Source of the DNA: an uncultured Dokdonia sp.
Lineage (GTDB): Bacteria; Bacteroidota; Bacteroidia; Flavobacteriales; Flavobacteriaceae
Direction of reading: 5' to 3'
Assembly (NCBI RefSeq): GCF_937910895.1
Contig: NZ_CALEMI010000050.1
Span: forward strand, 1-64,000
DNA: 64,000 nucleotides
The position numbers were made by a program, and so were the translations under genes. Under the pieces are notes generated by a model. It ran no database searches. It was not told the origin of the DNA and saw only the letters and a list, made by a program, of their open reading frames with translations. Positions 1 to 64,000 of this stretch are shown piece after piece; positions within the stretch are counted from its first letter, which is position 1; each line of letters begins with the position of its first letter.

Positions 1-231
1 TTTGGCGGTAAGTAATGTGTAAAAATGAAACTCTTTTTCTAAAATTTCTTTTTGCTTTCGCGAAAGCGTTCTAAAAATGAAGATATCTCTGTAGAGTAAT
101 CGATCAAATCTATTGGCATACCAGTTTTCAAAAATTCTAAAAAAAATGTAAAGAACCCATAGCCCTAATGCTCCTAACACATAAGGAATTAACCAATCAT
201 ACTCATAGACATATCCTTGAATTAGTAGCAT
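1..231 (-). CDS. M90/MtfA-like zinc peptidase, N-terminal fragment
   Basis: The gene is cut by the left edge; 77 codons are visible and stay open to base 1. A single membrane helix lies at about residues 13-31. A charged stretch follows, ending in LSRKQKEILEKEFHFY. That pattern (LSxxQKxxLExxFxFY) is what I associate with the start of the zinc-dependent peptidase (MtfA/M90) domain in Bacteroidota. The HExxH zinc site would lie outside the window, so the assignment is family resemblance only. A copy of the 14-bp palindrome is inside the coding region and supplies the residues LSRK. It follows the gene ending at 258 on the same strand by 26 nt and is probably the last gene of that transcription unit. 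Confidence 0.6.
   Translation of the reverse strand, partial: MLLIQGYVYEYDWLIPYVLGALGLWVLYIFFRIFENWYANRFDRLLYRDIFIFRTLSRKQKEILEKEFHFYTLLTAK
54..67. repeat. 14-bp palindrome GCTTTCGCGAAAGC, copy 1
   Basis: Perfect copy inside the M90-like peptidase gene, read there as LSRK. Confidence 0.9.
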
Positions 232-257
232 AGCATAACAACGTAAAAAAACGTTTT

Positions 258-791
258 CTATTTCTTTGAGCTGTCCCCTTTAAAGTTTTGACTTGTATTT
301 TTAAAGAGTACGTTAAATGTTGTTAGACTTCCATAAATCCTAGTAAGGTATTGCTGTAAATCTATTTTATCTTGATCATCTAATGTTTTACTGGCATTAA
401 TTTTTTGTTCCATCACCCTTACACGATCACGTACCATCACTATTTTATGAAAAAAAGTATCAATAGGAATGTCTTTAGAACTGAGATTTGAATCTTTAGG
501 ATTCAACGTGATGGTGCCTCCTTTCCACTTATCTGCTATGGGAACGACTTCAGAGATATCACTATAACGCTTCAGTAAATTTTTTAAACTTTTTTCTACC
601 TCATACAAGCTTACTGTATCTACTTCATCTTCGACTGCTTCAATAACATCAAATGTATCATCTATGGTAATGGTTTCTAAACCATCTTTTATAAATGTAA
701 CCCAGTATAATTCTGAAGTTACATTTGTCACTACGCCAACACCATGCGTTGGGTGATCTATACGAGATCCTATTCCTAAAATATGTTGCAT
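258..791 (-). CDS. Small protein with N-terminal CarD/Tudor-like SH3 fold, unknown function
   Basis: A 177-residue soluble protein without signal peptide. Residues about 5-45 (GIGSRIDHPTHGVGVVTNV, then a strand-rich stretch with YWVTF) look like the SH3-type barrel of CarD/UvrD-C/Tudor proteins, in which a GxxVxHxxxGxGxV pattern opens the fold. The rest is charged and mostly helical, with conserved-looking segments around TFFHKIVMVRDRVRVMEQKI. The ATG abuts the stop codon of the upstream O-antigen-ligase-like gene with no gap, so the two are probably translationally coupled. I do not know a function; nucleic-acid or protein binding through the SH3-like module is a guess. Confidence 0.65.
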   Translation of the reverse strand: MQHILGIGSRIDHPTHGVGVVTNVTSELYWVTFIKDGLETITIDDTFDVIEAVEDEVDTVSLYEVEKSLKNLLKRYSDISEVVPIADKWKGGTITLNPKDSNLSSKDIPIDTFFHKIVMVRDRVRVMEQKINASKTLDDQDKIDLQQYLTRIYGSLTTFNVLFKNTSQNFKGDSSKK

Positions 792-3176
792 TTATTCAAA
801 TTTACTATCACTTAATTTTAACGCTAGCTTATACCCTAATTCTTTACTTCGGGTGTAATCTATCGCTGCTTTATCTTTTTTCCCTAGCCTTTCATAAGCA
901 AGACCTCTATTGTATTCAGCACGCCCATCTTTATATTTTTTAGAATCTATTACCTTTGTAAGATGCTCAATAGTAGCGTTGTATTGTTTTAATTTTATTT
1001 CTATAATCCCTAGATTCAATAAGGTTGGATTATTAGAAGGTGTCACTTCTAGGATCTTTAAAAACTCCTCTTTGGCTTCTGCATATTTTTTTTGTTCTAT
1101 AAATTCAAATGCTTTTGCATACCAACCCTTTATATCTGTAGCGCTATTTTTTACAGTATATTTTTCTCTGTAAGCAATTAATGTCTCATCGTCTGGATTT
1201 TTTTCCAATGCCTCATCAATGACTGCAATAGCGCCATCTGTATCATTATAGAAGTCCATAATACGTTTACTCTTAAGTTGCCATTGACTAATGTCTTCAG
1301 GATTGCGTTTTAAAAAGGTATCGATCGTATTAAAATAACTTATAGTATCCCCTTTAGCTCTATATGCATTTAGTAAGATTATATAATTATTTTTTATGGC
1401 TGGATACTTTTCAAAACCTTGTTTTGCGTAAAAGATAGCACTGTCGTTATTTATCTTACGTTGCCCATAGATAATCCCTTTTAGCATTTTTGATTCATAG
1501 TGGTTAGGAGCTTCTTCTATTGCTTTATCAAGATGATACAATGCTTTATCAAGTCTACCTTCACTCATAGCATACATACCTTTTACGTGCTCATTAGGTC
1601 TTCCTACTCCTGCAATACTAAAAAAGCCTGAAAGGTCTTGTACAATTTTATCATACGACATGACGTATGTATCTTTCATTAGGTTTTTACCAGTAGTGTC
1701 GGCAAGCACATAATTTTGTGTTACATACGATGTGTATTTTATATAAGTAATAACAGATGCACTTAAAGCAAAAATGGCTACTACCATAAGTATAGGCATT
1801 CCTATAATGACATTCTTAGCATCTTCTTTTTTATAATTAGTATAAAAGAAAGCTAAAATTAAAGAAGCAAGTACCACAAAATGTCCTTGGATAGGAGTCC
1901 TCTCCAGAGGAAAGTTAATTAAAGCATCAAATCCGTAGGCTAAGAGTGACAACGTAATAACAGTATAAATCCATCGATCCTCGTGATTTTGATGTATGAA
2001 AAATAATTTTAAAATAGAAAATATAAGAATTATAAACATAAACAAATAGGCTATAAAACCTACAATTCCTACTTCTGCAAGCACTTGCAGAAAATCATTA
2101 TGTACTCGTAATGGGTATATAAATTTATCAATCTTTGAATTGGCAAAATATTTATCCTTATTAGAAAGTTTCCAATTTCCTATTCCTACTCCAAGAATAG
2201 GATGAGATGTAAAATCATCAAAAGCCATTTCATAATATATACCACGACCACTATCATAACTCACAAATCCTCTTTGATCTCCAGAAGATTTCTTCTTTTT
2301 TATATCAGAATCTAATGATGGAGCAAATAGTAATTCATTAAATGTATTTGCTCTTGACGCCTCAATTCTATTAATATTTGTAGCAAAAAGATAAGATACG
2401 AGTAACACTCCCAAAAAAGGAAGTAATACCGTTTTTAAAGAAACTCCTATTGTTTTCTTGCGAGCACTATCTATGATGAGATATCCTAGAAAAATAATTA
2501 CATAAAAAATAGCACTTAAAACAGCTGTTCTCGCTCCTATAAAAAGTAATGCAGAAATACCCAAAAGTAAACTAACAATACTAACTATTTTCCATTTACC
2601 AATATGCTTTATAAGCCCCCATAATAAAAAAGGAATTTGAATTGCTAAAGTTGCAGCGGTTGCATTCTGAGTTCCATAAGTCCCTAATGCAGTTTCTTTT
2701 AATAATGTTGCATTTCTATAGATATCACTATCTATAAATACCCAAATCACTTGAATAGCAATATAAATCACAAGAATGTGAGACACCTTCACTATATATT
2801 CAAATAACGCTTTAGGAGCTATCTTTAAAATCAAAAATAAATTCATAACGGCAATAAGTGTAATAGCAATTCTAGCAAGATCCTTAACTCCTTCAGAAAT
2901 ATTAAGCGCTCCATAAATAGAAATCCCTGCTACAAAAAAGAAGGCAATATAACTTCCAAAAAATAAGTATACCTGGCGTTGTCTTTTAAAGACTGTGATT
3001 TTTTCTCTATTTGCATAGATATAAAAAAGGCTCAGTAAATTAATCACAGAAAAGTAAAACCATTGAGAACCAATAGGGTCAACAGATTCAAATCTAGGAA
3101 TAACTCCTATAATAAGATACAATAGTAGTACTACTTTTGGAATGAAAAGATCTAATGTTACTTCACTTTTTCCCAC
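792..3176 (-). CDS. O-antigen ligase-family membrane protein with C-terminal TPR repeats
   Basis: A 794-residue protein with about ten to twelve hydrophobic helices over residues 8-470 and a tetratricopeptide-rich C-terminal half (about 540-790, e.g. ALYHLDKAIEEAPNHYESK and PTLLNLGIIEIKLKQYNATI). The long periplasmic loop contains GVGIGNW and, about 30 residues later, HNDFLQVLAEVG. That is the HNxxLxxxxExG signature of the Wzy_C/O-antigen ligase/polymerase superfamily. The likely job is transfer or polymerisation of lipid-linked glycans, with the TPRs as a periplasmic partner-binding platform. The start is GTG; no in-frame ATG lies upstream. It is the first gene of a minus-strand unit with the next two genes. 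Confidence 0.8.
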   Translation of the reverse strand: MGKSEVTLDLFIPKVVLLLYLIIGVIPRFESVDPIGSQWFYFSVINLLSLFYIYANREKITVFKRQRQVYLFFGSYIAFFFVAGISIYGALNISEGVKDLARIAITLIAVMNLFLILKIAPKALFEYIVKVSHILVIYIAIQVIWVFIDSDIYRNATLLKETALGTYGTQNATAATLAIQIPFLLWGLIKHIGKWKIVSIVSLLLGISALLFIGARTAVLSAIFYVIIFLGYLIIDSARKKTIGVSLKTVLLPFLGVLLVSYLFATNINRIEASRANTFNELLFAPSLDSDIKKKKSSGDQRGFVSYDSGRGIYYEMAFDDFTSHPILGVGIGNWKLSNKDKYFANSKIDKFIYPLRVHNDFLQVLAEVGIVGFIAYLFMFIILIFSILKLFFIHQNHEDRWIYTVITLSLLAYGFDALINFPLERTPIQGHFVVLASLILAFFYTNYKKEDAKNVIIGMPILMVVAIFALSASVITYIKYTSYVTQNYVLADTTGKNLMKDTYVMSYDKIVQDLSGFFSIAGVGRPNEHVKGMYAMSEGRLDKALYHLDKAIEEAPNHYESKMLKGIIYGQRKINNDSAIFYAKQGFEKYPAIKNNYIILLNAYRAKGDTISYFNTIDTFLKRNPEDISQWQLKSKRIMDFYNDTDGAIAVIDEALEKNPDDETLIAYREKYTVKNSATDIKGWYAKAFEFIEQKKYAEAKEEFLKILEVTPSNNPTLLNLGIIEIKLKQYNATIEHLTKVIDSKKYKDGRAEYNRGLAYERLGKKDKAAIDYTRSKELGYKLALKLSDSKFE

Positions 3177-3357
3177 AATAATATGTTTTTGATAGCGAAC
3201 TAAATTAGGTCTTTTCTTTTAAAAAAGAAACTTAAAATACAAGTAAGAATTATAGTATAGTTTTTTTGTTAAGAAAATTTTAACACTCTTGCCGAAACCG
3301 CTCCTTGCACATCTTCGTAAGTGTCGGTGTAAAACAATTTTAAAAACAACTATTATT

Positions 3358-4035
3358 ATGAAAAAAACAAGTTTATTAGCGATCGGTGTTTGCCTTGCAC
3401 TAGTGATTACAGGCGTACTCGTTGCTGCAGATCACCTTGATGCGCCCGATGTTGCAGGCACTACTGCAGACATTACCGATTTTTATGCCTTTGAAGGCGC
3501 TACAGCAGACAACACTGTTTTTGTAGCCAACGTACAAGGATTACTCCCTCCAGGAAGTAGTGCACAATTTGATGAGAATGTTCTTGTAGAGATTAACATT
3601 GACACCAATGGAGATCTTGTAGAAGATTTAATTATTCAAGCTATTCCAAGAGATGGAGTTATGTATTTCTTTGGTCCTTATGCTCCTACTGCAACAGGAC
3701 TTAATAGTACTATTGATGCAAACACTTCACTTACTGGACAAGTAGATATCTCTGCAGGAGGTACTGCGACTACAGCAACAGCCAATGGTATTTCTTACTT
3801 TGCTGGATTACGTGAAGACCCATTCTTCTTTGATTTTAACCAATTTAATGCTGTTATAGGCGGTATGGCTCCCAATGGATTTAACGTTCCTGGAAATGAT
3901 GACTTTGATGGAACAAACGTTTTATCTATCGTTGTTGAAGTGCCAAACATCCTTTTAGGAGGTACATTCCCACATCCAGCAGGAACAGGTGTCGAAGTAT
4001 TTAACACGTGGGTAGAAGCTAAAAGAAAACAATAA
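3358..4035 (+). CDS. DUF4331 family exported protein
   Basis: A 225-residue protein beginning with a signal peptide (MKKTSLLAIGVCLALV, cleavage near VAADHLDAPD). The HLDAP motif just after cleavage, the repeated FxxD/TDFYAFE segment, and the late GDDDFDGTNVLSIVVEVP stretch are typical of DUF4331. Length is at the short end for the family, as usual in Flavobacteriaceae. The ATG at 3358 is chosen because an upstream in-frame ATG (3289) would put charged residues before the signal peptide. It is followed 23 nt later by a lipoprotein with related composition, and the pair probably works together at the cell surface. The biochemical role is unknown. Confidence 0.75.
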   Translation: MKKTSLLAIGVCLALVITGVLVAADHLDAPDVAGTTADITDFYAFEGATADNTVFVANVQGLLPPGSSAQFDENVLVEINIDTNGDLVEDLIIQAIPRDGVMYFFGPYAPTATGLNSTIDANTSLTGQVDISAGGTATTATANGISYFAGLREDPFFFDFNQFNAVIGGMAPNGFNVPGNDDFDGTNVLSIVVEVPNILLGGTFPHPAGTGVEVFNTWVEAKRKQ

Positions 4036-4058
4036 ACCATCTTATAAAAAAACATATT

Positions 4059-4682
4059 ATGAAACATACTAATTTTAAAATACTATTCGTCTTACTAACT
4101 ATGATTGGATTCATGAGTTGTGGTAATGATGATGATGCTGTGGTAATCACAACAGATGATGACGGAGGAATGATTGCCGTTGATTTTACAGGAACATTTG
4201 CACAAGAAGATCAAATGGGACGTCCAGGTATCAATACCGTATTAAGTCCAGACAATACAACAGAAAATGCCTTTAACGTAACGATTCCTTCAGCACAAGG
4301 AGCTGCATTTCAGCCTATATTTTTACAACGTGCTGTAGATTTACACGCAGCCTTTGGCGTAGAATATGAAACTAATATTTTAGGGCTAGATGCTACTACA
4401 TTGACTACAATTCTAGCGTCAGATGTACTACAAGTAGCACCTGATAATCCTACTTCATATTTTGATGGTACAAATATATTAACAGGTCGTACGCTTACAG
4501 ATGATGTAATAGACATTTCTTTAATCCTGTTTTTTGGAGGACAAAATGGAGATCGTTTTAATGGACAAGATTTAGATGGTGATGGTACCCCTGACCTACC
4601 TATTTTAGTAACCGATGGTGTAAGTGCTGCTGGAGAAACTCCTTCTAGCTCATTCCCATACTTAGAAAATCCGCATAATTAA
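4059..4682 (+). CDS. DUF4331-like lipoprotein
   Basis: A 207-residue protein with a lipoprotein signal peptide (FMSC, Cys at about 21). An acidic GNDDDAVVITTDDD linker follows, which resembles the lipoprotein export signal of Bacteroidota and suggests surface display. The mature part includes QMGRPGINTVL and an acidic Asp-rich loop (GDRFNGQDLDGDGTPD) that looks calcium-binding. NxxL(T)GRTLTDDVID is the segment usual in the C-terminal half of DUF4331 proteins. It is co-directional with the preceding DUF4331 gene and is followed by a strong hairpin, so the two genes form a unit. Role unknown. Confidence 0.75.
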   Translation: MKHTNFKILFVLLTMIGFMSCGNDDDAVVITTDDDGGMIAVDFTGTFAQEDQMGRPGINTVLSPDNTTENAFNVTIPSAQGAAFQPIFLQRAVDLHAAFGVEYETNILGLDATTLTTILASDVLQVAPDNPTSYFDGTNILTGRTLTDDVIDISLILFFGGQNGDRFNGQDLDGDGTPDLPILVTDGVSAAGETPSSSFPYLENPHN

Positions 4683-4695
4683 TAGCCCCAACTCT

Positions 4696-4726
4696 AAAGG
4701 AGTTTGCCGAAAAAGCAAACTCCTTT
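4696..4726 (+). terminator. Rho-independent terminator or attenuator after the DUF4331 pair
   Basis: A perfect 12-bp stem (AAAGGAGTTTGC / GCAAACTCCTTT) with a 7-nt loop is followed by a short T run. It lies between the lipoprotein gene and the TPR gene, so it may reduce rather than end transcription into 4772. Confidence 0.8.
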
Positions 4727-4771
4727 TTAAAATAATACCGCATACACAAACAACATCAAAAAAAACACAAA

Positions 4772-6049
4772 ATGAAATCAATATACCTAGTAATATGTCT
4801 GTGTTTTCTATTTGCGTGTCAAGAAAAACAAATTACAGATTCAGAAGATTACAACATCTATTTAGTAAACCAAGACACACCAAGCAAAGACCTAACCACA
4901 CAACACCTACAGTTCTGGAATACAAGAATCAAAGAAGATAGTATCCAAATCATTGCCTTAGGAAAAAGTGCCCAAGAATACACTGCACTCTTTGAAACCA
5001 AAGGCACTATCGAATCTCTTAAAAATGCAGAAATAGCCTTACAAAAAGCAGCAGATAACGCTTACATTGGCAAAGACACGTATCTAAGAGCATTGGCAAA
5101 AAATCTCATCTCCCAACATAGATTTAAAGATGCTTTACACGCTTTGGCGAAAGCTGAAAAATTCTTTCCAAACAAAAGAGCGACGCAACTCATGCAATTT
5201 GACGTTGCAATGGAATTAGGGGATTATGACAATGCAGAAGCCTATTTAAAATCAATCACTGATTTTTCTGACTTTAATTACCTTATCCGTCTTGCCAAAT
5301 GGAACGATTACAAAGGTGATCTCGATGCGACCATTCACTATATGGAGCAAGCCAAGACCATTGCAGAATACAGTAATAATGAAGCCCTAGAGTTATGGAC
5401 ATATACCAACATTGCTGATTATTACGGACATGCAGGACGTATCCAAGATGCTTACAAACACTACTTAAAATCACTCGCTATTGATCCTAATAACGCTTAC
5501 GCGAAAAAAGGGATCGCCTGGATTGCTTATTCACATGAGAAAAATCCAACAGAAGCTTTACGCATCCTAGATGCTATCCAAAAACAGCATCAAAGCCCAG
5601 ATTACTTCTTATTAAAAGCCGAAATAGCCGAATATCAAAATGATCCTATTTCACAGAAAGAATATATCACGGCGTATTTTGAAGCCATAAAAAATCCTGC
5701 CTATGGAGTGATGTACAATACCTATACGGCAGAAATTCTTCTTGGTAAGGAAGGCCGTTATGATGAAGCACTTGCAATTGCCCAACAAGAAGTAGAAAAC
5801 AGACCTACTCCACAGTCCTATGACTTACTGGCGTACGTTTACCAACAAAAAGGAGATTATAAAAAAGCCTTAGATATTGCAGAAAAGTATGTTGCAAATA
5901 AGACTTATGAGCCTGTAGCAAACTACCATCTTGCTGAAATTTACAAAGCCAACGGATTATATGATCGCGTAGCACCTATTAAAAAAGAACTACTAGACGC
6001 TAGTTATGAATTAGGCCCTGTGACTACTAGCGCTATAAAAAACCTATAA
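4772..6049 (+). CDS. TPR-repeat lipoprotein
   Basis: 425 residues with a lipoprotein signal (CLCFLFACQEK) and tetratricopeptide-type helical pairs over most of the chain, for example FKDALHALAKAEKFFPN, YLKSLAIDPNNAYAKKGIAW and YKKALDIAEKYVANK. TPR proteins with this lipobox commonly accompany DUF4331 genes in marine flavobacteria, and the context here supports the same set. It is probably an envelope scaffold for the DUF4331 proteins, which is inference. It may have its own promoter because a terminator-like hairpin precedes it. A strong terminator follows. Confidence 0.8.
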   Translation: MKSIYLVICLCFLFACQEKQITDSEDYNIYLVNQDTPSKDLTTQHLQFWNTRIKEDSIQIIALGKSAQEYTALFETKGTIESLKNAEIALQKAADNAYIGKDTYLRALAKNLISQHRFKDALHALAKAEKFFPNKRATQLMQFDVAMELGDYDNAEAYLKSITDFSDFNYLIRLAKWNDYKGDLDATIHYMEQAKTIAEYSNNEALELWTYTNIADYYGHAGRIQDAYKHYLKSLAIDPNNAYAKKGIAWIAYSHEKNPTEALRILDAIQKQHQSPDYFLLKAEIAEYQNDPISQKEYITAYFEAIKNPAYGVMYNTYTAEILLGKEGRYDEALAIAQQEVENRPTPQSYDLLAYVYQQKGDYKKALDIAEKYVANKTYEPVANYHLAEIYKANGLYDRVAPIKKELLDASYELGPVTTSAIKNL

Positions 6050-6106
6050 ACCTAAAAAAATAAAAAGCCATTATGGTGGAAGTTTGTTTTTTGACTTTGT
6101 TTGTTG

Positions 6107-6147
6107 AACGTCCTATTCTTGCTGGTTACTTGAATAGGGCGTTTTTT
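6107..6147 (+). terminator. Rho-independent terminator after the TPR lipoprotein gene
   Basis: AACGTCCTATTC pairs with GAATAGGGCGTT (one mismatch) around a 13-nt loop and is followed by seven T. It separates the plus-strand unit from the converging minus-strand gene. Confidence 0.8.
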
Positions 6148-6173
6148 TCATAAAACAATACGCTATTAATATG

Positions 6174-7166
6174 CTATAATACTCTTACAGGTCTCTTTCT
6201 TGGTGTTAATGTATTGCTTGAATAAAATTCATTTAAAACAACCTTATTATTAATTATTTGACCCGTTATTTTTACTTGATCTGATCCAAACTTCTTAACA
6301 CTATTTACGGAAAAACTTCCGTCCTTATTTAGTTTTCCTGCATAAGCAAGTAACCCATCAGTTCTGAAACCTAGTATACGTTTATCATATATATTTGTTG
6401 CATCAAGAAAAAGCAATAATTTGGTATAAAATGTAGTATCACCTATAAACTTAGCTTGTAAGACTCCTAGTAATTTAGAGTAGGATCTTTTTCTAGAAGA
6501 TACCTCTTCATTAATCAAAAGGGTATGCTCTTCAGAAGCACATTCATAACATATACATTCTTTTGAATATTTCATTCCATATACTTCAGATTGAGTTTTG
6601 ACACCTGACTTTTGATGTTCATATTTGATTTTCTGCCTCTTCCCTTGTTTAGTTTGAGGAATAGCTTCAAAATCAATTTTTAATCTATTTGGAAGTTGAT
6701 ATTTACTAGTGATTAGCAAAGTGCTCAACACCAACATTCTATCCATAGGAGATTCTTCTCGTAACTTAGTTAATAAAGGCAATGATTTTTTTGTTCCAAA
6801 TTTACCTAAGCCCTTGATAAGTTTATTTTTAAGATCATTTGGTTGATCTTTAATTTTCAATAATTTCAAATATACTAATTCCGCTTTATCATCATAAATA
6901 GTATTAAGACAACTAGCAGATAAAGTCCGTATGTATGTTGTCTCTTTAGGATCTAGAACGATCTTGTATAATTCTTCTCTCACCATATCAGGTACAATAG
7001 TAGAAAGAATTTGGATATTTTTTTTAAAATTAATTTTAGGATCCCTAGACCTTAAGGCATTAAAAAGCATTTTGATATCTGCTTTTGTTAGCTTTTGGAG
7101 TTTCTGCTTGGTGAGCTTATGTTTGTAGTCAAAAATCTGCTGTATATAATCTTTCATAATGTACAT
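6174..7166 (-). CDS. HEAT-like repeat protein of unknown function
   Basis: 330 residues (or 327 from a second ATG three codons in). There is no signal peptide. The first half is alpha-helical, with repeated units such as NIQILSTIVPDMVREEL and FGTKKSLPLLTKLREESP that resemble HEAT/ARM repeats. The second half is beta-rich, with a CxCxxC stretch (ECICYEC, near residue 201) that could bind a metal. It lies 16 nt after the metzincin gene and is probably in the same operon. The combination of protease, repeat protein and HEAT protein suggests a small accessory module. I do not recognise a named family. Confidence 0.55.
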   Translation of the reverse strand: MYIMKDYIQQIFDYKHKLTKQKLQKLTKADIKMLFNALRSRDPKINFKKNIQILSTIVPDMVREELYKIVLDPKETTYIRTLSASCLNTIYDDKAELVYLKLLKIKDQPNDLKNKLIKGLGKFGTKKSLPLLTKLREESPMDRMLVLSTLLITSKYQLPNRLKIDFEAIPQTKQGKRQKIKYEHQKSGVKTQSEVYGMKYSKECICYECASEEHTLLINEEVSSRKRSYSKLLGVLQAKFIGDTTFYTKLLLFLDATNIYDKRILGFRTDGLLAYAGKLNKDGSFSVNSVKKFGSDQVKITGQIINNKVVLNEFYSSNTLTPRKRPVRVL

Positions 7167-7182
7167 TTATTTATATGCAATT

Positions 7183-7860
7183 CTAAATAGTATTATCGCA
7201 CCCATTTTTTACAAAACAATGTGATTTCATAGTGTTTCCTTGCGAATTCAAAATAGCTGTGTTACTATTAGAACTACCATCTCCTCCTATAAAGTTATTA
7301 GGGTCTTCTATATGATTTAATCCAAGATAATGACCCATTTCATGAGCAAACCCATTTGCAGCATAATCATCATCTCCAGAATACAACTCTACGACAGAGC
7401 CTGTAAATCCTTTGCTATCTTTATCACAACTCCCATTAACGGCAGACCAACCATCTGTATCTGTCATTAATCTTACAACAAAAAGATCTAACCCATCATT
7501 TTGAACCGTCCAATCTGATGTTAACTCTCTTGCTTCCCCTTTACTATCAGTTACAGATAGATCCCCAGCCTCAGCTTCAGAAATCTGATACCACTCTATA
7601 CGACCAATGCCAAAATTTACATTAGAAAAAATCTCTCTTGTTACTTGTAGTGAATAACAAATTTGCCGTCTTGCACCAGAAAAATAATTTTCAGGAGCTA
7701 CCATAATCACATTTACATGATAATGTTTGTTTTCAAGAGCCTCAATTTGAGCTCTTAAAGAAATCTCTTTAGGAACTTCAGAATACCCGAATAAATCTCT
7801 CAAAACTGAGATTCCGTTTGATCTTCCTATACATGAAAAAGCGCTTCTAGTAGATAACAT
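7183..7860 (-). CDS. Metzincin-type zinc metallopeptidase
   Basis: 225 residues with HEMGHYLGLNH near residue 171, a complete HExxHxxGxxH metzincin zinc site. A downstream Met (NTMKSH) is in the right place for the Met-turn. The chain ends in two Cys residues (HCFVKNGC). No signal peptide is seen: the protein starts MLSTRSAFSCIG, so secretion would need another route, or the start is elsewhere. The gene sits between a repeat protein 14 nt upstream and a HEAT-like protein 16 nt downstream, all on the minus strand. The substrate cannot be told from the sequence. Confidence 0.75.
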   Translation of the reverse strand: MLSTRSAFSCIGRSNGISVLRDLFGYSEVPKEISLRAQIEALENKHYHVNVIMVAPENYFSGARRQICYSLQVTREIFSNVNFGIGRIEWYQISEAEAGDLSVTDSKGEARELTSDWTVQNDGLDLFVVRLMTDTDGWSAVNGSCDKDSKGFTGSVVELYSGDDDYAANGFAHEMGHYLGLNHIEDPNNFIGGDGSSNSNTAILNSQGNTMKSHCFVKNGCDNTI

Positions 7861-7874
7861 ACGTCTATTTTTAA

Positions 7875-8384
7875 TTATGAATTTGCTTCTAATACAGCAA
7901 CCTTATTTTCTAAGATGTTTAATCTACTAGCCATACTAGTAATCAAACTACGTATATCATCTCCTGCTACAATAAGCCTTTGCGGACAATTTACCTCTCC
8001 TCTAATGGTAACACCACCAGGATAATCGTTTGCCCAATTTAATGTCAATCCATCATCATAATCGTGTACCATCGCTCTTCTACTACCTCCCGTAGTTGTC
8101 CTACGTCCAGCGTTATCAAGATGTAAGTCATGATGATGTATTCTAAGATGAGTTCCTGAAAGTTTTGAAACTTTTACGTCTCCATTTAATGAAATTCCTC
8201 CAGGGTAGTCATTTGCCCAATTGAGTGTTAATCCATCCGTATAGTCATGTACAATCGCCCTTCTGTGAGGAGAACTATTTGCCCTTCTTGGAGTGTAATC
8301 CATTTTTAAATCTGCACCCGTAATTTTAAGACCAAAAGTCTCAACGACTACCTCATTATTGGTTGTAAATTTAATATCGCTCAT
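7875..8384 (-). CDS. Tandem-repeat protein with NDYPGG motifs and C-terminal coiled coil
   Basis: 169 residues from ATG 8384. An in-frame upstream start at 8429 would add a less likely 15-residue leader. Two copies of a unit of about 35 residues contain RRAxVHDY, DGLTLNWANDYPGG and a short beta strand. They are separated by a His-rich link (HLRIHHHDLHLD). The last 30 residues form a heptad coiled coil (MASRLNILENKVAVLEANS). This architecture of beta repeat plus coiled coil is typical of trimeric fibre-like proteins. No signal peptide. It is the first gene of a three-gene minus-strand set with the metzincin. Confidence 0.6.
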   Translation of the reverse strand: MSDIKFTTNNEVVVETFGLKITGADLKMDYTPRRANSSPHRRAIVHDYTDGLTLNWANDYPGGISLNGDVKVSKLSGTHLRIHHHDLHLDNAGRRTTTGGSRRAMVHDYDDGLTLNWANDYPGGVTIRGEVNCPQRLIVAGDDIRSLITSMASRLNILENKVAVLEANS

Positions 8385-8526
8385 GCTTATTATTTTTGAA
8401 TTAAATAAAATCTTAAAAATCTGATTCAAAGATAAATAGCACCTATAAGATACGAGGTTACATTTCCCCTATTTTCATAGAGTCTTTTACCTCATTTTTG
8501 AAAGGGTATTTTTGAAGAATTGTTGA

Positions 8527-9324
8527 TCAAGGCTCCACAACTCCAAGTACATAGAGTTGTTCTAAGGTTGGAGAAGCACTACCACCTTCAGGCTCTAAGG
8601 TAATTCCAAAAGCTTCAGAGGCATTTGGGTTTTCGATTTCAAAAAGCTGAGTACCGTCGGTGTCGTATTGGTTAAGTACTGCCATACTCGTTGGCGTAAG
8701 TGGATCCAACGTAAGCGACCATAACTGATATACTTTGCCTTTTGGAGGTGTGGGCAATCCGCGTACATCTACATAGGCTTTGCCTGTTTCTTTATCCCAA
8801 TAGATAGACGCATACGCTTCTGGAGCAATTGCCTGCGCGCCTAGTGGTACTGCAATGACATCTTTGTCACGTAATACATCCAATAAGGCTTTTGTTTTTT
8901 GTAAGTCTTCTTCGGCTATAAGTATTTTGCCTTCCTGAAGAATTTGCTCGCGCTCTATCGTGGTAATTTTTTCTTCTAATTTTTGTTTTTCAGTAAATTG
9001 ATATCCTACAGCGACCAATAATAATACGGCGGCTGCCCAACCTAGATAGGTGGCAGCTGGTATACGCTTTCGCGAAAGCGGAATAACCCCATCTCCCTCT
9101 TTTGATTGAATCTTAGCTTGTATACTTTCAAAATTGGAAGGTGTATAGGGAGCGGCGGCACTCGCAAGTTGTTGCAAGGCTGCTTCAATCTGTTCTACCT
9201 CAGCTTTAAGTTCAGGGTGTAAAGCGACCAGACGAGACACTTCAAGACTTTCTGCTTCGGAAAGTGTCCCGTAGACATAGAGTTCTAAAACTCCCGAATC
9301 GATATATGCTTGAATATCTATCAC
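8527..9324 (-). CDS. Anti-sigma factor, RskA-type
   Basis: 265 residues: an N-terminal cytoplasmic zinc-less anti-sigma domain (residues 1-80, including LEVSRLVALHPELKAEVE), one membrane helix (about 95-112, TYLGWAAAVLLLVAVGYQF), a coiled coil, and a periplasmic RskA domain (PEAYASIYWDKETGKAYVDV, then KGKVYQLWSL). It should hold the ECF sigma factor encoded just upstream; the two genes overlap by 4 nt. A copy of the 14-bp palindrome lies between the anti-sigma domain and the membrane helix and encodes PLSRKR. That is a tolerated position because it is a linker facing the membrane. Confidence 0.9.
   Translation of the reverse strand: MIDIQAYIDSGVLELYVYGTLSEAESLEVSRLVALHPELKAEVEQIEAALQQLASAAAPYTPSNFESIQAKIQSKEGDGVIPLSRKRIPAATYLGWAAAVLLLVAVGYQFTEKQKLEEKITTIEREQILQEGKILIAEEDLQKTKALLDVLRDKDVIAVPLGAQAIAPEAYASIYWDKETGKAYVDVRGLPTPPKGKVYQLWSLTLDPLTPTSMAVLNQYDTDGTQLFEIENPNASEAFGITLEPEGGSASPTLEQLYVLGVVEP
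9066..9079. repeat. 14-bp palindrome, copy 2
   Basis: Perfect copy inside the anti-sigma gene, in the linker before the membrane helix, read as LSRK. Confidence 0.9.
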
Positions 9325-9854
9325 GTTACTCCTAATACATTTCTTAATTTATTAATACAAATTCTATTTCTTGTTTTTACTGTGCCTAACGGAATATCTA
9401 ATTCCTCAGCAGTTTCTTTTTGGGTATAGCCTTTAAAAAAGAGCAGATGTATCACTTTTTTACAAATAGGTTCTAATACGTCTATATACTTCTTTATACC
9501 AATAGCATCTACTTTTGAAGAAAAATCATTTTTATCTTCGAGGATATCTACGAAAAAAGCAGCGTTCTGGTTTTGCTTATTGTTTTTAAATGATTTTGAA
9601 CGTGTTTTATCTATTGCTGCATTACGCGCAATATTGAGTAACCACGTGAAAAACCGTCCTTTTTGAGAATTATAAGAACTTGCATTATTCCATGCTTTTA
9701 TAAATACGTCTTGTAATACCTCTTCAGATAATTCTTGATCGTGTAATACGCTATATATAACACCTAAGATATTCTCACTATAGCGTTCATATAGTTCTGC
9801 AAAAGCACTTTCGTCCCTTTGTTGAAATCTAGCTATAAGTTGATCTGGTTGCAT
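9321..9854 (-). CDS. ECF-type RNA polymerase sigma-70 factor
   Basis: 177 residues. Region 2 spans about 10-80 (FAELYERYSENILGVIY, then DVFIKAWNN and WLLNIARNAAIDKTRS). Region 4 spans about 125-175 (GYTQKETAEELDIPLGTVKTR, helix-turn-helix). This is the standard length for extracytoplasmic-function sigma factors. Its stop overlaps the anti-sigma start by 4 nt, as usual for sigma/anti-sigma pairs. By analogy with other flavobacteria, the nearby DUF4331/TPR genes may be its targets or partners, but here they are separated by the 6174-8384 genes. I could not see a dedicated promoter motif that would prove this. Confidence 0.92.
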   Translation of the reverse strand: MQPDQLIARFQQRDESAFAELYERYSENILGVIYSVLHDQELSEEVLQDVFIKAWNNASSYNSQKGRFFTWLLNIARNAAIDKTRSKSFKNNKQNQNAAFFVDILEDKNDFSSKVDAIGIKKYIDVLEPICKKVIHLLFFKGYTQKETAEELDIPLGTVKTRNRICINKLRNVLGVT

Positions 9855-9929
9855 GGTTCTATTTAAAGAGGTCTAAAATACAGTATTCTAATGAAACAAA
9901 ATAATCCAAAACATCTATTATTTATCTTT

Positions 9930-10859
9930 TTAAAATGATTGTTCAAAAGACAACAGAAAGAATTTTTTAAAAGTCTTTTCTGCCCAGAGACGTTCTTCTT
10001 CTGGAAGCGGATTCTGATCTAATATCAATGCCATCATCGTATATTTTTCTTTACTGTATACTCTAGGAATTGTTGCAATGTTGTTATTATTGAGATGCAC
10101 CAAAAACAACCCTGGCATACCTATTAATTGTTCTGGTACCATGTCAAAACGGTTATGTCCTGCGTGGACTACCCACGTATTTTTCATTCCAGAAAGATCA
10201 GGTAACGTAGCTAATTTATTATGATCTATATATAGGTATCGTATTTGAGATAGCATTCCTATAGTCTTTGGGAGTATCTCCAATGTATTATGATCTAACC
10301 ACAAAGAATATAAATTAGACATCTGACTTAAGTAGGTATAGCTATTCTCATCCTTTAATTCATTATAGGACAGATTTAAATCTTTTAGGGCTTTTAAATG
10401 CATGATCTCTTTTGGTAGTTTTGTGAGTTGATTTCCTTTTAGATTTAAAAATACTAAAGGAAGTTCTTCAATCACTGCAATTGTTTTTTCTAGATCAAGC
10501 GCTGGATTATAGGCAAGAGATAACTGTTTTATATTTTTAAAGTCTCTTACTGCTTCGGGTATTTTTTTGAGTTGAAGACTGTCTAAGACAAGTACCTCTA
10601 ATTTATCAGGATAAGGCAATGATGCTAAAATAGCAGGAATATCAAGTTCTGTATTTCCTGACAAATTCAACATACGTAAGGCTTGTAATTTTTCGACAGC
10701 GACAGGAAATTCTTTCAGATTTTGATAGCTTAGATCTAGGCGCCGTGTCTTGATATCAACATCAGTCGTTGTCACTGTTTCTCCATAAAACGTAGTGTAT
10801 GTACTACAACTTGATAGTAATACGCATAAGGCTGCTGTTAGTAAGATTGACCTAATCAT
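9930..10859 (-). CDS. Leucine-rich-repeat lipoprotein
   Basis: 309 residues with a lipoprotein signal (LCVLLSSCST) followed by about nine bacterial leucine-rich repeats, for example LRMLNLSGNTELDIP, LVFLNLKGNQLTKLPKEI and LYSLWLDHNTLEILPKTI. LRR lipoproteins of this size in Bacteroidota are usually envelope binding proteins; the ligand is unknown. The start overlaps the end of the preceding envelope-protein gene by 8 nt, so the two are translationally coupled. Confidence 0.8.
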   Translation of the reverse strand: MIRSILLTAALCVLLSSCSTYTTFYGETVTTTDVDIKTRRLDLSYQNLKEFPVAVEKLQALRMLNLSGNTELDIPAILASLPYPDKLEVLVLDSLQLKKIPEAVRDFKNIKQLSLAYNPALDLEKTIAVIEELPLVFLNLKGNQLTKLPKEIMHLKALKDLNLSYNELKDENSYTYLSQMSNLYSLWLDHNTLEILPKTIGMLSQIRYLYIDHNKLATLPDLSGMKNTWVVHAGHNRFDMVPEQLIGMPGLFLVHLNNNNIATIPRVYSKEKYTMMALILDQNPLPEEERLWAEKTFKKFFLLSFEQSF

Positions 10860-11808
10860 ACGTCTCTTCTAATCTATAAATTACACTTCCTGTGATTTCA
10901 AAAAACAATTGATCTTTTTCATCTACTTTCCAAGGGAAACGAGGATTTAAACCAAAACCATCATGCAATGTATTTTGAATGTATGCACCTATCCACTGGC
11001 TATTCACTCCAATTTTAGAATGAAGTTGATAGTGTTCATCTTGATAGGTTCCAAATGCATAGAGATTAGCATAAAAAAGCTCTTTAAAAGGTGGTAAGGT
11101 AAACCATACATTTTTTCGGCCATCATCAGAGTTTATGGAATTTCTGGGCGATCTTGAATAATCAGGCTGTGGTGTAAATAGCTCAACAGCAATTCCTGCT
11201 TGGTACACACGATGTAGATCTCGTATATCTGTCACGCCCACTGTAAGAGAACCTGTGGTGGCATAGTCTGTACGCTCTCCATTAAAAATAGTTCCGAATT
11301 TAAAATCATTTGAAAAGACGGTATGAATACTATGCGTTGCATTACTAAAACGCATGATAAATTGTCCACTCCGAATCCCATAACTCTTTAAGTCTTTGGG
11401 TAAATAATCTTTACCAAAACCAAATCCTAGCCCATTGAATCCACCTTTCTTACGAGAATCAAAAATAATAGCACTATTCATCTCTGAAACCGAAGATCCT
11501 AAAAGATTGGTATTTTTACCGACGCCAGCTAACGCAAAAACCTCATAAGAATAGGCAATCCCTGACCTCTTCTTAATATGTCTTTTAAAAAACTGATAGG
11601 ATGCAAAGGAGACACCGCTTTCTATAGAAGCATCCCCATAATTTAAAACACCAAAACCAAACGCTCCTATCTTAAGCCATTGGTTTTGATTGCCTAATGT
11701 GATTTCAGCTTTGAGCAACATACCACCGTTTGCCTGTAAACGCTGACTATAAAGAACGTTACTTAACAAACAAATTCCTAAAAGTATGTATTTACGGATG
11801 CAATTCAA
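10852..11808 (-). CDS. Envelope-associated beta-rich protein of unknown function
   Basis: 318 residues with a signal peptide (YILLGICLLSNVLYSQ) and many alternating strands rich in Gly and aromatics (GFNGLGFGFGKDYLP, GSVIYRLEE), like an outer-membrane barrel or large beta domain. Similar flavobacterial proteins are, as I recall, sometimes annotated as polymorphic toxin type 23 domain proteins. No neighbouring immunity gene is evident here, so I do not assert toxin activity. The start is TTG at 11808, whose TTGA overlaps the TGA stop of a short upstream ORF. The LRR lipoprotein follows with an 8-nt overlap. Confidence 0.6.
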   Translation of the reverse strand: MNCIRKYILLGICLLSNVLYSQRLQANGGMLLKAEITLGNQNQWLKIGAFGFGVLNYGDASIESGVSFASYQFFKRHIKKRSGIAYSYEVFALAGVGKNTNLLGSSVSEMNSAIIFDSRKKGGFNGLGFGFGKDYLPKDLKSYGIRSGQFIMRFSNATHSIHTVFSNDFKFGTIFNGERTDYATTGSLTVGVTDIRDLHRVYQAGIAVELFTPQPDYSRSPRNSINSDDGRKNVWFTLPPFKELFYANLYAFGTYQDEHYQLHSKIGVNSQWIGAYIQNTLHDGFGLNPRFPWKVDEKDQLFFEITGSVIYRLEETYD

Positions 11809-11894
11809 GAAGATAGATTATGTTTAAGACACAGACAAGATACTATTAAAATCAACGTAATAGCACCTATTTTCACAAGTCCTTGCCATCTCAT
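11805..11894 (-). CDS. Putative 29-residue membrane or lipoprotein-like peptide coupled to the next gene
   Basis: A 29-codon ORF from ATG 11894 encodes MRWQGLVKIGAITLILIVSC and nine further residues: a positively charged start, one hydrophobic helix and a lipobox-like VSCL. Its TGA stop shares two bases with the TTG start of the next gene (TTGA). That arrangement, with a weak TTG start downstream, suggests translational coupling. It may be a leader peptide rather than a functional protein. It is too short for statistics, so confidence is low. Confidence 0.3.
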   Translation of the reverse strand: MRWQGLVKIGAITLILIVSCLCLKHNLSS

Positions 11895-11945
11895 CTTTAC
11901 GGTAATTTTAATAAATATTTAGAGATGGTATATTCCTTTTTACTG

Positions 11946-11953
11946 TACATTTA
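11946..11953 (+). promoter_or_regulatory. Probable -7 element (TACATTTA) of the GH113-like gene
   Basis: TACATTTA matches the TAnnTTTR pattern of Bacteroidota promoters and sits 22 nt before the ATG at 11976. No TGATN4ATCA box lies at the expected position upstream. Confidence 0.4.
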
Positions 11954-11975
11954 AGAACTATACCGATACCATATT

Positions 11976-14315
11976 ATGAAACGTACATTTATAGGCATTC
12001 TATTATTTGGTATTGCGCTGTTAATTTTTGGGGCCTTTGCATTTACAACCATCACAAAAAACGCAGAAAATAACGAAGACATAGCCGTCGTAGAGACAGC
12101 GTTTGTCTCTACTACTCCTACCCGACGCCAATTACGACGTAGTTTTTTTGATAAAAGAGAGATTCTTGTCGTCTATGGAACTACCGATGCTACGCTTAGT
12201 AGAAAGTACAAGACGTTATTAGATACTATCAACCAACTCCCTCAAAACGGAAGACGTAGAAATGCAACTATACGTTATAAAGCTGTATCTGAAGTTACAG
12301 AAGCAGATATTCAAAACACTATTCTTTTTTTAATAGGAACTCCTCAAGACCATCCACTCTTAAAGCGATTTATAAAATCGATGCCTATTGAGATCACAGA
12401 TCAAGGGATTACAGTACCATTAAAAACGTATTCGACTCCATCTGATATTTTATCTGTTTCTTTTTTTCCTAATCCTGAAAACAATGAGCTCCCGTTTAGT
12501 TTTTTCTCAGGGAACGATGCGCATACGCTCTTTAAATTCTTTGAACGTAGCGTAGCTACAGCTGGGGCTTCTTTTTTCTGGCAAACCATGGATTATGAAC
12601 TCTATCGCGATACCAATAGAATTCTCTTAGGAAATTTTAATGATCAATGGCAACTAGATCCCACCACTCGTTTTGATTACTCCCTAGGAAATAACAACAT
12701 CGCACAATCGGAACATTATACCCTTATTTCACACCAAAAAGAAGTATCACAACAGGATGCTACCCTATTAATTTCTGATTTAGAAAACACCTATCAGAAG
12801 ATCATTGATTTTACCGAAAGCACACATGATCTTCCTAAGATAGGGTATCATATTTATAATACCGCAGAAGACAAAGGATTGATATTAGGAAATACAGAAC
12901 AAGCCCATATCGATATCAATACTACTGAAGTACATACCATTATTAATGAAAAATATCAAAACAACTATATCGAAAAAGAAAATGCGCTCATTCTTCATCA
13001 TACCTTAGGGGATTCAAAATCTAAAGCATTTTCAAAAGGACTTGCGGTGTACTTTACAGATCAATGGCAACGAGAAGGATATCCCTATTGGTCTGCTCGA
13101 CTTTTTGAATCTGATAATGTTCTTACGGTCAAAGAACTTTTTGATAATGAGCTGATCGAAAAAGAATCTCCTTTGTTGACTGACTGTATGACGGCTTCTT
13201 TTGTTGGGTTTTTGATAGAGCATTGGGGAAAAGAGCTGTTCTTGCAACGATTTAGTGACTGGGTACCTTCTGAAAAAGATATCAAAACATTAGAACCTAA
13301 ATGGCAACAATATCTTACAAAAGAAGCCCTGAAATCTCCTAAAAAGAAACGAGTAAAACCCACTATAACGTATCTAAAAGGATTCAACTTTGCACATGAA
13401 GGATATAGTATTTACAACGGATATACATCAAAAAAAGCAACAGAAGCTATTGTAAAACAGTATGATATGGGAAGCAATGCGATGGCAATTATTCCTTATA
13501 GCTATATCCGTATGGAAAGTACGCCAACCTATCTTTCTATAGGAAGCAGAGCTGGGTCTGAAAATGACCAAGGTGTTGTACACAGTGCTTTTGAAGCCAA
13601 AAAACTAGGCATGCAATCTCTCTTAAAACCACAAGTCTTTTTTGGCAATAGCTGGCCAGGAGCTCTTGATTATGAGACCGAAGCAGATTGGGACGCATTC
13701 TTTAACTATTATTACAGATGGATACGCCATTATGCATTTCTGGCGGAGATTCATCAAATAGATGCCTTTTGCATGGGTGTTGAGTTTGTAAAAGCTACCT
13801 TAAGTCATCCTGAACAATGGAAACAGATGTTTCAAAAAACCCGAGGCTTGTACCAAGGAAATATGACGTATGCAGCCAATTGGGGAAAAGAATTTGAAAA
13901 CATTGATTTTTGGAATGATCTCGACTTTATAGGTTTAAATTCTTATTACCCCTTGAGTAAAAATGATACCGCAACAGATGAGGAGTTAAAAGCTAATTTT
14001 AAAAATATCAAAGCCAAAATAAAAAACGTCTATCAGAAGTATAAAAAGCCAATTGTATTTACTGAAATAGGATTTAGAAGTATAGAAGCACCTTGGAAAA
14101 ACCCACATGCAGATGGAGACACCCCTTTTAATGATATCCATCAACAGCGGTGTTATGAAGTTATTTTTGAAGGGATTCAGAACGAACCTTGGTGTGCAGG
14201 AATTTTATGGTGGAAGTTTCCTAGCTACCTTGAATATCGAGGGACAGAAAATACCGCTTTTACCCCCAATAATAAAGCAACAGAAGCGACGGTTAGAAAG
14301 TGGTTTGGTAAGTAA
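11976..14315 (+). CDS. GH113-like glycoside hydrolase with large N-terminal extension
   Basis: 779 residues. A signal anchor lies at residues 6-24. A middle part (about 50-450) is of unrecognised type, with a segment resembling gluzincin-like peptidase remnants but no HExxH. The C-terminal TIM barrel spans about 465-779. The barrel resembles GH113 (beta-mannanase clan): GFNFAHEGY opens it, the acid/base Glu is probably E603 in MGVEFVK, and the nucleophile is probably E697 in VFTEIGFRS, followed by APW and WWKF. It is probably an exported or membrane-anchored polysaccharide or envelope-glycan hydrolase. It is monocistronic, flanked by a possible promoter and a hairpin. The substrate is unproven. 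Confidence 0.7.
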   Translation: MKRTFIGILLFGIALLIFGAFAFTTITKNAENNEDIAVVETAFVSTTPTRRQLRRSFFDKREILVVYGTTDATLSRKYKTLLDTINQLPQNGRRRNATIRYKAVSEVTEADIQNTILFLIGTPQDHPLLKRFIKSMPIEITDQGITVPLKTYSTPSDILSVSFFPNPENNELPFSFFSGNDAHTLFKFFERSVATAGASFFWQTMDYELYRDTNRILLGNFNDQWQLDPTTRFDYSLGNNNIAQSEHYTLISHQKEVSQQDATLLISDLENTYQKIIDFTESTHDLPKIGYHIYNTAEDKGLILGNTEQAHIDINTTEVHTIINEKYQNNYIEKENALILHHTLGDSKSKAFSKGLAVYFTDQWQREGYPYWSARLFESDNVLTVKELFDNELIEKESPLLTDCMTASFVGFLIEHWGKELFLQRFSDWVPSEKDIKTLEPKWQQYLTKEALKSPKKKRVKPTITYLKGFNFAHEGYSIYNGYTSKKATEAIVKQYDMGSNAMAIIPYSYIRMESTPTYLSIGSRAGSENDQGVVHSAFEAKKLGMQSLLKPQVFFGNSWPGALDYETEADWDAFFNYYYRWIRHYAFLAEIHQIDAFCMGVEFVKATLSHPEQWKQMFQKTRGLYQGNMTYAANWGKEFENIDFWNDLDFIGLNSYYPLSKNDTATDEELKANFKNIKAKIKNVYQKYKKPIVFTEIGFRSIEAPWKNPHADGDTPFNDIHQQRCYEVIFEGIQNEPWCAGILWWKFPSYLEYRGTENTAFTPNNKATEATVRKWFGK

Positions 14316-14351
14316 ATCTATTACTAGTTTTCTATGAATATTCTTTCTGAG

Positions 14352-14393
14352 TATGCTCCTGCCTGCTGGCAGGCAGGTTCGCGAAAGCGTATA
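14352..14393. repeat. Composite nested palindrome, copy A
   Basis: Read on the minus strand, this is TATACGCTTTCGCGAA, then the 20-bp element CCTGCCTGCCAGCAGGCAGG, then AGCATA. It is the common palindrome split before its last half-arm by a second palindrome. Compare copies B (40911) and C (55700). Confidence 0.8.
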
Positions 14394-14401
14394 AAAACAG
14401 A

Positions 14402-14425
14402 AAAGCGAACCTATAAGTTCGCTTT
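14402..14425 (+). terminator. Terminator-like hairpin after the GH113-like gene
   Basis: AAAGCGAAC pairs perfectly with GTTCGCTTT around a 6-nt loop. It could serve both the plus-strand hydrolase gene and the small minus-strand precursor gene ending at 14450. Confidence 0.55.
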
Positions 14426-14449
14426 ATCAAAACTGTAAATTCTATTTGA

Positions 14450-14620
14450 TTAGACAGGATCTCCAGGTGCTGTACAAATACATCCCACACAGGTTTGTGT
14501 GTAATGACACTCTTCGTCAGAATGACATTGATTTCTAGGAATTCTTCCTCCTTCTATTTGTCTTTGTGCTACATTGTCTAATTCTTGAGCCCCTTTTAAT
14601 TTTAAAATTGATTGTAACAT
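14450..14620 (-). CDS. Double-glycine-leader, Cys-rich RiPP/bacteriocin-like precursor peptide
   Basis: A 56-residue ORF read directly from the sequence. The leader MLQSILKLKGAQELDNVAQ, followed by RQIEGG, has the form of Bacteroidota GG-type leaders (short hydrophobic start, KGxQEL, xxQRxIxGG), which are cleaved after GlyGly. The 31-residue core starts RIPRNQ and carries five Cys (positions 32, 38, 44, 47, 49) in the order CHSDEEC, TCVGCIC, ending TAPGDPV. Such peptides are exported by C39-peptidase ABC transporters and may be disulfide-bonded or enzymatically modified. No transporter or modifying enzyme is in the window. The coordinates, leader and GG site are clear; the activity is unknown. 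Confidence 0.65.
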   Translation of the reverse strand: MLQSILKLKGAQELDNVAQRQIEGGRIPRNQCHSDEECHYTQTCVGCICTAPGDPV

Positions 14621-14767
14621 ACTAGTACGTTTTATAAGGTTAATAATACCTCAATTTAAACAAAATATATTGATAATCAATGAGTTACTGTTTTTCCATA
14701 TCTACCTTACGCAAATGCTGTAATTTTCTGTTATATTGGAAGATATCTACCACAAATACTTATATAC

Positions 14768-14974
14768 ATGAATGTTAAATACGCTTTCGCGAAAGCATAC
14801 TCTGCCATAATTCTCAAAGGAGTATTTACTTTAGATATTACCGTTACTCAAGTTGATGATTTAGGTTTTACTATTAGTAAGAATGCAAGTGGATATTGGT
14901 ACAAATCCTATGATGAAGAAGGTATAGTATTAAAAAAAGAATATCCAGACTCCTTTGCGATTCTTAGCATTTAG
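14768..14974 (+). CDS. Small hypothetical protein
   Basis: 68 residues starting MNVKYAFAKAYSAIILKG, then a beta-strand-like part (FTLDITVTQVDDLGFTIS) and an acidic, Tyr-rich end (YWYKSYDEEG). Residues AFAKA come from a copy of the 14-bp palindrome, so the first 15 residues may be repeat-derived. The composition of the rest looks coding. No neighbour on the same strand explains it, and no domain is recognised. Confidence 0.4.
   Translation: MNVKYAFAKAYSAIILKGVFTLDITVTQVDDLGFTISKNASGYWYKSYDEEGIVLKKEYPDSFAILSI
14783..14796. repeat. 14-bp palindrome, copy 3
   Basis: Perfect copy near the 5' end of the small plus-strand ORF, read as AFAKA. Confidence 0.9.
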
Positions 14975-14991
14975 AAAAAAATAGTTTGTCC

Positions 14992-16428
14992 TTAATTCAT
15001 TACGGTTTCGGTTTGTAATATGCGTTCTATTTTTAATAAACGGTCGTTCACAGACGTTTTATAGTTTTCAAAATCACCAGTGAGTTTCTTTTTTTCTGCT
15101 TCCAATAGCTCTATACGTTTTAACAAAGCCTGTGTAGCACTTACGTTAAGCATACTGATTGCTTCATAGTCTACGGTATGAAAATTGGATACTTGCTTTC
15201 CATATACAAAAACCTGTCCTTCTTGATTACTTGCCACTTTTATCGCATTTCTCTGAATCTCTAATACGTCAACAAGGGCTTCTTCTTCAGTAAAAATGAG
15301 TTTTACTTTATCTCCTACCACAAGGTCTTTTGTATTAGTGTTTATCCAACCGTCTTTGATCGTACTTAACGCATAGATATTTGGAATCACATCAGTAAGG
15401 TTACTACTCACTGCCTGTGGATATACTTCTTTTACTTGTTGTGCAATCACTTTTTTATGCGATTGATTTCCTTTAGAGATCGTATCGATCATCGTGTAAT
15501 CGGTAACTTCAATTTTAGAAAGTGTTTCTAAGTCTTTTGAAGCATTACTCACTCCAAAAATATTTTTAATACGAGCATCAGAAAATGCATTAAATTCTTC
15601 TGCTGCTATGCGATTAGAAGCATATATCGAGTACTTTTCTGTTACTTTTCTGGTATTATCTATTCTAAAACCAGTTTGTTGTCTTCCATGTAATATAAAA
15701 TATGAGTAATATCCTTGATATGCTACATTTGACAAGGTATTTCCGGAAACGACTAATTTTGCTTGTGTAGGTGTTTTGCTCCCTATCCCAACATTTCCTG
15801 TTCCATTAATACGCATGACTTCTCTAGAAGTACTTGTATTGTATTCCCACGTATCAAAGCTAATATCACCCGAATTACCACCACCATTTGTTCCTGATGC
15901 TACAAGTGTTCGCATCCCTATAAAGTTGGTTCCCTGATGACCAAAACTTACTTTAATGCCACGATTTTTAATGTCATGTTGGTCTTGTGGTTGAACACTC
16001 GAACCTATAATACTATTTTCTTTCACATCTACTATGATTTTAGGTATTGTAATTCCAATTCCTACATTTCCATTAGATCTTATTACCATTTTATCTTGAT
16101 TATCAACACGAAATCCTATAAATCCATTAGGGTCAGATTTTATATTAATTAAAGACTGTATACCATACACGTGATGTAGAAATCCATAGCTTTTAGCTCC
16201 TAATGCGTTTTTATGTGAAAAACCTGCCCAATTTTCACCCAGACCTACATCTCCAAGAAATACTCTGTTAATGATTCCGTTTCCTTGTACCTCCAGTTTC
16301 TGAGTTGGAGTGGTCGTTCCTACCCCGACATTTCCATTAGGTAATATTGTTAAAGCATCGGTTTGGGCTACTACAAGACCGTTCATTAGTACTAATATAA
16401 GGGTAGCTACTATAGATGATGTTTTCAT
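14992..16428 (-). CDS. Secreted fibre-like protein with S74 autochaperone domain (paralogue 1)
   Basis: 478 residues. A signal peptide (cleaved near VVAQ) is followed directly by DALTILPNGNVGVGT, the collar signature shared with three other proteins of this cluster. Beta-helical segments with repeated NVGIG motifs come next. A C-terminal intramolecular chaperone of the peptidase S74 type starts at about residue 280: FSDARIKNIFG with the Ser-Asp catalytic pair, then KKVIAQQVKEVYPQAV. The end is a trimeric coiled coil (LLKRIELLEAEKKKL). S74 domains trimerise phage tail spikes and then self-cleave. Here the signal peptide points to an exported bacterial fibre. Six nt separate it from its paralogue upstream. 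Confidence 0.85.
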   Translation of the reverse strand: MKTSSIVATLILVLMNGLVVAQTDALTILPNGNVGVGTTTPTQKLEVQGNGIINRVFLGDVGLGENWAGFSHKNALGAKSYGFLHHVYGIQSLINIKSDPNGFIGFRVDNQDKMVIRSNGNVGIGITIPKIIVDVKENSIIGSSVQPQDQHDIKNRGIKVSFGHQGTNFIGMRTLVASGTNGGGNSGDISFDTWEYNTSTSREVMRINGTGNVGIGSKTPTQAKLVVSGNTLSNVAYQGYYSYFILHGRQQTGFRIDNTRKVTEKYSIYASNRIAAEEFNAFSDARIKNIFGVSNASKDLETLSKIEVTDYTMIDTISKGNQSHKKVIAQQVKEVYPQAVSSNLTDVIPNIYALSTIKDGWINTNTKDLVVGDKVKLIFTEEEALVDVLEIQRNAIKVASNQEGQVFVYGKQVSNFHTVDYEAISMLNVSATQALLKRIELLEAEKKKLTGDFENYKTSVNDRLLKIERILQTETVMN

Positions 16429-16433
16429 ATCAT

Positions 16434-17843
16434 TTACTTTAAATTGTTAAATAAGATTTCTAATTTTTCGATTCTAGAAACAGAAGTATTCAGGTGGTCT
16501 TCGAGTTGTTTTTGCTTTCGCGAAAGCGTTACCTTTTCCTTTTCCAACAACTCAATACGTTTTAATAACGCCTGTGTCGCACTCACATTAAGCATGGCAA
16601 TCGCCTCATAATCTACCGTATGAAAATCAGATACTTGTTTTCCATAGACAAATACAGATCCTTCTTGATCACTTGCCACTTTTATAGCATCATCTTTAAT
16701 CTCCAGCACTTTGACTAAAACTTCTTCTTCACTAAAAATGAGTTTTAGGTTGTCCCCCACCACAAGATCTTTTGTGCTCGTATGAATCCAACCATCTTTG
16801 ATGGTACTTAATTCATATATATTTGGAATCACTTCTATTACATCTGTAGTTACAGCTTGCGGATACACTTCTTTGACTTGTTGGGCAATGACTTTTTTAT
16901 GGATTTGATTTCCTTTGGTAATGGTATCAATCATCCTATAATTAGTGATCTTAATTTTGGAAAGCGTTTCTAAGTCTTTTGCTGCATTACTCACTCCAAA
17001 AATAGTTTTAATACGAGCGTCAGAGAAAGCATTAAACTGCTGTGCTGCAATACGATCTGTAGCATATATAGAATACGGTATTTGATCACTCCCACTTGCT
17101 ACTCCTGTACCTTTTTGATAATAAGCAAACCATTGAAATTTACCTAGTTTATATTTCGCATTTCCCGAAACGACTAATTTTGCTTGTGTAGGTGTTTTGG
17201 TCCCTATTCCAACATTTCCTGTTCCATTAATACGCATCACTTCTCTAGAAGTACTTGTATTACATTCCCACGTGTCAAATCCTATATCCGCAGAATTTCC
17301 ACAGGCATTGGTGCCAGGACTAATGATTGTACGCATTCCTACAAATTCTGACCCTTGATGTCCAAAACTTACTTTTGTCCCTCTATTGGATACATCATGT
17401 TGACTCACGGATTGACCACTGGAACCTATGATACTATTTTCCTTCACATCTACTATGATTTTAGGGGTTGTCATTCCAATCCCAAAGTTTCCATTGGAGT
17501 GTACTATTATTTTATCTACATTATTTATTCTGAAGCGTATGGATTTACCTAACGAAGCATTGAGAAAGGTTTCTCCGTCATTTCTATGTAACAATGCATA
17601 ATGTGTCTGTTGATTCCCAAATACCTTATGATTGAAAGATGCATGGTCACTTCCCCAATTTGCATTTCCTAGAAAAGCTGATGAACCTTGTATATTACCA
17701 TTAACCTCCAGCATCTGAGTTGGAGTGGTCGTTCCTACCCCGATATTCCCATTTGGCAAAATCGTTAAAGCATCAGTTTGGGCTACGATAAGACCATTCA
17801 TTAATACTAATAGTAGGGTCATTACGATAGATGGTGTTTTCAT
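16434..17843 (-). CDS. Secreted fibre-like protein with S74 autochaperone domain (paralogue 2)
   Basis: 469 residues, closely similar to the next gene over most of its length. It has a signal peptide, DALTILPNGNIGVGT, beta-helical middle with DVKENSIIGSS in the same place, FSDARIKTIFG at about residue 277 and the KKVIAQQVKEVYPQAV chaperone core. The variable part is residues about 60-95 and 230-260, as expected for a receptor-binding or display region. The C-terminal coiled coil carries a palindrome-encoded TLSRKQKQ absent from paralogue 1. This suggests the repeat arrived after the duplication, or was shared with the frameshifted gene upstream. Confidence 0.85.
   Translation of the reverse strand: MKTPSIVMTLLLVLMNGLIVAQTDALTILPNGNIGVGTTTPTQMLEVNGNIQGSSAFLGNANWGSDHASFNHKVFGNQQTHYALLHRNDGETFLNASLGKSIRFRINNVDKIIVHSNGNFGIGMTTPKIIVDVKENSIIGSSGQSVSQHDVSNRGTKVSFGHQGSEFVGMRTIISPGTNACGNSADIGFDTWECNTSTSREVMRINGTGNVGIGTKTPTQAKLVVSGNAKYKLGKFQWFAYYQKGTGVASGSDQIPYSIYATDRIAAQQFNAFSDARIKTIFGVSNAAKDLETLSKIKITNYRMIDTITKGNQIHKKVIAQQVKEVYPQAVTTDVIEVIPNIYELSTIKDGWIHTSTKDLVVGDNLKLIFSEEEVLVKVLEIKDDAIKVASDQEGSVFVYGKQVSDFHTVDYEAIAMLNVSATQALLKRIELLEKEKVTLSRKQKQLEDHLNTSVSRIEKLEILFNNLK
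16514..16527. repeat. 14-bp palindrome, copy 4
   Basis: Perfect copy in the C-terminal coiled coil of S74 paralogue 2, read as LSRK within TLSRKQK. Confidence 0.9.
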
Positions 17844-17853
17844 ATCATTTATT

Positions 17854-18646
17854 TTAAATTATTATTAAGAACTCTAATTTTTCAATTCTTGTGATAGAAA
17901 GACTCAAATAGTCTTCTAGCTGTTTTTGCTTTCGCGAAAGCGTTACCTTTTCCTTTTCCAAAAGTTTTATACGCTGTAACAAGGCTTGTGTATCACTTAA
18001 ACTAAGCATATTGATGTTAAAAACGTGTATTGCCTTGAAAATGATGTCTGTTTTCATGAGAATTCCCGCTTCCTTGTGTACTTGTTGTTTGACGAGTACT
18101 ACCGTCCCAATGCGCTGGATGTCTACCTTTACTATCGCGGTCATAAGAATTTCCCATATCTCGTACACCTGTAAAAACAGAGTGCGAATGGCGAGGCATT
18201 TCTGCCACAGTCAACGCAACCCTTGCTTGTCCTCTGGTATTATTAACAGAATAGCTTTCGCCTGCGTCCACGATAAACTGGTTTCTCAAATCTGGAGTAT
18301 CATTGTTTCCATTACAAATAGCCCATCCTTTAGGAATTGTTGTAGTATCTCCATGCCACATGATAATAGTGCCTTTTGTAATTAAATCATTATTGTTTTC
18401 TTGAATCTTCCCTCGTGTTGTATTTATAATACTAGTTACAGATAGTTGTTGTGCTTGAACTGTTCCTTGCGCATTTATATTCCCACTTACACGTATATTT
18501 CCATTTACATCCAGTTTTTGAGTAGGAGTCATTGCCCCAATCCCTACATTTCCATTCGGTAAAATCGTTATCGCATCGGTTTGTGCCATCATTTGATTAG
18601 TAAACACTAGAATGATCAGATATGTTATTTTTTGTATTGTTTTCAT
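17854..18646 (-). pseudogene. Tail-collar domain fibre protein, frameshifted near its 3' end
   Basis: The 5' frame (18646 to 18017) encodes a signal peptide, DAITILPNGNVGIGA, a short beta segment and a phage tail collar domain (KGTIIMWHGDTTTIPKGW, NDTPDLRNQFIV, then GNSHENR). It then runs into a stop. The next frame (17854-18168) continues with FKAIHVFNINMLSLSDTQ and a coiled coil LLEKEKVTLSRKQKQLED that is almost identical to the end of paralogue 2. A single-base slip just after HENR, near 18030-18050, joins the two. It could be a real inactivating frameshift, a programmed slip, or a sequencing error. Typical collar proteins end soon after HENRPP, so the trimer stalk makes this a variant. 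Confidence 0.75.
17928..17941. repeat. 14-bp palindrome, copy 5
   Basis: Perfect copy in the coiled-coil end of the frameshifted collar gene, in the same place and frame as copy 4 in its neighbour. Confidence 0.9.
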
Positions 18647-18687
18647 AAGAGTATAGGTATCATAAAATGTTTGCTAGTACTTAGAAA

Positions 18688-20736
18688 TTAATTTCCCGTT
18701 TTAAAGGTTAAAGAAGCTCCTTTAGAAACGGAAAAACCTGGCTTCAATCCCATACCAGCTCCAGAATACAAAATTGTATGTACGGTAGGAAGCACCTTAA
18801 AATTAGTAAGCGTAATGGTATTTGTTGCACGATATACGGTATTGGTATTTAATCTAGAGAGTGTAATATCTCTCTCTTTTAACTCCTTTGCGGTGATGGC
18901 AATCACATTATTAGCAGTGATTGTATATAAGGTTCCGTCGGGAGCTAACACAAGGCTTTTTCGAATATTTGTGTTTATGGGAGCGGTAAAGCTATGAGCA
19001 AACTTTTTATCGTAGGTGAATCCAACGACTCTCATAGGTGTTTTAGTAAGCGTATTATTTACGACATAAGGGTTAGATACATAGATGTTTGAAGACTTAT
19101 CGGTGACTATAATAGAGGCATTATCCAACACTTCCGAATCTGCAAAAACCTGTACGTGATTAGCTTCCTTCGTATCGTAACGAGCTATTTTTTTATTAAA
19201 CACAAAAAACACATTACCATCCCCATCGATTGCAGGTTGGGAGATGCCTGTATTTATACTTTGCCCAGATCTAATCGTTTCTGGACTTGTTAAGCTTTCT
19301 GATTTAATGCCAAAAACTAGAAGCCTATTCGCATTGTCATAGCCATTAAGCACAAAAACTTTTTCATTTTTCTGAGTCACTGGAGCTGGGATGTAAAAGT
19401 TATTTCCATTTTTGTAACCTCCTAATAGTAACTCCGAAGTATCTAAGACACTACCATCTGTATTGTCTAACATGACTAAGCGACCTGCTTCTTGTCCAGA
19501 TTTCGTATTCACGTTAATAAAAAAGGCTTTGCTTTCATCTTGACTCAGCGATACGGGACCATTACGCTCATTGGTTTTTTGCTCATATTTCCAACGTAGT
19601 TTTAATTGTGGATACGCAGAGAGTGCTACAGTACCCTCAACTGAAGTAAGATAGAGTGTACCATCATATCCTAAAGTAGCATCATTATTTATAGAGGTAA
19701 TCTGATTATTGGTCACCTCCGAAAGGGGTTTACTGCATAAAATTGCGCCCGCATTGTTGAGATCTAATACCGTTAATACGTTGGAAGCAGAAATGTAATA
19801 TAAGCGTCCCTGTTCATCAATTAAAGGTCTGGATTTAATGATATTATCTACTGCCTGAGACCATAATACATCTCCTCTGGCATTCAGCTGTTTTACTTTA
19901 AAAGGTGTATTCCCAGAAGCCGCTTGTGTAAAAATAACAGGTTGGTTTTTATAAATAGCAATCGCACCCGTTGGGTCACCGCCTACCAAGAGATCTTTAG
20001 ATGCGTTAGGCAACACCCTTACTGAGGGCTGAGTGATGGTTGTATTGGTACTCCAATTAAGATAACTATCGTGTTGGGCATTACTAAAAGGCTGTGCCCA
20101 ATCTGACCGAAAAGGAAATGGATCTACCTCATATTGCACTATTAATTTAGGCTTCTTGGAAAAAAGACCTGGGTTTTGCGAAGTAATAGAAGAATAAAAG
20201 GATGTTTTTTTTCCCTCTTCTGGTGATCGTGCAGCTAGTGATAATACTTGATCTGGAATGCTAGTGAGTGCCTTAGGGTTAAGCTTCATATTGATAGAAG
20301 TCGAGTTTTTCTTCACCACATCACGACCTATCGGTTTATTTGTATTGGTTTTTATAGCCCAGCTTAATACAGAGCTACTAAGACTAGTTTCTTTTCCTGT
20401 CCAAGTATTGGGTCCTTTCAATACCGTTATCGTATGTGTTGAAAAATCGGATGTGTTTTCATTGGGTACAGTATATAGCCTTACATCATACCTATTTGCC
20501 TTCGTAAATTGTGGCAAGTGATTAAGATCAAACTTAAAAAAAGATTTTGTCGTTTCATTTCCGCTGTTATCAGCAAATACTTCTAGGTTGTTGTCATCTC
20601 GTTGAGGGATCGCTGTATCGACCTCAGGTAGCACTACAGTATATCGAGTTTGCGATAAAAGATCGTTTGATATTGCTGCCAAAATCACAAAAAGAAAAGT
20701 AGAAATATGTTTTAAATATGAATATCGTTGAGACAT
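18688..20736 (-). CDS. Secreted protein: DNRLRE-like N-domain, PQQ-type beta-propeller, C-terminal anchoring-like domain
   Basis: 682 residues from ATG 20736. This start is preferred because the longer frame would overlap the upstream gene. The signal peptide ends near LLSQ. Residues about 30-210 resemble a DNRLRE/CBM-like module (SFFKFDLNHLP, then a beta sandwich ending KPKLIVQYEVDP). Residues about 230-620 contain repeated propeller blades (GGDPTGAIAIYKNQPVIF, DGTLYLTSVEGTVALSAYP, DGTLYTITANNVIAITAKE). The end (TITLTNFKVLPTVHTIL, then GLKPGFSVSKGASLTFKTG) matches the three-coathanger type of surface domain. It is probably extracellular; the substrate is unknown. No T9SS C-terminal domain is obvious. 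Confidence 0.65.
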   Translation of the reverse strand: MSQRYSYLKHISTFLFVILAAISNDLLSQTRYTVVLPEVDTAIPQRDDNNLEVFADNSGNETTKSFFKFDLNHLPQFTKANRYDVRLYTVPNENTSDFSTHTITVLKGPNTWTGKETSLSSSVLSWAIKTNTNKPIGRDVVKKNSTSINMKLNPKALTSIPDQVLSLAARSPEEGKKTSFYSSITSQNPGLFSKKPKLIVQYEVDPFPFRSDWAQPFSNAQHDSYLNWSTNTTITQPSVRVLPNASKDLLVGGDPTGAIAIYKNQPVIFTQAASGNTPFKVKQLNARGDVLWSQAVDNIIKSRPLIDEQGRLYYISASNVLTVLDLNNAGAILCSKPLSEVTNNQITSINNDATLGYDGTLYLTSVEGTVALSAYPQLKLRWKYEQKTNERNGPVSLSQDESKAFFINVNTKSGQEAGRLVMLDNTDGSVLDTSELLLGGYKNGNNFYIPAPVTQKNEKVFVLNGYDNANRLLVFGIKSESLTSPETIRSGQSINTGISQPAIDGDGNVFFVFNKKIARYDTKEANHVQVFADSEVLDNASIIVTDKSSNIYVSNPYVVNNTLTKTPMRVVGFTYDKKFAHSFTAPINTNIRKSLVLAPDGTLYTITANNVIAITAKELKERDITLSRLNTNTVYRATNTITLTNFKVLPTVHTILYSGAGMGLKPGFSVSKGASLTFKTGN

Positions 20737-20753
20737 AATATATATATATTTAA

Positions 20754-22562
20754 TTATGATAAAATCAATGTTTGACTGGTTCTTACAGGTATCCAATAAT
20801 ATAAACTTGAGTAGGTAATCCCCACATCACCTTCATTGGTATAGACCATAAACCATAGACTCCCTTTAAAATAAGCAGTAACCACATACGCATTGTCACT
20901 AGTATCAAAACTTCCTGCTTTTGTAGATTCTGTGAGATTACTAGTATTATAAAATCCGTTCCTAAGATTTATTTTATTAAAATACCTTTTGACATTTTCC
21001 CTATCGTATCCCCCTATAGTAGCGATTCCTGTAGATTGTACGGTATCTCTACCTATGAATGCTAATCCCGAAGACAAATAAGAGTTGTCATTAATAGAAA
21101 AAGGTTTTGATGTACTCCAATAGATGCTGGTCCACTTGTCATTTTCAAACGTCCAGATATCTCCCGTTTCTCTTCCACCTATCTCAGAGAATCCCCCTCC
21201 TAACCAAAGTGCTTTTTTTGCTCCCACGTCATCCAACTGCACTGTAATTCCGGCAAGACAACGGGCGTCCCAATCCATGGATGCTGGGATGTTATTAGTT
21301 TGTGCAATTCCATTTTTATTCAAATTATTCCAATCTTTTCCATTACCAGACACCCAAACATCCTCTAGTGCATTCCCATACTCATCAACACCTCCTAATA
21401 ACCAAATCTTATCAACGCCTCCGTGTGGGAATATAGCACACGAATGTCCCATCCGTGATTCCCAAGGAAGATCAGACATAACGCTCACTTTATTTTCTTC
21501 ACTATCCAAATTAATAATGGCGACGGCATTTTCACATTCCAAAGGTTTTACATAACTCCCCCCAATAAAAAGGATACGACCATACACTTCTCCAACGCGT
21601 CTTAGATGTAGCATAGGCGACGTCGCAAAAGGTTTTATAGCCTCTTTATCATCTTCTGATAGCTGTATAGATTCCCAGTGTCCTGAAAACCCTTCTGAGG
21701 TATATCCTATATGATCAATCACTGCATGATTACCTTCTTTTCTAAGCATCAGACTAAAAAGGTAATTTGAATTCTGACTCGCACAAAAGTTTCCTATGAC
21801 AAGAGGACTTTGAGGATTTGCTTTTTGAGATAACATAGAATTGTCTAGCGCTCTTACTTTTATTCCTTTTGTGACGATCGCATTTCCTTGTGTAACTTCT
21901 AGAGTGTACAAATGATCTCCAATACGAGGTACCGTCTTATAGGTTCTGTTTTCAACCCCACTTCCTTCACCCGAATCCAAAACCGTAAGACCTTCTAATA
22001 ATTTATAGGTAAAAGTGTCTCCTTTAATTTCCCATTGTAAGGCTACCTGATTTACATCCCCTTGAAGTACAGAAGGATCGGCAGTAAAAGAAAGGATTTC
22101 TAGTTGAGTTTGTTCTTTTTGTACTTCAAAGTTAATCGTATTTGAAATGACATTTCCCCCGTCATCCCTATTGTTTTTATCTTTAAAAGTAATCTTCAAA
22201 CTCGCTGTTAAACTATCTATCGTAGCAGTCTTTGCGTGTATTTTTAGATCTATAAAAGTATATTCATCACTAAAATGTTTTGAAAAACGAGAGGATTGTG
22301 TATCAAAATTAGTGTCATCATGTCCTAACGTTACAATTTCTATAGGTGTGGTTGCATGAATCCCATCATCAGGCTTCTGCCCATACAGTATACAAGTCAT
22401 TTCTTTTAACGCATCTCCCGTTGCAATACTATCAAGCCCTTCTATTGTAAAAACACCCATCAAAAGAATCTCTTTTAGTGACTCTCTGGACATACGTATG
22501 TTAAGATCTACTGGACTTCCTGGAGTCACCGTATTGCTACTACCTGTCGTTATATAACTCAT
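20754..22562 (-). CDS. Kelch-like propeller protein of unknown function
   Basis: 602 residues with no signal peptide (MSYITTGSSNTVTPGSPVDL). The first third is two beta-sandwich modules; one (LEILSFTADPSVLQGDVNQV) looks Ig-like. Residues about 320-560 hold Kelch-type blades: WESRMGHSCAIFPHGGVDKIW, LLGGVDEYGNALEDVW, then LGGGFSEIGGRETGDIWTF. No trans-membrane segment. It lies 24 nt after the 1186-residue gene and 17 nt before the start of the propeller gene, so it is in the same operon. The lack of a signal contrasts with its secreted neighbours. Confidence 0.6.
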   Translation of the reverse strand: MSYITTGSSNTVTPGSPVDLNIRMSRESLKEILLMGVFTIEGLDSIATGDALKEMTCILYGQKPDDGIHATTPIEIVTLGHDDTNFDTQSSRFSKHFSDEYTFIDLKIHAKTATIDSLTASLKITFKDKNNRDDGGNVISNTINFEVQKEQTQLEILSFTADPSVLQGDVNQVALQWEIKGDTFTYKLLEGLTVLDSGEGSGVENRTYKTVPRIGDHLYTLEVTQGNAIVTKGIKVRALDNSMLSQKANPQSPLVIGNFCASQNSNYLFSLMLRKEGNHAVIDHIGYTSEGFSGHWESIQLSEDDKEAIKPFATSPMLHLRRVGEVYGRILFIGGSYVKPLECENAVAIINLDSEENKVSVMSDLPWESRMGHSCAIFPHGGVDKIWLLGGVDEYGNALEDVWVSGNGKDWNNLNKNGIAQTNNIPASMDWDARCLAGITVQLDDVGAKKALWLGGGFSEIGGRETGDIWTFENDKWTSIYWSTSKPFSINDNSYLSSGLAFIGRDTVQSTGIATIGGYDRENVKRYFNKINLRNGFYNTSNLTESTKAGSFDTSDNAYVVTAYFKGSLWFMVYTNEGDVGITYSSLYYWIPVRTSQTLILS

Positions 22563-22586
22563 ATTATGATCTTTATATATTATTCT

Positions 22587-25500
22587 TTATTTTTTTAAAT
22601 GATCTAGCGTTAACCAGCCTTCATAGAGGTGTTGTTTTTTAAAACTAGAGCGTTGTTTATTTTTTCCTTCGGCAATCTGCTGACTCGTTTCCCACGTATT
22701 CACATCCGATTTATGTGTCCACTTCCAACCTGTGTTGATACTTGTAGGAATGGGAAAACCTGGATCTACTTTATCTGCAATAAAAGGAGCCACCATAAAA
22801 CTTGTTTGTAATGATTCTAATAGACCATTGGTGCTATGTCTAAATAGTTCAACAAATTTTGAAGGTAGTATTCCTGATGATAACTGCACACCTGCAGAGG
22901 CATCAAGTAGGATCGTTACTTTTTGAGGCTTTTCTCCAAGTGACAACTTTAACGGAGTGCTTTTATTAAAGTAGGGTACGCTTTCGCGAAAGCGGAATTC
23001 TGGATCATCCAAAGGACTATTCAGAGGAGCATATAAACGAGTATAATCATCATCAGAAAAATAGCCCAACACTCCGTCATTTTCTATAGAAAAATCTCCT
23101 ATAAACAACGGAAACTTCATCGACTCAATCCCTCCTGAATTTTGCTTACCAGATTGATCCCACCGTTGATTGAACGCTGGTAATCCCAACAACTCCATAC
23201 CTACCGAACATCTAGCCAACGCGATAGGCTGTCCAAAAAGTAAGGCTATGGTATTATTTTGTACACCTCTTGCCTTTGTTAAACTCTCATGAACTTTTTG
23301 AGCAAGATTCATAATTCCTGAAACAATACTTCCTGCATCTATAGCGTCTAGTAATTGCTGTAATTGTACGTTGTCTGAAAGATCGGCGGTTTGATCTGTT
23401 CCTGGAAAGGGAAGTTTTGCGAGTGCCAGTCCTTGTTCTTGACTAAAGTCTTCAGAGATCTGTAATCTCACTACCCCACGTCCCCTATGGTCATATACCA
23501 TAATGCTGTTATCCATAAAATTAGGAACTAGCCATCCAAAAATAGGTGTATCCAACATTCCTGTGTCTTGATACATCACCTCATCACGCAGATTTAACCA
23601 GTGAAATTGTAATCTACTCGGTTGTAGGATCCGAGGTGGTAAAGGGATGAGCGTATTTTTAGTAGCTTTTACACCTCCCATGGCTACAGATTCTGTGACA
23701 AAATTGTTTAGATTTTTGTCTTTATCATCTATTATTTTTCTTTCTTGTCCAAATACATCAACAATAGAGAGTTTTTTGATTTCTAACATTCCTGACCTAA
23801 AAGGAAAAAACCGATGAGCATCTGTGTGATCAGACTTCCCTGGATTACACCCTAAAACATAGGCTTCACTCCCTATCAGATCCAATTCTTTCTGATCAAT
23901 CTCAAAATCGGTTTCAAAATTATAATCTACATCGGGTGTGTATTTAAATGGGGGTAATTGAATGCCTGGCAGCTGCATTAAAAGATGTTTATTCAACCCA
24001 CTTAAAGACTGAGCAATCAGATTCAATTTTCCATATTTATCTATAATTTCCTCTGGAACTACCTCTTTTAAATTGGCAAAAACAGCATTAGAAAATGGGC
24101 TTATTCCTTCAAAATCGATACTTTTAGAAGTGGTTTCTGTTGACTGATTCTTAAATGAAATACCATCTTCCAACGTCCAATTAGTTGATGCTTTCAAAAG
24201 ATCAAAACTTTCAATACTATCTTCACTAGGTGTATACTCTGCTCTCCAAGTCATAAATAAAGGCGTCCACGCTTGCGTCCACCGTATGATAGAAAAAGGT
24301 TCTGGCACCTTGCTATTTGAATCCTTTACTGTTGGATGTTTTTGTTCTTTAACGACAACTTCTTTCGCGAAAGCTTTTATAATATCACTCGTTCTATCTC
24401 GCTCCATCTGCGCTTGCTTGTACGCTAGAAAGGCAATATCTATAGCCAATGCGTGATCTAACAATAGGGATTCATATACTAAATCCTGAATGATCATATA
24501 CGGTATGGCTTGAGAGGATAAGACATCTATCTCTGGTACCGAAAAAGAAGTTGTCGGAATGGTCACAGGAATAGAACCACTAGGGTGCGGAACTTCTAGG
24601 TGCAATGCGTTTAAGAGTTCTTCTTGTGTACGACATTTAATCTTTGCATCAACGACTTGAAAGGTGGGTCCGTCTGTATCACCTATACCATCGCCACATA
24701 GTAATAGTACTGGGTCATTAGGTTCCCAAAAGCGATCTTCTAATTTTTGAGTCAGCTCAAAATCTGCATCAGGGCCTGATAAATAGGGTTGTTTTTTTAA
24801 CTTGATGATAAGATCATTAATTTCTTTAGTAAGAAGATCTACATCTACTTTTTTACTTATGATCAGCTCTAGATTACGCTTCCTAGATTCTTCGAAGCCA
24901 AAATCGTCAATAGTTTCATTTCCGATCGTTTTTAAGGCTTGTTTATACCATAGGAAATAATGTTCTTGTTGCAAGCGATCAATATCCTCAGATAGGGTGT
25001 TGACTTGTATTTGCTTATGATTTATTTCTTTAAGATTTGCGAGAAATGCTGGATCATCTGGAAAATGGATTCGGCTTTCTTTATCTTCCTGAAGCTGCTT
25101 AGTATCGGCTTCTTTTCGGAGTACTTCCCATAGTATATTCCTATCCTTAGGCACAAAACTTCTGTGATGCACTGCTGTTTTTATACTGGAAAGACTCGGT
25201 TGACTTCTATCATCTTCCAGAAGTTGATATTGCAGTGCATTAAGCAACGTTTCTACAGCAGGGTCACCAATGTTTGAACTTTTTGTAATCTGAGCGCTTA
25301 AAGACTCTGCCGCAGTATTTCCTGCATATACTTGCACATCTCCTAAGGGAACACCACTCGATTGATTTTTGTTCCACTTTAGACTGTGTAGCGTTGTATG
25401 AAAAATACTAGACGTTGGATACGTTTCAGCATTTGTGCTCCATTGTTGCTGGATCCACTCCAATGTTTTTTGTGTCTCCGAAGTACTCCCTGATGCATGT

Positions 25501-26147
25501 AAAGGATCTATAGCTGCATCACTATACCAACCCGTAACGATATAAGTAAACGTACTTCCTACGTCAGCTCCCTCCATATCATCATGAAAACCGAATACAT
25601 TTTTACATCCAGGATAAAAGGATGCAAATAGTGGATTGACTGCTCCTACAGCTTGTACTAAGGGAGTTGTCTCACTATTTGTATAATCTGCAGACCAAGG
25701 GGTCGATTTTCCAATATTTTTAAAACCTAATGTATTATTTTCAAGAACGACCCAATTTGGAATGGGGTCAGGAGTATTTCCTTTATACTTAATTTCATTT
25801 TTGACATCACTTTCTACCATCCATATTTTTGAAGGAATGTCCTTTAATCCTTTATCAGTTTGTAGTCGTATGACCATCCATCGGTTGGGGGCGTACGGAA
25901 ATTGCATTTCGGCGTCTTCATTAACAAAAGCATGCTTTAATGCTTTAGGAAGCGTCCAATGCAGATGCACCCCTTTTTCTAGTGTCATGGTTTTATTGAT
26001 CCTAGGTTGAAGCCTGTCTCCTAAAAAACTCTGGTCATAGTTTTCCATTCTGGGACGGAGGTCAGCAAGTTTTTTCTGCGTATCACTTAGCACTAACGCT
26101 TGCACAGATATAGGAACCAATAATTTTGAATGTATCTCTTCTGCCAT
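22587..26147 (-). CDS. 1186-residue protein of unknown function
   Basis: Large soluble protein without signal peptide (MAEEIHSKLLVPISVQALVL). Visible landmarks are GVHLHWTLPKAL near residue 60 and FPYAPNRWMVIRL near 85. There is a long coiled coil at about 365-480 (many charged heptads, IDRLQQEHYFLWYKQAL), LQFHWLNLRDEV near 835 and FGQPIALARC near 960. I recall a GxHLHWxLP...PxRW signature in large uncharacterised proteins of other phyla, but cannot name a family. Two palindrome copies lie inside it. It is 10 nt after the 728-residue gene. Position next to DUF6603 and fibre genes suggests a shared assembly. Confidence 0.55.
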   Translation of the reverse strand: MAEEIHSKLLVPISVQALVLSDTQKKLADLRPRMENYDQSFLGDRLQPRINKTMTLEKGVHLHWTLPKALKHAFVNEDAEMQFPYAPNRWMVIRLQTDKGLKDIPSKIWMVESDVKNEIKYKGNTPDPIPNWVVLENNTLGFKNIGKSTPWSADYTNSETTPLVQAVGAVNPLFASFYPGCKNVFGFHDDMEGADVGSTFTYIVTGWYSDAAIDPLHASGSTSETQKTLEWIQQQWSTNAETYPTSSIFHTTLHSLKWNKNQSSGVPLGDVQVYAGNTAAESLSAQITKSSNIGDPAVETLLNALQYQLLEDDRSQPSLSSIKTAVHHRSFVPKDRNILWEVLRKEADTKQLQEDKESRIHFPDDPAFLANLKEINHKQIQVNTLSEDIDRLQQEHYFLWYKQALKTIGNETIDDFGFEESRKRNLELIISKKVDVDLLTKEINDLIIKLKKQPYLSGPDADFELTQKLEDRFWEPNDPVLLLCGDGIGDTDGPTFQVVDAKIKCRTQEELLNALHLEVPHPSGSIPVTIPTTSFSVPEIDVLSSQAIPYMIIQDLVYESLLLDHALAIDIAFLAYKQAQMERDRTSDIIKAFAKEVVVKEQKHPTVKDSNSKVPEPFSIIRWTQAWTPLFMTWRAEYTPSEDSIESFDLLKASTNWTLEDGISFKNQSTETTSKSIDFEGISPFSNAVFANLKEVVPEEIIDKYGKLNLIAQSLSGLNKHLLMQLPGIQLPPFKYTPDVDYNFETDFEIDQKELDLIGSEAYVLGCNPGKSDHTDAHRFFPFRSGMLEIKKLSIVDVFGQERKIIDDKDKNLNNFVTESVAMGGVKATKNTLIPLPPRILQPSRLQFHWLNLRDEVMYQDTGMLDTPIFGWLVPNFMDNSIMVYDHRGRGVVRLQISEDFSQEQGLALAKLPFPGTDQTADLSDNVQLQQLLDAIDAGSIVSGIMNLAQKVHESLTKARGVQNNTIALLFGQPIALARCSVGMELLGLPAFNQRWDQSGKQNSGGIESMKFPLFIGDFSIENDGVLGYFSDDDYTRLYAPLNSPLDDPEFRFRESVPYFNKSTPLKLSLGEKPQKVTILLDASAGVQLSSGILPSKFVELFRHSTNGLLESLQTSFMVAPFIADKVDPGFPIPTSINTGWKWTHKSDVNTWETSQQIAEGKNKQRSSFKKQHLYEGWLTLDHLKK
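22980..22993. repeat. 14-bp palindrome, copy 6
   Basis: Perfect copy inside the 1186-residue gene, read as RFRES (frame different from copies 1, 2, 4 and 5). Confidence 0.9.
24362..24373. repeat. Palindrome core CTTTCGCGAAAG, copy 7
   Basis: The 12-bp core is intact but the outer G is T on one side. It is inside the 1186-residue gene, read as AFAKE within a helix. Confidence 0.75.
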
Positions 26148-26157
26148 CTGTTCTTTT

Positions 26158-28344
26158 TTAACTAACGTTCATAGTTATGGTGATTTCACGTTTTACAGGA
26201 CTATCTACCATTTGATAGGCAAATTCTGCAGCTGTAAAATGAACCTCTTTGTCCTCATCCATCTTTATCCAATCTTTGGCAGTCAACTTTTGTTTCATAA
26301 GGCTGGCGAGTCCTGCAATGTCTATAATATCATTTTTGATCAAGCCATTATTGAGTTCGCTGGTCACATCGGCAGTTCCATCCATAATCTCCAAATTAGA
26401 TCCGTCTTCATTTTTTAGATTTTTTTGATAAAGAGTAGCTTCTGGAGAATTGGCATCCATTTTAACCCCAAAATGAAGTCCTTCAAACGGTTGTCTAACG
26501 GTTATAGAAGCAATATTACCATTAAAGATACCTAAAAAAATATCGTCATCTATTCGTTCAAATCGAAGTGCAGGAAGTAGATTATTGTCGATGTCATACG
26601 CTAGTATTTCGAGACCCCGCCAACCTGAAACTATGTCTGAACGCAGTAAAAAGCCTGTTACATTAAGTACTCTTACATCAATATCTTTTGTATTTTCTTT
26701 TGATTTTTGATCTACGTATCCATCAATAAGTCCTTCACTAATCACCTGCTCTAGAATACTATCTGTATTTTTTAACCTTCCAATACTTAATGCGCCATCA
26801 AGAAGTGCTTCTATCCAGTTTGGATCGAGATAAAATACAGCCATCGTTCCTGAATAGGGTCGCTCCTTTCCTAGATGTTCTTTTTCTAAATAAAATTCAT
26901 GCGGTACGAGATAAGAAAAAGGAACACCGTTCAATTTATATAATTCGGTTAAAAACGAGTGTACTTCTTCTGGAATGGCTGCTGTTGTATTGGGTTCTAT
27001 TTTTTCCGTACTACTTGTTGATTCCCCTAAAAACTGAATCAATTTATTCTTAATAGAAATACCTTCTTGATTATTAATAATACTATTAATCGTATCTCTT
27101 TGGGACTTTTCAGCCTCCTGCTGTATTTGTGCTAATCGCCAAGCGCCTAAAGCTTTGGCATATTCTTGATTTTGTAGTCCGAGAATGCGTCCTAATTGCC
27201 ATGCCGCTGCAAAAGAAACGTCAAAAAATCCTGTCGTTCTATCGTAACGCAATGCACCATCTGAAGCTGTAAAGGAGATCTTTTTTGAAGTGGCTGGAGA
27301 TAATCGAGGGACAAACGGTCCTTGATACCAAGAGATGGTTGTAGCGCCTGCACGTGTTACATGGCCTAAAGGCGCATATCCAGATTCAAAATAGGTTTTC
27401 AATTTAGCTACTTCAGTAGGTTGCTCAATTTTCATGGGCTTCATCTCAATACCATTGACCAATTGTAAAAAGTTAGCTTCTCCTGAATTGTCAAAATTCC
27501 AATGTGCCAAAGCAACTAATCGGACGGTATTTCCTGTTGGAATGGACTTCTTTTTAACGGCGCCTTCCAAATAATCTGCATAGCCTTCCAGAGATACTAC
27601 AATCGCAGTATGACTTTTTCCTGAAGTCAGTACTCTATTTCCTACCAATACAGAAAATAGTCCTGTATCATGTTCAGGTTCAGTATCCACAATACCTTCT
27701 TTATCTTTATGTTTGATAGAGACTTCCTTGGCATGCGCCAAAAAAGAAAGGCTTTCCATAGAAGGAATGTAGTTTTCAAACTGCTCTTTAGTGATATCAA
27801 TAGTAAAGCAGCCATCGGTTTCATTTTCCCATTCCATTAATGTTAATTCCGCTTTCGCGAAAGCGGACTCTTTAACAATCTCAGGGCGCGTTATGGTATC
27901 TGGAGATGAAGGCGTAAGAAGATCTTGTACGCTTCCCAAATTGATTTTTAAGGATTGCATCTCGTCTTCATCAAAAAGTAATAATGCCATCCAAGGAACG
28001 GGTTGTGAAACTTTTGGGTTTTGTTTTTCCTCAGGCGTGTCTTCTCGTTGAAATACGGGAGGCTTCCCGTCTATAGTTCGCTCCCAAGGAAGTGTTCTTC
28101 TGGAAAAAATGACATGAGGTAATTGCCCTGTATAGTTACCAGATCTGTTGGCAGGTGGATATACCGAGTAAATATCTGTAGCGTTTAGGGTAAAGCGAGC
28201 GGCATCCACTCCAAAATCAAACGTTTTTGTAATCTCCTGTACGGATGTCTTATTTCTAAGAATATTTTGATTTACACCAACCTGATATACTCCTGCAACC
28301 ATAGGAGGTAAAAAACATTGTACTATTTTGGTGATTTCGCTCAT
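26158..28344 (-). CDS. 728-residue protein of unknown function
   Basis: No signal peptide (MSEITKIVQCFLPPMVAGVY). Beta-rich N-terminal third with FGVDAARFTLNATDIYSVYPP and SRRTLPWERTIDG. The middle contains PVPWMALLLFDEDE and GHVTRAGATTISWYQGPFVPR, followed by ALGAWRLAQIQQEAEKSQRD (helix). A later module has LYKLNGVPFSYLVPHE. The family is not recognised. The gene starts 4 nt after the DUF6603-like gene and ends 10 nt before the 1186-residue gene, so the three are almost certainly cotranscribed and translated in balance. One palindrome copy encodes SAFAKA. Confidence 0.55.
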   Translation of the reverse strand: MSEITKIVQCFLPPMVAGVYQVGVNQNILRNKTSVQEITKTFDFGVDAARFTLNATDIYSVYPPANRSGNYTGQLPHVIFSRRTLPWERTIDGKPPVFQREDTPEEKQNPKVSQPVPWMALLLFDEDEMQSLKINLGSVQDLLTPSSPDTITRPEIVKESAFAKAELTLMEWENETDGCFTIDITKEQFENYIPSMESLSFLAHAKEVSIKHKDKEGIVDTEPEHDTGLFSVLVGNRVLTSGKSHTAIVVSLEGYADYLEGAVKKKSIPTGNTVRLVALAHWNFDNSGEANFLQLVNGIEMKPMKIEQPTEVAKLKTYFESGYAPLGHVTRAGATTISWYQGPFVPRLSPATSKKISFTASDGALRYDRTTGFFDVSFAAAWQLGRILGLQNQEYAKALGAWRLAQIQQEAEKSQRDTINSIINNQEGISIKNKLIQFLGESTSSTEKIEPNTTAAIPEEVHSFLTELYKLNGVPFSYLVPHEFYLEKEHLGKERPYSGTMAVFYLDPNWIEALLDGALSIGRLKNTDSILEQVISEGLIDGYVDQKSKENTKDIDVRVLNVTGFLLRSDIVSGWRGLEILAYDIDNNLLPALRFERIDDDIFLGIFNGNIASITVRQPFEGLHFGVKMDANSPEATLYQKNLKNEDGSNLEIMDGTADVTSELNNGLIKNDIIDIAGLASLMKQKLTAKDWIKMDEDKEVHFTAAEFAYQMVDSPVKREITITMNVS
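27851..27864. repeat. 14-bp palindrome, copy 8
   Basis: Perfect copy inside the 728-residue gene, read as AFAKA. Confidence 0.9.
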
Positions 28345-28348
28345 TAAT

Positions 28349-31300
28349 TTATTCGGTTACATCTGTTGAAAATTGTGGTATTTCTCCTAATTCGACAAGT
28401 ACAGGGATTGCTCTAAAATAGGATGATCCTTGTGCTATGATATCGGTCATTTCTGATTCTTGTATGTCTGGTAAATCATCTCCAAAAATTCCTCGTAATG
28501 CTGATGAGATTTCTTGACGCTCGTTTTTAACTGCTGTAAATGTTTGTTGTATCACACCTTCTATTGGCTTATTTTTTACCGTATCAAAATATCCTAACAC
28601 TTGAAACGATTGAAAAGCAGCACCTAGTTGTCGTTGCGTAAAACTCCATTGGAATGAGGCTCTTGATACATCGACTAATAGTGAAAAATCAAACGCTTTA
28701 ATTTGTGCTACTTGAGGTACTAGTGGTGGAAGCAGTGTTACTCCTGTAAGGACATTACTCATAATGTTGGCAGTCCCTGGATTGGCATTACTGCTTGTTG
28801 ATTTGTCTGCTCCCCACAAGGCTTCTGCGACTCCTTTGGCAATACCTCTTAATCGCATCTCCATACTTTTACCACCTAAAGACACTGTAACATTCATGTT
28901 AAAATTCATCTCTTGAGCCGTAAAGCGACAAGGTCTGATTCCTATTTCTTTATGACGTTCCTTATAGATGCTATTTTTATGAGCCGATGTCATTAATGTA
29001 TCAGCAGAAGCTTCTTTGTTGTTGTATTTTAAGGTAGTTACTGGAATAAAGGAGTCTACAGCAATAGCAAGTTGTTGTGGGTTGATTACTGGGAATTTGT
29101 GTTTTCCTTTTACCGCTATCAATCCATTATTAATTGTAATATTGATAGGATCCGGATTGGAAATAGGAGCTCTTTGAGTATCGCTAGACTTTAAGCGTTT
29201 CTTTGATATCTCTTGTTTTACTTGCGGGATAAACCCTTTAGAAAATGCATGCCACTCTAGGGGCTCAGGTGCCTTTTTATTACCATCTCCAAAAGGAATG
29301 GTAAACGAAAAGATAGTCCAATTTACATAAGCTTCTCCTGCAAACGGTGGCCCCCAAATATGTAATTGTGCACCCATTTCAAAATTGAAATGTATGCGCA
29401 CAAATAAAATTTTAATACGGGCTTCTATACGTATGGTGATTCCAATATCTATAGCATATTGGAAAGGTGCCCAGGCAATAAGCATATCTGCCCAAAGGAT
29501 AATAGATACCTTGACTACCGATGTATTAAATAATACTTCCCATCGGCCTCCTGCCATGATCGCAGAGGATGTTAATGCGTAGTATAATTCCCCTTTTATC
29601 GATAAAAATTTTCCTATTTTCCAATGTAAGCCTACCCGTGGTACATTAGGATAGTGTGCGGGTTTTATAAACTTAGGGTGATACCCTCCTAAAGTAATGA
29701 CAAAATCTCCCTCATGAGGTCCGCTGACCCATGTATAAAAAGCAAATCCTCCAGTGAGTTTACAATCTGGTGAGAGTACATAAGAGTTTGGGGTGAGTAC
29801 TGCTTCTACAGAAATGACATCACTTCCTGGTCCAAAATGCGCTAGAATAGCTAGTTCTACATAAACGATAGGTTCTGGAGCAATAGATTTTTCTGGCCAG
29901 ATTAATCGTGATAGTCCTAAAATGGCAAACTCCAATTGTGTTCCAAAATTAACGGTGAGTAATACAAAGGATTCTATGATCTTAAAAGAAGTAAACTTAA
30001 TCCCCACTGCCAACCAGAAATCCCCTACTGAAATCTCTATAGGTTTCTTTCCATTATTCATCGGGGTTTCCAATAATTGTAATACTTCTGGTAATCCGCC
30101 ACTCTTTTGAGGCTGCATCGCTAGTGTTACTAATGGATAGGTCGCCACTTCATGTATAGAGGGAACATTTACTCTTCGATTGTAGCCAAAACCTGCGGCG
30201 ATCCCTGTGACGAAAAAGAAAGCAGGACCTCCTATGGGACCATCAAATACACCATAAATAAACAAGGAGGCTTGATTTTCAACTTCAGCATAAGCACCTA
30301 TGGCTGAGATAGAAAATGTATTGATTTTAATAATAGCACCTCCGCTGTACTCATCTACTTCTTTGCCATTATACATCTTTGTCGAATGTAAAAAGGCGCC
30401 TGAAATTTCTATAGGAGGTCTGCTATACGAAAGTCCTAAACCATCTAGATAAAAATCAGGAATTTCTGGAGGCCATTTAAGTTTAAATCCTAGTCCAAAA
30501 CCCATTAATTGCACACCCAGACCAATCATAGTCATAGACGCGTCTAATAGTAAAATAACTTTACCATCGTCATAAGCAAAGCCTATGCGTTGGAGGTGAA
30601 CAGGCCCTATTCTTTTATCAAGCTTTTTCCATTTGGCTTTTGAAGAAATAGCCCCGCCTAAAGGCTGGATACTAGTGGCCTCTGTAGATGCTTCTGGAGC
30701 TGTTTCTTCTTGTGACGCCTCTTCTTGTTGGCTAGAACTTCCTCCGTTAATTGCGTACTGCTCTAGGACACCATTAATCTGCAATTCTGTGGTAATATTA
30801 AAACCAGAAGCAAGATCAACCTGCGGGATTATTTTGAAGGTTTGTAGTTCTTCTTTTAAAAATTTGCCTTTAGCGTATATGGCTAATACTTCTTTAAAAG
30901 CAAATGAATTTCCACGAGTTAATATAGGGCCTGCCATAGGCAAATCTGAAAGATCTAACGATAGATTTGCTCCCATTCCGAAGAGCAACTTGGAGTCTTT
31001 TTCTTCTTTTTTGTAGAGGAAGAATGCTTTAAAAGTGTCTAGTGTAAATGATACTTCAGGGAGGTTTTTTACCGTCTCTTTTCCAAAAAGATCTGCCGCT
31101 ATTTCCTTAAGATCTATCGTCACCTTTCCTGTATTAAGATATCCAGCAAAGACATACCACGCTTTGTCTTGCTTCACAAATTGAATTTCAAAATGATGTG
31201 TACCTATCTTTATAATACCTTTGAATGTAAAGGAGGGAGCAGAAGCATTCGTTTTATCATACTCAATGCTAATAGCGGCATCAAATTCATTTTCATTGAT

Positions 31301-31633
31301 GGTGATTTTACAATCAAATGCAATGGTAAGCTTTGAAGCATTTGTGTCTCCTTTTCCGTAGGTTACCGAGAACTTCTTAAATGTAACACTATCAAGAATG
31401 TCAGGTATCTCTTGATCACCGTGGGCTGTTGAATTAATAATATCTCTAACACCAATTCCTCCTTTCTTTACGGCCGCTAATGAAGCAAATAAGACACTTT
31501 CTGTTGCATTATCTTCTAGAATACGTTTTCGGTACCCAATAGCAATATCTACACCCAAAGGAGCCGCAGGATTTCCTAGATGGAAATCTGCCTGCCCAGT
31601 AATTTCAAGAAGAAACGGTTTTGATGTTGACAT
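28349..31633 (-). CDS. DUF6603-like giant beta-rich protein
   Basis: 1094 residues, no signal peptide. Long runs of amphipathic strands occur, with characteristic segments GLGLSYSRPPIEISGAFL, GGAIIKINTFSISAIGAY, YGVFDGPIGGPAFFFVTG and AAGFGYNR around residues 395-500. Aromatic repeats continue to about 780 (GYHPKFIKPAHYPNVPRVG). This pattern is what I know from DUF6603 proteins, a family of unknown function with a porin-like or lipid-transfer-like beta architecture. A Gln/Glu/Ala linker (about 300-325) divides two parts. It follows the 254-residue gene after a 165-nt gap and starts the tight three-gene core. Confidence 0.65.
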   Translation of the reverse strand: MSTSKPFLLEITGQADFHLGNPAAPLGVDIAIGYRKRILEDNATESVLFASLAAVKKGGIGVRDIINSTAHGDQEIPDILDSVTFKKFSVTYGKGDTNASKLTIAFDCKITINENEFDAAISIEYDKTNASAPSFTFKGIIKIGTHHFEIQFVKQDKAWYVFAGYLNTGKVTIDLKEIAADLFGKETVKNLPEVSFTLDTFKAFFLYKKEEKDSKLLFGMGANLSLDLSDLPMAGPILTRGNSFAFKEVLAIYAKGKFLKEELQTFKIIPQVDLASGFNITTELQINGVLEQYAINGGSSSQQEEASQEETAPEASTEATSIQPLGGAISSKAKWKKLDKRIGPVHLQRIGFAYDDGKVILLLDASMTMIGLGVQLMGFGLGFKLKWPPEIPDFYLDGLGLSYSRPPIEISGAFLHSTKMYNGKEVDEYSGGAIIKINTFSISAIGAYAEVENQASLFIYGVFDGPIGGPAFFFVTGIAAGFGYNRRVNVPSIHEVATYPLVTLAMQPQKSGGLPEVLQLLETPMNNGKKPIEISVGDFWLAVGIKFTSFKIIESFVLLTVNFGTQLEFAILGLSRLIWPEKSIAPEPIVYVELAILAHFGPGSDVISVEAVLTPNSYVLSPDCKLTGGFAFYTWVSGPHEGDFVITLGGYHPKFIKPAHYPNVPRVGLHWKIGKFLSIKGELYYALTSSAIMAGGRWEVLFNTSVVKVSIILWADMLIAWAPFQYAIDIGITIRIEARIKILFVRIHFNFEMGAQLHIWGPPFAGEAYVNWTIFSFTIPFGDGNKKAPEPLEWHAFSKGFIPQVKQEISKKRLKSSDTQRAPISNPDPINITINNGLIAVKGKHKFPVINPQQLAIAVDSFIPVTTLKYNNKEASADTLMTSAHKNSIYKERHKEIGIRPCRFTAQEMNFNMNVTVSLGGKSMEMRLRGIAKGVAEALWGADKSTSSNANPGTANIMSNVLTGVTLLPPLVPQVAQIKAFDFSLLVDVSRASFQWSFTQRQLGAAFQSFQVLGYFDTVKNKPIEGVIQQTFTAVKNERQEISSALRGIFGDDLPDIQESEMTDIIAQGSSYFRAIPVLVELGEIPQFSTDVTE

Positions 31634-31712
31634 ATAAAAATAAATAATATATTATCTATGCTTATTTAGTACGTAAATAAATGTTTCAACTATAGAGACT
31701 GTAGCTGTTTTT

Positions 31713-31726
31713 GCTTTCGCGAAAGC
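31713..31726. repeat. 14-bp palindrome, copy 9
   Basis: Perfect copy in the 165-nt gap between the 254-residue gene and the DUF6603-like gene. Nothing else is visible in that gap. Confidence 0.9.
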
Positions 31727-31798
31727 GTACTAAATATTTATAAATAACAGGACTTATTATGTATTCTAATTGTTAATTAATTTGGATTCCTATGATTC

Positions 31799-32563
31799 TT
31801 ACTCTTCTTCTGTAGGTACAGATGCTACTGGTAAAGAAACAGCTTCATTGGTGACTCTGAATCCTACTTTCTTAATGGTAAAATTCCCAAAGGTAATAGT
31901 GTCTCCATCTTCTGATGACACATCAAAGTCAAAGGTTTTTTGGGTAATGTTAAAGTGAAAAGCATTAAATAGGACACGGAATTTTTTAAGATCTTTTTCT
32001 TTTCCATCTTCACCATTCACTTCTGGAATTTGAATATCTGCCCCACTATCGCCTGTTTGTCCTTGGATCCAATTTATAAGTGCTCTTAACTCGATACTAG
32101 TACCTGGCGCTCCATCTTCTTTGTCACTAAAGTCAATCAACATATCTCCACTAGGATTTGATAGTGTTGGGATGTTTCCTATACGTACACTGACACTTAC
32201 TGGTGGATTTTGAGCTTCTGCGGGCGTAGGTCCTATCTCAATTTGTCCGTTTAAACCAACACTGTATTTTGAAGCATTTGACAAGCCACTAATTGTAACA
32301 ATTCCTTTATTTGCAGTAGTTGCACCTGTTAACTTGATGGAGCCACCTACGCCTCTATACACAGCTTTTTCCCCATTATTCCAAGTGACTTGAATATTAT
32401 CATTTGGTGCAAAACCTCCCCAATCCGCATGTGTGTCACTCTCATTTATAATCGTGGTAGCAAAATTATCCTGCGGTTTAAAATTTTTCAGTTTTGCTAC
32501 ATCTGTAATGGGATCACTTGCGGTATTTGTTAAATTTCTAATTTCTGTAATTGTAATTGCCAT
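31799..32563 (-). CDS. 254-residue protein of the giant-protein cluster
   Basis: No signal peptide (MAITITEIRNLTNTASD). The first 100 residues form a compact beta domain with WNNGEKAVYRGVGGSIKL. The second half, with ELRALINWIQGQTG and FNITQKTFDFDVSSEDG, recalls the strand pattern seen at the start of the DUF6603-like protein. The terminal tail is acidic (VPTEEE). Family not recognised. It is co-directional with the cluster and has a short gap (87 nt) to the small gene upstream. Confidence 0.5.
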   Translation of the reverse strand: MAITITEIRNLTNTASDPITDVAKLKNFKPQDNFATTIINESDTHADWGGFAPNDNIQVTWNNGEKAVYRGVGGSIKLTGATTANKGIVTISGLSNASKYSVGLNGQIEIGPTPAEAQNPPVSVSVRIGNIPTLSNPSGDMLIDFSDKEDGAPGTSIELRALINWIQGQTGDSGADIQIPEVNGEDGKEKDLKKFRVLFNAFHFNITQKTFDFDVSSEDGDTITFGNFTIKKVGFRVTNEAVSLPVASVPTEEE

Positions 32564-32650
32564 GATATTTCTGTTTAAAATGGTGAATATTAAATGTATG
32601 TATAGAATTTAGTCTGCGGGTTCTATTTTTCAATTTGTGAGATAAAACTA

Positions 32651-32914
32651 TTAAAACATCTGAAACCTTACTTCAGGATTGTCTCCCGCTGGACTAGGTT
32701 GTACAAGCAGTGTAATTTGTCCATTACCAGCTGGTGCATTCACTACTATAGGATTTATTGCAGCATTCGCAAAAGAGACCGTTATAGGTTGCCCAGTAGC
32801 GATTTGATATACTGGTTCTGGAGATGTATGAACTCCATTCACCTGTACCTGTTGATTATTAAAACTAACAGTTATCTCAATTCCACTTATATTATAAATA
32901 ATAAAATCTTCCAT
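32651..32914 (-). CDS. Small beta-sandwich protein (87 residues)
   Basis: MEDFIIYNISGIEITVSFNN, then alternating strands without Cys, signal or membrane helix (e.g. PITVSFANAAINPIVVNAP). It looks like a single immunoglobulin-like or carbohydrate-binding-size beta domain. It is the second gene of the cluster, after the secreted PNGNVGIGT protein. It could be a structural subunit; no family recognised. Confidence 0.5.
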   Translation of the reverse strand: MEDFIIYNISGIEITVSFNNQQVQVNGVHTSPEPVYQIATGQPITVSFANAAINPIVVNAPAGNGQITLLVQPSPAGDNPEVRFQMF

Positions 32915-32990
32915 AATTTAATGACTTATTTAATAATGACACCTACTCTTTTAAGGCTTTTCGGTTTTCGCCTATTCTAATTTTTTAAAA

Positions 32991-33995
32991 TTACCTATCG
33001 TATATGATGACTGTAGCATTTATGCCGGGAGGAACCAAAAACTGTACATTGTATCCTTTATATACTCCTTGTGGAAGATTTGGAATGCTTGCATTTCCAT
33101 AATTACGTACATAGAGCCAATTCCAAGGATGAGGAATGATATCATACTTAGTGGCGGTGTTTAACACAAACCCACTGTCTCCAGTACCTAACTGCCGTGT
33201 ATATCCATGTAGCCCAGGATTTTTATTATTCGACTTATCTGGTTGTTCTATATAAATTTGTTCTGTAATCGTACGTACCTCATCTCTATTACTCACTACT
33301 TGAAAAAATATCTTCATCGTACAGCCATCTGCATCTCCACACAGTGATTCAATATCCCTATTTTCAGCTTGCCAACTATTAGTAATAGATTTAGTACCCA
33401 CATTAATTATCATAGGAGGTTTTTCTCCGTTCACCGTGTTTGCAACAATGTTACCTTCTACTTGAAGTGTAGCTTTAGGATTAATCGTTCCGATACCTAC
33501 ATTCCCACTAGGCCGTATTACCATTTTATCTGCATTGTCAGCTCGAAATCCAATATATCCATCCCCCGATTTTATGTTTATCAAAGAATAAATACCTTCC
33601 TTATGATGCAAGAATCCATAACTGGCTGTCGTTGTAGCATTTTTATGAGAAAATGAAGCCCAATCAAATCCATGCCCAACATCACCTATAAATGCATTAT
33701 TTATAGTCACATTTCCAGTAAAATTGCCTGTTTTTGCAGTTAGCGCATCACTCAACGTGAGATTTTCTCCTCGGATTGTTCCTTCAAAATTTCCTGTTTT
33801 TGCAGTTAGAGAATCATTCAAAACGAGGTTTTGTGATTTGATTGTGCCCTTTACTTCTAATGGAGTCCTAGGTGTAGAAGTTCCAATACCTACATTGCCG
33901 TTGGGGAGAATTTTCAATGCGTCCTCTTGCGCTTTTAAGAACTGAATATTTAGAATTAGTAATACAATACACGTAATCTTAGCAGTAGTTTTCAT
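32991..33995 (-). CDS. Secreted PNGNVGIGT-type protein, first gene of the cluster
   Basis: 334 residues: a signal peptide (cleavage near FLKAQ), EDALKILPNGNVGIGTSTP, and a duplicated unit of about 20 residues (LVLNDSLTAKTGNFEGTI and LTLSDALTAKTGNFTGNV). A segment FIGDVGHGFDWASFSHKN matches the same place in the S74 paralogues. The C-terminal 140 residues differ, with no S74 chaperone: GDADGCTMKIFFQVV, then NLPQGVYKGYNVQFLVPPG. The shared head and different tail suggest interchangeable ends on a common stalk. About 380 nt of non-coding DNA precedes it and must hold the cluster promoter. Confidence 0.65.
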   Translation of the reverse strand: MKTTAKITCIVLLILNIQFLKAQEDALKILPNGNVGIGTSTPRTPLEVKGTIKSQNLVLNDSLTAKTGNFEGTIRGENLTLSDALTAKTGNFTGNVTINNAFIGDVGHGFDWASFSHKNATTTASYGFLHHKEGIYSLINIKSGDGYIGFRADNADKMVIRPSGNVGIGTINPKATLQVEGNIVANTVNGEKPPMIINVGTKSITNSWQAENRDIESLCGDADGCTMKIFFQVVSNRDEVRTITEQIYIEQPDKSNNKNPGLHGYTRQLGTGDSGFVLNTATKYDIIPHPWNWLYVRNYGNASIPNLPQGVYKGYNVQFLVPPGINATVIIYDR

Positions 33996-34376
33996 AGAGA
34001 CTATACTTATTTATTCAATCTAAAATACTTAAAATCAATTATTTGATTATAGTGCATTATGTTAAATTCAGATTCTTTCAAGTTAGAACCTAATGATTAA
34101 AAAGAAACCCGTATAAATACTTGTTTTCAAAAATCACTAGTACTGATTATATTTTAATACTTAAATTTCACATTGATTTGGATAGCTCTTATCCTATTTC
34201 TTAAAAATAAATTTAAGTGACTACAAGAATTAATACATCAATTTTTCACAAAAGATATTTCTTCTTCTTAGCATAAGAAATCTTTACTACCAAGCTTCAT
34301 TCCAACTCATAACTGATATTTATCATAGCTTTCATCACATTTCAAACATAGTTTTGGGTGATAAACCGAAGCCATT
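33996..34376. other. Divergent intergenic region between the fibre cluster and the first Usp gene
   Basis: 381 nt. The right part holds the FNR-like box and -7 element of the Usp gene (34314-34356). For the minus-strand cluster I could not find a convincing TAnnTTTG element or FNR-like box. The rest is very AT-rich, with no ORF above about 25 codons that looks coding. Confidence 0.5.
34314..34356 (+). promoter_or_regulatory. FNR-like box and -7 element, unit 1 (Usp 34377)
   Basis: TGATATTTATCA (34314-34325) followed after 23 nt by TAGTTTTG (34349-34356). The extended right flank TAGCT fits the consensus TAGTT. Confidence 0.85.
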
Positions 34377-35213
34377 ATGAAAAACATCCTCATTTTGTCA
34401 AACTTTGAATCGTATTCTATAAATGCTACGACCTATGCTATGAACTTTTTTAGCGGGCAATCTTGTCATTTCTATTTTTTAAATATTGTTAAAGTATGGG
34501 AGTATACAACAGATAACTTAATGACAGCATCTAAAGATGAAACGATTTATGACACTATACTATCATCTTCAAAAAGCAAGCTTAAAAAAAAGATAGCATA
34601 TCTTGAAAATACGTATCCAGAAGAAGATTATACCTTTACAGCCCTTGTAGACTACGATGTATTTACAGATGCTATAAAGCAAGCTGTTAAAGCCTATGAT
34701 ATAGATTGTGTTTTAATGGGCTCTAATGGACAGTCCGATTTTATAGAGCGATTGTTTGGAAGTCATAGTACGCGTGTGGTACGCAAAGTAGATTGCCCTG
34801 TATTTATTATCCCTGACAATTATAAGTATACGCCTATACATCATGTACTCTTAGTATTGGATCAGAAGAATGTGTATTCTAGTTATATTTTTGATAAAGC
34901 TTTTAAAATTATAGATAGAAAACCCATCAAAGTAGCTGTATTAAGGCTTTCAGAATCAGAACCTTTATTTAAAAAAGAAGAGGTGGAGCAGATTACAAAA
35001 GATTTTGATCAAAAGAACGTTCCTTATTTTCATCTCTCACATCTTACAGATGATAAGGGTAAACAACTTCAGGTGGTAGATGAGGTTTTACACGCAGACG
35101 CCAATGTAATTAGTACAAGACCTATTTCTTTCACATCCAGAATTATAAAAAATACAGGAGTTGATGAACTGATTTTGAACATTGAGAAACCAACTCTCTT
35201 TTTAAAAGATTAA
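34377..35213 (+). CDS. Tandem universal stress protein
   Basis: 278 residues, two Usp domains (about 1-140 and 155-278). The first keeps the nucleotide-binding motif G-2x-G-9x-G(S/T): GSNG then GSHSTRVV at about 117-135. The second lacks it. It carries a box/-7 pair immediately upstream that places transcription start about 15-25 nt before the ATG. Usp proteins bind ATP and protect cells in stasis or oxygen limitation. This copy is separated from the main Usp array by 11 kb but shares its promoter type. Confidence 0.9.
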   Translation: MKNILILSNFESYSINATTYAMNFFSGQSCHFYFLNIVKVWEYTTDNLMTASKDETIYDTILSSSKSKLKKKIAYLENTYPEEDYTFTALVDYDVFTDAIKQAVKAYDIDCVLMGSNGQSDFIERLFGSHSTRVVRKVDCPVFIIPDNYKYTPIHHVLLVLDQKNVYSSYIFDKAFKIIDRKPIKVAVLRLSESEPLFKKEEVEQITKDFDQKNVPYFHLSHLTDDKGKQLQVVDEVLHADANVISTRPISFTSRIIKNTGVDELILNIEKPTLFLKD

Positions 35214-35227
35214 AGAATGTGTCATAC

Positions 35228-35241
35228 GCTTTCGCGAAAGC
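35228..35241. repeat. 14-bp palindrome, copy 10
   Basis: Perfect copy between the Usp gene and the regulatory site of the Mla-type operon, 27 nt before the box. Confidence 0.9.
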
Positions 35242-35268
35242 GTGCCATCACATACCCCCTTTTATACC

Positions 35269-35311
35269 TGATTAATATCATAGTTATGATCGGTATCTGA
35301 AATTACATTTG
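35269..35311 (+). promoter_or_regulatory. FNR-like box and -7 element, unit 2 (Mla-type operon)
   Basis: TGATTAATATCA (35269-35280), 23 nt, TACATTTG (35304-35311). The ATG at 35316 is only 5 nt further, so the mRNA would be leaderless or nearly so if this -7 element is used. Confidence 0.85.
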
Positions 35312-35315
35312 GTCT

Positions 35316-36098
35316 ATGCAGTTTAAAATTACATATCCCATACGATTACGTGAGTTTTTGGTTGAGATTGGAGATATTTCTTATTTTGCTTTGAGGTATT
35401 TTAAAGAAATCTTTAAAAGTCCTTATGAAACTAGCGAGCTTTTAAAACAATGCTATGTGATCGGGAATAAATCGCTTCTATTAGTTGGCGTTACTGGCTT
35501 TATACTAGGGCTTGTTTTCACTCTTCAATCGCGGCCTACGTTATTAGAATTTGGAGCTGCCTCTTGGATGCCCTCTATGGTAAGCATCTCTATTGTAAGA
35601 GAGATAGGACCTGTTGTTATAGCCCTTATTTGCGCGGGAAAAATTGGTTCGGGTATCGGGGCAGAACTTGGCTCGATGCGTGTGACGGAGCAAATTGACG
35701 CTATGGAAGTATCAGGAACAAATCCTTTTAAATATCTAGTAATAACACGTATCACAGCCACCACATTAATGCTTCCCTTATTGGTTATTTTTGGAGATGC
35801 AATCGCTCTTATAGGATCCTCTTTGGTCGAATATTCAAAGGGAAGTGTTTCATTTATACTCTATTTTAATAAAGTGATTGATGCCTTATCCTTTGGAGAT
35901 ATTCTTCCTGCCACGATAAAAACATTCTTTTTTGGTTTTGTGATAGGTCTTATTGGATGTTACAAAGGCTATCATTGTAAAAAAGGAACCTTAGGGGTTG
36001 GAGAAGCATCCAACTCTGCAGTTGTCTACGCTTCTATGCTACTGTTTATCGTCGATTTTATTGCTGTATTTATATCAGATATCTTTTTTGAAATTTAA
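35316..36098 (+). CDS. mlaE: MlaE-type ABC transporter permease
   Basis: 260 residues with five or six hydrophobic helices and the family core GPVVIALICAGKIGSGIGAE followed by LGSMRVTEQIDAMEVSGTNP, which identify MlaE/TRIC-type lipid transport permeases. It works in the inner membrane with the ATPase and MCE protein encoded next, moving phospholipid between inner and outer membranes. The start codon of the ATPase overlaps its stop by one nt (TAATG). Its promoter belongs to the FNR-like set, which puts envelope lipid homeostasis in that regulon. Confidence 0.9.
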   Translation: MQFKITYPIRLREFLVEIGDISYFALRYFKEIFKSPYETSELLKQCYVIGNKSLLLVGVTGFILGLVFTLQSRPTLLEFGAASWMPSMVSISIVREIGPVVIALICAGKIGSGIGAELGSMRVTEQIDAMEVSGTNPFKYLVITRITATTLMLPLLVIFGDAIALIGSSLVEYSKGSVSFILYFNKVIDALSFGDILPATIKTFFFGFVIGLIGCYKGYHCKKGTLGVGEASNSAVVYASMLLFIVDFIAVFISDIFFEI

Positions 36099-36847
36099 TG
36101 GAAACCACCACTAACATATCACCCGTTCTAGAAATCAAAAATTTGTATAAAAGCTTTGGTGATCATCAAGTACTTAATGGGTTTAATTTGTCTTTATATC
36201 CTGGAGAAAATGTAGTGGTCATGGGGAAATCGGGTTCTGGAAAATCTGTGATGATTAAATGCTTGGTAGGGTTGATGAAAGCGAGTTCAGGAAGTATAAA
36301 AATCCGAGATAAGGATATTACCGCTTTAGGGCAAAAAGAATTAGATTTTTTACGCACAGAGATTGGATTTTTATTTCAAGGTAGCGCTTTGTATGACTCG
36401 ATGACGGTACGTGAAAATCTAGAATTTCCTTTACGTAGGCATCGAGATAAATTACGCTTTCGCGAAAGCACAAAAGACCTTGTACACGAAGCATTAGAAA
36501 ATGTGGGGTTACTAGATGCTATAGATTTAATGCCCGTAGAGTTGTCAGGAGGAATGAAACGTAGAGTCGCTTTAGCCAGAGCATTGATCTTGAAACCAAC
36601 TATCATGCTGTATGATGAGCCAACTACGGGGCTAGATCCTATTACCGCAAAAGAAATCATACAATTAATGCGAAATATTCAAAATACGTATGGCACTTCA
36701 TCTCTCATCATCACACACGATGTTGATTGTGCTCGTGTGATCTCTAATAGAATTATTTTACTGGTAGATGGTATTAATTATGCAGAAGGAACCTATTCTG
36801 AATTATCTTCTTCTGAAGATCCAAAAATTAAAATGTTTTTTAAATAA
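36098..36847 (+). CDS. mlaF: MlaF-type ABC transporter ATP-binding protein
   Basis: 249 residues: Walker A GKSGSGKS (about 44-51), signature LSGGMKRRVALARA (about 149), Walker B IMLYDEPTTGLDP (about 170) and the switch His in ITHDVD. It energises the MlaE-type permease. A palindrome copy at 36456 sits in the helical domain and gives KLRFRESTKD, a surface-exposed charged position. This shows that a highly conserved ATPase can accept the insertion. Confidence 0.92.
   Translation: METTTNISPVLEIKNLYKSFGDHQVLNGFNLSLYPGENVVVMGKSGSGKSVMIKCLVGLMKASSGSIKIRDKDITALGQKELDFLRTEIGFLFQGSALYDSMTVRENLEFPLRRHRDKLRFRESTKDLVHEALENVGLLDAIDLMPVELSGGMKRRVALARALILKPTIMLYDEPTTGLDPITAKEIIQLMRNIQNTYGTSSLIITHDVDCARVISNRIILLVDGINYAEGTYSELSSSEDPKIKMFFK
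36456..36469. repeat. 14-bp palindrome, copy 11
   Basis: Perfect copy inside mlaF, read as RFRES. Confidence 0.9.
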
Positions 36848-36856
36848 ATATGACTT

Positions 36857-37855
36857 ATGGAAAAATCTTCTAAAAATAAAGTACAACTAGGGGTTTTTGT
36901 AATAGTTGGCACCCTACTTCTTGTGATCGTATTATACCTCATAGGAAATAGACAAAATATTTTTTCAAACAATATAAAAATCAATACCAAATTCACCAAT
37001 GTAAATGGGTTACAATTAGGGAATAATGTACGGTATTCTGGAATTGATATAGGCACCGTTCATGCAATTAAAATGCAATCTGATACTATTATTTTGGTAG
37101 AAATGTTACTCAAAGAAAGCATGACAAAATTCCTTAAAAAAGATGCCGTAGCGACGATAGGATCTGATGGATTGGTAGGGAACATGATTGTAAATATCAT
37201 TCCTAGAGAAGGGGAATCACCTCTAGTAATCTCTGGTGATACCATTGAAAGTTATAGTCGTATAAGTACAGATAATATGCTCACAACTCTTAATGCGACC
37301 AACCAAAACTTAGAATTACTCTCTTCCGATTTGCTTAAAGTGACTACCGAAATATTACACGGAGGTGGAACCATCACTTCCTTACTAAAGGATAAAGAAA
37401 TATCAAATGATCTGAAGAGTACCATCACAAATTTGAAGACATCCACTGCAAATATCTCCCTGATGACTCGTGAATTATCAAAAAACTTGGAGCGTATCGA
37501 TATGGAACATAGCGTTGCTGGCGTATTACTTACAGATAGTATCCAAGGGCAAAAAGTAAAAACGATGATCCAAAACGTAGAAATAGCAAGTCAAGATATA
37601 CAGAAAGTAACTGCCTCTCTGGATACCATAATGACTCGTATTGTTAATGGCAAAGGCTCTCTACACCATCTAACGACAGATGAGATTCTTGTAAAGAATA
37701 TTGATAGTACGATGCAACATATAAAAGAAGGTACCGCAAAATTTAATGAGAATATGGAAGCACTCAAACATTCTATTTTTTTCAGGAGATATTTTAAGAA
37801 ACAAGAAAAAGAGACCTTAAAAAGAAAGCAGGAAGAAAAAAAGGAAAACGATTAG
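36857..37855 (+). CDS. mlaD: MlaD/MCE-domain lipid transport protein
   Basis: 332 residues: one N-terminal membrane helix (LGVFVIVGTLLLVIVLYLIG), an MCE domain (about 40-120: TKFTNVNGLQLGNNVRYSG, then VGNMIVNIIP), and a long helical tail (150-315) with heptads typical of the hexameric MCE tunnel or its coiled-coil extension. The end is highly charged (KKQEKETLKRKQEEKKEND). It follows the ATPase by 9 nt as the third gene of the lipid transport operon. The substrate-binding periplasmic MlaC-like protein and an outer-membrane partner are not encoded here. Confidence 0.88.
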   Translation: MEKSSKNKVQLGVFVIVGTLLLVIVLYLIGNRQNIFSNNIKINTKFTNVNGLQLGNNVRYSGIDIGTVHAIKMQSDTIILVEMLLKESMTKFLKKDAVATIGSDGLVGNMIVNIIPREGESPLVISGDTIESYSRISTDNMLTTLNATNQNLELLSSDLLKVTTEILHGGGTITSLLKDKEISNDLKSTITNLKTSTANISLMTRELSKNLERIDMEHSVAGVLLTDSIQGQKVKTMIQNVEIASQDIQKVTASLDTIMTRIVNGKGSLHHLTTDEILVKNIDSTMQHIKEGTAKFNENMEALKHSIFFRRYFKKQEKETLKRKQEEKKEND

Positions 37856-37957
37856 TTGTGTGCGACTAAGACATAAGAACTACTTGTCCCGTATTTAAAA
37901 ACTAGCTGTAAATAAGTGACTTTATCGATTTTATAGCCTAAGTACTTCAGGATTTTT

Positions 37958-38614
37958 TTATAATTTCATCCCATACGATAAATCTCCAGCGTCTCCCAAA
38001 CCAGGAAGTATATATTTTTCATCATTCAAATCTTCGTCAATAGCAGCAATCCATAAGTGTGTCTTTTCGGGAAAAATATCTTGAATATACTTCACGCCCT
38101 CATGAGAACCTATAACGCTTATAATATGTATGCTTTCTGGAGTGCCGTGATCTTTGAGGGCTAGATATACATTTTCAAGCGTATGTCCCGTGGCAAGCAT
38201 AGGATCGCATAAGATGAGTGTTTTACCTTCTAAAGAAGGAGCTGCAAGATATTTTACAACAATCTCTAAAGTGTCAGCATCCGGATGATTCCTATAAGCA
38301 GAAATAAAAGCTTGCTCAGCGTTATCAAAACAAGAGACAACCCCCTGTTGTAAAGGTAAACCTGCTCTCAATATAGCGGCAATGACTATGTTTTCTTTAG
38401 GTAAAAACATCTCTTTAATTCCCAAAGGGGTTTTTACTGTATGTGTTATATAGGAGAGCTGTTGACTCATCTCATACGCAAGAATATGTCCTATCCGTTC
38501 AATATTTATTCTAAAACGTAGCGAGTCTTTCTGGATTTCTTGATCTCTTAATTGTGCTATAAATCGTTGTAATACGGTTTTTTTTGAGGTAAAATCATGA
38601 ACTTTCATATACAT
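37958..38614 (-). CDS. upp: Uracil phosphoribosyltransferase
   Basis: 218 residues (possibly 216 from the second ATG). It converts uracil and PRPP to UMP. The PRPP loop LILCDPMLATGHTLENVYLA and the uracil-binding YILPGLGDAGDLSYGM at the end are diagnostic. It is convergent with the lipid transport operon. Its upstream region (38615-38750) lacks the FNR-like box. A weak box-like TGATCTGACG in that region does not fit. The salvage role fits with deoC/deoD 3 kb away. Confidence 0.93.
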   Translation of the reverse strand: MYMKVHDFTSKKTVLQRFIAQLRDQEIQKDSLRFRINIERIGHILAYEMSQQLSYITHTVKTPLGIKEMFLPKENIVIAAILRAGLPLQQGVVSCFDNAEQAFISAYRNHPDADTLEIVVKYLAAPSLEGKTLILCDPMLATGHTLENVYLALKDHGTPESIHIISVIGSHEGVKYIQDIFPEKTHLWIAAIDEDLNDEKYILPGLGDAGDLSYGMKL

Positions 38615-38917
38615 CTCTTTTAATATTTCTAAAATACAATCTTATCTACTTGGAATACGTCAGATCATCCATTTTTGTTTTTTATTTAAAAATACAAATT
38701 AACGTAAGGAAGACTATTTCTAAAGTCTATAAGATGGTATCCTCTAAATATAGACTTAAAGTATTCTATTAAAAATGAGAAGCATCATATAGTGATACAT
38801 AGAAAACGTTTGAAATAAGCTGATAAAGATCATTTTTTTCGTGTGATTAGAATCCTACTTTCGTAGTATACTACTAAAGCCATATCATTTTAATTCGTTT
38901 CAAAATCTTCTTTTCAC
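38615..38917. other. Divergent intergenic region upp / beta-barrel gene
   Basis: 303 nt. The right part contains the FNR-like unit 3 at 38821-38863. No small ORF or hairpin stands out in the remainder. Confidence 0.5.
38821..38863 (+). promoter_or_regulatory. FNR-like box and -7 element, unit 3 (beta-barrel 38918)
   Basis: TGATAAAGATCA (38821-38832), 23 nt, TACTTTCG (38856-38863). This is the most divergent member: the right flank is not TAG and the -7 element has C for T, but the spacing is exact. Confidence 0.65.
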
Positions 38918-39493
38918 TTGAAAAATATCTATTACATATTATTTATTTCAATCACTACCCTATGTGCTCAAGCGCAAGAGCGCTGGAGTGTCGCTTTTAG
39001 ACCTCAACTCAACTTCCCTACTTCATCTTTTATGGATACGAGCATTAGAGTTGGTAATGGATTAGAACTAGAAGCTACGTATGATGTATTGCCACATTTG
39101 ACTTTTTATACAGGCGTGCATTGGAGTCAATTTGATACTAATGAACAATTTGATGAAGATCACATCAACTTCAATCAAAGTGGATATATTCTTGGAGGGC
39201 GTTTGCGACTTCCTTTTAATAAAAGTAAAATTGGGTATTACCTAAGTGCAGGTACCATATACAGTAGGATACGTATTACTAGTGATAACGTTGCTCATGA
39301 TCAAAAAACAACATTCAAAGTGAACTGGCAATTTGGAGCAGGTGTTCAAATTCCTGTGTTTGAACATTGGGTATTTGCTCCTGAAATACGGTATCGTCCT
39401 GCATCAAACGCTAAAGTGATTATAAATACTATAGAAGAAACACTAGCTATAGACTTCATCACCATAAGTGCGGGAATCGTGTACACGTTTTAA
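38918..39493 (+). CDS. Outer-membrane beta-barrel protein (OmpW/OprF-like size)
   Basis: 191 residues with a signal peptide ending near CAQAQ and an eight-strand-like barrel (FRPQLNFPTSSFMD, LTFYTGVHWSQF, GYYLSAGTIYSRIRI, terminal TISAGIVYTF with aromatic end). The start appears to be TTG at 38918, 55 nt after the proposed -7 element; no ATG gives a signal peptide. It is monocistronic, with the HPF gene behind its own promoter. Confidence 0.75.
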   Translation: MKNIYYILFISITTLCAQAQERWSVAFRPQLNFPTSSFMDTSIRVGNGLELEATYDVLPHLTFYTGVHWSQFDTNEQFDEDHINFNQSGYILGGRLRLPFNKSKIGYYLSAGTIYSRIRITSDNVAHDQKTTFKVNWQFGAGVQIPVFEHWVFAPEIRYRPASNAKVIINTIEETLAIDFITISAGIVYTF

Positions 39494-39561
39494 TATCTAA
39501 AAAGTAATGTCTGGTGAAGACATAAGACCGCTTCGCTGTTAGACAATAGAGCACTATTTTA

Positions 39562-39604
39562 TGATTCATGTCATAGTTTTTGAAGCATACGTCTACTAAT
39601 TTTA
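39562..39604 (+). promoter_or_regulatory. FNR-like box and -7 element, unit 4 (HPF-Usp operon)
   Basis: TGATTCATGTCA (39562-39573) with flank TAGTTTT, 23 nt, TAATTTTA (39597-39604). Confidence 0.82.
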
Positions 39605-39632
39605 AACGACACATTTAAAACCCATAAAGACC

Positions 39633-39932
39633 ATGACTATTGAGATACAATTTGTAAAAATTGCTACGAGCGAAGCACTTACACAATACATACACACCAA
39701 AATAGAACCTCTATTTAAAAAATATCCTTGGCTTATAAAAGCACAAGTTTTTGTAAAAAAAGCAAATGATTCCAAAGGTAATCAATGTATTTGTGAAATT
39801 GAAATGAGTCTTCCCGGTACTCGCCTCTATGCTTCTTCTGCAGAAGAAAACTACCAAGTTGCCGTAAAAAACACGGTTTCAGATATAGAGAAGCAACTCA
39901 AAAAGCGTAAGCAATCAATCATCTCTCATTAA
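39633..39932 (+). CDS. hpf: Ribosome hibernation-promoting factor / RaiA family
   Basis: 99 residues, the short form. The beta-alpha-beta-beta-beta-alpha fold is recognisable: MTIEIQFVKIATSEALTQYI, IHTKIEPLFKKYPWLI, then CICEIEMSLPGTRLYASS and the final basic helix KQLKKRKQSI. It binds in the mRNA/tRNA channel of the 30S subunit and silences ribosomes in stasis. It is followed 19 nt later by a Usp gene in the same operon, under unit 4 of the FNR-like set. Confidence 0.88.
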   Translation: MTIEIQFVKIATSEALTQYIHTKIEPLFKKYPWLIKAQVFVKKANDSKGNQCICEIEMSLPGTRLYASSAEENYQVAVKNTVSDIEKQLKKRKQSIISH

Positions 39933-39951
39933 TATTTTCAAAAATAATACT

Positions 39952-40788
39952 ATGAAAAAGATTTTAGTTCCCGTTGATTTCTCAAATTATTCAGAATACG
40001 CTCTAGAGGTTGCTGCTTCTTTTGCTAAAAAGCATGACGCAGAAATCATCTTACTGCACATGCTTGGATTGTCTCAGGCGGTCCTTACAAAAAATGAAGA
40101 TGAAGAAGTTGCAGAAGCTATATATTATATGAAACTCGCAGAAAAACGGTTTAACATTCTAGGAACACGAATTTCTCTAGAGGGATTGACTGTTTCTGAA
40201 ATCGTGCAGAACTATAAAGATTTTAATGAGATTAATGAAGTTGTAAAAGATCAAGGAGCCGATTTAATTGTGATGGGCTCTCATGGAAGCTCAGGAATTT
40301 CAGAAATATTTGTGGGATCTAATACAGAAAAAGTCGTGCGAACTTCAGAAGTACCCGTACTCGTCATCAAAGAACATCTATCAGATTTTACAATACATAA
40401 AGTGGTTTTTGCTTGTGATTTTAAGACAGAAAACATACTTGTGTATCGTAAAGCAATGCAGTTTTTTGAACGCATAGGGGCTGCTGTAGATTTGGTATAT
40501 GTAAACGTACCTGGTACTAGTTTTAGGAGTACAACACAAATACAAGAACAAGCTGAAGAGTTTCTTTCTATTGCAGATTTTGATGCGACTATACATCCCA
40601 ATGAAGTCGTCTATTTAAATGGGTATAGTATCGAGCAAGCCATATTTGATTATGCAAAAAAAATACAAGCAGATGCATTAGCAATCCCAACACATGGGCG
40701 GAAAGGTCTCGCTCATTTTTTTAATGGAAGTATCGGCGAGGACTTAGCAAATCATTCAAAATTACCCGTATTTACATTCAAAATATGA
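39952..40788 (+). CDS. Tandem universal stress protein with two intact nucleotide-binding motifs
   Basis: 278 residues. Unlike the array copies, both domains keep G-2x-G-9x-G(S): GSHG ... GSNTEKV (about 108-125) and THGRKG ... GSIGEDL (about 244-260). It may therefore be the ATP-binding member of the set. Second gene of the HPF operon. Confidence 0.9.
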   Translation: MKKILVPVDFSNYSEYALEVAASFAKKHDAEIILLHMLGLSQAVLTKNEDEEVAEAIYYMKLAEKRFNILGTRISLEGLTVSEIVQNYKDFNEINEVVKDQGADLIVMGSHGSSGISEIFVGSNTEKVVRTSEVPVLVIKEHLSDFTIHKVVFACDFKTENILVYRKAMQFFERIGAAVDLVYVNVPGTSFRSTTQIQEQAEEFLSIADFDATIHPNEVVYLNGYSIEQAIFDYAKKIQADALAIPTHGRKGLAHFFNGSIGEDLANHSKLPVFTFKI

Positions 40789-40910
40789 TTTGTTATTAGT
40801 TCAGCTAACTATTTCGTATGTGTCTTTCAAACTTTACGAAACAGCGTTTCACTAATAATACACCCCTTGGTCTCCTTTTCTTAGAAAGGAAACTCTTAAC
40901 AAATTTTTTC

Positions 40911-40951
40911 TATGCTTTCGCAAATCTGCCTACCAGCAGGCAGGAGGTATA
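40911..40951. repeat. Composite nested palindrome, copy B
   Basis: TATGCTTTCGCAAA, then TCTGCCTACCAGCAGGCAGG, then AGGTATA. Same architecture as copies A and C. It lies in the 198-nt convergent gap between the Usp gene and deoD. Confidence 0.8.
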
Positions 40952-40986
40952 AAACTATGTTGAAGGTCTATAAAAAATTAAATGCC

Positions 40987-41685
40987 TTATATACAGCCCA
41001 AAGCAATTTCAATCATTTTTGTGAAAGATGTTTCCCGTTCTACTGCAGAAATACGTTCTCCTGTGACTAATGAGTCAGAGATGGTCAAGATAACCAATGC
41101 TTTTACCTGATGTTTTGCTGCTATTGTATATAAACCAGCTGCTTCCATCTCTACACATAGTACGCCAAAAGCTGCCCATTTCTTATAATCGTCAAAGGTG
41201 TCTTCGTAAAACTCGTCTGTGGAGAGTACATTGCCTGCTTTTATTGCAATGTTGTGCTTTGTGGCATAAGCTGTAGCTCTTTTGAAAAGCTCATAATTTG
41301 CAGTGGGAGAATAGTCTGCATTAATAAATCGAGAGTTATTAATGCCCGATGTAGATGAAGCCGCCATGGCAATCACAATATCACGTAGATGTACGTCACT
41401 TTGGTAGGAACCTGCAGAACCTACTCGAATTAAGTTTTTTGATCCATACTCATTGATGAGTTCGTGGCAATATATCAATGCAGAGGGTATTCCCATTCCT
41501 GTGCCTTGTACAGAGACTCTTTTTCCTTTATAATATCCAGTGTATCCATACATTCCTCTCACTTGATTATAACATGTTGGGTTTTCTAGAAATGTTTCAG
41601 CAATCCACTTGGCTCGCATCGGATCTCCCGGAAGTAAAACGGTTTCTGCAATGGCTCCTTTTTCTGCTTCAATATGTGTACTCAT
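40987..41685 (-). CDS. deoD: Purine-nucleoside phosphorylase (DeoD type)
   Basis: 232 residues. It cleaves purine (deoxy)nucleosides with phosphate. GDPMRAKWIAE (phosphate site), VQGTGMGIPSALIY, RVGSAGSYQ and FGVLCVEMEAAGLY (purine/ribose site) are typical of the hexameric DeoD family. The start overlaps the deoC stop by 4 nt. Together with deoC it routes deoxynucleosides to central metabolism, useful when DNA or nucleotides are recycled in stasis. Confidence 0.93.
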   Translation of the reverse strand: MSTHIEAEKGAIAETVLLPGDPMRAKWIAETFLENPTCYNQVRGMYGYTGYYKGKRVSVQGTGMGIPSALIYCHELINEYGSKNLIRVGSAGSYQSDVHLRDIVIAMAASSTSGINNSRFINADYSPTANYELFKRATAYATKHNIAIKAGNVLSTDEFYEDTFDDYKKWAAFGVLCVEMEAAGLYTIAAKHQVKALVILTISDSLVTGERISAVERETSFTKMIEIALGCI

Positions 41686-42335
41686 GACCGTTGTATGTGT
41701 GTGATTATGTTGATTCCTGAAGATGTCCCTAAACGACTAGCGCCTGCATCTATGAGTTGCTGTGCCGTTTGTGTATCTTTTATACCGCCAGAGGCTTTTA
41801 TTTTTATGTCAGTACCTGCAAATTCTTTTAATAAAGTGATATCTTGAAGCGTGACTGGAACCGTTCCAAACCCTGTAGACGTTTTAATAAAATCGGCACC
41901 TGCACGTATCGCGAGCATTGTTGCCTGACGTTTTTCTTGATCCGTCAGATAACTTACTTCTAGGATCACTTTTAAAACATGAGCTCCTATAGCTTCTTTT
42001 ATACTTGCAATTTCTTCTTCCACTTTATCAAACAATCCAGATTTTAAAAATCCAATATTAAGAACCATATCAATCTCACTTGCTCCCTGCTGAATGCAAT
42101 ATGTTGCCTGAGCTATTTTTGTGTTTGTTGACATAGCACCTAATGGAAACCCCACAACAGCAACGACTTTAACAGGATACTCTCCGAGGTAATTTCGCGC
42201 AAGCGAAACATAACATTCATTAACACAAACGGCATAAAAATGATGCTCAATCGCTTCTTGACAGTGTTTTTTTATATCGTTTAACGTTGCTGTAGGCGTA
42301 AGTAGTGTATGATCTATATATTGAGAGAGATTCAT
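41682..42335 (-). CDS. deoC: Deoxyribose-phosphate aldolase
   Basis: 217 residues. It splits 2-deoxyribose 5-phosphate to acetaldehyde and glyceraldehyde 3-phosphate. The Schiff-base lysine lies in VLKVILEVSYL or ADFIKTSTGF (about 130-165), with the second Lys in IKIKASGGI. It starts MNLSQYIDHTLL as most members do. It follows the DUF3298-type lipoprotein gene by 15 nt and is part of a minus-strand unit reaching back to unit 6 or 5 of the FNR-like promoters. Confidence 0.93.
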   Translation of the reverse strand: MNLSQYIDHTLLTPTATLNDIKKHCQEAIEHHFYAVCVNECYVSLARNYLGEYPVKVVAVVGFPLGAMSTNTKIAQATYCIQQGASEIDMVLNIGFLKSGLFDKVEEEIASIKEAIGAHVLKVILEVSYLTDQEKRQATMLAIRAGADFIKTSTGFGTVPVTLQDITLLKEFAGTDIKIKASGGIKDTQTAQQLIDAGASRLGTSSGINIITHIQRS

Positions 42336-42350
42336 AAAAGATGTCTTGTA

Positions 42351-43226
42351 TTATAGGAGTAAGGGTTGTTGGTATTGCTTGATCAGGTGTAAGATTTTGG
42401 GCAATGGAAGCTTTATGGAATAGGTACCTGTATAGGATGGACATATCACACAATCGTCAAAATAAAATTCTACAAATTCGCCATTAATCACAAAATTATT
42501 CTTGTAAGCTCTAAAATCCATTTCGGTAAGTTGCCAGCAATCATAAAACATGTCTCCAGAATCAATATCATTGGTAATGGTTTGATTGATAAGGTCAAAG
42601 ATTTGTGCTTCTGCTCCATCAATAAAAAAGTCTTTAAAATATATAAATGAATGATCTTTTGTATTGTAATTCAGACAGTCAAACAGATAAGCAGAGTGTC
42701 TCATGCCTGAATAAAAATTCTCTTTATAGAGTAAAATACTGATCACATTATTTGCTGTAGAATGGAGTTTATAATCTATAATTCGCTTTTCGCGAAAGCG
42801 GTCTATTTTAAGCGTATCGCATAAAAGTTCTTCATCTTCCAAAATCTCATTAATGGTGCGTTCTACATTGAGATAGCTCTCTCTGAGATAGTTATTAAAA
42901 ACTGCATAGTTAGCATCTACCTCTTCATTTAAATAGGGGTAGGTGTAATCTAGAATATACTCATCATCTTCTTCGTATATTTTTTTTGATAGCACTAACT
43001 CTTTAAGTTGTTTTTTCTCATCTTTTTTCTGAATGAGTTGTTTCTTTTTAATGCGATGCTTTACTACTTGATTTTGCAGTATATCTGGGTCTGCAGGTTC
43101 TTCTTGAATAGTTGAAGTAACATCTTCTGCGTTCTTCTTACTAGGTGGTTGTACAACATCTGTAGTTTCTTTTTTACAGGAAGTAAATCCTACAAGCAGA
43201 ATAAAAACAAAGGGCAATAGTTTCAT
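42351..43226 (-). CDS. DUF4163/DUF3298 (RsiV/PdaC-like) lipoprotein
   Basis: 291 residues: lipoprotein signal (LVGFTSCKKE), a charged linker (about 25-90), and a domain with YPYLNEEVDANYAVFNNYL, NFYSGMRHSAYLFDCLNYN and TMTYSI-like end (TGTYSIKLPLPKIL). This is the arrangement of the DUF4163 plus DUF3298 pair found in RsiV and PdaC. Those bind lysozyme or deacetylate peptidoglycan; this one lacks an obvious catalytic domain. A palindrome-like copy gives DRFREKRI in the middle. It follows the TerB-like gene by 2 nt. Confidence 0.7.
   Translation of the reverse strand: MKLLPFVFILLVGFTSCKKETTDVVQPPSKKNAEDVTSTIQEEPADPDILQNQVVKHRIKKKQLIQKKDEKKQLKELVLSKKIYEEDDEYILDYTYPYLNEEVDANYAVFNNYLRESYLNVERTINEILEDEELLCDTLKIDRFREKRIIDYKLHSTANNVISILLYKENFYSGMRHSAYLFDCLNYNTKDHSFIYFKDFFIDGAEAQIFDLINQTITNDIDSGDMFYDCWQLTEMDFRAYKNNFVINGEFVEFYFDDCVICPSYTGTYSIKLPLPKILHLIKQYQQPLLL
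42785..42799. repeat. Palindrome copy 12, with one extra T
   Basis: GCTTTTCGCGAAAGC: same element with a T4 run, inside the DUF3298-type gene, read as RFREK. The extra base may be a compensated drift. Confidence 0.75.
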
Positions 43227-43228
43227 AA

Positions 43229-43633
43229 TTATTTATTTAGAAGAAGGTTAAGCTGTGCAAGTAAAACAAGTTCTGATTTATTTACACCAGAAAAAGCATT
43301 TGCAATGGCACTGGCTGTTTTTGAAATTTTTTGTTTAATAGAATCTGTAAATATGTGAGTATTTAATGTATAGTATTCTTTGAAGGTGTCATAGCACTCT
43401 TGTGCCTCATAGACTTCACTATCTAACCAGTTGAATACAATTTCTATTTGAAATGCGCTATTATCTCCATACGCATCAGATTGATTATGTAAGGGGACCC
43501 AAGTGGATGTAATCAGCTTTTTCAATGCATTAATTTCTTCTTCGCGTACGTTATTATCTATAAAAGCAATCGCATAAAAAAGCCTTCCTAAGTTTTGATA
43601 AAAGGTAATATCCAATTTTTCTTCAGTTTTCAT
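43229..43633 (-). CDS. TerB-like helical protein, paralogue of the next gene
   Basis: 134 residues from ATG 43633. A longer reading from 43657 is excluded because the promoter -7 element overlaps it. All-helical, with FYQNLGRLFYAIAFIDNNVR at the start, an acidic pair (VREEEI) as in TerB-type metal-binding folds, and a final VNKSELVLLAQLNLLL. It is closely similar in layout to 43695-44108. TerB-like proteins occur in tellurite/stress modules; a metal or regulatory role is inferred only. Confidence 0.65.
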   Translation of the reverse strand: MKTEEKLDITFYQNLGRLFYAIAFIDNNVREEEINALKKLITSTWVPLHNQSDAYGDNSAFQIEIVFNWLDSEVYEAQECYDTFKEYYTLNTHIFTDSIKQKISKTASAIANAFSGVNKSELVLLAQLNLLLNK

Positions 43634-43654
43634 CTTTTTATAAATTGATTGTAT

Positions 43655-43697
43655 CAAATGTATTTTGATTCTCGTTATTATTATATGACATTCATCA
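43655..43697 (-). promoter_or_regulatory. FNR-like box and -7 element, unit 5 (TerB-like 43633)
   Basis: On the minus strand: TGATGAATGTCA (43697-43686), 23 nt, TACATTTG (43662-43655). It overlaps the stop codon of the upstream TerB-like gene, and it forces the start at 43633. Confidence 0.85.
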
Positions 43698-44108
43698 GCT
43701 TTGAATGAGAAGCGCTTCTTCCAATTTTATTAGGATATTTCTTTCTGATGTACCTACTCCTTGGTAAGAAGTAGCGATAGCACGCGCTGTTTGTACTATT
43801 ATTTTATTTACACTTGGCGTGAAAAATTCTGGATGCTCCTTTTTAAACTCAATAAAGGCATTATACATGTCTTCTCCGTTTGAGGAGAACGCTTCAACAC
43901 CCTCAAATACCATTTCAATAAGATAGGCAGCATCTTCTCCAAAAGCATCTTCAAGATCATCCATATCTAGCCACACATCACGCACATACGTTTGAAGTGT
44001 TGCAAATTCCTGATTATCTATAGAATTATCTGCGATAGCAACGGCATAAAATAATTTACCTAAACTCTGATAGAACGGTAAACTCTTGGATATTTGTGAT
44101 TTCATCAT
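43695..44108 (-). CDS. TerB-like helical protein
   Basis: 137 residues. FYQSLGKLFYAVAIADNSIDNQEF at the start is strongly similar to its neighbour. Then WLDMDDLEDAFGEDAAYLIEMVFEG, and a final GTSERNILIKLEEALL. No membrane segment. It has its own FNR-like promoter unit at 44126-44168 and ends within the next unit. The pair looks like a recent tandem duplication in which each copy kept a promoter. Confidence 0.65.
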   Translation of the reverse strand: MMKSQISKSLPFYQSLGKLFYAVAIADNSIDNQEFATLQTYVRDVWLDMDDLEDAFGEDAAYLIEMVFEGVEAFSSNGEDMYNAFIEFKKEHPEFFTPSVNKIIVQTARAIATSYQGVGTSERNILIKLEEALLIQS

Positions 44109-44125
44109 ACGGATATTTGGCTAGG

Positions 44126-44168
44126 TAAATGTATCTTTACTAGGTATAAAATTCTATGACATATATCA
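44126..44168 (-). promoter_or_regulatory. FNR-like box and -7 element, unit 6 (TerB-like 44108)
   Basis: Minus strand: TGATATATGTCA (44168-44157) with flank TAGAA, 23 nt, TACATTTA (44133-44126). The same box is 34 nt before the divergent histidine kinase gene, but no -7 element lies at the plus-strand position. Confidence 0.82.
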
Positions 44169-44201
44169 CTTATAGCGTCACAAGGATAGATACCCGATAC
44201 T

Positions 44202-45368
44202 ATGGATTTTTTCAGAGACAGTATAGAAGATACTTTTTTAACCCTTTTTGAAGGCGTATCTGAGGGTGTCATTGTAGTGAACACAAAACAAATGATTGTG
44301 GCTAGTAATACTGCTGCCAGAACGATTTTTGGATACCAAAAAGAAGAAATGGAAGGAGCACTATTAACGACCATTATTCCTACAGAATACCACAAGAAGC
44401 ATACTGGATATGTGAAGGAATTTATGGCCCATCAGGATAAAAGGCAAATGGGTATAGGAAGGGACTTATTTGGACTCCATAAAGACGGAAGCAAAATGCC
44501 TGTAGAAGTTGGACTCAATCCTTTTGTACTACACGGACATCCTTATATCATGGCGCTTATTACAGATATTACCGTGCGTAAACAACAAGAAGATGAGATA
44601 CGAGATATAAACGCCTCGTTAGAATCTAAAGTAAAGGAACGTACACTACAACTTACAAAAGCGCTTGCTGCCGAAAAGGAACTTAACGAATTAAAAACAA
44701 AGTTTTTATCCTTGGTTTCTCATGAGTTTAAAACGCCTTTATCTGGCATTCTGACATCGGCTACCCTTGCTGGAAAATATACCAAGGATGAGCAACAGGA
44801 AAAAAGAGAAAAACACTTAAAAACCATACGAAGTAAAGTTAAACACTTGAATACGATTATAGATGATTTTTTATCTATAGAACGTTTACAATCAGGAAAG
44901 GTAACTTACAAGTTTACCTCCTTCCCAATTAGTAAAATATTTGATGAAGTCATTTATGATGCAAATATGCATCTCAAAGATGGGCAAATTATTAAATACC
45001 CTAAAAGTGCAAGTGATTTGATTATAGAGTTTGATGAAAAAATATTGGAATTAGTCCTTACAAACCTTATTCATAATGCGATAAAATATTCTGGCGAAGA
45101 TTCTATAGTAGCTATTGATATAGAAAAAAGTGACACTCAATTACAAATTGCTATTAAAGATGAAGGCATTGGTATTCCAGAAAAGGAACAGAAATTTATA
45201 TTTGACAGGTATTTTAGAGCAGAAAATGCCTTGACCTGTCAAGGTACTGGGATAGGACTTAATATTGTAAAAAATCATCTAGAGAACTTAAAAAGCACCA
45301 TATCCTTTCAGAGTGAGCAAGATGTAGGTTCTACCTTTACCATAACCATCCCTTTATCTCAAGATTAA
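44202..45368 (+). CDS. PAS-domain sensor histidine kinase
   Basis: 388 residues, no membrane helix. A PAS domain (about 12-125: FEGVSEGVIVVN, AARTIFGYQKEEMEG, LFGLHKDGSKMPVEVGLNPF) is followed by a short coiled coil, HisKA with H174 (SLVSHEFKTPLSGI), and HATPase (NLIHNAIKYS, DEGIGIP, GTGIGLNIV). The PAS type resembles FixL/redox sensors; no haem His can be asserted, and a cytoplasmic small-ligand or redox cue is likely. It is 20 nt upstream of the receiver-CRP/FNR hybrid, so the two form a cognate pair. Confidence 0.92.
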   Translation: MDFFRDSIEDTFLTLFEGVSEGVIVVNTKQMIVASNTAARTIFGYQKEEMEGALLTTIIPTEYHKKHTGYVKEFMAHQDKRQMGIGRDLFGLHKDGSKMPVEVGLNPFVLHGHPYIMALITDITVRKQQEDEIRDINASLESKVKERTLQLTKALAAEKELNELKTKFLSLVSHEFKTPLSGILTSATLAGKYTKDEQQEKREKHLKTIRSKVKHLNTIIDDFLSIERLQSGKVTYKFTSFPISKIFDEVIYDANMHLKDGQIIKYPKSASDLIIEFDEKILELVLTNLIHNAIKYSGEDSIVAIDIEKSDTQLQIAIKDEGIGIPEKEQKFIFDRYFRAENALTCQGTGIGLNIVKNHLENLKSTISFQSEQDVGSTFTITIPLSQD

Positions 45369-45388
45369 CCCTATCATACTACGTGTAA

Positions 45389-46435
45389 ATGAAGACTATT
45401 TTATTAATTGAAGATGATACCGCTTTACGCGAAAATACTGCCGAGCTATTAATGCTTTCCAATTATGATGTAATCACTGCTGCCAATGGGGTTCTAGGCA
45501 TTGCGGCTGCCAAAGAAAAACTCCCAGATCTTATTATATGTGATATTATGATGCCTATGGCAGATGGATATGAAGTCTTAGAAACCCTGTCTAGTGATTC
45601 AAAAACAAGGCAGATTCCGTTTATATTTCTTTCTGCAAAGACCGAACATAAGGAAATACGTAAGGGGATGAACTTGGGTGCAGATGACTATCTTACAAAA
45701 CCTTTTGAAGAAGAAGACCTTATCAGCGCTGTCGAAAGTCGGCTGGCAAAAACATTTATACTTTCAAATATAGCCCGTACAACGCAAGAGGACAAAGAGG
45801 AAGATCAAATACGGAGTCTTAACGAATTAAAAAACTTTTTTGATGACCAAGGAGACATCGTCATCTACAAAAGTGGAGACGTTATTTTTGAAGAGGGAGC
45901 AAACTCAAATTACATCTATTTAATCCTAAAAGGGATTGTCAAAACCTATAAAATGGATCAAAAAGGCAAAGCTCTTATTACAGCATTATTTAAACCAGAT
46001 GATTTTTTAGGGTTTACCTCCTTTGTCGATAATGTACCGTACCAAGAATCTGCTACCGTAATTAAAGATGCAGAACTTGCCGCAGTTTCAAAGTCTGAAT
46101 TAAAAGATATTCTGAAAAAAAATCAAAAAGTATCCTTAGAACTTATGGAACTTTTAACCGATAACTTATCGGAAATTAAATCACAATTGCTTCAAATGGC
46201 GTATAGCTCTGTACGTAAAAAAACTGCACAAACTATTTTACAGTTTGTAGAAGTGCTTAACAAAAAACCAGAAGAAGGCATCCGCATCTCCAGAAATGAT
46301 CTTGCAAGTGTTGCTGGCATCGCTACAGAAAGTTTAATCCGCACCTTATCTGGATTTAAAAAAGAAGGTCTTATAGAAGTAGAAGGTCGCAACATTAGAA
46401 TCTTGGATATAGAAGGGTTAACCGAGATAGAGTAA
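45389..46435 (+). CDS. Hybrid response regulator: receiver + cyclic-nucleotide-type + CRP/FNR HTH
   Basis: 348 residues. Receiver domain 1-120 with D52 in CDIMMP and the Lys in DDYLTKPF. A cNMP-type jelly roll spans about 150-265 (VIYKSGDVIFEEGANSNYIYL). A winged helix spans about 270-345 with recognition helix ATESLIRTLSGF, where the Glu and Arg that read TGA in CRP/FNR are kept. No N-terminal Cys cluster, so it is not an FeS-FNR; control is probably phosphorylation by the adjacent PAS kinase. It is the proposed binder of the TGA(T/C)N4(A/G)TCA boxes in this region. Confidence 0.92.
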   Translation: MKTILLIEDDTALRENTAELLMLSNYDVITAANGVLGIAAAKEKLPDLIICDIMMPMADGYEVLETLSSDSKTRQIPFIFLSAKTEHKEIRKGMNLGADDYLTKPFEEEDLISAVESRLAKTFILSNIARTTQEDKEEDQIRSLNELKNFFDDQGDIVIYKSGDVIFEEGANSNYIYLILKGIVKTYKMDQKGKALITALFKPDDFLGFTSFVDNVPYQESATVIKDAELAAVSKSELKDILKKNQKVSLELMELLTDNLSEIKSQLLQMAYSSVRKKTAQTILQFVEVLNKKPEEGIRISRNDLASVAGIATESLIRTLSGFKKEGLIEVEGRNIRILDIEGLTEIE

Positions 46436-46495
46436 TCTTTACTCACAAATACATCCAAAAGGGATAATACGCCTAAAGGTATTGTTGCTAAGTAC

Positions 46496-46509
46496 GCTTT
46501 CGCGAAAGC
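46496..46509. repeat. 14-bp palindrome, copy 13
   Basis: Perfect copy (within TACGCTTTCGCGAAAGCGTA) in the gap between the hybrid regulator and the Usp array, 22 nt before the box of unit 7. Confidence 0.9.
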
Positions 46510-46531
46510 GTAAAAAACCCATATCCGAAAC

Positions 46532-46574
46532 TGATATTTATCATAGTTATCCCTATTGCATCAAAATACATTTG
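46532..46574 (+). promoter_or_regulatory. FNR-like box and -7 element, unit 7 (Usp 46592)
   Basis: TGATATTTATCA (46532-46543), flank TAGTTAT, 23 nt, TACATTTG (46567-46574). The box sequence is identical to unit 1. Confidence 0.87.
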
Positions 46575-46591
46575 TATACTTACACATACGA

Positions 46592-47413
46592 ATGATGAAG
46601 AATATTTTAATCCCAGTTGATTTTTCTGAGGTCTCTTGGAATGCTGTTTATTGTGCAATCTGTCATTTTAAAGACGACACTATTCAGTTTTATATAGCCC
46701 ATATAGAATCCCCTCCCACAACCTCAGAAGAAAATGGATCTTTAGTCATTCACAAGAACATTGCAAATCATAAAAAACTTCAACAATGGGTTACTAAAGC
46801 AACAAAACTTGCCACACCAAAACAACAGATTATTCCACTTGAAAAGACAGGTCATTTTATACACACACTAAGAGATATTGTAAAAAACTACACGATAAAT
46901 CTGATTGTTATTGGAACCCAACAATCCAATGTATTTGAAGATACCTTGGTGGGGAGTTACACTCGAGAAATCATTACACGCATAAAACAACCTGTACTCA
47001 TTGTTCCTCAGGAAGTGCCCTGCCCTACTCCAAAACAAATCGCACTTATTACAGACTTCAATTTTAAACATAATAGAAAAGCACTCCAACTAATTTCTGA
47101 AATCACCTCAGTTAGAAATGCGCATTTAAGTATTTTAAATTTAATAAAACAAGAAGGTTTTATTAATGAAAATCAAGCTGAAAACAAAAAGTCTTTACAA
47201 GAAAATTTTGCAAACTTAGATCATAGCTTTCACTTTGTGGTGAATCAAACGATGGATGAAGCGTTACAGTTTTTTATAAATGTACAGAATGTAGACCTCA
47301 TCATTTTATTTGCCAAGAACATGAATTTTTCAGAACATTTATTATACTCTCCTTCTACAGATGCTACGATTAGTTATCATAAGCACATTCCTTTTTTAAT
47401 TGTACATGAATAA
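46592..47413 (+). CDS. Tandem universal stress protein, array copy 1
   Basis: 273 residues from ATG 46592 (or the adjacent ATG at 46595). A longer start at 46556 lies in the promoter and is rejected. The first motif is degenerate: GTQQ for GxxG, then GSYT; the second domain also lacks it. So this copy is probably a non-ATP-binding family member. It starts the array of six Usp genes. Confidence 0.88.
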   Translation: MMKNILIPVDFSEVSWNAVYCAICHFKDDTIQFYIAHIESPPTTSEENGSLVIHKNIANHKKLQQWVTKATKLATPKQQIIPLEKTGHFIHTLRDIVKNYTINLIVIGTQQSNVFEDTLVGSYTREIITRIKQPVLIVPQEVPCPTPKQIALITDFNFKHNRKALQLISEITSVRNAHLSILNLIKQEGFINENQAENKKSLQENFANLDHSFHFVVNQTMDEALQFFINVQNVDLIILFAKNMNFSEHLLYSPSTDATISYHKHIPFLIVHE

Positions 47414-47422
47414 AAAAGTAGC

Positions 47423-47465
47423 TGACATAAATCATATTTAGTTAGCTATATATAAGATAGTTTTG
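47423..47465 (+). promoter_or_regulatory. FNR-like box and -7 element, unit 8 (Usp 47491)
   Basis: TGACATAAATCA (47423-47434), flank TATTTAG, 23 nt, TAGTTTTG (47458-47465). Confidence 0.82.
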
Positions 47466-47490
47466 AATATAAAATTTTAAAACTATCCTC

Positions 47491-48336
47491 ATGAGAAAGA
47501 TTGTAGTTCCTGTAGATTTTTCAGAAAACTCTTGGAATGCATTAAAATGCGCTATCCAATATTTTAAATATGAGAAATGCCATTTTTATATTTTTCATTC
47601 GTACGCAAATGAGGTGTATAAAAACGTAAGAACTGTCTCTGAAGAAGTTCTTGAAGAACACATAAAAGTACAAAGCGAAAAAGCAGAGAAAGAACTAGCT
47701 ACTTTCCTAAAAAAGATTCAAGACTACTATCCAGATCCTAAGCATAGTTATATTACTAAAGCTGTTTTTGGAAACCTACTAGAAGAAGTCAACGATTTTG
47801 TAGAACTTGAAAATATTGATCTCATTGTCATGGGAACAAAAGGAAGGACCAATGATACGACCATTACCTATGGAAGTCACACATTACAGATTCTTAAATA
47901 TGTAAAATGCCCTGTTTTAGGGGTCCCTGCCGAATACTCATACGAGCGACCTACAAATATCTTATTGCCATCAGACTTTATGATCCCTTGTAAAAAAAGA
48001 GAAATGAAACTATTGTCTTGTTTAGCAAAAAGTTATAGAGCCACCATACATCTATTATATCTATCAGATTATGATCGGCTTTCATTGAGGCAACAGGATA
48101 ATAAAGTATTAATAGAGTATTGTTTAGAAGACAATAACGTCCTATATGCACGAAGAGATTATGGACCTATCACAAAGTTAATCAACAAGTATATTGCTGA
48201 TGAAAGCATAGAGATGATTGTTATGGTGAACTCTAGACACTCTTACATGGAAGAATTATTAAATCAATCTAATATCGATGCCATAAGCCTCAACACCAAG
48301 ATTCCATTATTAGTTTTTCAAAATTTAAAAAGATAA
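47491..48336 (+). CDS. Tandem universal stress protein, array copy 2
   Basis: 281 residues. First domain has GTKG then GSHTLQIL (nucleotide motif intact); the second has VMVNSRHSYMEELLNQ in the equivalent place and is degenerate. Together with 48340 and 49197 (gaps 3 and 2 nt) it forms a three-gene operon from unit 8. Confidence 0.9.
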   Translation: MRKIVVPVDFSENSWNALKCAIQYFKYEKCHFYIFHSYANEVYKNVRTVSEEVLEEHIKVQSEKAEKELATFLKKIQDYYPDPKHSYITKAVFGNLLEEVNDFVELENIDLIVMGTKGRTNDTTITYGSHTLQILKYVKCPVLGVPAEYSYERPTNILLPSDFMIPCKKREMKLLSCLAKSYRATIHLLYLSDYDRLSLRQQDNKVLIEYCLEDNNVLYARRDYGPITKLINKYIADESIEMIVMVNSRHSYMEELLNQSNIDAISLNTKIPLLVFQNLKR

Positions 48337-48339
48337 AAA

Positions 48340-49194
48340 ATGAAACGTATACTCATCCCTACCGATTTTTCAGATAATGCGATCAATGCATTGCATTATG
48401 TCATCCATTTAATGGAGAATGAAAGATGTACCTTTTTTCTTCTGAATACCTATACGCCTACGTCGCTATACACATCAACTATTTATGAGTATCATACTTC
48501 ATTAAACATAGATTTAGGAGAGATTTACAAAAACACCTCAGAACACAAACTTCAACGCCTTATTGATGATGTTACTACAACATTCTCAAATGACAAACAT
48601 CAATTTGAAAAAATTGCCTCTTGTAATATGCTAGTCAACGAGATTGTAGACCTTACTGAATCTAAATCAATTGACTTCATTGTGATGGGAACACAGGGAG
48701 CGTCTGGGCTAAAAGAAATTTTTATAGGATCTCAAACCATGCACACTATCAAAAAAACAACGGTGCCTTTACTCTGTGTACCCAAAGATTTTACGTATAA
48801 AGATCCTAAAGACATTCTCTTTGCTACAGATTACAATCTATCTATAGAAAACATAGGATTGTCACTCGTAAAGAATCTATGTAGTATTCATCATTCCAGA
48901 CTTATTCTTCTTAACGCATACTATGGTGTGCCACTTGATGAGAGACAAGAAGAAGTCAAAAATCAAATGGATCTTTATTTTAAAGGCAATGCGCATCAAT
49001 TTTACATAAGTGACGGCATGGATGTCTCAGAAGCTTTAGAAGATTTTCAATCTAAACACCGTATTGATCTTCTAGTAATGGTACATAACAAGCATAGTTT
49101 CTTTGAAAATCTATTATTTACCCCAGTGATTAACAAGATTGCGCATCATACACAAATCCCGTTTTTAGTGATCCCAGCTATTGAAAAAAAATAA
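48340..49194 (+). CDS. Tandem universal stress protein, array copy 3
   Basis: 284 residues; VMGTQGASGLKEIFIGSQT shows an intact G-2x-G-9x-G(S) motif in domain 1, and MVHNKHSFFENLLFTP a degenerate one in domain 2. No own promoter; second gene in the unit 8 operon. Confidence 0.9.
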   Translation: MKRILIPTDFSDNAINALHYVIHLMENERCTFFLLNTYTPTSLYTSTIYEYHTSLNIDLGEIYKNTSEHKLQRLIDDVTTTFSNDKHQFEKIASCNMLVNEIVDLTESKSIDFIVMGTQGASGLKEIFIGSQTMHTIKKTTVPLLCVPKDFTYKDPKDILFATDYNLSIENIGLSLVKNLCSIHHSRLILLNAYYGVPLDERQEEVKNQMDLYFKGNAHQFYISDGMDVSEALEDFQSKHRIDLLVMVHNKHSFFENLLFTPVINKIAHHTQIPFLVIPAIEKK

Positions 49195-49196
49195 CT

Positions 49197-50042
49197 ATGA
49201 AACATATATTAGTGCCTACCGATTTTTCAGATAATGCCTATAGTGCGCTCAGTTATGTACGACTCTTATTACAAGATGAAGAAGTGATATTTACGTTATA
49301 TCATGCGTATGAGCCTTCGCCTATATTACTCCTTGGTAAAAGTCCGTATCGCGTAGGTGCTATCTACAATAGTTGTAAGAAAGTGGCTAATGAAAAAATA
49401 GAACAACTTTTGACAAAAATTAATGGTTTAAACGAAAACCAAAAGCACACCTACGAAACAATATCTTCTGGAGGCGCTTTAGAAGAAGCCATTAAGGCTA
49501 TAGACATAGATCGTTATGATTTTATAGCTATGGGGTCCAAGGGTGCTACAGGTCTTAAGACTGTATTCTGGGGGAGTAACACGTTTAGCCTTGTCAATAT
49601 GTCTCTGAAAAAACCAATACTTATCATACCTGAAAATAGTATTTACAAAAACCCTGAAAAAATAGCTTTTGCTACCAATTTTACGAGAAGTTACTTAAAA
49701 GAAGAATTACAAACTCTTATTGAAATTACTCAAAAATGGAATGCATCATTACGAGTCATAGAGGTCTATTATGACCCAATACTTACCGAAGAACAGCAAG
49801 AACATTTAGAAACACTAGAAAACCTATTGATACCAGTTGCATCCAATTTTCATGTAATACCTCATTTTAATACGGTAGAAAAGGCTATTACTATTTTTAA
49901 TAAGGAACTTGAAATTGATATGCTTGCGATGATTAATTACCCAAAAAGTCTTTTTCAAAAAATAGTACGTGAACCCATCATTAAAAAAATGGTACATCAT
50001 ACCACCATTCCATTTTTAGTATTACCATCACTTACTGACTAA
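49197..50042 (+). CDS. Tandem universal stress protein, array copy 4
   Basis: 281 residues. Domain 1 motif AMGSKGATGLKTVFWGSNT is intact; domain 2 degenerate (MINYPKSLFQKIVREP). Its last codons and TAA stop (LTD-stop) lie within the box of unit 9, so the end of the protein and the regulatory site constrain each other. Confidence 0.9.
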   Translation: MKHILVPTDFSDNAYSALSYVRLLLQDEEVIFTLYHAYEPSPILLLGKSPYRVGAIYNSCKKVANEKIEQLLTKINGLNENQKHTYETISSGGALEEAIKAIDIDRYDFIAMGSKGATGLKTVFWGSNTFSLVNMSLKKPILIIPENSIYKNPEKIAFATNFTRSYLKEELQTLIEITQKWNASLRVIEVYYDPILTEEQQEHLETLENLLIPVASNFHVIPHFNTVEKAITIFNKELEIDMLAMINYPKSLFQKIVREPIIKKMVHHTTIPFLVLPSLTD

Positions 50043-50078
50043 TATCATAGTTTTCACTTTCTGTGTCTCTTACTTTTA
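50036..50078 (+). promoter_or_regulatory. FNR-like box and -7 element, unit 9 (Usp 50101)
   Basis: TGACTAATATCA (50036-50047), flank TAGTTTT, 23 nt, TACTTTTA (50071-50078). The box includes the stop codon of the preceding Usp gene. Confidence 0.85.
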
Positions 50079-50100
50079 TTCTATCTAAAAACGAGTCCTT

Positions 50101-50949
50101 ATGAGATACATAGCAGTTCCCACAGACTTTTCAGAAAATGCATACAATGCTTTATTATATGCTACACGGCTTTTTCCGAATCAAGAATACACCATCATCC
50201 TTATCCATTCCTATGAGACAGAATTTTCAACCTCTACAAGTAGAATAGATATAGGACGTAATGAAGAATTATATCTTGAGATTGAACAAAGAGTTTCTAA
50301 AAATTTTGAAGCGTTGACTCACAAAATCGCAAGAGATACAGAAGGACTACACGTTAGCTTTGAAACTCTTATGACAGGTTTCCCTTTGTTTAAATGCATC
50401 TATAAATTACAAGAAGAAAAACCTGTTAGCCTTATTGTTATGGGAACAAAAGGAGCTACAGGCATACGGCAACTTTTTATGGGAAGTCAGACCATACGTC
50501 TGATCAAAAAAATATATAAACTCCCCGTCATTGTTGTGCCTGAAAATGCAGATTTTACGCCTCCAAAAATTATTGCGATCGCAACCGATTTTAAAACCGC
50601 TATACATACTCACGCCATTACCACACTAAAAGACATTGCAACCTCTAATGATGCTGTTATAAAAATCACGCATATCTACGATCAAAAAAATCCTGAAGAT
50701 GTTTTTGAAACTAATTATAAAAAAATAAAGAAAAGTTTATCAGATATCGAATACACCACGCATTGGCTTTCTAACACCTCTAAAAAAGAAAACGTACTGA
50801 ATGAGTTTGTTAAAAAAATGAATGTTGACCTACTAGTACTCACATATCACAAGCACAGTATGCTACAAAAGCTTTTCAAAGAAAACATTGTAGAAAATAT
50901 AGGATTTCACACCTCAATTCCATTATTAGTCTTTACAAATACTGACTGA
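50101..50949 (+). CDS. Tandem universal stress protein, array copy 5
   Basis: 282 residues. VMGTKGATGIRQLFMGSQT: intact motif in domain 1; LTYHKHSMLQKLFKEN degenerate in domain 2. Ends NTD-stop within unit 10. Confidence 0.9.
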   Translation: MRYIAVPTDFSENAYNALLYATRLFPNQEYTIILIHSYETEFSTSTSRIDIGRNEELYLEIEQRVSKNFEALTHKIARDTEGLHVSFETLMTGFPLFKCIYKLQEEKPVSLIVMGTKGATGIRQLFMGSQTIRLIKKIYKLPVIVVPENADFTPPKIIAIATDFKTAIHTHAITTLKDIATSNDAVIKITHIYDQKNPEDVFETNYKKIKKSLSDIEYTTHWLSNTSKKENVLNEFVKKMNVDLLVLTYHKHSMLQKLFKENIVENIGFHTSIPLLVFTNTD

Positions 50950-50989
50950 TATATATCATAGTTGTTTTAAAGAACGATCGTTAATTTTA
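50947..50989 (+). promoter_or_regulatory. FNR-like box and -7 element, unit 10 (Usp 51014 operon)
   Basis: TGATATATATCA (50947-50958), flank TAGTTGT, 23 nt, TAATTTTA (50982-50989). The TGA of the box is the stop codon of the preceding gene. Confidence 0.85.
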
Positions 50990-51013
50990 ATCAACCAAAA
51001 AATCCTCATTATT

Positions 51014-51865
51014 ATGAAAACCAAAATCTTATTACCTACAGATTTTTCAAAAAATGCGTGGAATGCTATAAGCTATGCAACCGATCTGTTTAAAGATAAA
51101 GAATGTGAGTTCTATATCCTTAATGTATATACGGTCACAGGATATGCCCTTGAGAGTATGATGGTTCCAGAGCCTGGCGAAATGGAATTTGAAAGAGCCA
51201 AAAAAAGCTCAGAAAAAGGGCTCGCAAAAATATTAGAAATGCTCTCTTTTAGAGACCCTAATGATAATCATTCATTTTACACCATATCACAGTTTAACTC
51301 ATTACTTGAAGGACTTAAAGACATCGTAGAAAAAAAAGATATTGATATGGTTATTATGGGCACCAAAGGAAGTAGCAATGCAAGCGGCGTTGTTTTTGGA
51401 AGTAATGCTATTCTTACTATGGAAAAGTTGAGAAATTGTCCTGTCATTGCAGTACCAGAAGAAGCTCGGTTTGGAACACTCAAAGAAATTGTTTTTCCTA
51501 CTAGTTATAAAACACACTTTAAGCATAGAGAATTACACTATCTCACAGAGATAGCAAAACTCACAAAAGCAGCGATACGCATTGTCCATCTAGCTGAAGA
51601 TGACGAGCTAGATGCTACTCAAGAAAATAATAAACGCCTATTAGAAGAAAGTTTTGAAGACGTAGACTACACCTTTCATTTCCTTCATGGCTCAGCGATA
51701 TCAGATGCTGTACGCTATTTTGTAGAAAGCCGTGACAGTGATATGATTGCTTTTATAAATAAGAAACATACCTTCTTTGGAAGTATATTTTCTAGACCTA
51801 TGGTAAAAGAAATTGGGATGTACGCAAGAGTTCCCATTATGGCTTTGCATGATTTTAGAAACTAA
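51014..51865 (+). CDS. Tandem universal stress protein, array copy 6
   Basis: 283 residues. IMGTKGSSNASGVVFGSNA in domain 1 (intact), FINKKHTFFGSIFSRP in domain 2 (degenerate). First gene of an operon with the release-factor-like, ATP-cone/nuclease and RNase genes. Confidence 0.9.
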   Translation: MKTKILLPTDFSKNAWNAISYATDLFKDKECEFYILNVYTVTGYALESMMVPEPGEMEFERAKKSSEKGLAKILEMLSFRDPNDNHSFYTISQFNSLLEGLKDIVEKKDIDMVIMGTKGSSNASGVVFGSNAILTMEKLRNCPVIAVPEEARFGTLKEIVFPTSYKTHFKHRELHYLTEIAKLTKAAIRIVHLAEDDELDATQENNKRLLEESFEDVDYTFHFLHGSAISDAVRYFVESRDSDMIAFINKKHTFFGSIFSRPMVKEIGMYARVPIMALHDFRN

Positions 51866-51877
51866 AATAGAACACTC

Positions 51878-52288
51878 ATGAAAAATATAGGAATCTGGAT
51901 GGATAAGCGTCAAGCGCTGATCCTTTATATCACAGAAGGTAAAGAAGATTTTAAAATCCTTACGTCAGATGTAGAAGAATATAACGTACAAGGAGGATCT
52001 GGAACTAGACTAAAAGGAGGGCCACAAGATGTGATACACGATAGTAAATACCTAGCACACGAGAAAAAACAATTGAAAAACTATTTTAAAAACATCACAG
52101 AAAACATAGTAGACGTAGATCAATTAGCACTTTTTGGACCAGCAGAAACAGCTGGAAAGTTTAGAAAAGAACTCAAAGAAAACTATGAAAGGCTCTCGAG
52201 TAAAGTCGTTGTTTTAAAGACTGCAGATAGCATGACAGAAAACCAGACAAAAGCGTTGATTCGCGATTTTTTCAAAGAGTACCATTAG
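51878..52288 (+). CDS. eRF1-domain-3-like (baeRF-type) small protein
   Basis: 136 residues with IGIWMDKRQALILYI at the start (typical WMDxxxA), a central disordered stretch (GGSGTRLKGGPQDV), YLAHEKKQLKNYFKNI and then LALFGPAETAGKFRKEL, which matches the L7Ae/eRF1 domain-3 helix-strand motif of bacterial archaeo-eukaryotic release-factor-like proteins. It may act on stalled or hibernating ribosomes. It follows the last Usp gene by 12 nt. Confidence 0.6.
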   Translation: MKNIGIWMDKRQALILYITEGKEDFKILTSDVEEYNVQGGSGTRLKGGPQDVIHDSKYLAHEKKQLKNYFKNITENIVDVDQLALFGPAETAGKFRKELKENYERLSSKVVVLKTADSMTENQTKALIRDFFKEYH

Positions 52289-52308
52289 AATGATGGGTAT
52301 TATTTTTT

Positions 52309-53226
52309 ATGCGCTTTCGCGAAAGCATACCAACAATAAGCTCACTAAAAAAAGAGTTGATCTCTCATACATTTCCATTCGTTAATATTCAAACTGTGAA
52401 AGAAAAATCAACTATTAAGGTACAGAAATCATCAGGAGAAAAGGTAAATTTTTCATTACCAAAACTCAAAAAGTCACTTCGGCATAGCGGTGCTAGTGAA
52501 AAAGACATTCAACAAATTATAGATATTGTCCGAGACGAATTATATCAAGGCATTTCTACCCGAGAAATCTATAATCGAGCGTTTGTTTTACTCAAAAAGA
52601 AGAAATCTATTTTTGCTTCCAAATACAAACTTAAAAAAGCTATTTATGAATTAGGTCCTACAGGATTTCCCTTTGAACATTTTATAGCAGAAATCTTGGG
52701 TCACTCAGGATTTCAAGTAGCAGTAGGTCAATATGTACAAGGAAAATGTGTTACCCACGAGATAGACGTGGTCGCTATAAAGAATACTAAAAAATTATTT
52801 ATCGAGTGTAAATTTCATGGAGAAGAAGGACGTAATTGTGATGTAAAAATACCGCTATACATTCATTCTAGATATAACGATATCACCACCACGCAATCTC
52901 AAGAATATGAATATGAAGGTTGGGTAGTCACAAATACGCGCTTTACATCAGATGCTATACAATATGGAAAATGTGCTCAATTATATCTTTTAAGCTGGGA
53001 TTTTCCAAAAGGCAACGGACTTAAAGATAGAATTGATCGAATTGGGTTATACCCTATCACTGTATCTACACTGCTCTCAAATAGAGAAAAAGTGTTTTTG
53101 TTAGATAGAGGTATTGTACTCTGTAAACAATTATTAAAAGCTGTTTTTTACCTAGATCATTTAGGGATTTCTGAAGGACGAAAAGAGCAAATTACTAACG
53201 AAATAAAACTACTCTGCAATGCCTAA
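52309..53226 (+). CDS. ATP-cone domain fused to PD-(D/E)XK nuclease domain
   Basis: 305 residues if ATG 52309 is used. An ATP-cone spans about 35-105 (IKVQKSSGEKVNFSLPKLKKS, then ISTREIYNRAFVLLKKK). An Mrr-like nuclease fold spans about 120-220: D153 in HEIDVV, E166 and K168 in FIECKF. Nucleotide-gated cleavage of DNA or RNA is suggested by this fusion. The ATG is immediately next to a palindrome copy (MRFRES); a GTG start at 52396 (VKEKSTIKV) may be the original one. The gene overlaps the RNase gene by 8 nt. Confidence 0.8.
   Translation: MRFRESIPTISSLKKELISHTFPFVNIQTVKEKSTIKVQKSSGEKVNFSLPKLKKSLRHSGASEKDIQQIIDIVRDELYQGISTREIYNRAFVLLKKKKSIFASKYKLKKAIYELGPTGFPFEHFIAEILGHSGFQVAVGQYVQGKCVTHEIDVVAIKNTKKLFIECKFHGEEGRNCDVKIPLYIHSRYNDITTTQSQEYEYEGWVVTNTRFTSDAIQYGKCAQLYLLSWDFPKGNGLKDRIDRIGLYPITVSTLLSNREKVFLLDRGIVLCKQLLKAVFYLDHLGISEGRKEQITNEIKLLCNA
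52313..52326. repeat. 14-bp palindrome, copy 14
   Basis: Perfect copy two codons after the proposed ATG of the ATP-cone/nuclease gene, read as RFRES. Confidence 0.9.
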
Positions 53227-54613
53227 AGCAACCTCCCTTCAAAAAATAAAAATTCATTTCCTAGGCGCTACAAAAACAGTGACAGGCTCCAAGTTTCTTA
53301 TAGAAACCCCTTCTTTTAATATTCTTTTAGACTGCGGAATGTTTCAAGGACTTAAAGAATTAAGAGAGCGCAATTGGGAACCATTACCCTTTGATGTTTC
53401 TAGTATAGATCTTGTTGTATTAACCCACGGCCATCTTGATCATACTGGATATTTACCAAGACTACTCAAACAAGGATTTGAAGGCAATATCTTAGGTACT
53501 TCCCCTACCTTAGAAATTACATCTATTATTCTAAAAGACAGTGCCAGGATACATGAAGAAGATGCAAAACGCGCTAACGAAGAAGGATTTACAAAGCACA
53601 GTCCTGCACTTCCATTTTATACCGAAAAAGAAGCACAGAAGACTATCACACTGTTTAAAATAATCGAACCTGAAAAATGGATAGAATTACACGATAAAAT
53701 TTTCTGTAGGTGGATGCCTGTAGGGCATATTATAGGAGCTACTTTTATTGAATTAAAAATAAATGAAACCATTTTTGTATTTTCTGGAGATGTAGGAAGA
53801 CCCCAAGATCTTTTGTTAAGACCTCCTAAAAAACCCGAATGGGCAGATTTTCTTTTTTTAGAAAGCACCTATGGAGACAGATTACATCAAGAAGATGATA
53901 CAGAAGAAAAGTTAATTACTCTTATTAAAGAATTGGTCCATACAAGAGGTACCCTTATTATCCCAAGCTTTGCTGTAGAACGATTACAAACATTGATGTA
54001 CATCCTATGGAAATTACATCTTAAAAATCGCATTCCAAATATTCCTGTGTATGTAGATAGTCCTATGGGAAATAATGTGCTTTCTGTGTTTGAACGTTTT
54101 ACAGAATGGCATAAAATAAGCCCAAAAGAGTATAAAGCAATGTGTAATCACGTTCATATTGTTACATCGTATAGAGAAACCTGGGAAGTTATTGATAAAC
54201 CTATTCCAAAAATTGTGATTGCTGGTAGTGGGATGGTGACAGGAGGACGTGTACTTACCTATTTAAAGCAGTATATTGATAACGCAACCACTAGAATATT
54301 ATTAGTAGGATATCAAGCAGAAGGTACTAGAGGACGCCAGTTACAAGAAGGCTTACACGAAGTAAAAATTTATGGAAAATATTATCCTGTAAAAGCGCAA
54401 GTGCATCAGATCCAAAGCCTCTCTGCACATGGAGATCAGCAAGATTTAATTGATTGGGTAAGTGATATAAAAAATGTGCCAGAAAAAGTATTTTTAGTAC
54501 ACGGAGAAGCGAGTGCTTGTGATGCATTTAGAGTCAAATTACAACATCGTTTTCATTGGAATATTGAAATCCCAAACCTTCATCAAACAACAGAAATTTA
54601 TATAGCTGATTAA
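53219..54613 (+). CDS. Metallo-beta-lactamase/beta-CASP RNase-like protein (RMMBL)
   Basis: 464 residues. THGHLDHTGYLP (H70, H72, D74, H75) is the metal site; FSGDVGR and ESTYGDR follow. The beta-CASP region includes PSFAVERLQTLMYIL, YVDSPMG and IAGSGMVTGGR. The final SLSAHGDQQDLIDW and VFLVHGEASACDAF are the RMMBL motifs of CPSF-type RNases. Likely role: RNA processing or decay in the same operon as the ATP-cone/nuclease gene. Ends IAD-stop inside unit 11. Confidence 0.92.
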   Translation: MPKATSLQKIKIHFLGATKTVTGSKFLIETPSFNILLDCGMFQGLKELRERNWEPLPFDVSSIDLVVLTHGHLDHTGYLPRLLKQGFEGNILGTSPTLEITSIILKDSARIHEEDAKRANEEGFTKHSPALPFYTEKEAQKTITLFKIIEPEKWIELHDKIFCRWMPVGHIIGATFIELKINETIFVFSGDVGRPQDLLLRPPKKPEWADFLFLESTYGDRLHQEDDTEEKLITLIKELVHTRGTLIIPSFAVERLQTLMYILWKLHLKNRIPNIPVYVDSPMGNNVLSVFERFTEWHKISPKEYKAMCNHVHIVTSYRETWEVIDKPIPKIVIAGSGMVTGGRVLTYLKQYIDNATTRILLVGYQAEGTRGRQLQEGLHEVKIYGKYYPVKAQVHQIQSLSAHGDQQDLIDWVSDIKNVPEKVFLVHGEASACDAFRVKLQHRFHWNIEIPNLHQTTEIYIAD

Positions 54614-54649
54614 TGTCATAGTTTCTTTTTTTAAGAGGTCCTAATTTTA
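54607..54649 (+). promoter_or_regulatory. FNR-like box and -7 element, unit 11 (54684)
   Basis: TGATTAATGTCA (54607-54618), flank TAGTTTC, 23 nt, TAATTTTA (54642-54649). The TAA in the box is the stop codon of the RNase gene. Confidence 0.85.
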
Positions 54650-54683
54650 TCTTTTTATAAACTAAAAGGTACGTCGCAAGATT

Positions 54684-55091
54684 ATGGAAACACAGATCAA
54701 AAATGAACAGAACAACTATCATCTAGTAGCAAAAGAATGGAAATCAAATCTTCTATTTGTTGAAAATGAAATTCATTTTATTGAACAACTCATACATTCT
54801 TATGTATTTGAACCGAATACGCCTACTCTTTTTGAACGCCTTGAGCATTTCAAAACTCAAATTTTAGACATCAAAGAAAAGCATAAAAAGATACGGCAAC
54901 GTGTTGTCAATCATGATAATGAATTAGGAGGATTGATGGAGTCTCATGATATAATCTCTCTGAACACATCTTTTGATAAAAAACAGCAAATGGTTTCTGC
55001 GGATTACACTCAATTTATCACAGTTTATAAAACCCTTAAATCTGAAATATTTGAATACTGCGGAGGTATCTTAAAACATAATAAAAAGTAG
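54684..55091 (+). CDS. Helical/coiled-coil protein (stress-island type A)
   Basis: 135 residues, almost entirely helical: KEWKSNLLFVENEIHFIEQL, then FKTQILDIKEKHKKIRQ and YKTLKSEIFEYCGG. Layout and the WxxxLxFxExExxFxxQL pattern are shared with 55761-56210. No signal or membrane helix. Unknown function; monocistronic from unit 11. Confidence 0.6.
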   Translation: METQIKNEQNNYHLVAKEWKSNLLFVENEIHFIEQLIHSYVFEPNTPTLFERLEHFKTQILDIKEKHKKIRQRVVNHDNELGGLMESHDIISLNTSFDKKQQMVSADYTQFITVYKTLKSEIFEYCGGILKHNKK

Positions 55092-55108
55092 GCATTTTAA
55101 TCTATTAC

Positions 55109-55151
55109 TGATTGATATCATAGTTTTTGATACCCTTCCATAGTACTTTTA
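55109..55151 (+). promoter_or_regulatory. FNR-like box and -7 element, unit 12 (Hsp20)
   Basis: TGATTGATATCA (55109-55120), flank TAGTTTT, 23 nt, TACTTTTA (55144-55151). Confidence 0.85.
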
Positions 55152-55176
55152 ATGTATTAACTAAAATAAAATAATT

Positions 55177-55620
55177 ATGTCACTAATTAAATTTAACAGA
55201 AACAGACTTCCGTGGTTGATCGGAGACATTACAAGTTGGATGGATACAGATGACTTTTTTGAAGATGATTTTTTTACAAAAAAAACAAGTATGCCTGCCA
55301 TGAATGTCAAGGACAATGATGATCATTTTGAGATAGAACTTGCCGTTCCAGGATTCTCAAAAGAAGAGATTGATGTCACAGTAGCAGATGATATTCTCTC
55401 TGTAAGTGCCTCAAAAAAAGAAGAAGATGCAGAAGAAAAAGAAAATTATTCTCGTAAAGAATTTAGCTATAAAAGCTTCGAACGTACACTCCAAATTCCT
55501 CCTACTGTAAATCAAAAACAAGAAGTAAGTGCAAATTATCAAGATGGTATTTTAAAACTTACGCTTCAAAAAAACAAAGAAATAAAAGCACCACAAAAGC
55601 GTAAGATTGAAATTGCATAA
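55177..55620 (+). CDS. Small heat-shock protein, Hsp20/alpha-crystallin
   Basis: 147 residues: a short N-terminal arm with WMDTDDFFEDDFF, then the alpha-crystallin domain at about 38-132 (MNVKDNDDHFEIELAVPGF, then GILKLTLQKNK). The end APQKRKIEIA contains an I-x-I type motif that anchors oligomers. ATP-independent holdase. It stands alone between unit 12 and a strong hairpin. Confidence 0.94.
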   Translation: MSLIKFNRNRLPWLIGDITSWMDTDDFFEDDFFTKKTSMPAMNVKDNDDHFEIELAVPGFSKEEIDVTVADDILSVSASKKEEDAEEKENYSRKEFSYKSFERTLQIPPTVNQKQEVSANYQDGILKLTLQKNKEIKAPQKRKIEIA

Positions 55621-55629
55621 TTATGAGTC

Positions 55630-55670
55630 GTATAAGGCAGTGATTTAAAAGAAAAAAAACTGCCTTATAC
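55630..55670 (+). terminator. Terminator-like hairpin after hsp20
   Basis: GTATAAGGCAG pairs perfectly with CTGCCTTATAC (11 bp) around a 19-nt A-rich loop; a TTCTTAT stretch follows. Confidence 0.65.
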
Positions 55671-55699
55671 TTCTTATGATGACTACTACTATTTATGTA

Positions 55700-55740
55700 T
55701 ACGCTTTCACAAACCTGCCTGCTGGCAGACAGAAGCGTAC
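55700..55740. repeat. Composite nested palindrome, copy C
   Basis: TACGCTTTCACAAA, then CCTGCCTGCTGGCAGACAG, then AAGCGTAC. It is the clearest case: both outer arms of the simple palindrome are visible around the nested one. It lies just before the 55761 gene. Confidence 0.85.
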
Positions 55741-55760
55741 TCACCCTAATAAAAATCGCT

Positions 55761-56210
55761 ATGTACACTAATCAATATAAATTTAAATACTTAGAATGGC
55801 ACAGCCCAGAAGAAATCCATGAGACCACTATAAAATGGCAATCAGAACTTGATTTTATAGAGATAGAATGGCATTTTTTACAAGAACTTCTAAGTGACAA
55901 CACCTTATTATTACTCTCAGAAACCGATTTTGAAAAAACAAAAAAACTCATTTCAGAACTAGTAAGCTATAAAAAAGTAATTCCTGAAATAAGACAATTG
56001 TTAGAACAACACCGCAATGATCTCGAAGTCTTGGTAGATGGTATTAACGAGCGTCAAAAAGAAAAAGCCTTTAAAGACAGACACCTATTGCTAGAATTAA
56101 AAATAAACGATTTTAATGAGCAGTATAGACAGGTCAAAAATGCCATTTTTGATGTCATGAAAACCAGTTTAAAAAAGAGAAAACAAAAAACACTTTTAAG
56201 CAAACGATAG
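55761..56210 (+). CDS. Helical/coiled-coil protein (stress-island type A paralogue)
   Basis: 149 residues from ATG 55761. An upstream in-frame ATG (55695) would translate the composite repeat and is rejected. LEWHSPEEIHETTIKWQSEL, DFIEIEWHFLQELLSD and LVSYKKVIPEIRQLLEQHR show the same layout as 54684-55091. Basic C-terminus (KKRKQKTLLSKR). Followed after 1 nt by the lipoprotein gene. Confidence 0.6.
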   Translation: MYTNQYKFKYLEWHSPEEIHETTIKWQSELDFIEIEWHFLQELLSDNTLLLLSETDFEKTKKLISELVSYKKVIPEIRQLLEQHRNDLEVLVDGINERQKEKAFKDRHLLLELKINDFNEQYRQVKNAIFDVMKTSLKKRKQKTLLSKR

Positions 56211-56211
56211 T

Positions 56212-56868
56212 ATGAGAACAATTTTTTATAGCGTATTGAGTAGTGTACTACTGCTTTTGACAAGTTGTAACTCAAGTGACTTAGTTGAGAATTGGAAAAA
56301 TCCTGATATAGAAATATTTGTTGCAGAAAAAGTACTTGTTTTGGCAATGACCAATGATGTGAGCAATAGAGAACGTTTTGAAAAAAGACTCGCAAACGAA
56401 CTTCAAAAAAAAGGAGTACAAGCCACAGAGAGTAATCAGTTTTTTGATGAGAACTATACCCAACGCCCACAAACACGAGAAGAACTAGATTTATTAGAAA
56501 ATGCGATGCTTCAAGAAGGGTATGATGCTATTTTAGTCTCAAAAATTATAGGTGCAGAAGACCGAAAAAGCTTATTACAGTCATACGATGGCTTTGACAC
56601 CCTTTTTAATAGTTTTGAAGAAGATTATTATAGCAATCAGAAAATCTACACAGAAGACGAATATGCAGAGGTATACACCGTTTATCACGCAGAGTCTGCG
56701 CTCTATTGTATTTGCCCTACAAAAGAGAGAGAAACTATCTGGAGAGGTAGTATTGATATAACACAACCAGAAAGTACACGCAAAGCTATAAAAGATTATA
56801 TTAGTATACTTCTTTGGGCTCTTGAAGAACAAGAATTACTTATTATAAATAATGGTAAGGGAATCTAA
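56212..56868 (+). CDS. Lipoprotein of unknown function
   Basis: 218 residues; lipoprotein signal LLLLTSCNSS. Then KVLVLAMTNDVSNRERFEKR, an amphipathic pattern with QEGYDAILVSKIIG like DUF4136-type periplasmic proteins, and WRGSIDITQPESTRKAIKDY near the end. It is placed between the helical protein and the D-lactate dehydrogenase, gaps 1 and 3 nt. Confidence 0.6.
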   Translation: MRTIFYSVLSSVLLLLTSCNSSDLVENWKNPDIEIFVAEKVLVLAMTNDVSNRERFEKRLANELQKKGVQATESNQFFDENYTQRPQTREELDLLENAMLQEGYDAILVSKIIGAEDRKSLLQSYDGFDTLFNSFEEDYYSNQKIYTEDEYAEVYTVYHAESALYCICPTKERETIWRGSIDITQPESTRKAIKDYISILLWALEEQELLIINNGKGI

Positions 56869-56871
56869 TCT

Positions 56872-57861
56872 ATGAAAACACTCATTTACTCTGCAAAGGA
56901 TTTTGAAATACCCTATTTAGAAAAAGCAAATCAAAATACACATACACTACATTTTACTCCAGAACGACTCACAACACATACCGCAATGAAAGCTGTTGGT
57001 TATGATGCAATTTCTATATTCTCGGCAGATGACGCATCTCCCAATGTATTGGAAAAACTTAAAGCTTTTGGAGTATCCTACATCACATTACGATCTGCTG
57101 GCTATGACAATGTAAACATATTTAAAGCTCAAAAATTAGGGCTACACGTAGCCAATGCAGCCGACTATTCTCCTCATGCTATCGCAGAGCATGCTATTAC
57201 ACTTTTACTGGCTATAAATCGTAAAATTATCGTAGCAAATAAACAAGTGCAACAGTATGATTTTACACTTTCTAATCTCGTAGGAATAGATTTGAAAGGA
57301 AAAACAATAGGAATCATAGGAACGGGTAGAATAGGCGCTGTGATCATTAAAATTCTTCACGGGTTTGAGACCACTATTATTGCTACAGATATTGCGCAAA
57401 ATGAAGATCTAATACACAATTTTGGGGTCACCTATATGCCTCTTCAGGAGCTTTGTAAGCAAAGTGATGTCGTAATACTCAGTGTTCCTTTAAATGCAGA
57501 AACACATCATCTTATGGATAAGGAAACTCTTGCCTATATGAAGCCCAGCGCATACTTAATAAATGTCGCAAGAGGAGCAATTGTAGATACAAAAGCAGTA
57601 TTAGAAAGTCTCAATACAAATGTATTAAAAGGATATGCAACAGATGTATACGCGCATGAAAGTGGCATCTTTTTTTACGACAGGTCTTCAGCAAAACCTA
57701 ATGACCTGCTATTAGATCAATTACTACAACACCCTAACGTTATTCTCACGCCACATCAAGCCTTTGCTACCCAAGAAGCTTTAACCAATATCGCGACGAC
57801 TACTATGGAGAATCTAACGAGTTGGGAACAAGGAAAGACACCCAAAAACGAACTTACTTAA
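56872..57861 (+). CDS. ldhA: D-lactate dehydrogenase (2-hydroxyacid dehydrogenase family)
   Basis: 329 residues. It reduces pyruvate to D-lactate with NADH. Catalytic Arg/Glu/His: RSAGYDNVN, a Glu in the segment before YAHESGIFFYDRS, and LTPHQAFATQEAL. Rossmann fold GIIGTGRIGAV. The SGIFFYDRS and HQAFATQEAL stretches match fermentative LdhA rather than phosphoglycerate dehydrogenase. It fits an oxygen-limited programme. It is the last gene of its operon, with a bidirectional terminator behind. Confidence 0.82.
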   Translation: MKTLIYSAKDFEIPYLEKANQNTHTLHFTPERLTTHTAMKAVGYDAISIFSADDASPNVLEKLKAFGVSYITLRSAGYDNVNIFKAQKLGLHVANAADYSPHAIAEHAITLLLAINRKIIVANKQVQQYDFTLSNLVGIDLKGKTIGIIGTGRIGAVIIKILHGFETTIIATDIAQNEDLIHNFGVTYMPLQELCKQSDVVILSVPLNAETHHLMDKETLAYMKPSAYLINVARGAIVDTKAVLESLNTNVLKGYATDVYAHESGIFFYDRSSAKPNDLLLDQLLQHPNVILTPHQAFATQEALTNIATTTMENLTSWEQGKTPKNELT

Positions 57862-57963
57862 GGAAATAAAGTTTAGTTTTTATTGCTTTAGGACTGGCTT
57901 AAAATTCATTCCAAGTATATTTTGCGTGTACGTTATAAGCGTTATAGAAGTATTTTACATATA

Positions 57964-57993
57964 TAAAGCCTTTGCATCTCTGCAAAGGCTTTA
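57964..57993. terminator. Bidirectional terminator
   Basis: TAAAGCCTTTGCA pairs with TGCAAAGGCTTTA around TCTC, a perfect 13-bp stem with flanking A/T runs. It separates the convergent ldhA operon and the beta-barrel gene. Confidence 0.85.
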
Positions 57994-58068
57994 TCTTATT
58001 ATTTGTCTTGGTGTCTCATCTTTCTGAATCTCTCACGCTATCGATAGTAAGAAAACAGTTAAATAAAA

Positions 58069-58677
58069 TTAAAACGAAAAACCAATATTTATACTACTAC
58101 GACCATTTCTAATCGCTTCTCCTTCGTTTTGTTCAAAAATATCAGTGAATCCAGATTGAGCTCCATATTCAATGAAAAGATGTTGATCATTATTTACTGG
58201 AATCTTAACGCCTATCCCAAAAGCCAATCCAAAATCTGTACTCTTAAAAGCTTCAGAAACATCAATATCATTCTCTGTAGTCTTGCCACTTAATAAAAAA
58301 CCAGCATACGGTCCTACATTCAAATACCAGTTACGCTTCTTTGCAAAATGCCAGTTGGCTACGATTGGGACACTTAAATAATTTAACGCATAATCTGTGG
58401 TAAACGTTTCAGTCTCATCAGCAAAAAAACCGTCAGACCATCCTTTTTGATCATAAATAAGGCTTCCCTTTATACTCCAACGATCTGAAAAATAGTAATC
58501 GCCGTATGCCCCTATATTAAGAGCTACTCTAGAGCTTGACGCGTCTTCATTATCTATCGTTGAGATATTTGAGATGTTAAGTCCTCCAAAAATACCATAT
58601 TCAAAATCTCCCTTATCTTGAGCATAAGAAAAAAGGCAGCTAGATAAAGCCAATACTAATAGATAATGTTTTTTCAT
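58069..58677 (-). CDS. Outer-membrane beta-barrel (porin family) protein
   Basis: 202 residues from ATG 58677 (an upstream ATG at 58689 adds four residues). Signal peptide LALSSCLFSYAQ, then barrel strands such as FEYGIFGGLNISNIS, YYFSDRWSIKGSLIYD, and the terminal SSINIGFSF. PF13568-type OMP. Probably driven by TATATTTG at 58728-58721 on the minus strand. No FNR-like box at the matching distance. Confidence 0.8.
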   Translation of the reverse strand: MKKHYLLVLALSSCLFSYAQDKGDFEYGIFGGLNISNISTIDNEDASSSRVALNIGAYGDYYFSDRWSIKGSLIYDQKGWSDGFFADETETFTTDYALNYLSVPIVANWHFAKKRNWYLNVGPYAGFLLSGKTTENDIDVSEAFKSTDFGLAFGIGVKIPVNNDQHLFIEYGAQSGFTDIFEQNEGEAIRNGRSSINIGFSF

Positions 58678-58818
58678 AATTTGATTCATTTTTTATTTAT
58701 AATTATTGTTTGTTAACCAACAAATATACTCCTTAAGTATTGCGCTAGAAATAAAATAGTCTATTAATAATCTTGAGAAATACAAAGAATACCTACAAGT
58801 GAATAGCAATGTTTTTTT

Positions 58819-58832
58819 GCTTTCGCGAAAGC
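58819..58832. repeat. 14-bp palindrome, copy 15
   Basis: Perfect copy (within TGCTTTCGCGAAAGCA) in the gap between the beta-barrel gene and nosY. Confidence 0.9.
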
Positions 58833-58955
58833 AAAATTCTCCTTTTTTAAAATTGAATAAGATATCGATTACCATAGCCTAATAGTATCCATCCATTAGA
58901 CCCAATACGTGAAGTGATCTCAAAAAATAGAATCATACGTTGGAACAACCATCGC

Positions 58956-59738
58956 TTAAAAATCTTTTTTTCTACATTTTCTGTACATATTTAATAGTGG
59001 GACAATTACCCATAAAGACAATGCTGCTATAGAAACTAAAAGACCAAAGCTCGTTCCGAAAAACTTCTGAAAAACAGCCCCTGTATACCCTAATAGAGCT
59101 GAAATATCTAATTTTAATATGATTAAAATTCGAGATAAATCAATAGGATTAAATAGTGTGGCACCTATCGAAAAGGAGTCCAAAGGATACGATTGAAATG
59201 CGATAAGAGACATCAAAAATAAACCATCATAAATAACAGCCATAAACAACCAAAAGAGAATAGAATAACTAAATCCTTTTATTTTATTTTCATTATACAA
59301 GGCAATATTAAAGGCAATTGCTGTAAATATTAAAGTGAGAAATGTGCCTGTCACAAGCAATAATACAAAGTCCCAAATCTCATTAGACTGAAATAATCCA
59401 TAAAGAATAAATGGAATACCAAGCCCTATAATAAGACTCATAGAAAGCGATAATGCAACGCCTAAATATTGACCAATAAATATAGAAGATCGCTTAATGG
59501 GTTGTGCCAATAACAACTCTGTAAACTCTTTAGAATTGTAATAATACATCACGCCAAAGATAGTCCCAATAAGCGGTATTAAGATAATGATTACATTCAT
59601 CAAAGTAATGACTGCTTTTGAAAGATCATTATTTAAGAAAAGAAGAACACATCCTAGCAATAAATAAAATAGTAAATACACATAACTCCATCTACTGCGT
59701 ATTAAATCAAAAAAACTATATTTTAAAATTTTAAACAT
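58956..59738 (-). CDS. nosY: NosY-type ABC transporter permease
   Basis: 260 residues with six membrane helices (SYVYLLFYLLLGCVLLFL at the start, then VIIILIPLIGTIFGVMYYYN and LLSIAALSLWVIVPLLNM-like end). FTELLLAQPIKRSSIF is the coupling loop typical of NosY. It works with NosF and NosD in copper-centre maturation of N2O reductase. Overlaps nosF by 8 nt. Confidence 0.88.
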   Translation of the reverse strand: MFKILKYSFFDLIRSRWSYVYLLFYLLLGCVLLFLNNDLSKAVITLMNVIIILIPLIGTIFGVMYYYNSKEFTELLLAQPIKRSSIFIGQYLGVALSLSMSLIIGLGIPFILYGLFQSNEIWDFVLLLVTGTFLTLIFTAIAFNIALYNENKIKGFSYSILFWLFMAVIYDGLFLMSLIAFQSYPLDSFSIGATLFNPIDLSRILIILKLDISALLGYTGAVFQKFFGTSFGLLVSIAALSLWVIVPLLNMYRKCRKKDF

Positions 59739-60438
59739 CTTCTTGGATTAAAAGGTTAGCAATAGCATATTCAAAATTGGGGGCTTCTGTTTGTTTTTTA
59801 AGTGCTTCAATATTCCCCTTAAAGTACACTTTGCCTTCAAGTAAAAACACAATCTCATCTGCCATTTCTTCTACAAAACTCATGATATGAGAGGTCATCA
59901 AGATGATTTTTCCTTTTGCTTTTTCTTCTTTGATGAGTTCTTTTAAATGTATCAATGCAATAGGGTCTAATCCTGTTGTGGGTTCATCTAGAATAATAAT
60001 AGGACTATCAAACATAAGCGTTAATACAATATTTACCTTCTGCTTAGTACCACCAGAAAGTGTATTCAACTTTTTTGATAAGAAAGGTTCTAGTTTAAAT
60101 AGTTTGATTAGTCTTTTATCTTCTCCTGGACGATTGCGTACATCCTTTATCATACGGATAAGTTCCTTTACAGTGAGATTTGCAGGAAAGTTGGCTATTT
60201 GTGGGAGGTAGTCTATTTGATCTCTATATTTCCAGTTTTTGTTTATGGGAACATTAGCTACGAGTAAAGTTCCTTTATCAGGAATGACCATTCCTAAGAT
60301 AGATTTGATCAAGGTTGTTTTACCCGAACCGTTGGGACCCAAAATGGCAACGATCCCTTTTTGGGAGATGTTTAAATCTATGCCTTTAAGCACTGGATTC
60401 TTGCCAAATTTTTTATGTAATTGTTCTATGCTGATCAT
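59731..60438 (-). CDS. nosF: NosF-type ABC transporter ATP-binding protein
   Basis: 235 residues: Walker A GPNGSGKTT (about 34-42), signature LSGGTKQKVNIVL (about 126), Walker B IILDEPTTGLDP, and the switch His in MTSHIM. Overlaps nosD by 4 nt. Confidence 0.92.
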   Translation of the reverse strand: MISIEQLHKKFGKNPVLKGIDLNISQKGIVAILGPNGSGKTTLIKSILGMVIPDKGTLLVANVPINKNWKYRDQIDYLPQIANFPANLTVKELIRMIKDVRNRPGEDKRLIKLFKLEPFLSKKLNTLSGGTKQKVNIVLTLMFDSPIIILDEPTTGLDPIALIHLKELIKEEKAKGKIILMTSHIMSFVEEMADEIVFLLEGKVYFKGNIEALKKQTEAPNFEYAIANLLIQEDV

Positions 60439-61673
60439 TTGTACCGTTTTATGTGTGGTGTCATATCCAATAAATTATCGGGTGTAAATACGGGTGATAC
60501 TTTTTCTGAAAAATCTATAATATCAATAAATAAGCTTCTCATTAATATGATGGTTTCTGGAGTTTTGTTTACGATGTATGAAAACAACTTAACTGGTCTG
60601 TAGGGTACATCTCCTACCCCATCCTTATCGAGATCATACCCTGTATAACTGCTCCAATAATTGTGTTGAAAAATAGTATCATTGATTTTACTATGGTAGG
60701 AAACATCAAAGGAATTATAGAGGAAATTATTTTTTTCAAAGGTGTTGGTATAACAAGCACCTAGTACTTTGATAGCGTAGCCATTGCTAATAAAATCATT
60801 CCCAGAATATACTACTCTATTAGAACCCTCAATGTTAATGGCAACTGTGTTTTCTTCAAATACATTCCCTTTTATCTCGGCATCATTTATTTCTTTTAAG
60901 AGTAAGCCAAAAGCAGCAGTACCCCAGTTTTTCTTAAACGTATTATTCAGCATTTTGATCCGTTTTGAAAACATGACCGCCACCCCTGCTCCATTATTTT
61001 CAAAGGTATTATTGGTATAGAGATCATCATTAGAAAACATAAAATGCAATCCATAGCGTAGGTTATTTGTGCTTGTATTTTCATTGATCGTAATATTATC
61101 TGAAAACTCTAGATAGATACCATCACGCACTTTTTGAACATTATTTTTTTCTACTACTACATGTTTAGAATACCAAAGCTGTATACCATTCCCTGAGTTA
61201 TATTCGTCTTGAGCATCTCCAATGATTGTATTGTGATAAATTTTTCCATGGTTTGATTTTTCAATATAAATGCCAAAAAAAAGTTTCTCCAGCACCACAT
61301 GTTGTATTAGAAAATGCTCACTTCTCACTACGCGTATGGCTGCATGATCACTTGTATAACTTGTTCCTACATTCACGATAAACAAGCCATCTATCGTGAC
61401 ATGATCTGAAACAATCCGTATGATTTCGCCTTGATCTTCACCATCTATGACAGGGAAGTTTTCCCCTTTTATGGTAAGCGGTTTATCTACTACAATATTA
61501 TACTCCTTATACGTTCCCCTTTTTACTAAAATAGTATCACCCGCCTGAGCCATTTTAATGGCTGCTTTAAGTGAACTCACGGGACAGCCATTGCAAACCT
61601 CAATAGTTTGTGCCGTTATTTGTAAACCACAAAAGAGCATACTACCAATGAGAAAGTTTTTGAGTAGACACAT
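60435..61673 (-). CDS. nosD: NosD-type periplasmic copper-delivery protein
   Basis: 412 residues: signal peptide (FLIGSMLFCGLQITAQT), right-handed beta-helix repeats (e.g. NHGKIYHNTIIGDAQDEYNS, VVEKNNVQKVRDGIYLEFSD, INENTSTNNLRYGLHFMFSN) and the family end WSSYTGYDLDKDGVGDVPYRP. It assists copper insertion into NosZ in the periplasm. Confidence 0.93.
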   Translation of the reverse strand: MCLLKNFLIGSMLFCGLQITAQTIEVCNGCPVSSLKAAIKMAQAGDTILVKRGTYKEYNIVVDKPLTIKGENFPVIDGEDQGEIIRIVSDHVTIDGLFIVNVGTSYTSDHAAIRVVRSEHFLIQHVVLEKLFFGIYIEKSNHGKIYHNTIIGDAQDEYNSGNGIQLWYSKHVVVEKNNVQKVRDGIYLEFSDNITINENTSTNNLRYGLHFMFSNDDLYTNNTFENNGAGVAVMFSKRIKMLNNTFKKNWGTAAFGLLLKEINDAEIKGNVFEENTVAINIEGSNRVVYSGNDFISNGYAIKVLGACYTNTFEKNNFLYNSFDVSYHSKINDTIFQHNYWSSYTGYDLDKDGVGDVPYRPVKLFSYIVNKTPETIILMRSLFIDIIDFSEKVSPVFTPDNLLDMTPHIKRYK

Positions 61674-61677
61674 ACAG

Positions 61678-62118
61678 TTAGTTACTTAAATAGATTTTTA
61701 ATTCTTCCCAGGTATATAAAACCCCTTCCTTTTCTGATTGAATTTTCGCTGCATTTTCTTTACTTTGAAAACTAGTAAGATTTGCTCCCATAGGGCTTGG
61801 TAGGTTCTCGCTTATTAAGAATGTAGCATCTTGCGTTGCAATAAATGCTGTTGGAGCCTCATAGTAATTTGTGAAAACTTCAGCTACTTTAAGTTCTTTA
61901 GTAGCTGTCATATAATTGACCATACACTCTGTGGCGTCAAATTTGAATACTTTCCCCTTATCAGTAATCAATTGGGCTCCATGTATTTTATCAACGATCG
62001 TCATTTTACAAAAATGACAGCCATCATTCCCATAATCTATCTCCTTAGGTCCATTACTACAGCCAATCATGATGAATAATGTGAAAAATACAAAACATAT
62101 TTTGAATCGTGTTTTCAT
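61678..62118 (-). CDS. nosL: NosL-type copper lipoprotein
   Basis: 146 residues; lipobox FIMIGCSNG; copper motif CHFCKMTI (CxxCxM) at about 35, then DATECMVNYM. NosL delivers Cu(I) to apo-NosZ. The start overlaps the stop of the upstream membrane protein by one nt. Confidence 0.92.
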   Translation of the reverse strand: MKTRFKICFVFFTLFIMIGCSNGPKEIDYGNDGCHFCKMTIVDKIHGAQLITDKGKVFKFDATECMVNYMTATKELKVAEVFTNYYEAPTAFIATQDATFLISENLPSPMGANLTSFQSKENAAKIQSEKEGVLYTWEELKIYLSN

Positions 62119-62729
62119 TAGTTTGTTGTTTTAGAACGTTTCCCTATCCAATATGCAATGAGTGTGAATACCATTCCTAATCCCATGAGATACCCTCCCA
62201 ATCGCGGATAGGAATACGCATCAAAGTTTAATAACTTTTGATGTCCAAATAGTGGCGGTTTATAACTCATAGGTGTCCCGTCTGGATTTTGTAGTTTCAT
62301 AATGGCATTCGGGTCGAGATTTGTTCCATAGTCTATCATCCAGGCATTAAAATCATACATTCCCATAATTCCTAAAATGGTCATCAGTACTAGCCATCCT
62401 AAAAACCAGTGGTAACTTACTTTGCCAAAAAAACCTAGAAGTCCTATTAAAAAACCTAACGCAGCCATACTTCCTATAACGATCGGGAATACCGTGAACT
62501 CCCACATTTCATTGGGTTTTGGTATTATTTTCATCCCGATATAGTGGTTAAGCCCATCAATATTTTGAATATCAAATTCGTTCATTCCTTGAATGCCGTT
62601 GATGTAAATATTCATCCCCAAAGGTTCAGGATATTGAGGTGCTCCCAGCATAATATTCCACAACGGGAATTGAAATAAACCCGTTAGTAATAGGGCGCCA
62701 AGGATCATAAGAATACTTGCTTTTTTCAT
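62118..62729 (-). CDS. nos-cluster membrane protein
   Basis: 203 residues from ATG 62729. The frame extends upstream through a palindrome copy (RFRES) to 62786, but the hydrophobic MKKASILMILGALLLTG start is the natural one. Four to five helices with LNHYIGMKIIPKP and GHQKLLNFDAYSYPRLGG. A protein of this type commonly lies between nosZ and nosL in clade II clusters of Bacteroidota; electron transfer or assembly is proposed for such proteins, without firm evidence here. Confidence 0.75.
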   Translation of the reverse strand: MKKASILMILGALLLTGLFQFPLWNIMLGAPQYPEPLGMNIYINGIQGMNEFDIQNIDGLNHYIGMKIIPKPNEMWEFTVFPIVIGSMAALGFLIGLLGFFGKVSYHWFLGWLVLMTILGIMGMYDFNAWMIDYGTNLDPNAIMKLQNPDGTPMSYKPPLFGHQKLLNFDAYSYPRLGGYLMGLGMVFTLIAYWIGKRSKTTN

Positions 62730-62753
62730 TAGAATAAGAGTTGTTGAGGGTAC

Positions 62754-62767
62754 GCTTTCGCGAAAGC
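62754..62767. repeat. 14-bp palindrome, copy 16
   Basis: Perfect copy (within TACGCTTTCGCGAAAGCGTA), 24 nt before the start of the nos membrane protein gene. It opens a spurious N-terminal extension. Confidence 0.9.
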
Positions 62768-62958
62768 GTACTAAGAAAGAATACATATGATACCACTTAG
62801 AATGTAAAATCAGATAAAAGAATTTGAATTATGATGTGTTCAAATGAAATAGAAAATCAAATCATAGCCTTAGTTACGGTTTTATTTTATATTGAAATTT
62901 GAATGCAACAGAAACAAATTATTCATCTTATTTTATGTTTTAAGTGGTATAGTATAAA

Positions 62959-62984
62959 CAGGCAGCACTCTAAAGAACTGCCTG
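62959..62984 (-). terminator. Terminator-like hairpin after nosZ
   Basis: CAGGCAG pairs with CTGCCTG around a 12-nt loop, 19 nt after the nosZ stop on the minus strand. The 216-nt gap between nosZ and the membrane protein gene contains no ORF. Confidence 0.6.
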
Positions 62985-63002
62985 CTTACAACCAACCAAT
63001 CA

Positions 63003-64000
63003 TTAATCTCCATCCAAAGACCAACTTAATTCTATATCAGAATTTGCTGGGGATACTCTGACATATCCTTGCATTTCTTGGTGCAATGCGCTACAAAAAT
63101 CTGTACAGTAAAAAGGCCATACGCCTACTTGTTTTGGCTCCCAAAGAGAACTCTTGGTTTGTCCAGGCATGATGAGTAACTCTGAAGTATTCTGACCTAT
63201 CATAGCAAACCCGTGAGGGACATCAAAATCCTGCTCATGGTTTGTGATATGGAAGTATACTTTGTCTCCCACTTTTACGCCTTCTATATTATCTGGTGTA
63301 AAGTGACTACGGATGGTAGACATATAAATATGCACTTCATTGCCTTTACGTTCTACACGCGCTTGGTCTGGACTGGTTACTGCATACGGATGTTTATTCT
63401 CATCTAATCGGTATAACTTTTTAGACTTAGGCGCTAATATACTCGCAGGAATTCCAGCAGCATAATGCGGTTCACCGTGGGTAGGAAAGTCATAAAGAAG
63501 TTCCATTTTCTCGCCAGAGATATCATAAATCTGCGCTGAGTGTTCCATCTCTGGCCCTACAGGTAGATATCTATCTTTGGTAATTTTATTTAAGGCTACG
63601 GCATATTTCCCGAAAGGTTTTCTAGAGTTACCACCAGGCACCATAATATGTCCTACTGAATAATAGGTAGGTTTTCTGTCAATTACTTCCCAAGTACCTA
63701 ATTTCCATTTTACGACTTCAGAAGAGATAAAGAAGGTAGTATATGCGTTTCCTTTGCCATCAAACTCGGTGTGAAGAGGTCCTAAACCACCACTTTTTAC
63801 CGTACCAGCGAGTACATCTTCAAATTTCAGAATCGGAATCCCATACGCTTCTCCATCAAACTTTTTAGCTTCGATGGCTGCAAGCATTCTGTCAAATGAG
63901 TGTACCGTTAAATCTGCAGAGAGTTTACCATTACCTATAATATATTCTCCAGAAGGATCTACATCACAACCATGAGGTGATTTTGGCGTAGGTAAAAAGA
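63003..64000 (-). CDS. nosZ: Nitrous-oxide reductase NosZ, C-terminal part
   Basis: About 332 codons, open to the right edge, so the start is outside. SPHGCDVDPSGEYIIGNGKL (beta-propeller/CuZ domain) and the CuA domain WPFYCTDFCSALHQEMQGY (C-x3-C-x3-H) with VPHGFAMIG are clear. It reduces N2O to N2 in the periplasm. Bacteroidota enzymes belong to clade II, usually Sec-exported; the signal peptide is not visible. Upstream regulation cannot be assessed. Confidence 0.95.
   Translation of the reverse strand, partial: FLPTPKSPHGCDVDPSGEYIIGNGKLSADLTVHSFDRMLAAIEAKKFDGEAYGIPILKFEDVLAGTVKSGGLGPLHTEFDGKGNAYTTFFISSEVVKWKLGTWEVIDRKPTYYSVGHIMVPGGNSRKPFGKYAVALNKITKDRYLPVGPEMEHSAQIYDISGEKMELLYDFPTHGEPHYAAGIPASILAPKSKKLYRLDENKHPYAVTSPDQARVERKGNEVHIYMSTIRSHFTPDNIEGVKVGDKVYFHITNHEQDFDVPHGFAMIGQNTSELLIMPGQTKSSLWEPKQVGVWPFYCTDFCSALHQEMQGYVRVSPANSDIELSWSLDGD

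Follow-up and report, generated by a model that had tools for sequence, protein, structure and literature searches.

A 43-nt promoter unit with rigid spacing in a stress-gene island of Dokdonia, and a candidate FixL-type kinase/REC-CRP system for its control

The window, that is, the whole 64,000-nt stretch of Dokdonia DNA that was analysed, carries an island of universal stress protein (Usp) genes and other genes preceded by a recurrent 43-nt unit. Each unit combines a palindromic box with a -7 element, and the three bases directly after the box are given below as its suffix. The island also encodes a FixL-type kinase and a regulator that joins a receiver to a CRP-like output, called REC-CRP here. 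The features are as follows.

34314..34356, plus strand: exact 43-nt unit (TAG), before Usp1
34377..35213, plus: Usp1, universal stress protein (PF00582)
35269..35311, plus: exact unit (TAG), before mlaEFD
35316..37855, plus: lipid-transport operon of MlaE (35316-36098), MlaF (36098-36847) and MlaD (36857-37855) (PF02405, PF00005, PF02470)
38821..38863, plus: degenerate unit (TTT), an inexact match with -7 element TACTTTCG
38918..39493, plus: outer-membrane beta-barrel protein (PF13505)
39562..39604, plus: exact unit (TAG), before HPF-Usp2
39633..40788, plus: HPF (39633-39932, S30AE, PF02482) and Usp2 (39952-40788, PF00582)
43229..43633, minus: conserved small protein, start set from the sequence at the ATG after the unit (43633); TerB-like match sub-threshold
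43655..43697, minus: exact unit (TAT), before the gene ending at 43229
43695..44108, minus: conserved small protein, no family match above cut-off
44126..44168, minus: exact unit (TAG), before the 43695-44108 gene and divergent from the kinase
44202..45368, plus: FixL-type PAS histidine kinase (PAS, HisKA, HATPase)
45389..46435, plus: REC-CRP regulator, with receiver, cNMP fold and Crp HTH (PF00072, PF00027, PF13545)
46532..46574, plus: exact unit (TAG), just 3' of REC-CRP and before Usp3
46556..47413, plus: Usp3, ORF as listed, with 46592 as the first ATG that follows the unit; PF00582 on 46571-47413
47423..47465, plus: exact unit (TAT), before Usp4-Usp5-Usp6
47491..50042, plus: Usp4 (47491-48336), Usp5 (48340-49194) and Usp6 (49197-50042) (PF00582)
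50036..50078, plus: exact unit (TAG), before Usp7
50101..50949, plus: Usp7 (PF00582)
50947..50989, plus: exact unit (TAG), before the Usp8 operon
51014..54613, plus: whole Usp8 operon, with Usp8 at 51014-51865 (PF00582)
51878-52288, plus: 136-aa protein of the Usp8 operon, no family match above the curated cut-off
52309-53226, plus: Mrr-type nuclease with an ATP-cone-like part, Usp8 operon (PF04471)
53219-54613, plus: beta-CASP metallo-RNase, Usp8 operon (PF10996)
54607..54649, plus: exact unit (TAG), before the 54684 gene
54684..55091, plus: small protein, no family match above cut-off
55109..55151, plus: exact unit (TAG), before the putative Hsp20 operon
55177-55620, plus: Hsp20 (PF00011), start of the block 55177..57861
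55695-56210 and 56212-56868, plus: two proteins without known identity
56872-57861, plus: D-lactate dehydrogenase-like 2-hydroxyacid dehydrogenase (PF02826)

The family matches bear out the targets that an original prediction, made without database searches, had named as eight Usp proteins, MlaE/F/D, HPF, Hsp20, a beta-barrel, a nuclease and an RNase. Its TerB-like targets were not confirmed: the gene ending at 43229 was queried as 43229-43630 and as 43229-43657, and the sole match, obtained with the latter, lies below threshold (E 0.064). The release factor proposed at 51878 was not confirmed either. In the nuclease, a PF03477 ATP-cone match falls just short of the cut-off (25.0 vs 25.8 bits). 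The dehydrogenase has the fermentative D-lactate dehydrogenase 5z20 as its best PDB match (E 8e-78), and the genes from Hsp20 to this enzyme are inferred from their spacing to form one operon.

All twelve boxes of the original prediction (12/12) were recovered at their positions and on their strands. Its claim that every box is joined to TAnnTTTR within 43 nt holds exactly for eleven, which match TGAYNNNNRTCA-N23-TANNTTTR (pattern TGAYN4RTCA-N23-TANNTTTR); the exception is the unit at 38821, which departs from the TAK pattern at two positions and has TTT as its suffix and TACTTTCG as its -7 element. The predicted ten units continuing with TAG or TAT are corrected to eleven of twelve (TAG in 9, TAT in 2). 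By chance, exact units are expected at a mean of 0.02 and a maximum of 1 (100 dinucleotide shuffles of the window). Without the -7 element, the box has lower selectivity, with 20 in the window vs 5.3 expected; the signal comes from the fixed 23-nt spacing and not from the box by itself.

A genome-wide scan, proposed with the original prediction, has now been run and confines the exact TAK-type units to this island. Exact matches to TGAYN4RTCATAKN20TANNTTTR number 12 across the 4.81 Mb genome. Eleven belong to the window and the twelfth sits at C50:66173-66215; a 32-kb part of a single contig holds all of them. The reversed TAK pattern has no match genome-wide. When the TAK condition is dropped, 25 genome matches are obtained vs 1 for the control. 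Fourteen of the 25 lie outside the window, including four between C52:158855 and C52:173913, close to an FNR gene and to cbb3 genes. Two more, identical to each other, fall inside long ORFs on contig C113 and are likely due to chance. A relaxed scan for extra targets (two mismatches) was abandoned as too noisy, giving 70 matches vs 41 for the reversed pattern.

The same 43-nt layout recurs around regulator orthologues in related genera, dozens of genera in all. Across 98 loci around REC-CRP orthologues, spacing 23 was seen 448 times and every other spacing at most 13 times. The 20 orthologue loci contribute 113 units at spacing 23 (no other spacing above 5, with 0 to 60 scanned), and the 78 named loci, which are 80 minus 2 copies (of L068 and L072), contribute 335 (no other above 8). 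Two control palindromes never occurred at spacing 23 in the 78 named loci, although these controls are rarer (150 and 314 vs 1082 boxes). Of the 448 units, 432 have a start codon no more than 300 nt downstream. In the base table, which covers 447 units (one was omitted for a missing flank), T directly follows the box in 96%, though the pattern did not require it, and the spacer, constant in length, differs little from background composition over most of its extent. Across the 98 loci, a unit precedes HPF in 30 (HPF found in 34), MlaE in 6 (found in 7), homologues of the 43229 gene in 41 (found in 48) and homologues of the 43695-44108 gene in 16 (found in 22).

The T of TAnnTTTG follows the box centre at a distance of 29.5 nt. 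In Flavobacterium johnsoniae the -7 element is numbered from T-12 to G-5 (PMC6847099), and because this published numbering puts that T at -12, the box is centred at -41.5. The predicted class II geometry therefore holds: a CRP/FNR-type box with two-fold symmetry and its centre at -41.5 meets the position criterion of class II CRP/FNR promoters. In E. coli, the activator of such promoters is centred at -41.5. The activator position is the same here, whereas the -7 element TAnnTTTG and the sigma factor are those of Bacteroidota, and REC-CRP, unlike E. coli CRP/FNR, has neither detected cAMP-pocket residues nor Fe-S cysteines. The 43-nt units would be class II promoters that need an activator and are used by the housekeeping sigma factor of Bacteroidota; in them, the TGAYN4RTCA palindrome would stand in for a good -33 element. 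With spacing this rigid, they would provide a clear example of class II activation with a divergent sigma factor.

REC-CRP, proposed as the regulator in the original prediction, is supported as the candidate by its position, conserved synteny and the presence/absence comparison; its binding is inferred. Its PF00072 receiver spans residues 4-116, and its output consists of a cNMP fold and HTH_Crp_2. Receiver residues D9, D10, D52 and K104 are invariant in 21/21 aligned REC-CRP sequences, meeting the response-regulator criterion. FNR carries cysteines for a 4Fe-4S cluster, and the cAMP phosphate pocket of CRP is built from Glu/Arg/Ser residues. The FNR-type cysteine set is absent in REC-CRP, whose sole Cys, at 51, lies in the receiver, and the phosphate-pocket residues are missing (LGFTS...PYQESA vs FGELS...PRTSSA in the Crp/Fnr chain 4cyd).

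The best PDB match of the kinase PAS domain is the FixL heme domain (E 3.9e-15). The heme-His column holds His in 92/96 kinases and in 28/29 of those from distant loci, the window kinase being included in both counts. The FixL Arg column, which we take to be the distal Arg by which FixL binds oxygen, holds Arg in 74/96 kinases, the window kinase among them, and differs in 22/96. A stricter fixed-spacing heme motif is met by 83/92 kinases, and 70 of those 83 have the Arg. The window kinase meets the criterion of a proximal His with FixL heme PAS homology, from which heme binding and oxygen-regulated activity are inferred. This adjacent PAS domain independently supports the predicted low-oxygen regulon, in which the oxygen response and dormancy themselves remain inferences.

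In 20/20 loci a unit comes directly 3' of REC-CRP and precedes a Usp gene. In further loci it lies at most 450 nt 3' of REC-CRP in 58/76, with the box only in 15 more; a contig end prevented scoring in the remaining 2 of the 78 named loci. Autoregulation of the kinase and REC-CRP through a class II unit was considered and rejected: a unit precedes the kinase gene in 3/98 loci and the REC-CRP gene in 2/98, hence at most 5/98, and the window has no exact unit facing the kinase.

Among 199 genomes, 36 of the 37 with REC-CRP and no FNR found have at least one unit (mean 4.9), and 37 of the 43 with neither regulator have none (mean 0.49). This contrast persists in genomes of at least 2.9 Mb (31 vs 12, p 2e-6). 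The 70 genomes with FNR but no REC-CRP hold a mean of 2.7 units, and six genomes have units with neither regulator found, three of them with 5-8 (G048, G138, G147). The comparison was made without correction for shared ancestry, and 6 of the 86 genomes counted as having REC-CRP contain just a homologue of 42-48% identity. Because scoring in each genome was limited to the top candidates (10 in one search, 14 in another), the absence of a regulator may be a miss. In six FNR-less genomes, the units within 50 kb of REC-CRP number 7/7, 7/8, 13/17, 10/17, 12/33 and 3/19, the clustering being weakest in G143 (3/19) and G056 (12/33). Ten genomes, mostly single-contig, were picked by the authors, six with REC-CRP and four without; the latter four carry 7-9 units each.

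The island nuclease gene is present in 12 REC-CRP-less genomes, and in 4 of the 7 fetched a unit still precedes the Usp-nuclease operon. Since these and the FNR-only genomes carry units, the unit does not belong to REC-CRP alone. Exclusive control by REC-CRP is ruled out by the units of REC-CRP-less genomes, and the finding of units in FNR-only genomes means that control is probably shared with FNR. The core box is likely common to REC-CRP and the FNR-like protein of the cell, which may share some sites. The TAG suffix was likewise rejected as a family-wide private mark of REC-CRP: TAG units also occur in REC-CRP-less genomes, and suffixes vary near REC-CRP. TAG/TAT vs TCT separates two unit sets within the Dokdonia genome only.

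The units, their spacing, the -41.5 position on the published scale, clustering, conservation, domain make-up and heme-ligand residues are computed results. The likely reading is that REC-CRP is the main activator, switched by the adjacent FixL-type kinase, in a low-oxygen/dormancy response whose binding, activation, heme binding, oxygen direction and dormancy are inferred. In this view, oxygen would leave the heme of the kinase PAS domain, and the kinase would then phosphorylate receiver Asp52 of REC-CRP. The CRP-like half would dimerise on the box and contact RNA polymerase, so that the Usp, HPF, Hsp20, MlaEFD, nuclease/RNase and D-lactate dehydrogenase-like genes would be transcribed. The outcome would be a low-oxygen/dormancy response with a DosR-like gene set.

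The two genes may represent a FixL-FixJ-FixK cascade collapsed into a kinase and REC-CRP. The cascade of rhizobia and Burkholderia is alike in its FixL-type heme PAS kinase, receiver, CRP/FNR-type output and low-oxygen logic, whereas receiver and CRP output here form one protein; because of this fusion, the step of FixJ, which has a LuxR-type HTH, is absent. FixJ combines a receiver with a LuxR/NarL-type HTH, and FixK is a stand-alone CRP/FNR protein without a receiver. REC-CRP fails the FixJ criterion by its output and the FixK criterion by its receiver, and FixK and FixJ are among the NCBIfam sub-cut-off matches to its halves, with scores far below the cut-offs.

The DosR hypoxia regulon of Mycobacterium tuberculosis contains 10 Usp among 48 genes (PMC6127331). 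DosST-DosR is characterised by heme-based sensing, through GAF heme sensors, and has an Hsp20 member; DosR is a NarL-type regulator, a criterion that the Crp-type output of the island regulator does not meet. The lxa locus of Burkholderia cenocepacia is a low-oxygen-linked block with Usp proteins, for which the CRP-family FixK homologue BCAM0049 is the proposed regulator (PMC6127331). It shares the Usp block, the low-oxygen link and a CRP-family regulator with the island, but differs in phylum, sigma factor and promoter. The lxa regulator is not known to be fused to a receiver. In NmpRSTU of Myxococcus xanthus, two-component control linked to oxygen acts on a cbb3 oxidase and a Usp (PMC11841059); its regulator is NtrC-like instead, and in a related species the sensor has a protoglobin domain. 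No earlier REC-CRP/FixL system in Bacteroidota was found in the literature searched (titles and abstract openings, partial result sets), and to our knowledge the survival of oxygen loss by aerobic Bacteroidota has been little studied.

Among the rival explanations, the one that survives best, though unlikely, is that the promoters are real but answer to something other than oxygen. The ligand of the kinase would then be redox state, NO, CO or a nutrient, and the island a set of genes for general stress or stationary phase. In favour of this, the 22 kinases noted above lack the FixL Arg, and Usp, HPF and Hsp20 respond to many stresses. Against this stand the nearly constant heme-His column, the D-lactate dehydrogenase-like enzyme in the island, and a homologue of that enzyme as the next gene after 7/22 tandem-position matches in distant loci.

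It is very unlikely that the island is in truth activated by the FNR-like protein of the cell (C52:159857-160558, next to the cbb3 oxidase genes), with REC-CRP a mere neighbour or a modulator of other genes. In favour of this view, FNR and REC-CRP have the recognition-helix core E..IRTL in common, units persist in REC-CRP-less genomes with FNR, some at island genes, and in 20 genomes with both regulators the FNR neighbourhoods hold 32 units at the same 23-nt spacing. On the other hand, units occur in nearly all REC-CRP genomes without FNR found, clustered at REC-CRP in the six examined. In the Dokdonia genome, moreover, the FNR/cbb3 and C83 units are TCT in 6/6 cases and the exact window units TAG/TAT in 11/11 (Fisher p 8e-5). 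Two of the six TCT units are one palindrome read from both sides, and the p value is only nominal because the grouping followed inspection of the suffixes and other matches (CAC, TTT) were left out. That the units are a by-product of tandem duplication and not regulation, as common ancestry of the DNA upstream of six tandem Usp genes could allow, is all but excluded by units before unrelated genes (HPF, MlaE, Hsp20, small unknown proteins) and by the near-background, fixed-length spacer.

With REC-CRP retained as the main activator, the proposal spans dozens of genera and specifies sensor, regulator, DNA box, gene set and exact promoter geometry; it is therefore testable by single-gene deletions and one binding assay. 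A bolder joint reading, towards which the evidence tips only slightly, is that of a Bacteroidia-wide FixL-type-kinase/REC-CRP dormancy system with a grammar shared with FNR and a two-box variant farther out. The REC-CRP system would have its rigid promoter grammar in common with FNR, so that one 43-nt unit would be read by two activators whose sensors differ; the upstream flank and the bases at -34/-33 may partly distinguish between the two.

Distant REC-CRP, mostly outside the bacterial family considered here, would often be accompanied by two boxes exactly 22 bp apart, with centres at -63.5 and -41.5. In this one-box/two-box contrast between close and distant REC-CRP, the grammar changes, and the regulator and some target types are still recognisable.

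The promoter unit is a 43-nt arrangement in which a TGAYN4RTCA box is followed, after 23 nt, by a -7 element of the form TANNTTTR. The original prediction listed twelve such promoters, and all twelve boxes were found at the places it gave. Its claim that each carries the complete unit held only in part, since 11 of the 12 match TGAYN4RTCA-N23-TANNTTTR in full, against 0.02 complete units in shuffled windows. The exception is the box at 38821, with TACTTTCG as its -7 element and TTT as its suffix (the bases directly behind the box). A TAG or TAT suffix follows 11 of the 12 boxes, not ten as predicted. Across the genome such units are rare. In 4.81 Mb, the TAG/TAT form (the TAK unit) has 12 exact matches, every one at 34.3-66.2 kb of the window's contig, C50, and the reversed pattern has none. 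One of the 12 lies past the window (C50:66173-66215), facing a minus-strand ORF at 65588-66094 (locus L191, C50:66173-70763).

Two genes in the middle of this region encode a putative sensor and regulator:
44202-45368, plus strand: FixL-type PAS histidine kinase, preceding REC-CRP; the best PDB match of its PAS domain is the FixL heme domain
45389-46435, plus strand: REC-CRP, a fusion of receiver, cNMP-type beta-barrel and Crp-type HTH

REC-CRP was found in 86 of 199 Flavobacteriaceae genomes, sampled one per genus (best E below 1e-75; six of the 86 carry only a 42-48% identical homologue). A sample of the phylum yielded it in 55 of 395 genomes (cut-off E 1e-60), some of them from further families within the class. 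The closest named relative by this protein is Dokdonia pacifica (79%). Across 20 orthologue loci a common order recurs, namely HPF-Usp, a small unknown gene, kinase, REC-CRP, Usp genes, nuclease-RNase, Hsp20 and dehydrogenase; genes are gained and lost, and units recur at matching places. A unit separates REC-CRP from the following Usp gene in all 20.

Spacing 23 is unique among the spacings. It accounts for 113 units in the 20 orthologue loci, against at most 5 at every other spacing from 0 to 60, and for 335 in 78 further named loci, against at most 8 at any other. Two control palindromes, which are rarer than the box, gave none at spacing 23 in the 78 loci. Over all 98 loci, 432 of 448 units lie within 300 nt upstream of a start codon and 436 lie outside ORF bodies. 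When the first gene after each unit was assigned by its best match to window genes, Usp genes prevailed (212), followed by two small unknown genes (57), HPF (30), DUF3298 (10), Hsp20 (8) and MlaE (6), with 89 unmatched and the others at no more than 4 each. The small proteins belong to no confident family; from the unit positions in the 98 loci they are inferred to be core regulon members of unknown function:
43229-43633: small protein
43695-44108: small protein

The numbering of the -7 element in F. johnsoniae runs T-12, A-11, T-8, T-7, T-6, G-5, and the element lies 4-5 nt from the start in 241 sequences deemed probable promoters (PMC6847099). Counted this way, the box extends from -47 to -36 and is centred at -41.5, the class II position for CRP/FNR activators known from E. 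coli; the predicted class II geometry thus held. In the 98 loci the suffix bases, mostly T, A/T and G/T, occupy the place that a weak -33 element would take.

A different architecture appears at 33 distant REC-CRP genes (36-46% identical; 29 from other families, 4 from Dokdonia's family):
L226-L238 and L259-L278: distant REC-CRP neighbourhoods with paired TGAYN4RTCA-type boxes

Here 22 boxes lie at spacing 45, alongside 23 at spacing 23. Box pairs 22 bp apart number 21, whereas no other offset between 12 and 59 gives more than 2; the 98 close loci hold one such pair. The paired centres fall at -63.5 and -41.5, ahead of the TAnnTTTR element. Of the 22 spacing-45 matches, 16 have an imperfect downstream box. 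The genes behind these matches encode 2-hydroxyacid dehydrogenase (7), Hsp20 (2) and an ATP-cone nuclease (1); ten have no match to window genes, and for two no start was found. Dokdonia's own family contributes two of the 22 (L237, L278), and the two-box arrangement therefore tracks the REC-CRP type, not the family.

In REC-CRP itself, receiver residues D9, D10, D52 and K104 and the recognition-helix stretch GIATESLIRT are invariant in 21 aligned orthologues. In the alignment, the residues that contact cAMP in CRP are not conserved. The sole cysteine sits in the receiver. Among 60 of the 369 PDB matches none spans both halves, each covering either the receiver or the CRP half.

The kinase gene lies directly 5' of REC-CRP in 91 of the 98 loci. 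The FixL heme domain is the top match of its PAS domain (E 3.9e-15), with more FixL entries and DosP ranking lower. Kinases were recovered from 95 of the 98 close loci and 28 of the 33 distant ones, the window's being added to each count. At the position of the FixL heme histidine, 92 of 96 and 28 of 29 kinases, respectively, have His; at that of the FixL arginine, which is known to bind oxygen, 74 and 23 have Arg. A stricter fixed-spacing motif is satisfied by 83 of 92 kinases, 70 of which have the arginine.

Exclusive control by REC-CRP is rejected, as units occur in genomes that have only FNR (a separate FNR-like protein, encoded on contig C52 in the Dokdonia genome) and before the Usp-nuclease operon in 4 of 7 genomes examined out of the 12 that have the nuclease gene but no REC-CRP. 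Our reading is that one core grammar is shared by two readers, with REC-CRP as the main reader for the island, the window's block of stress and dormancy genes; binding and activation are inferred. The 199 genomes hold 727 TAK units in total; the reversed pattern occurs in them 6 times. Mean units per genome are 6.8 with both regulators (n=49), 4.9 with REC-CRP only (n=37), 2.7 with FNR only (n=70) and 0.49 with neither (n=43, 37 without any). Many of the last group are small, but the contrast between REC-CRP only and neither persists at 2.9 Mb or more (31 vs 12 genomes, p 2e-6). For each genome, only a few top candidates were scored in the regulator searches, and counts are uncorrected for shared ancestry. 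Within 50 kb of REC-CRP, six FNR-less genomes hold 7/7, 7/8, 13/17, 10/17, 12/33 and 3/19 of their units, so that units gather around it, strongly in most and weakly in one. Because these genomes and the REC-CRP-only group retain units, REC-CRP alone is seemingly sufficient to keep them.

In the Dokdonia genome, all six FNR/cbb3 and C83 units have a TCT suffix (two read one palindrome from opposite sides), and all 11 exact window units have TAG or TAT; this grouping was drawn after the suffixes were known. The TCT-bearing C52:158855-173913 and C83:30004-32284 (L193, L194) are a likely FNR regulon, in which Usp, cbb3-region, hemN-like, PPK2-like and CBS genes were identified by eye.

Alongside dormancy-type proteins (Usp, HPF, Hsp20), the island encodes a D-lactate dehydrogenase-like enzyme whose best PDB match, 5z20, is fermentative. 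This gene content, taken with the FixL-type sensor, fits a programme for survival at low oxygen, in which respect the island resembles DosR and the lxa locus of Burkholderia (PMC6127331); the oxygen response, too, is inferred. No article describing a REC-CRP regulator or FixL-like system in Bacteroidota came up in the open-access literature searched, which is weak evidence, as that literature excludes most subscription papers. In PMC8510549, where the word "receiver" does not occur, a CRP/FNR homologue from one Flavobacteriales bin is regarded as MalR-like.

Several minor observations remain. Just past the window, two ORFs resemble pta (phosphotransacetylase) and ackA (acetate kinase) by eye alone (C50:67416-70763). 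Three genomes (G048, G138, G147) have 5-8 units each and neither regulator found, possibly through an undetected regulator or incomplete assembly. In 11 of 20 FNR neighbourhoods, a box just 5' of the apparent FNR gene start falls between the -33 and -7 regions, with only 9 nt separating it from a -7 element downstream, suggesting FNR autorepression:
L244, L245, L247, L250, L251, L253-L258: loci with the 9-nt box upstream of the FNR gene

Elsewhere in the window, a row of large minus-strand genes (14992-31633) has DUF6603, Kelch-like and PQQ-like propeller matches and includes two proteins of more than 700 aa without a Pfam match at 1e-4. By its appearance it is an unusual, self-contained cluster, and it includes:
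14992-16428, minus strand: Peptidase_S74 chaperone-domain protein
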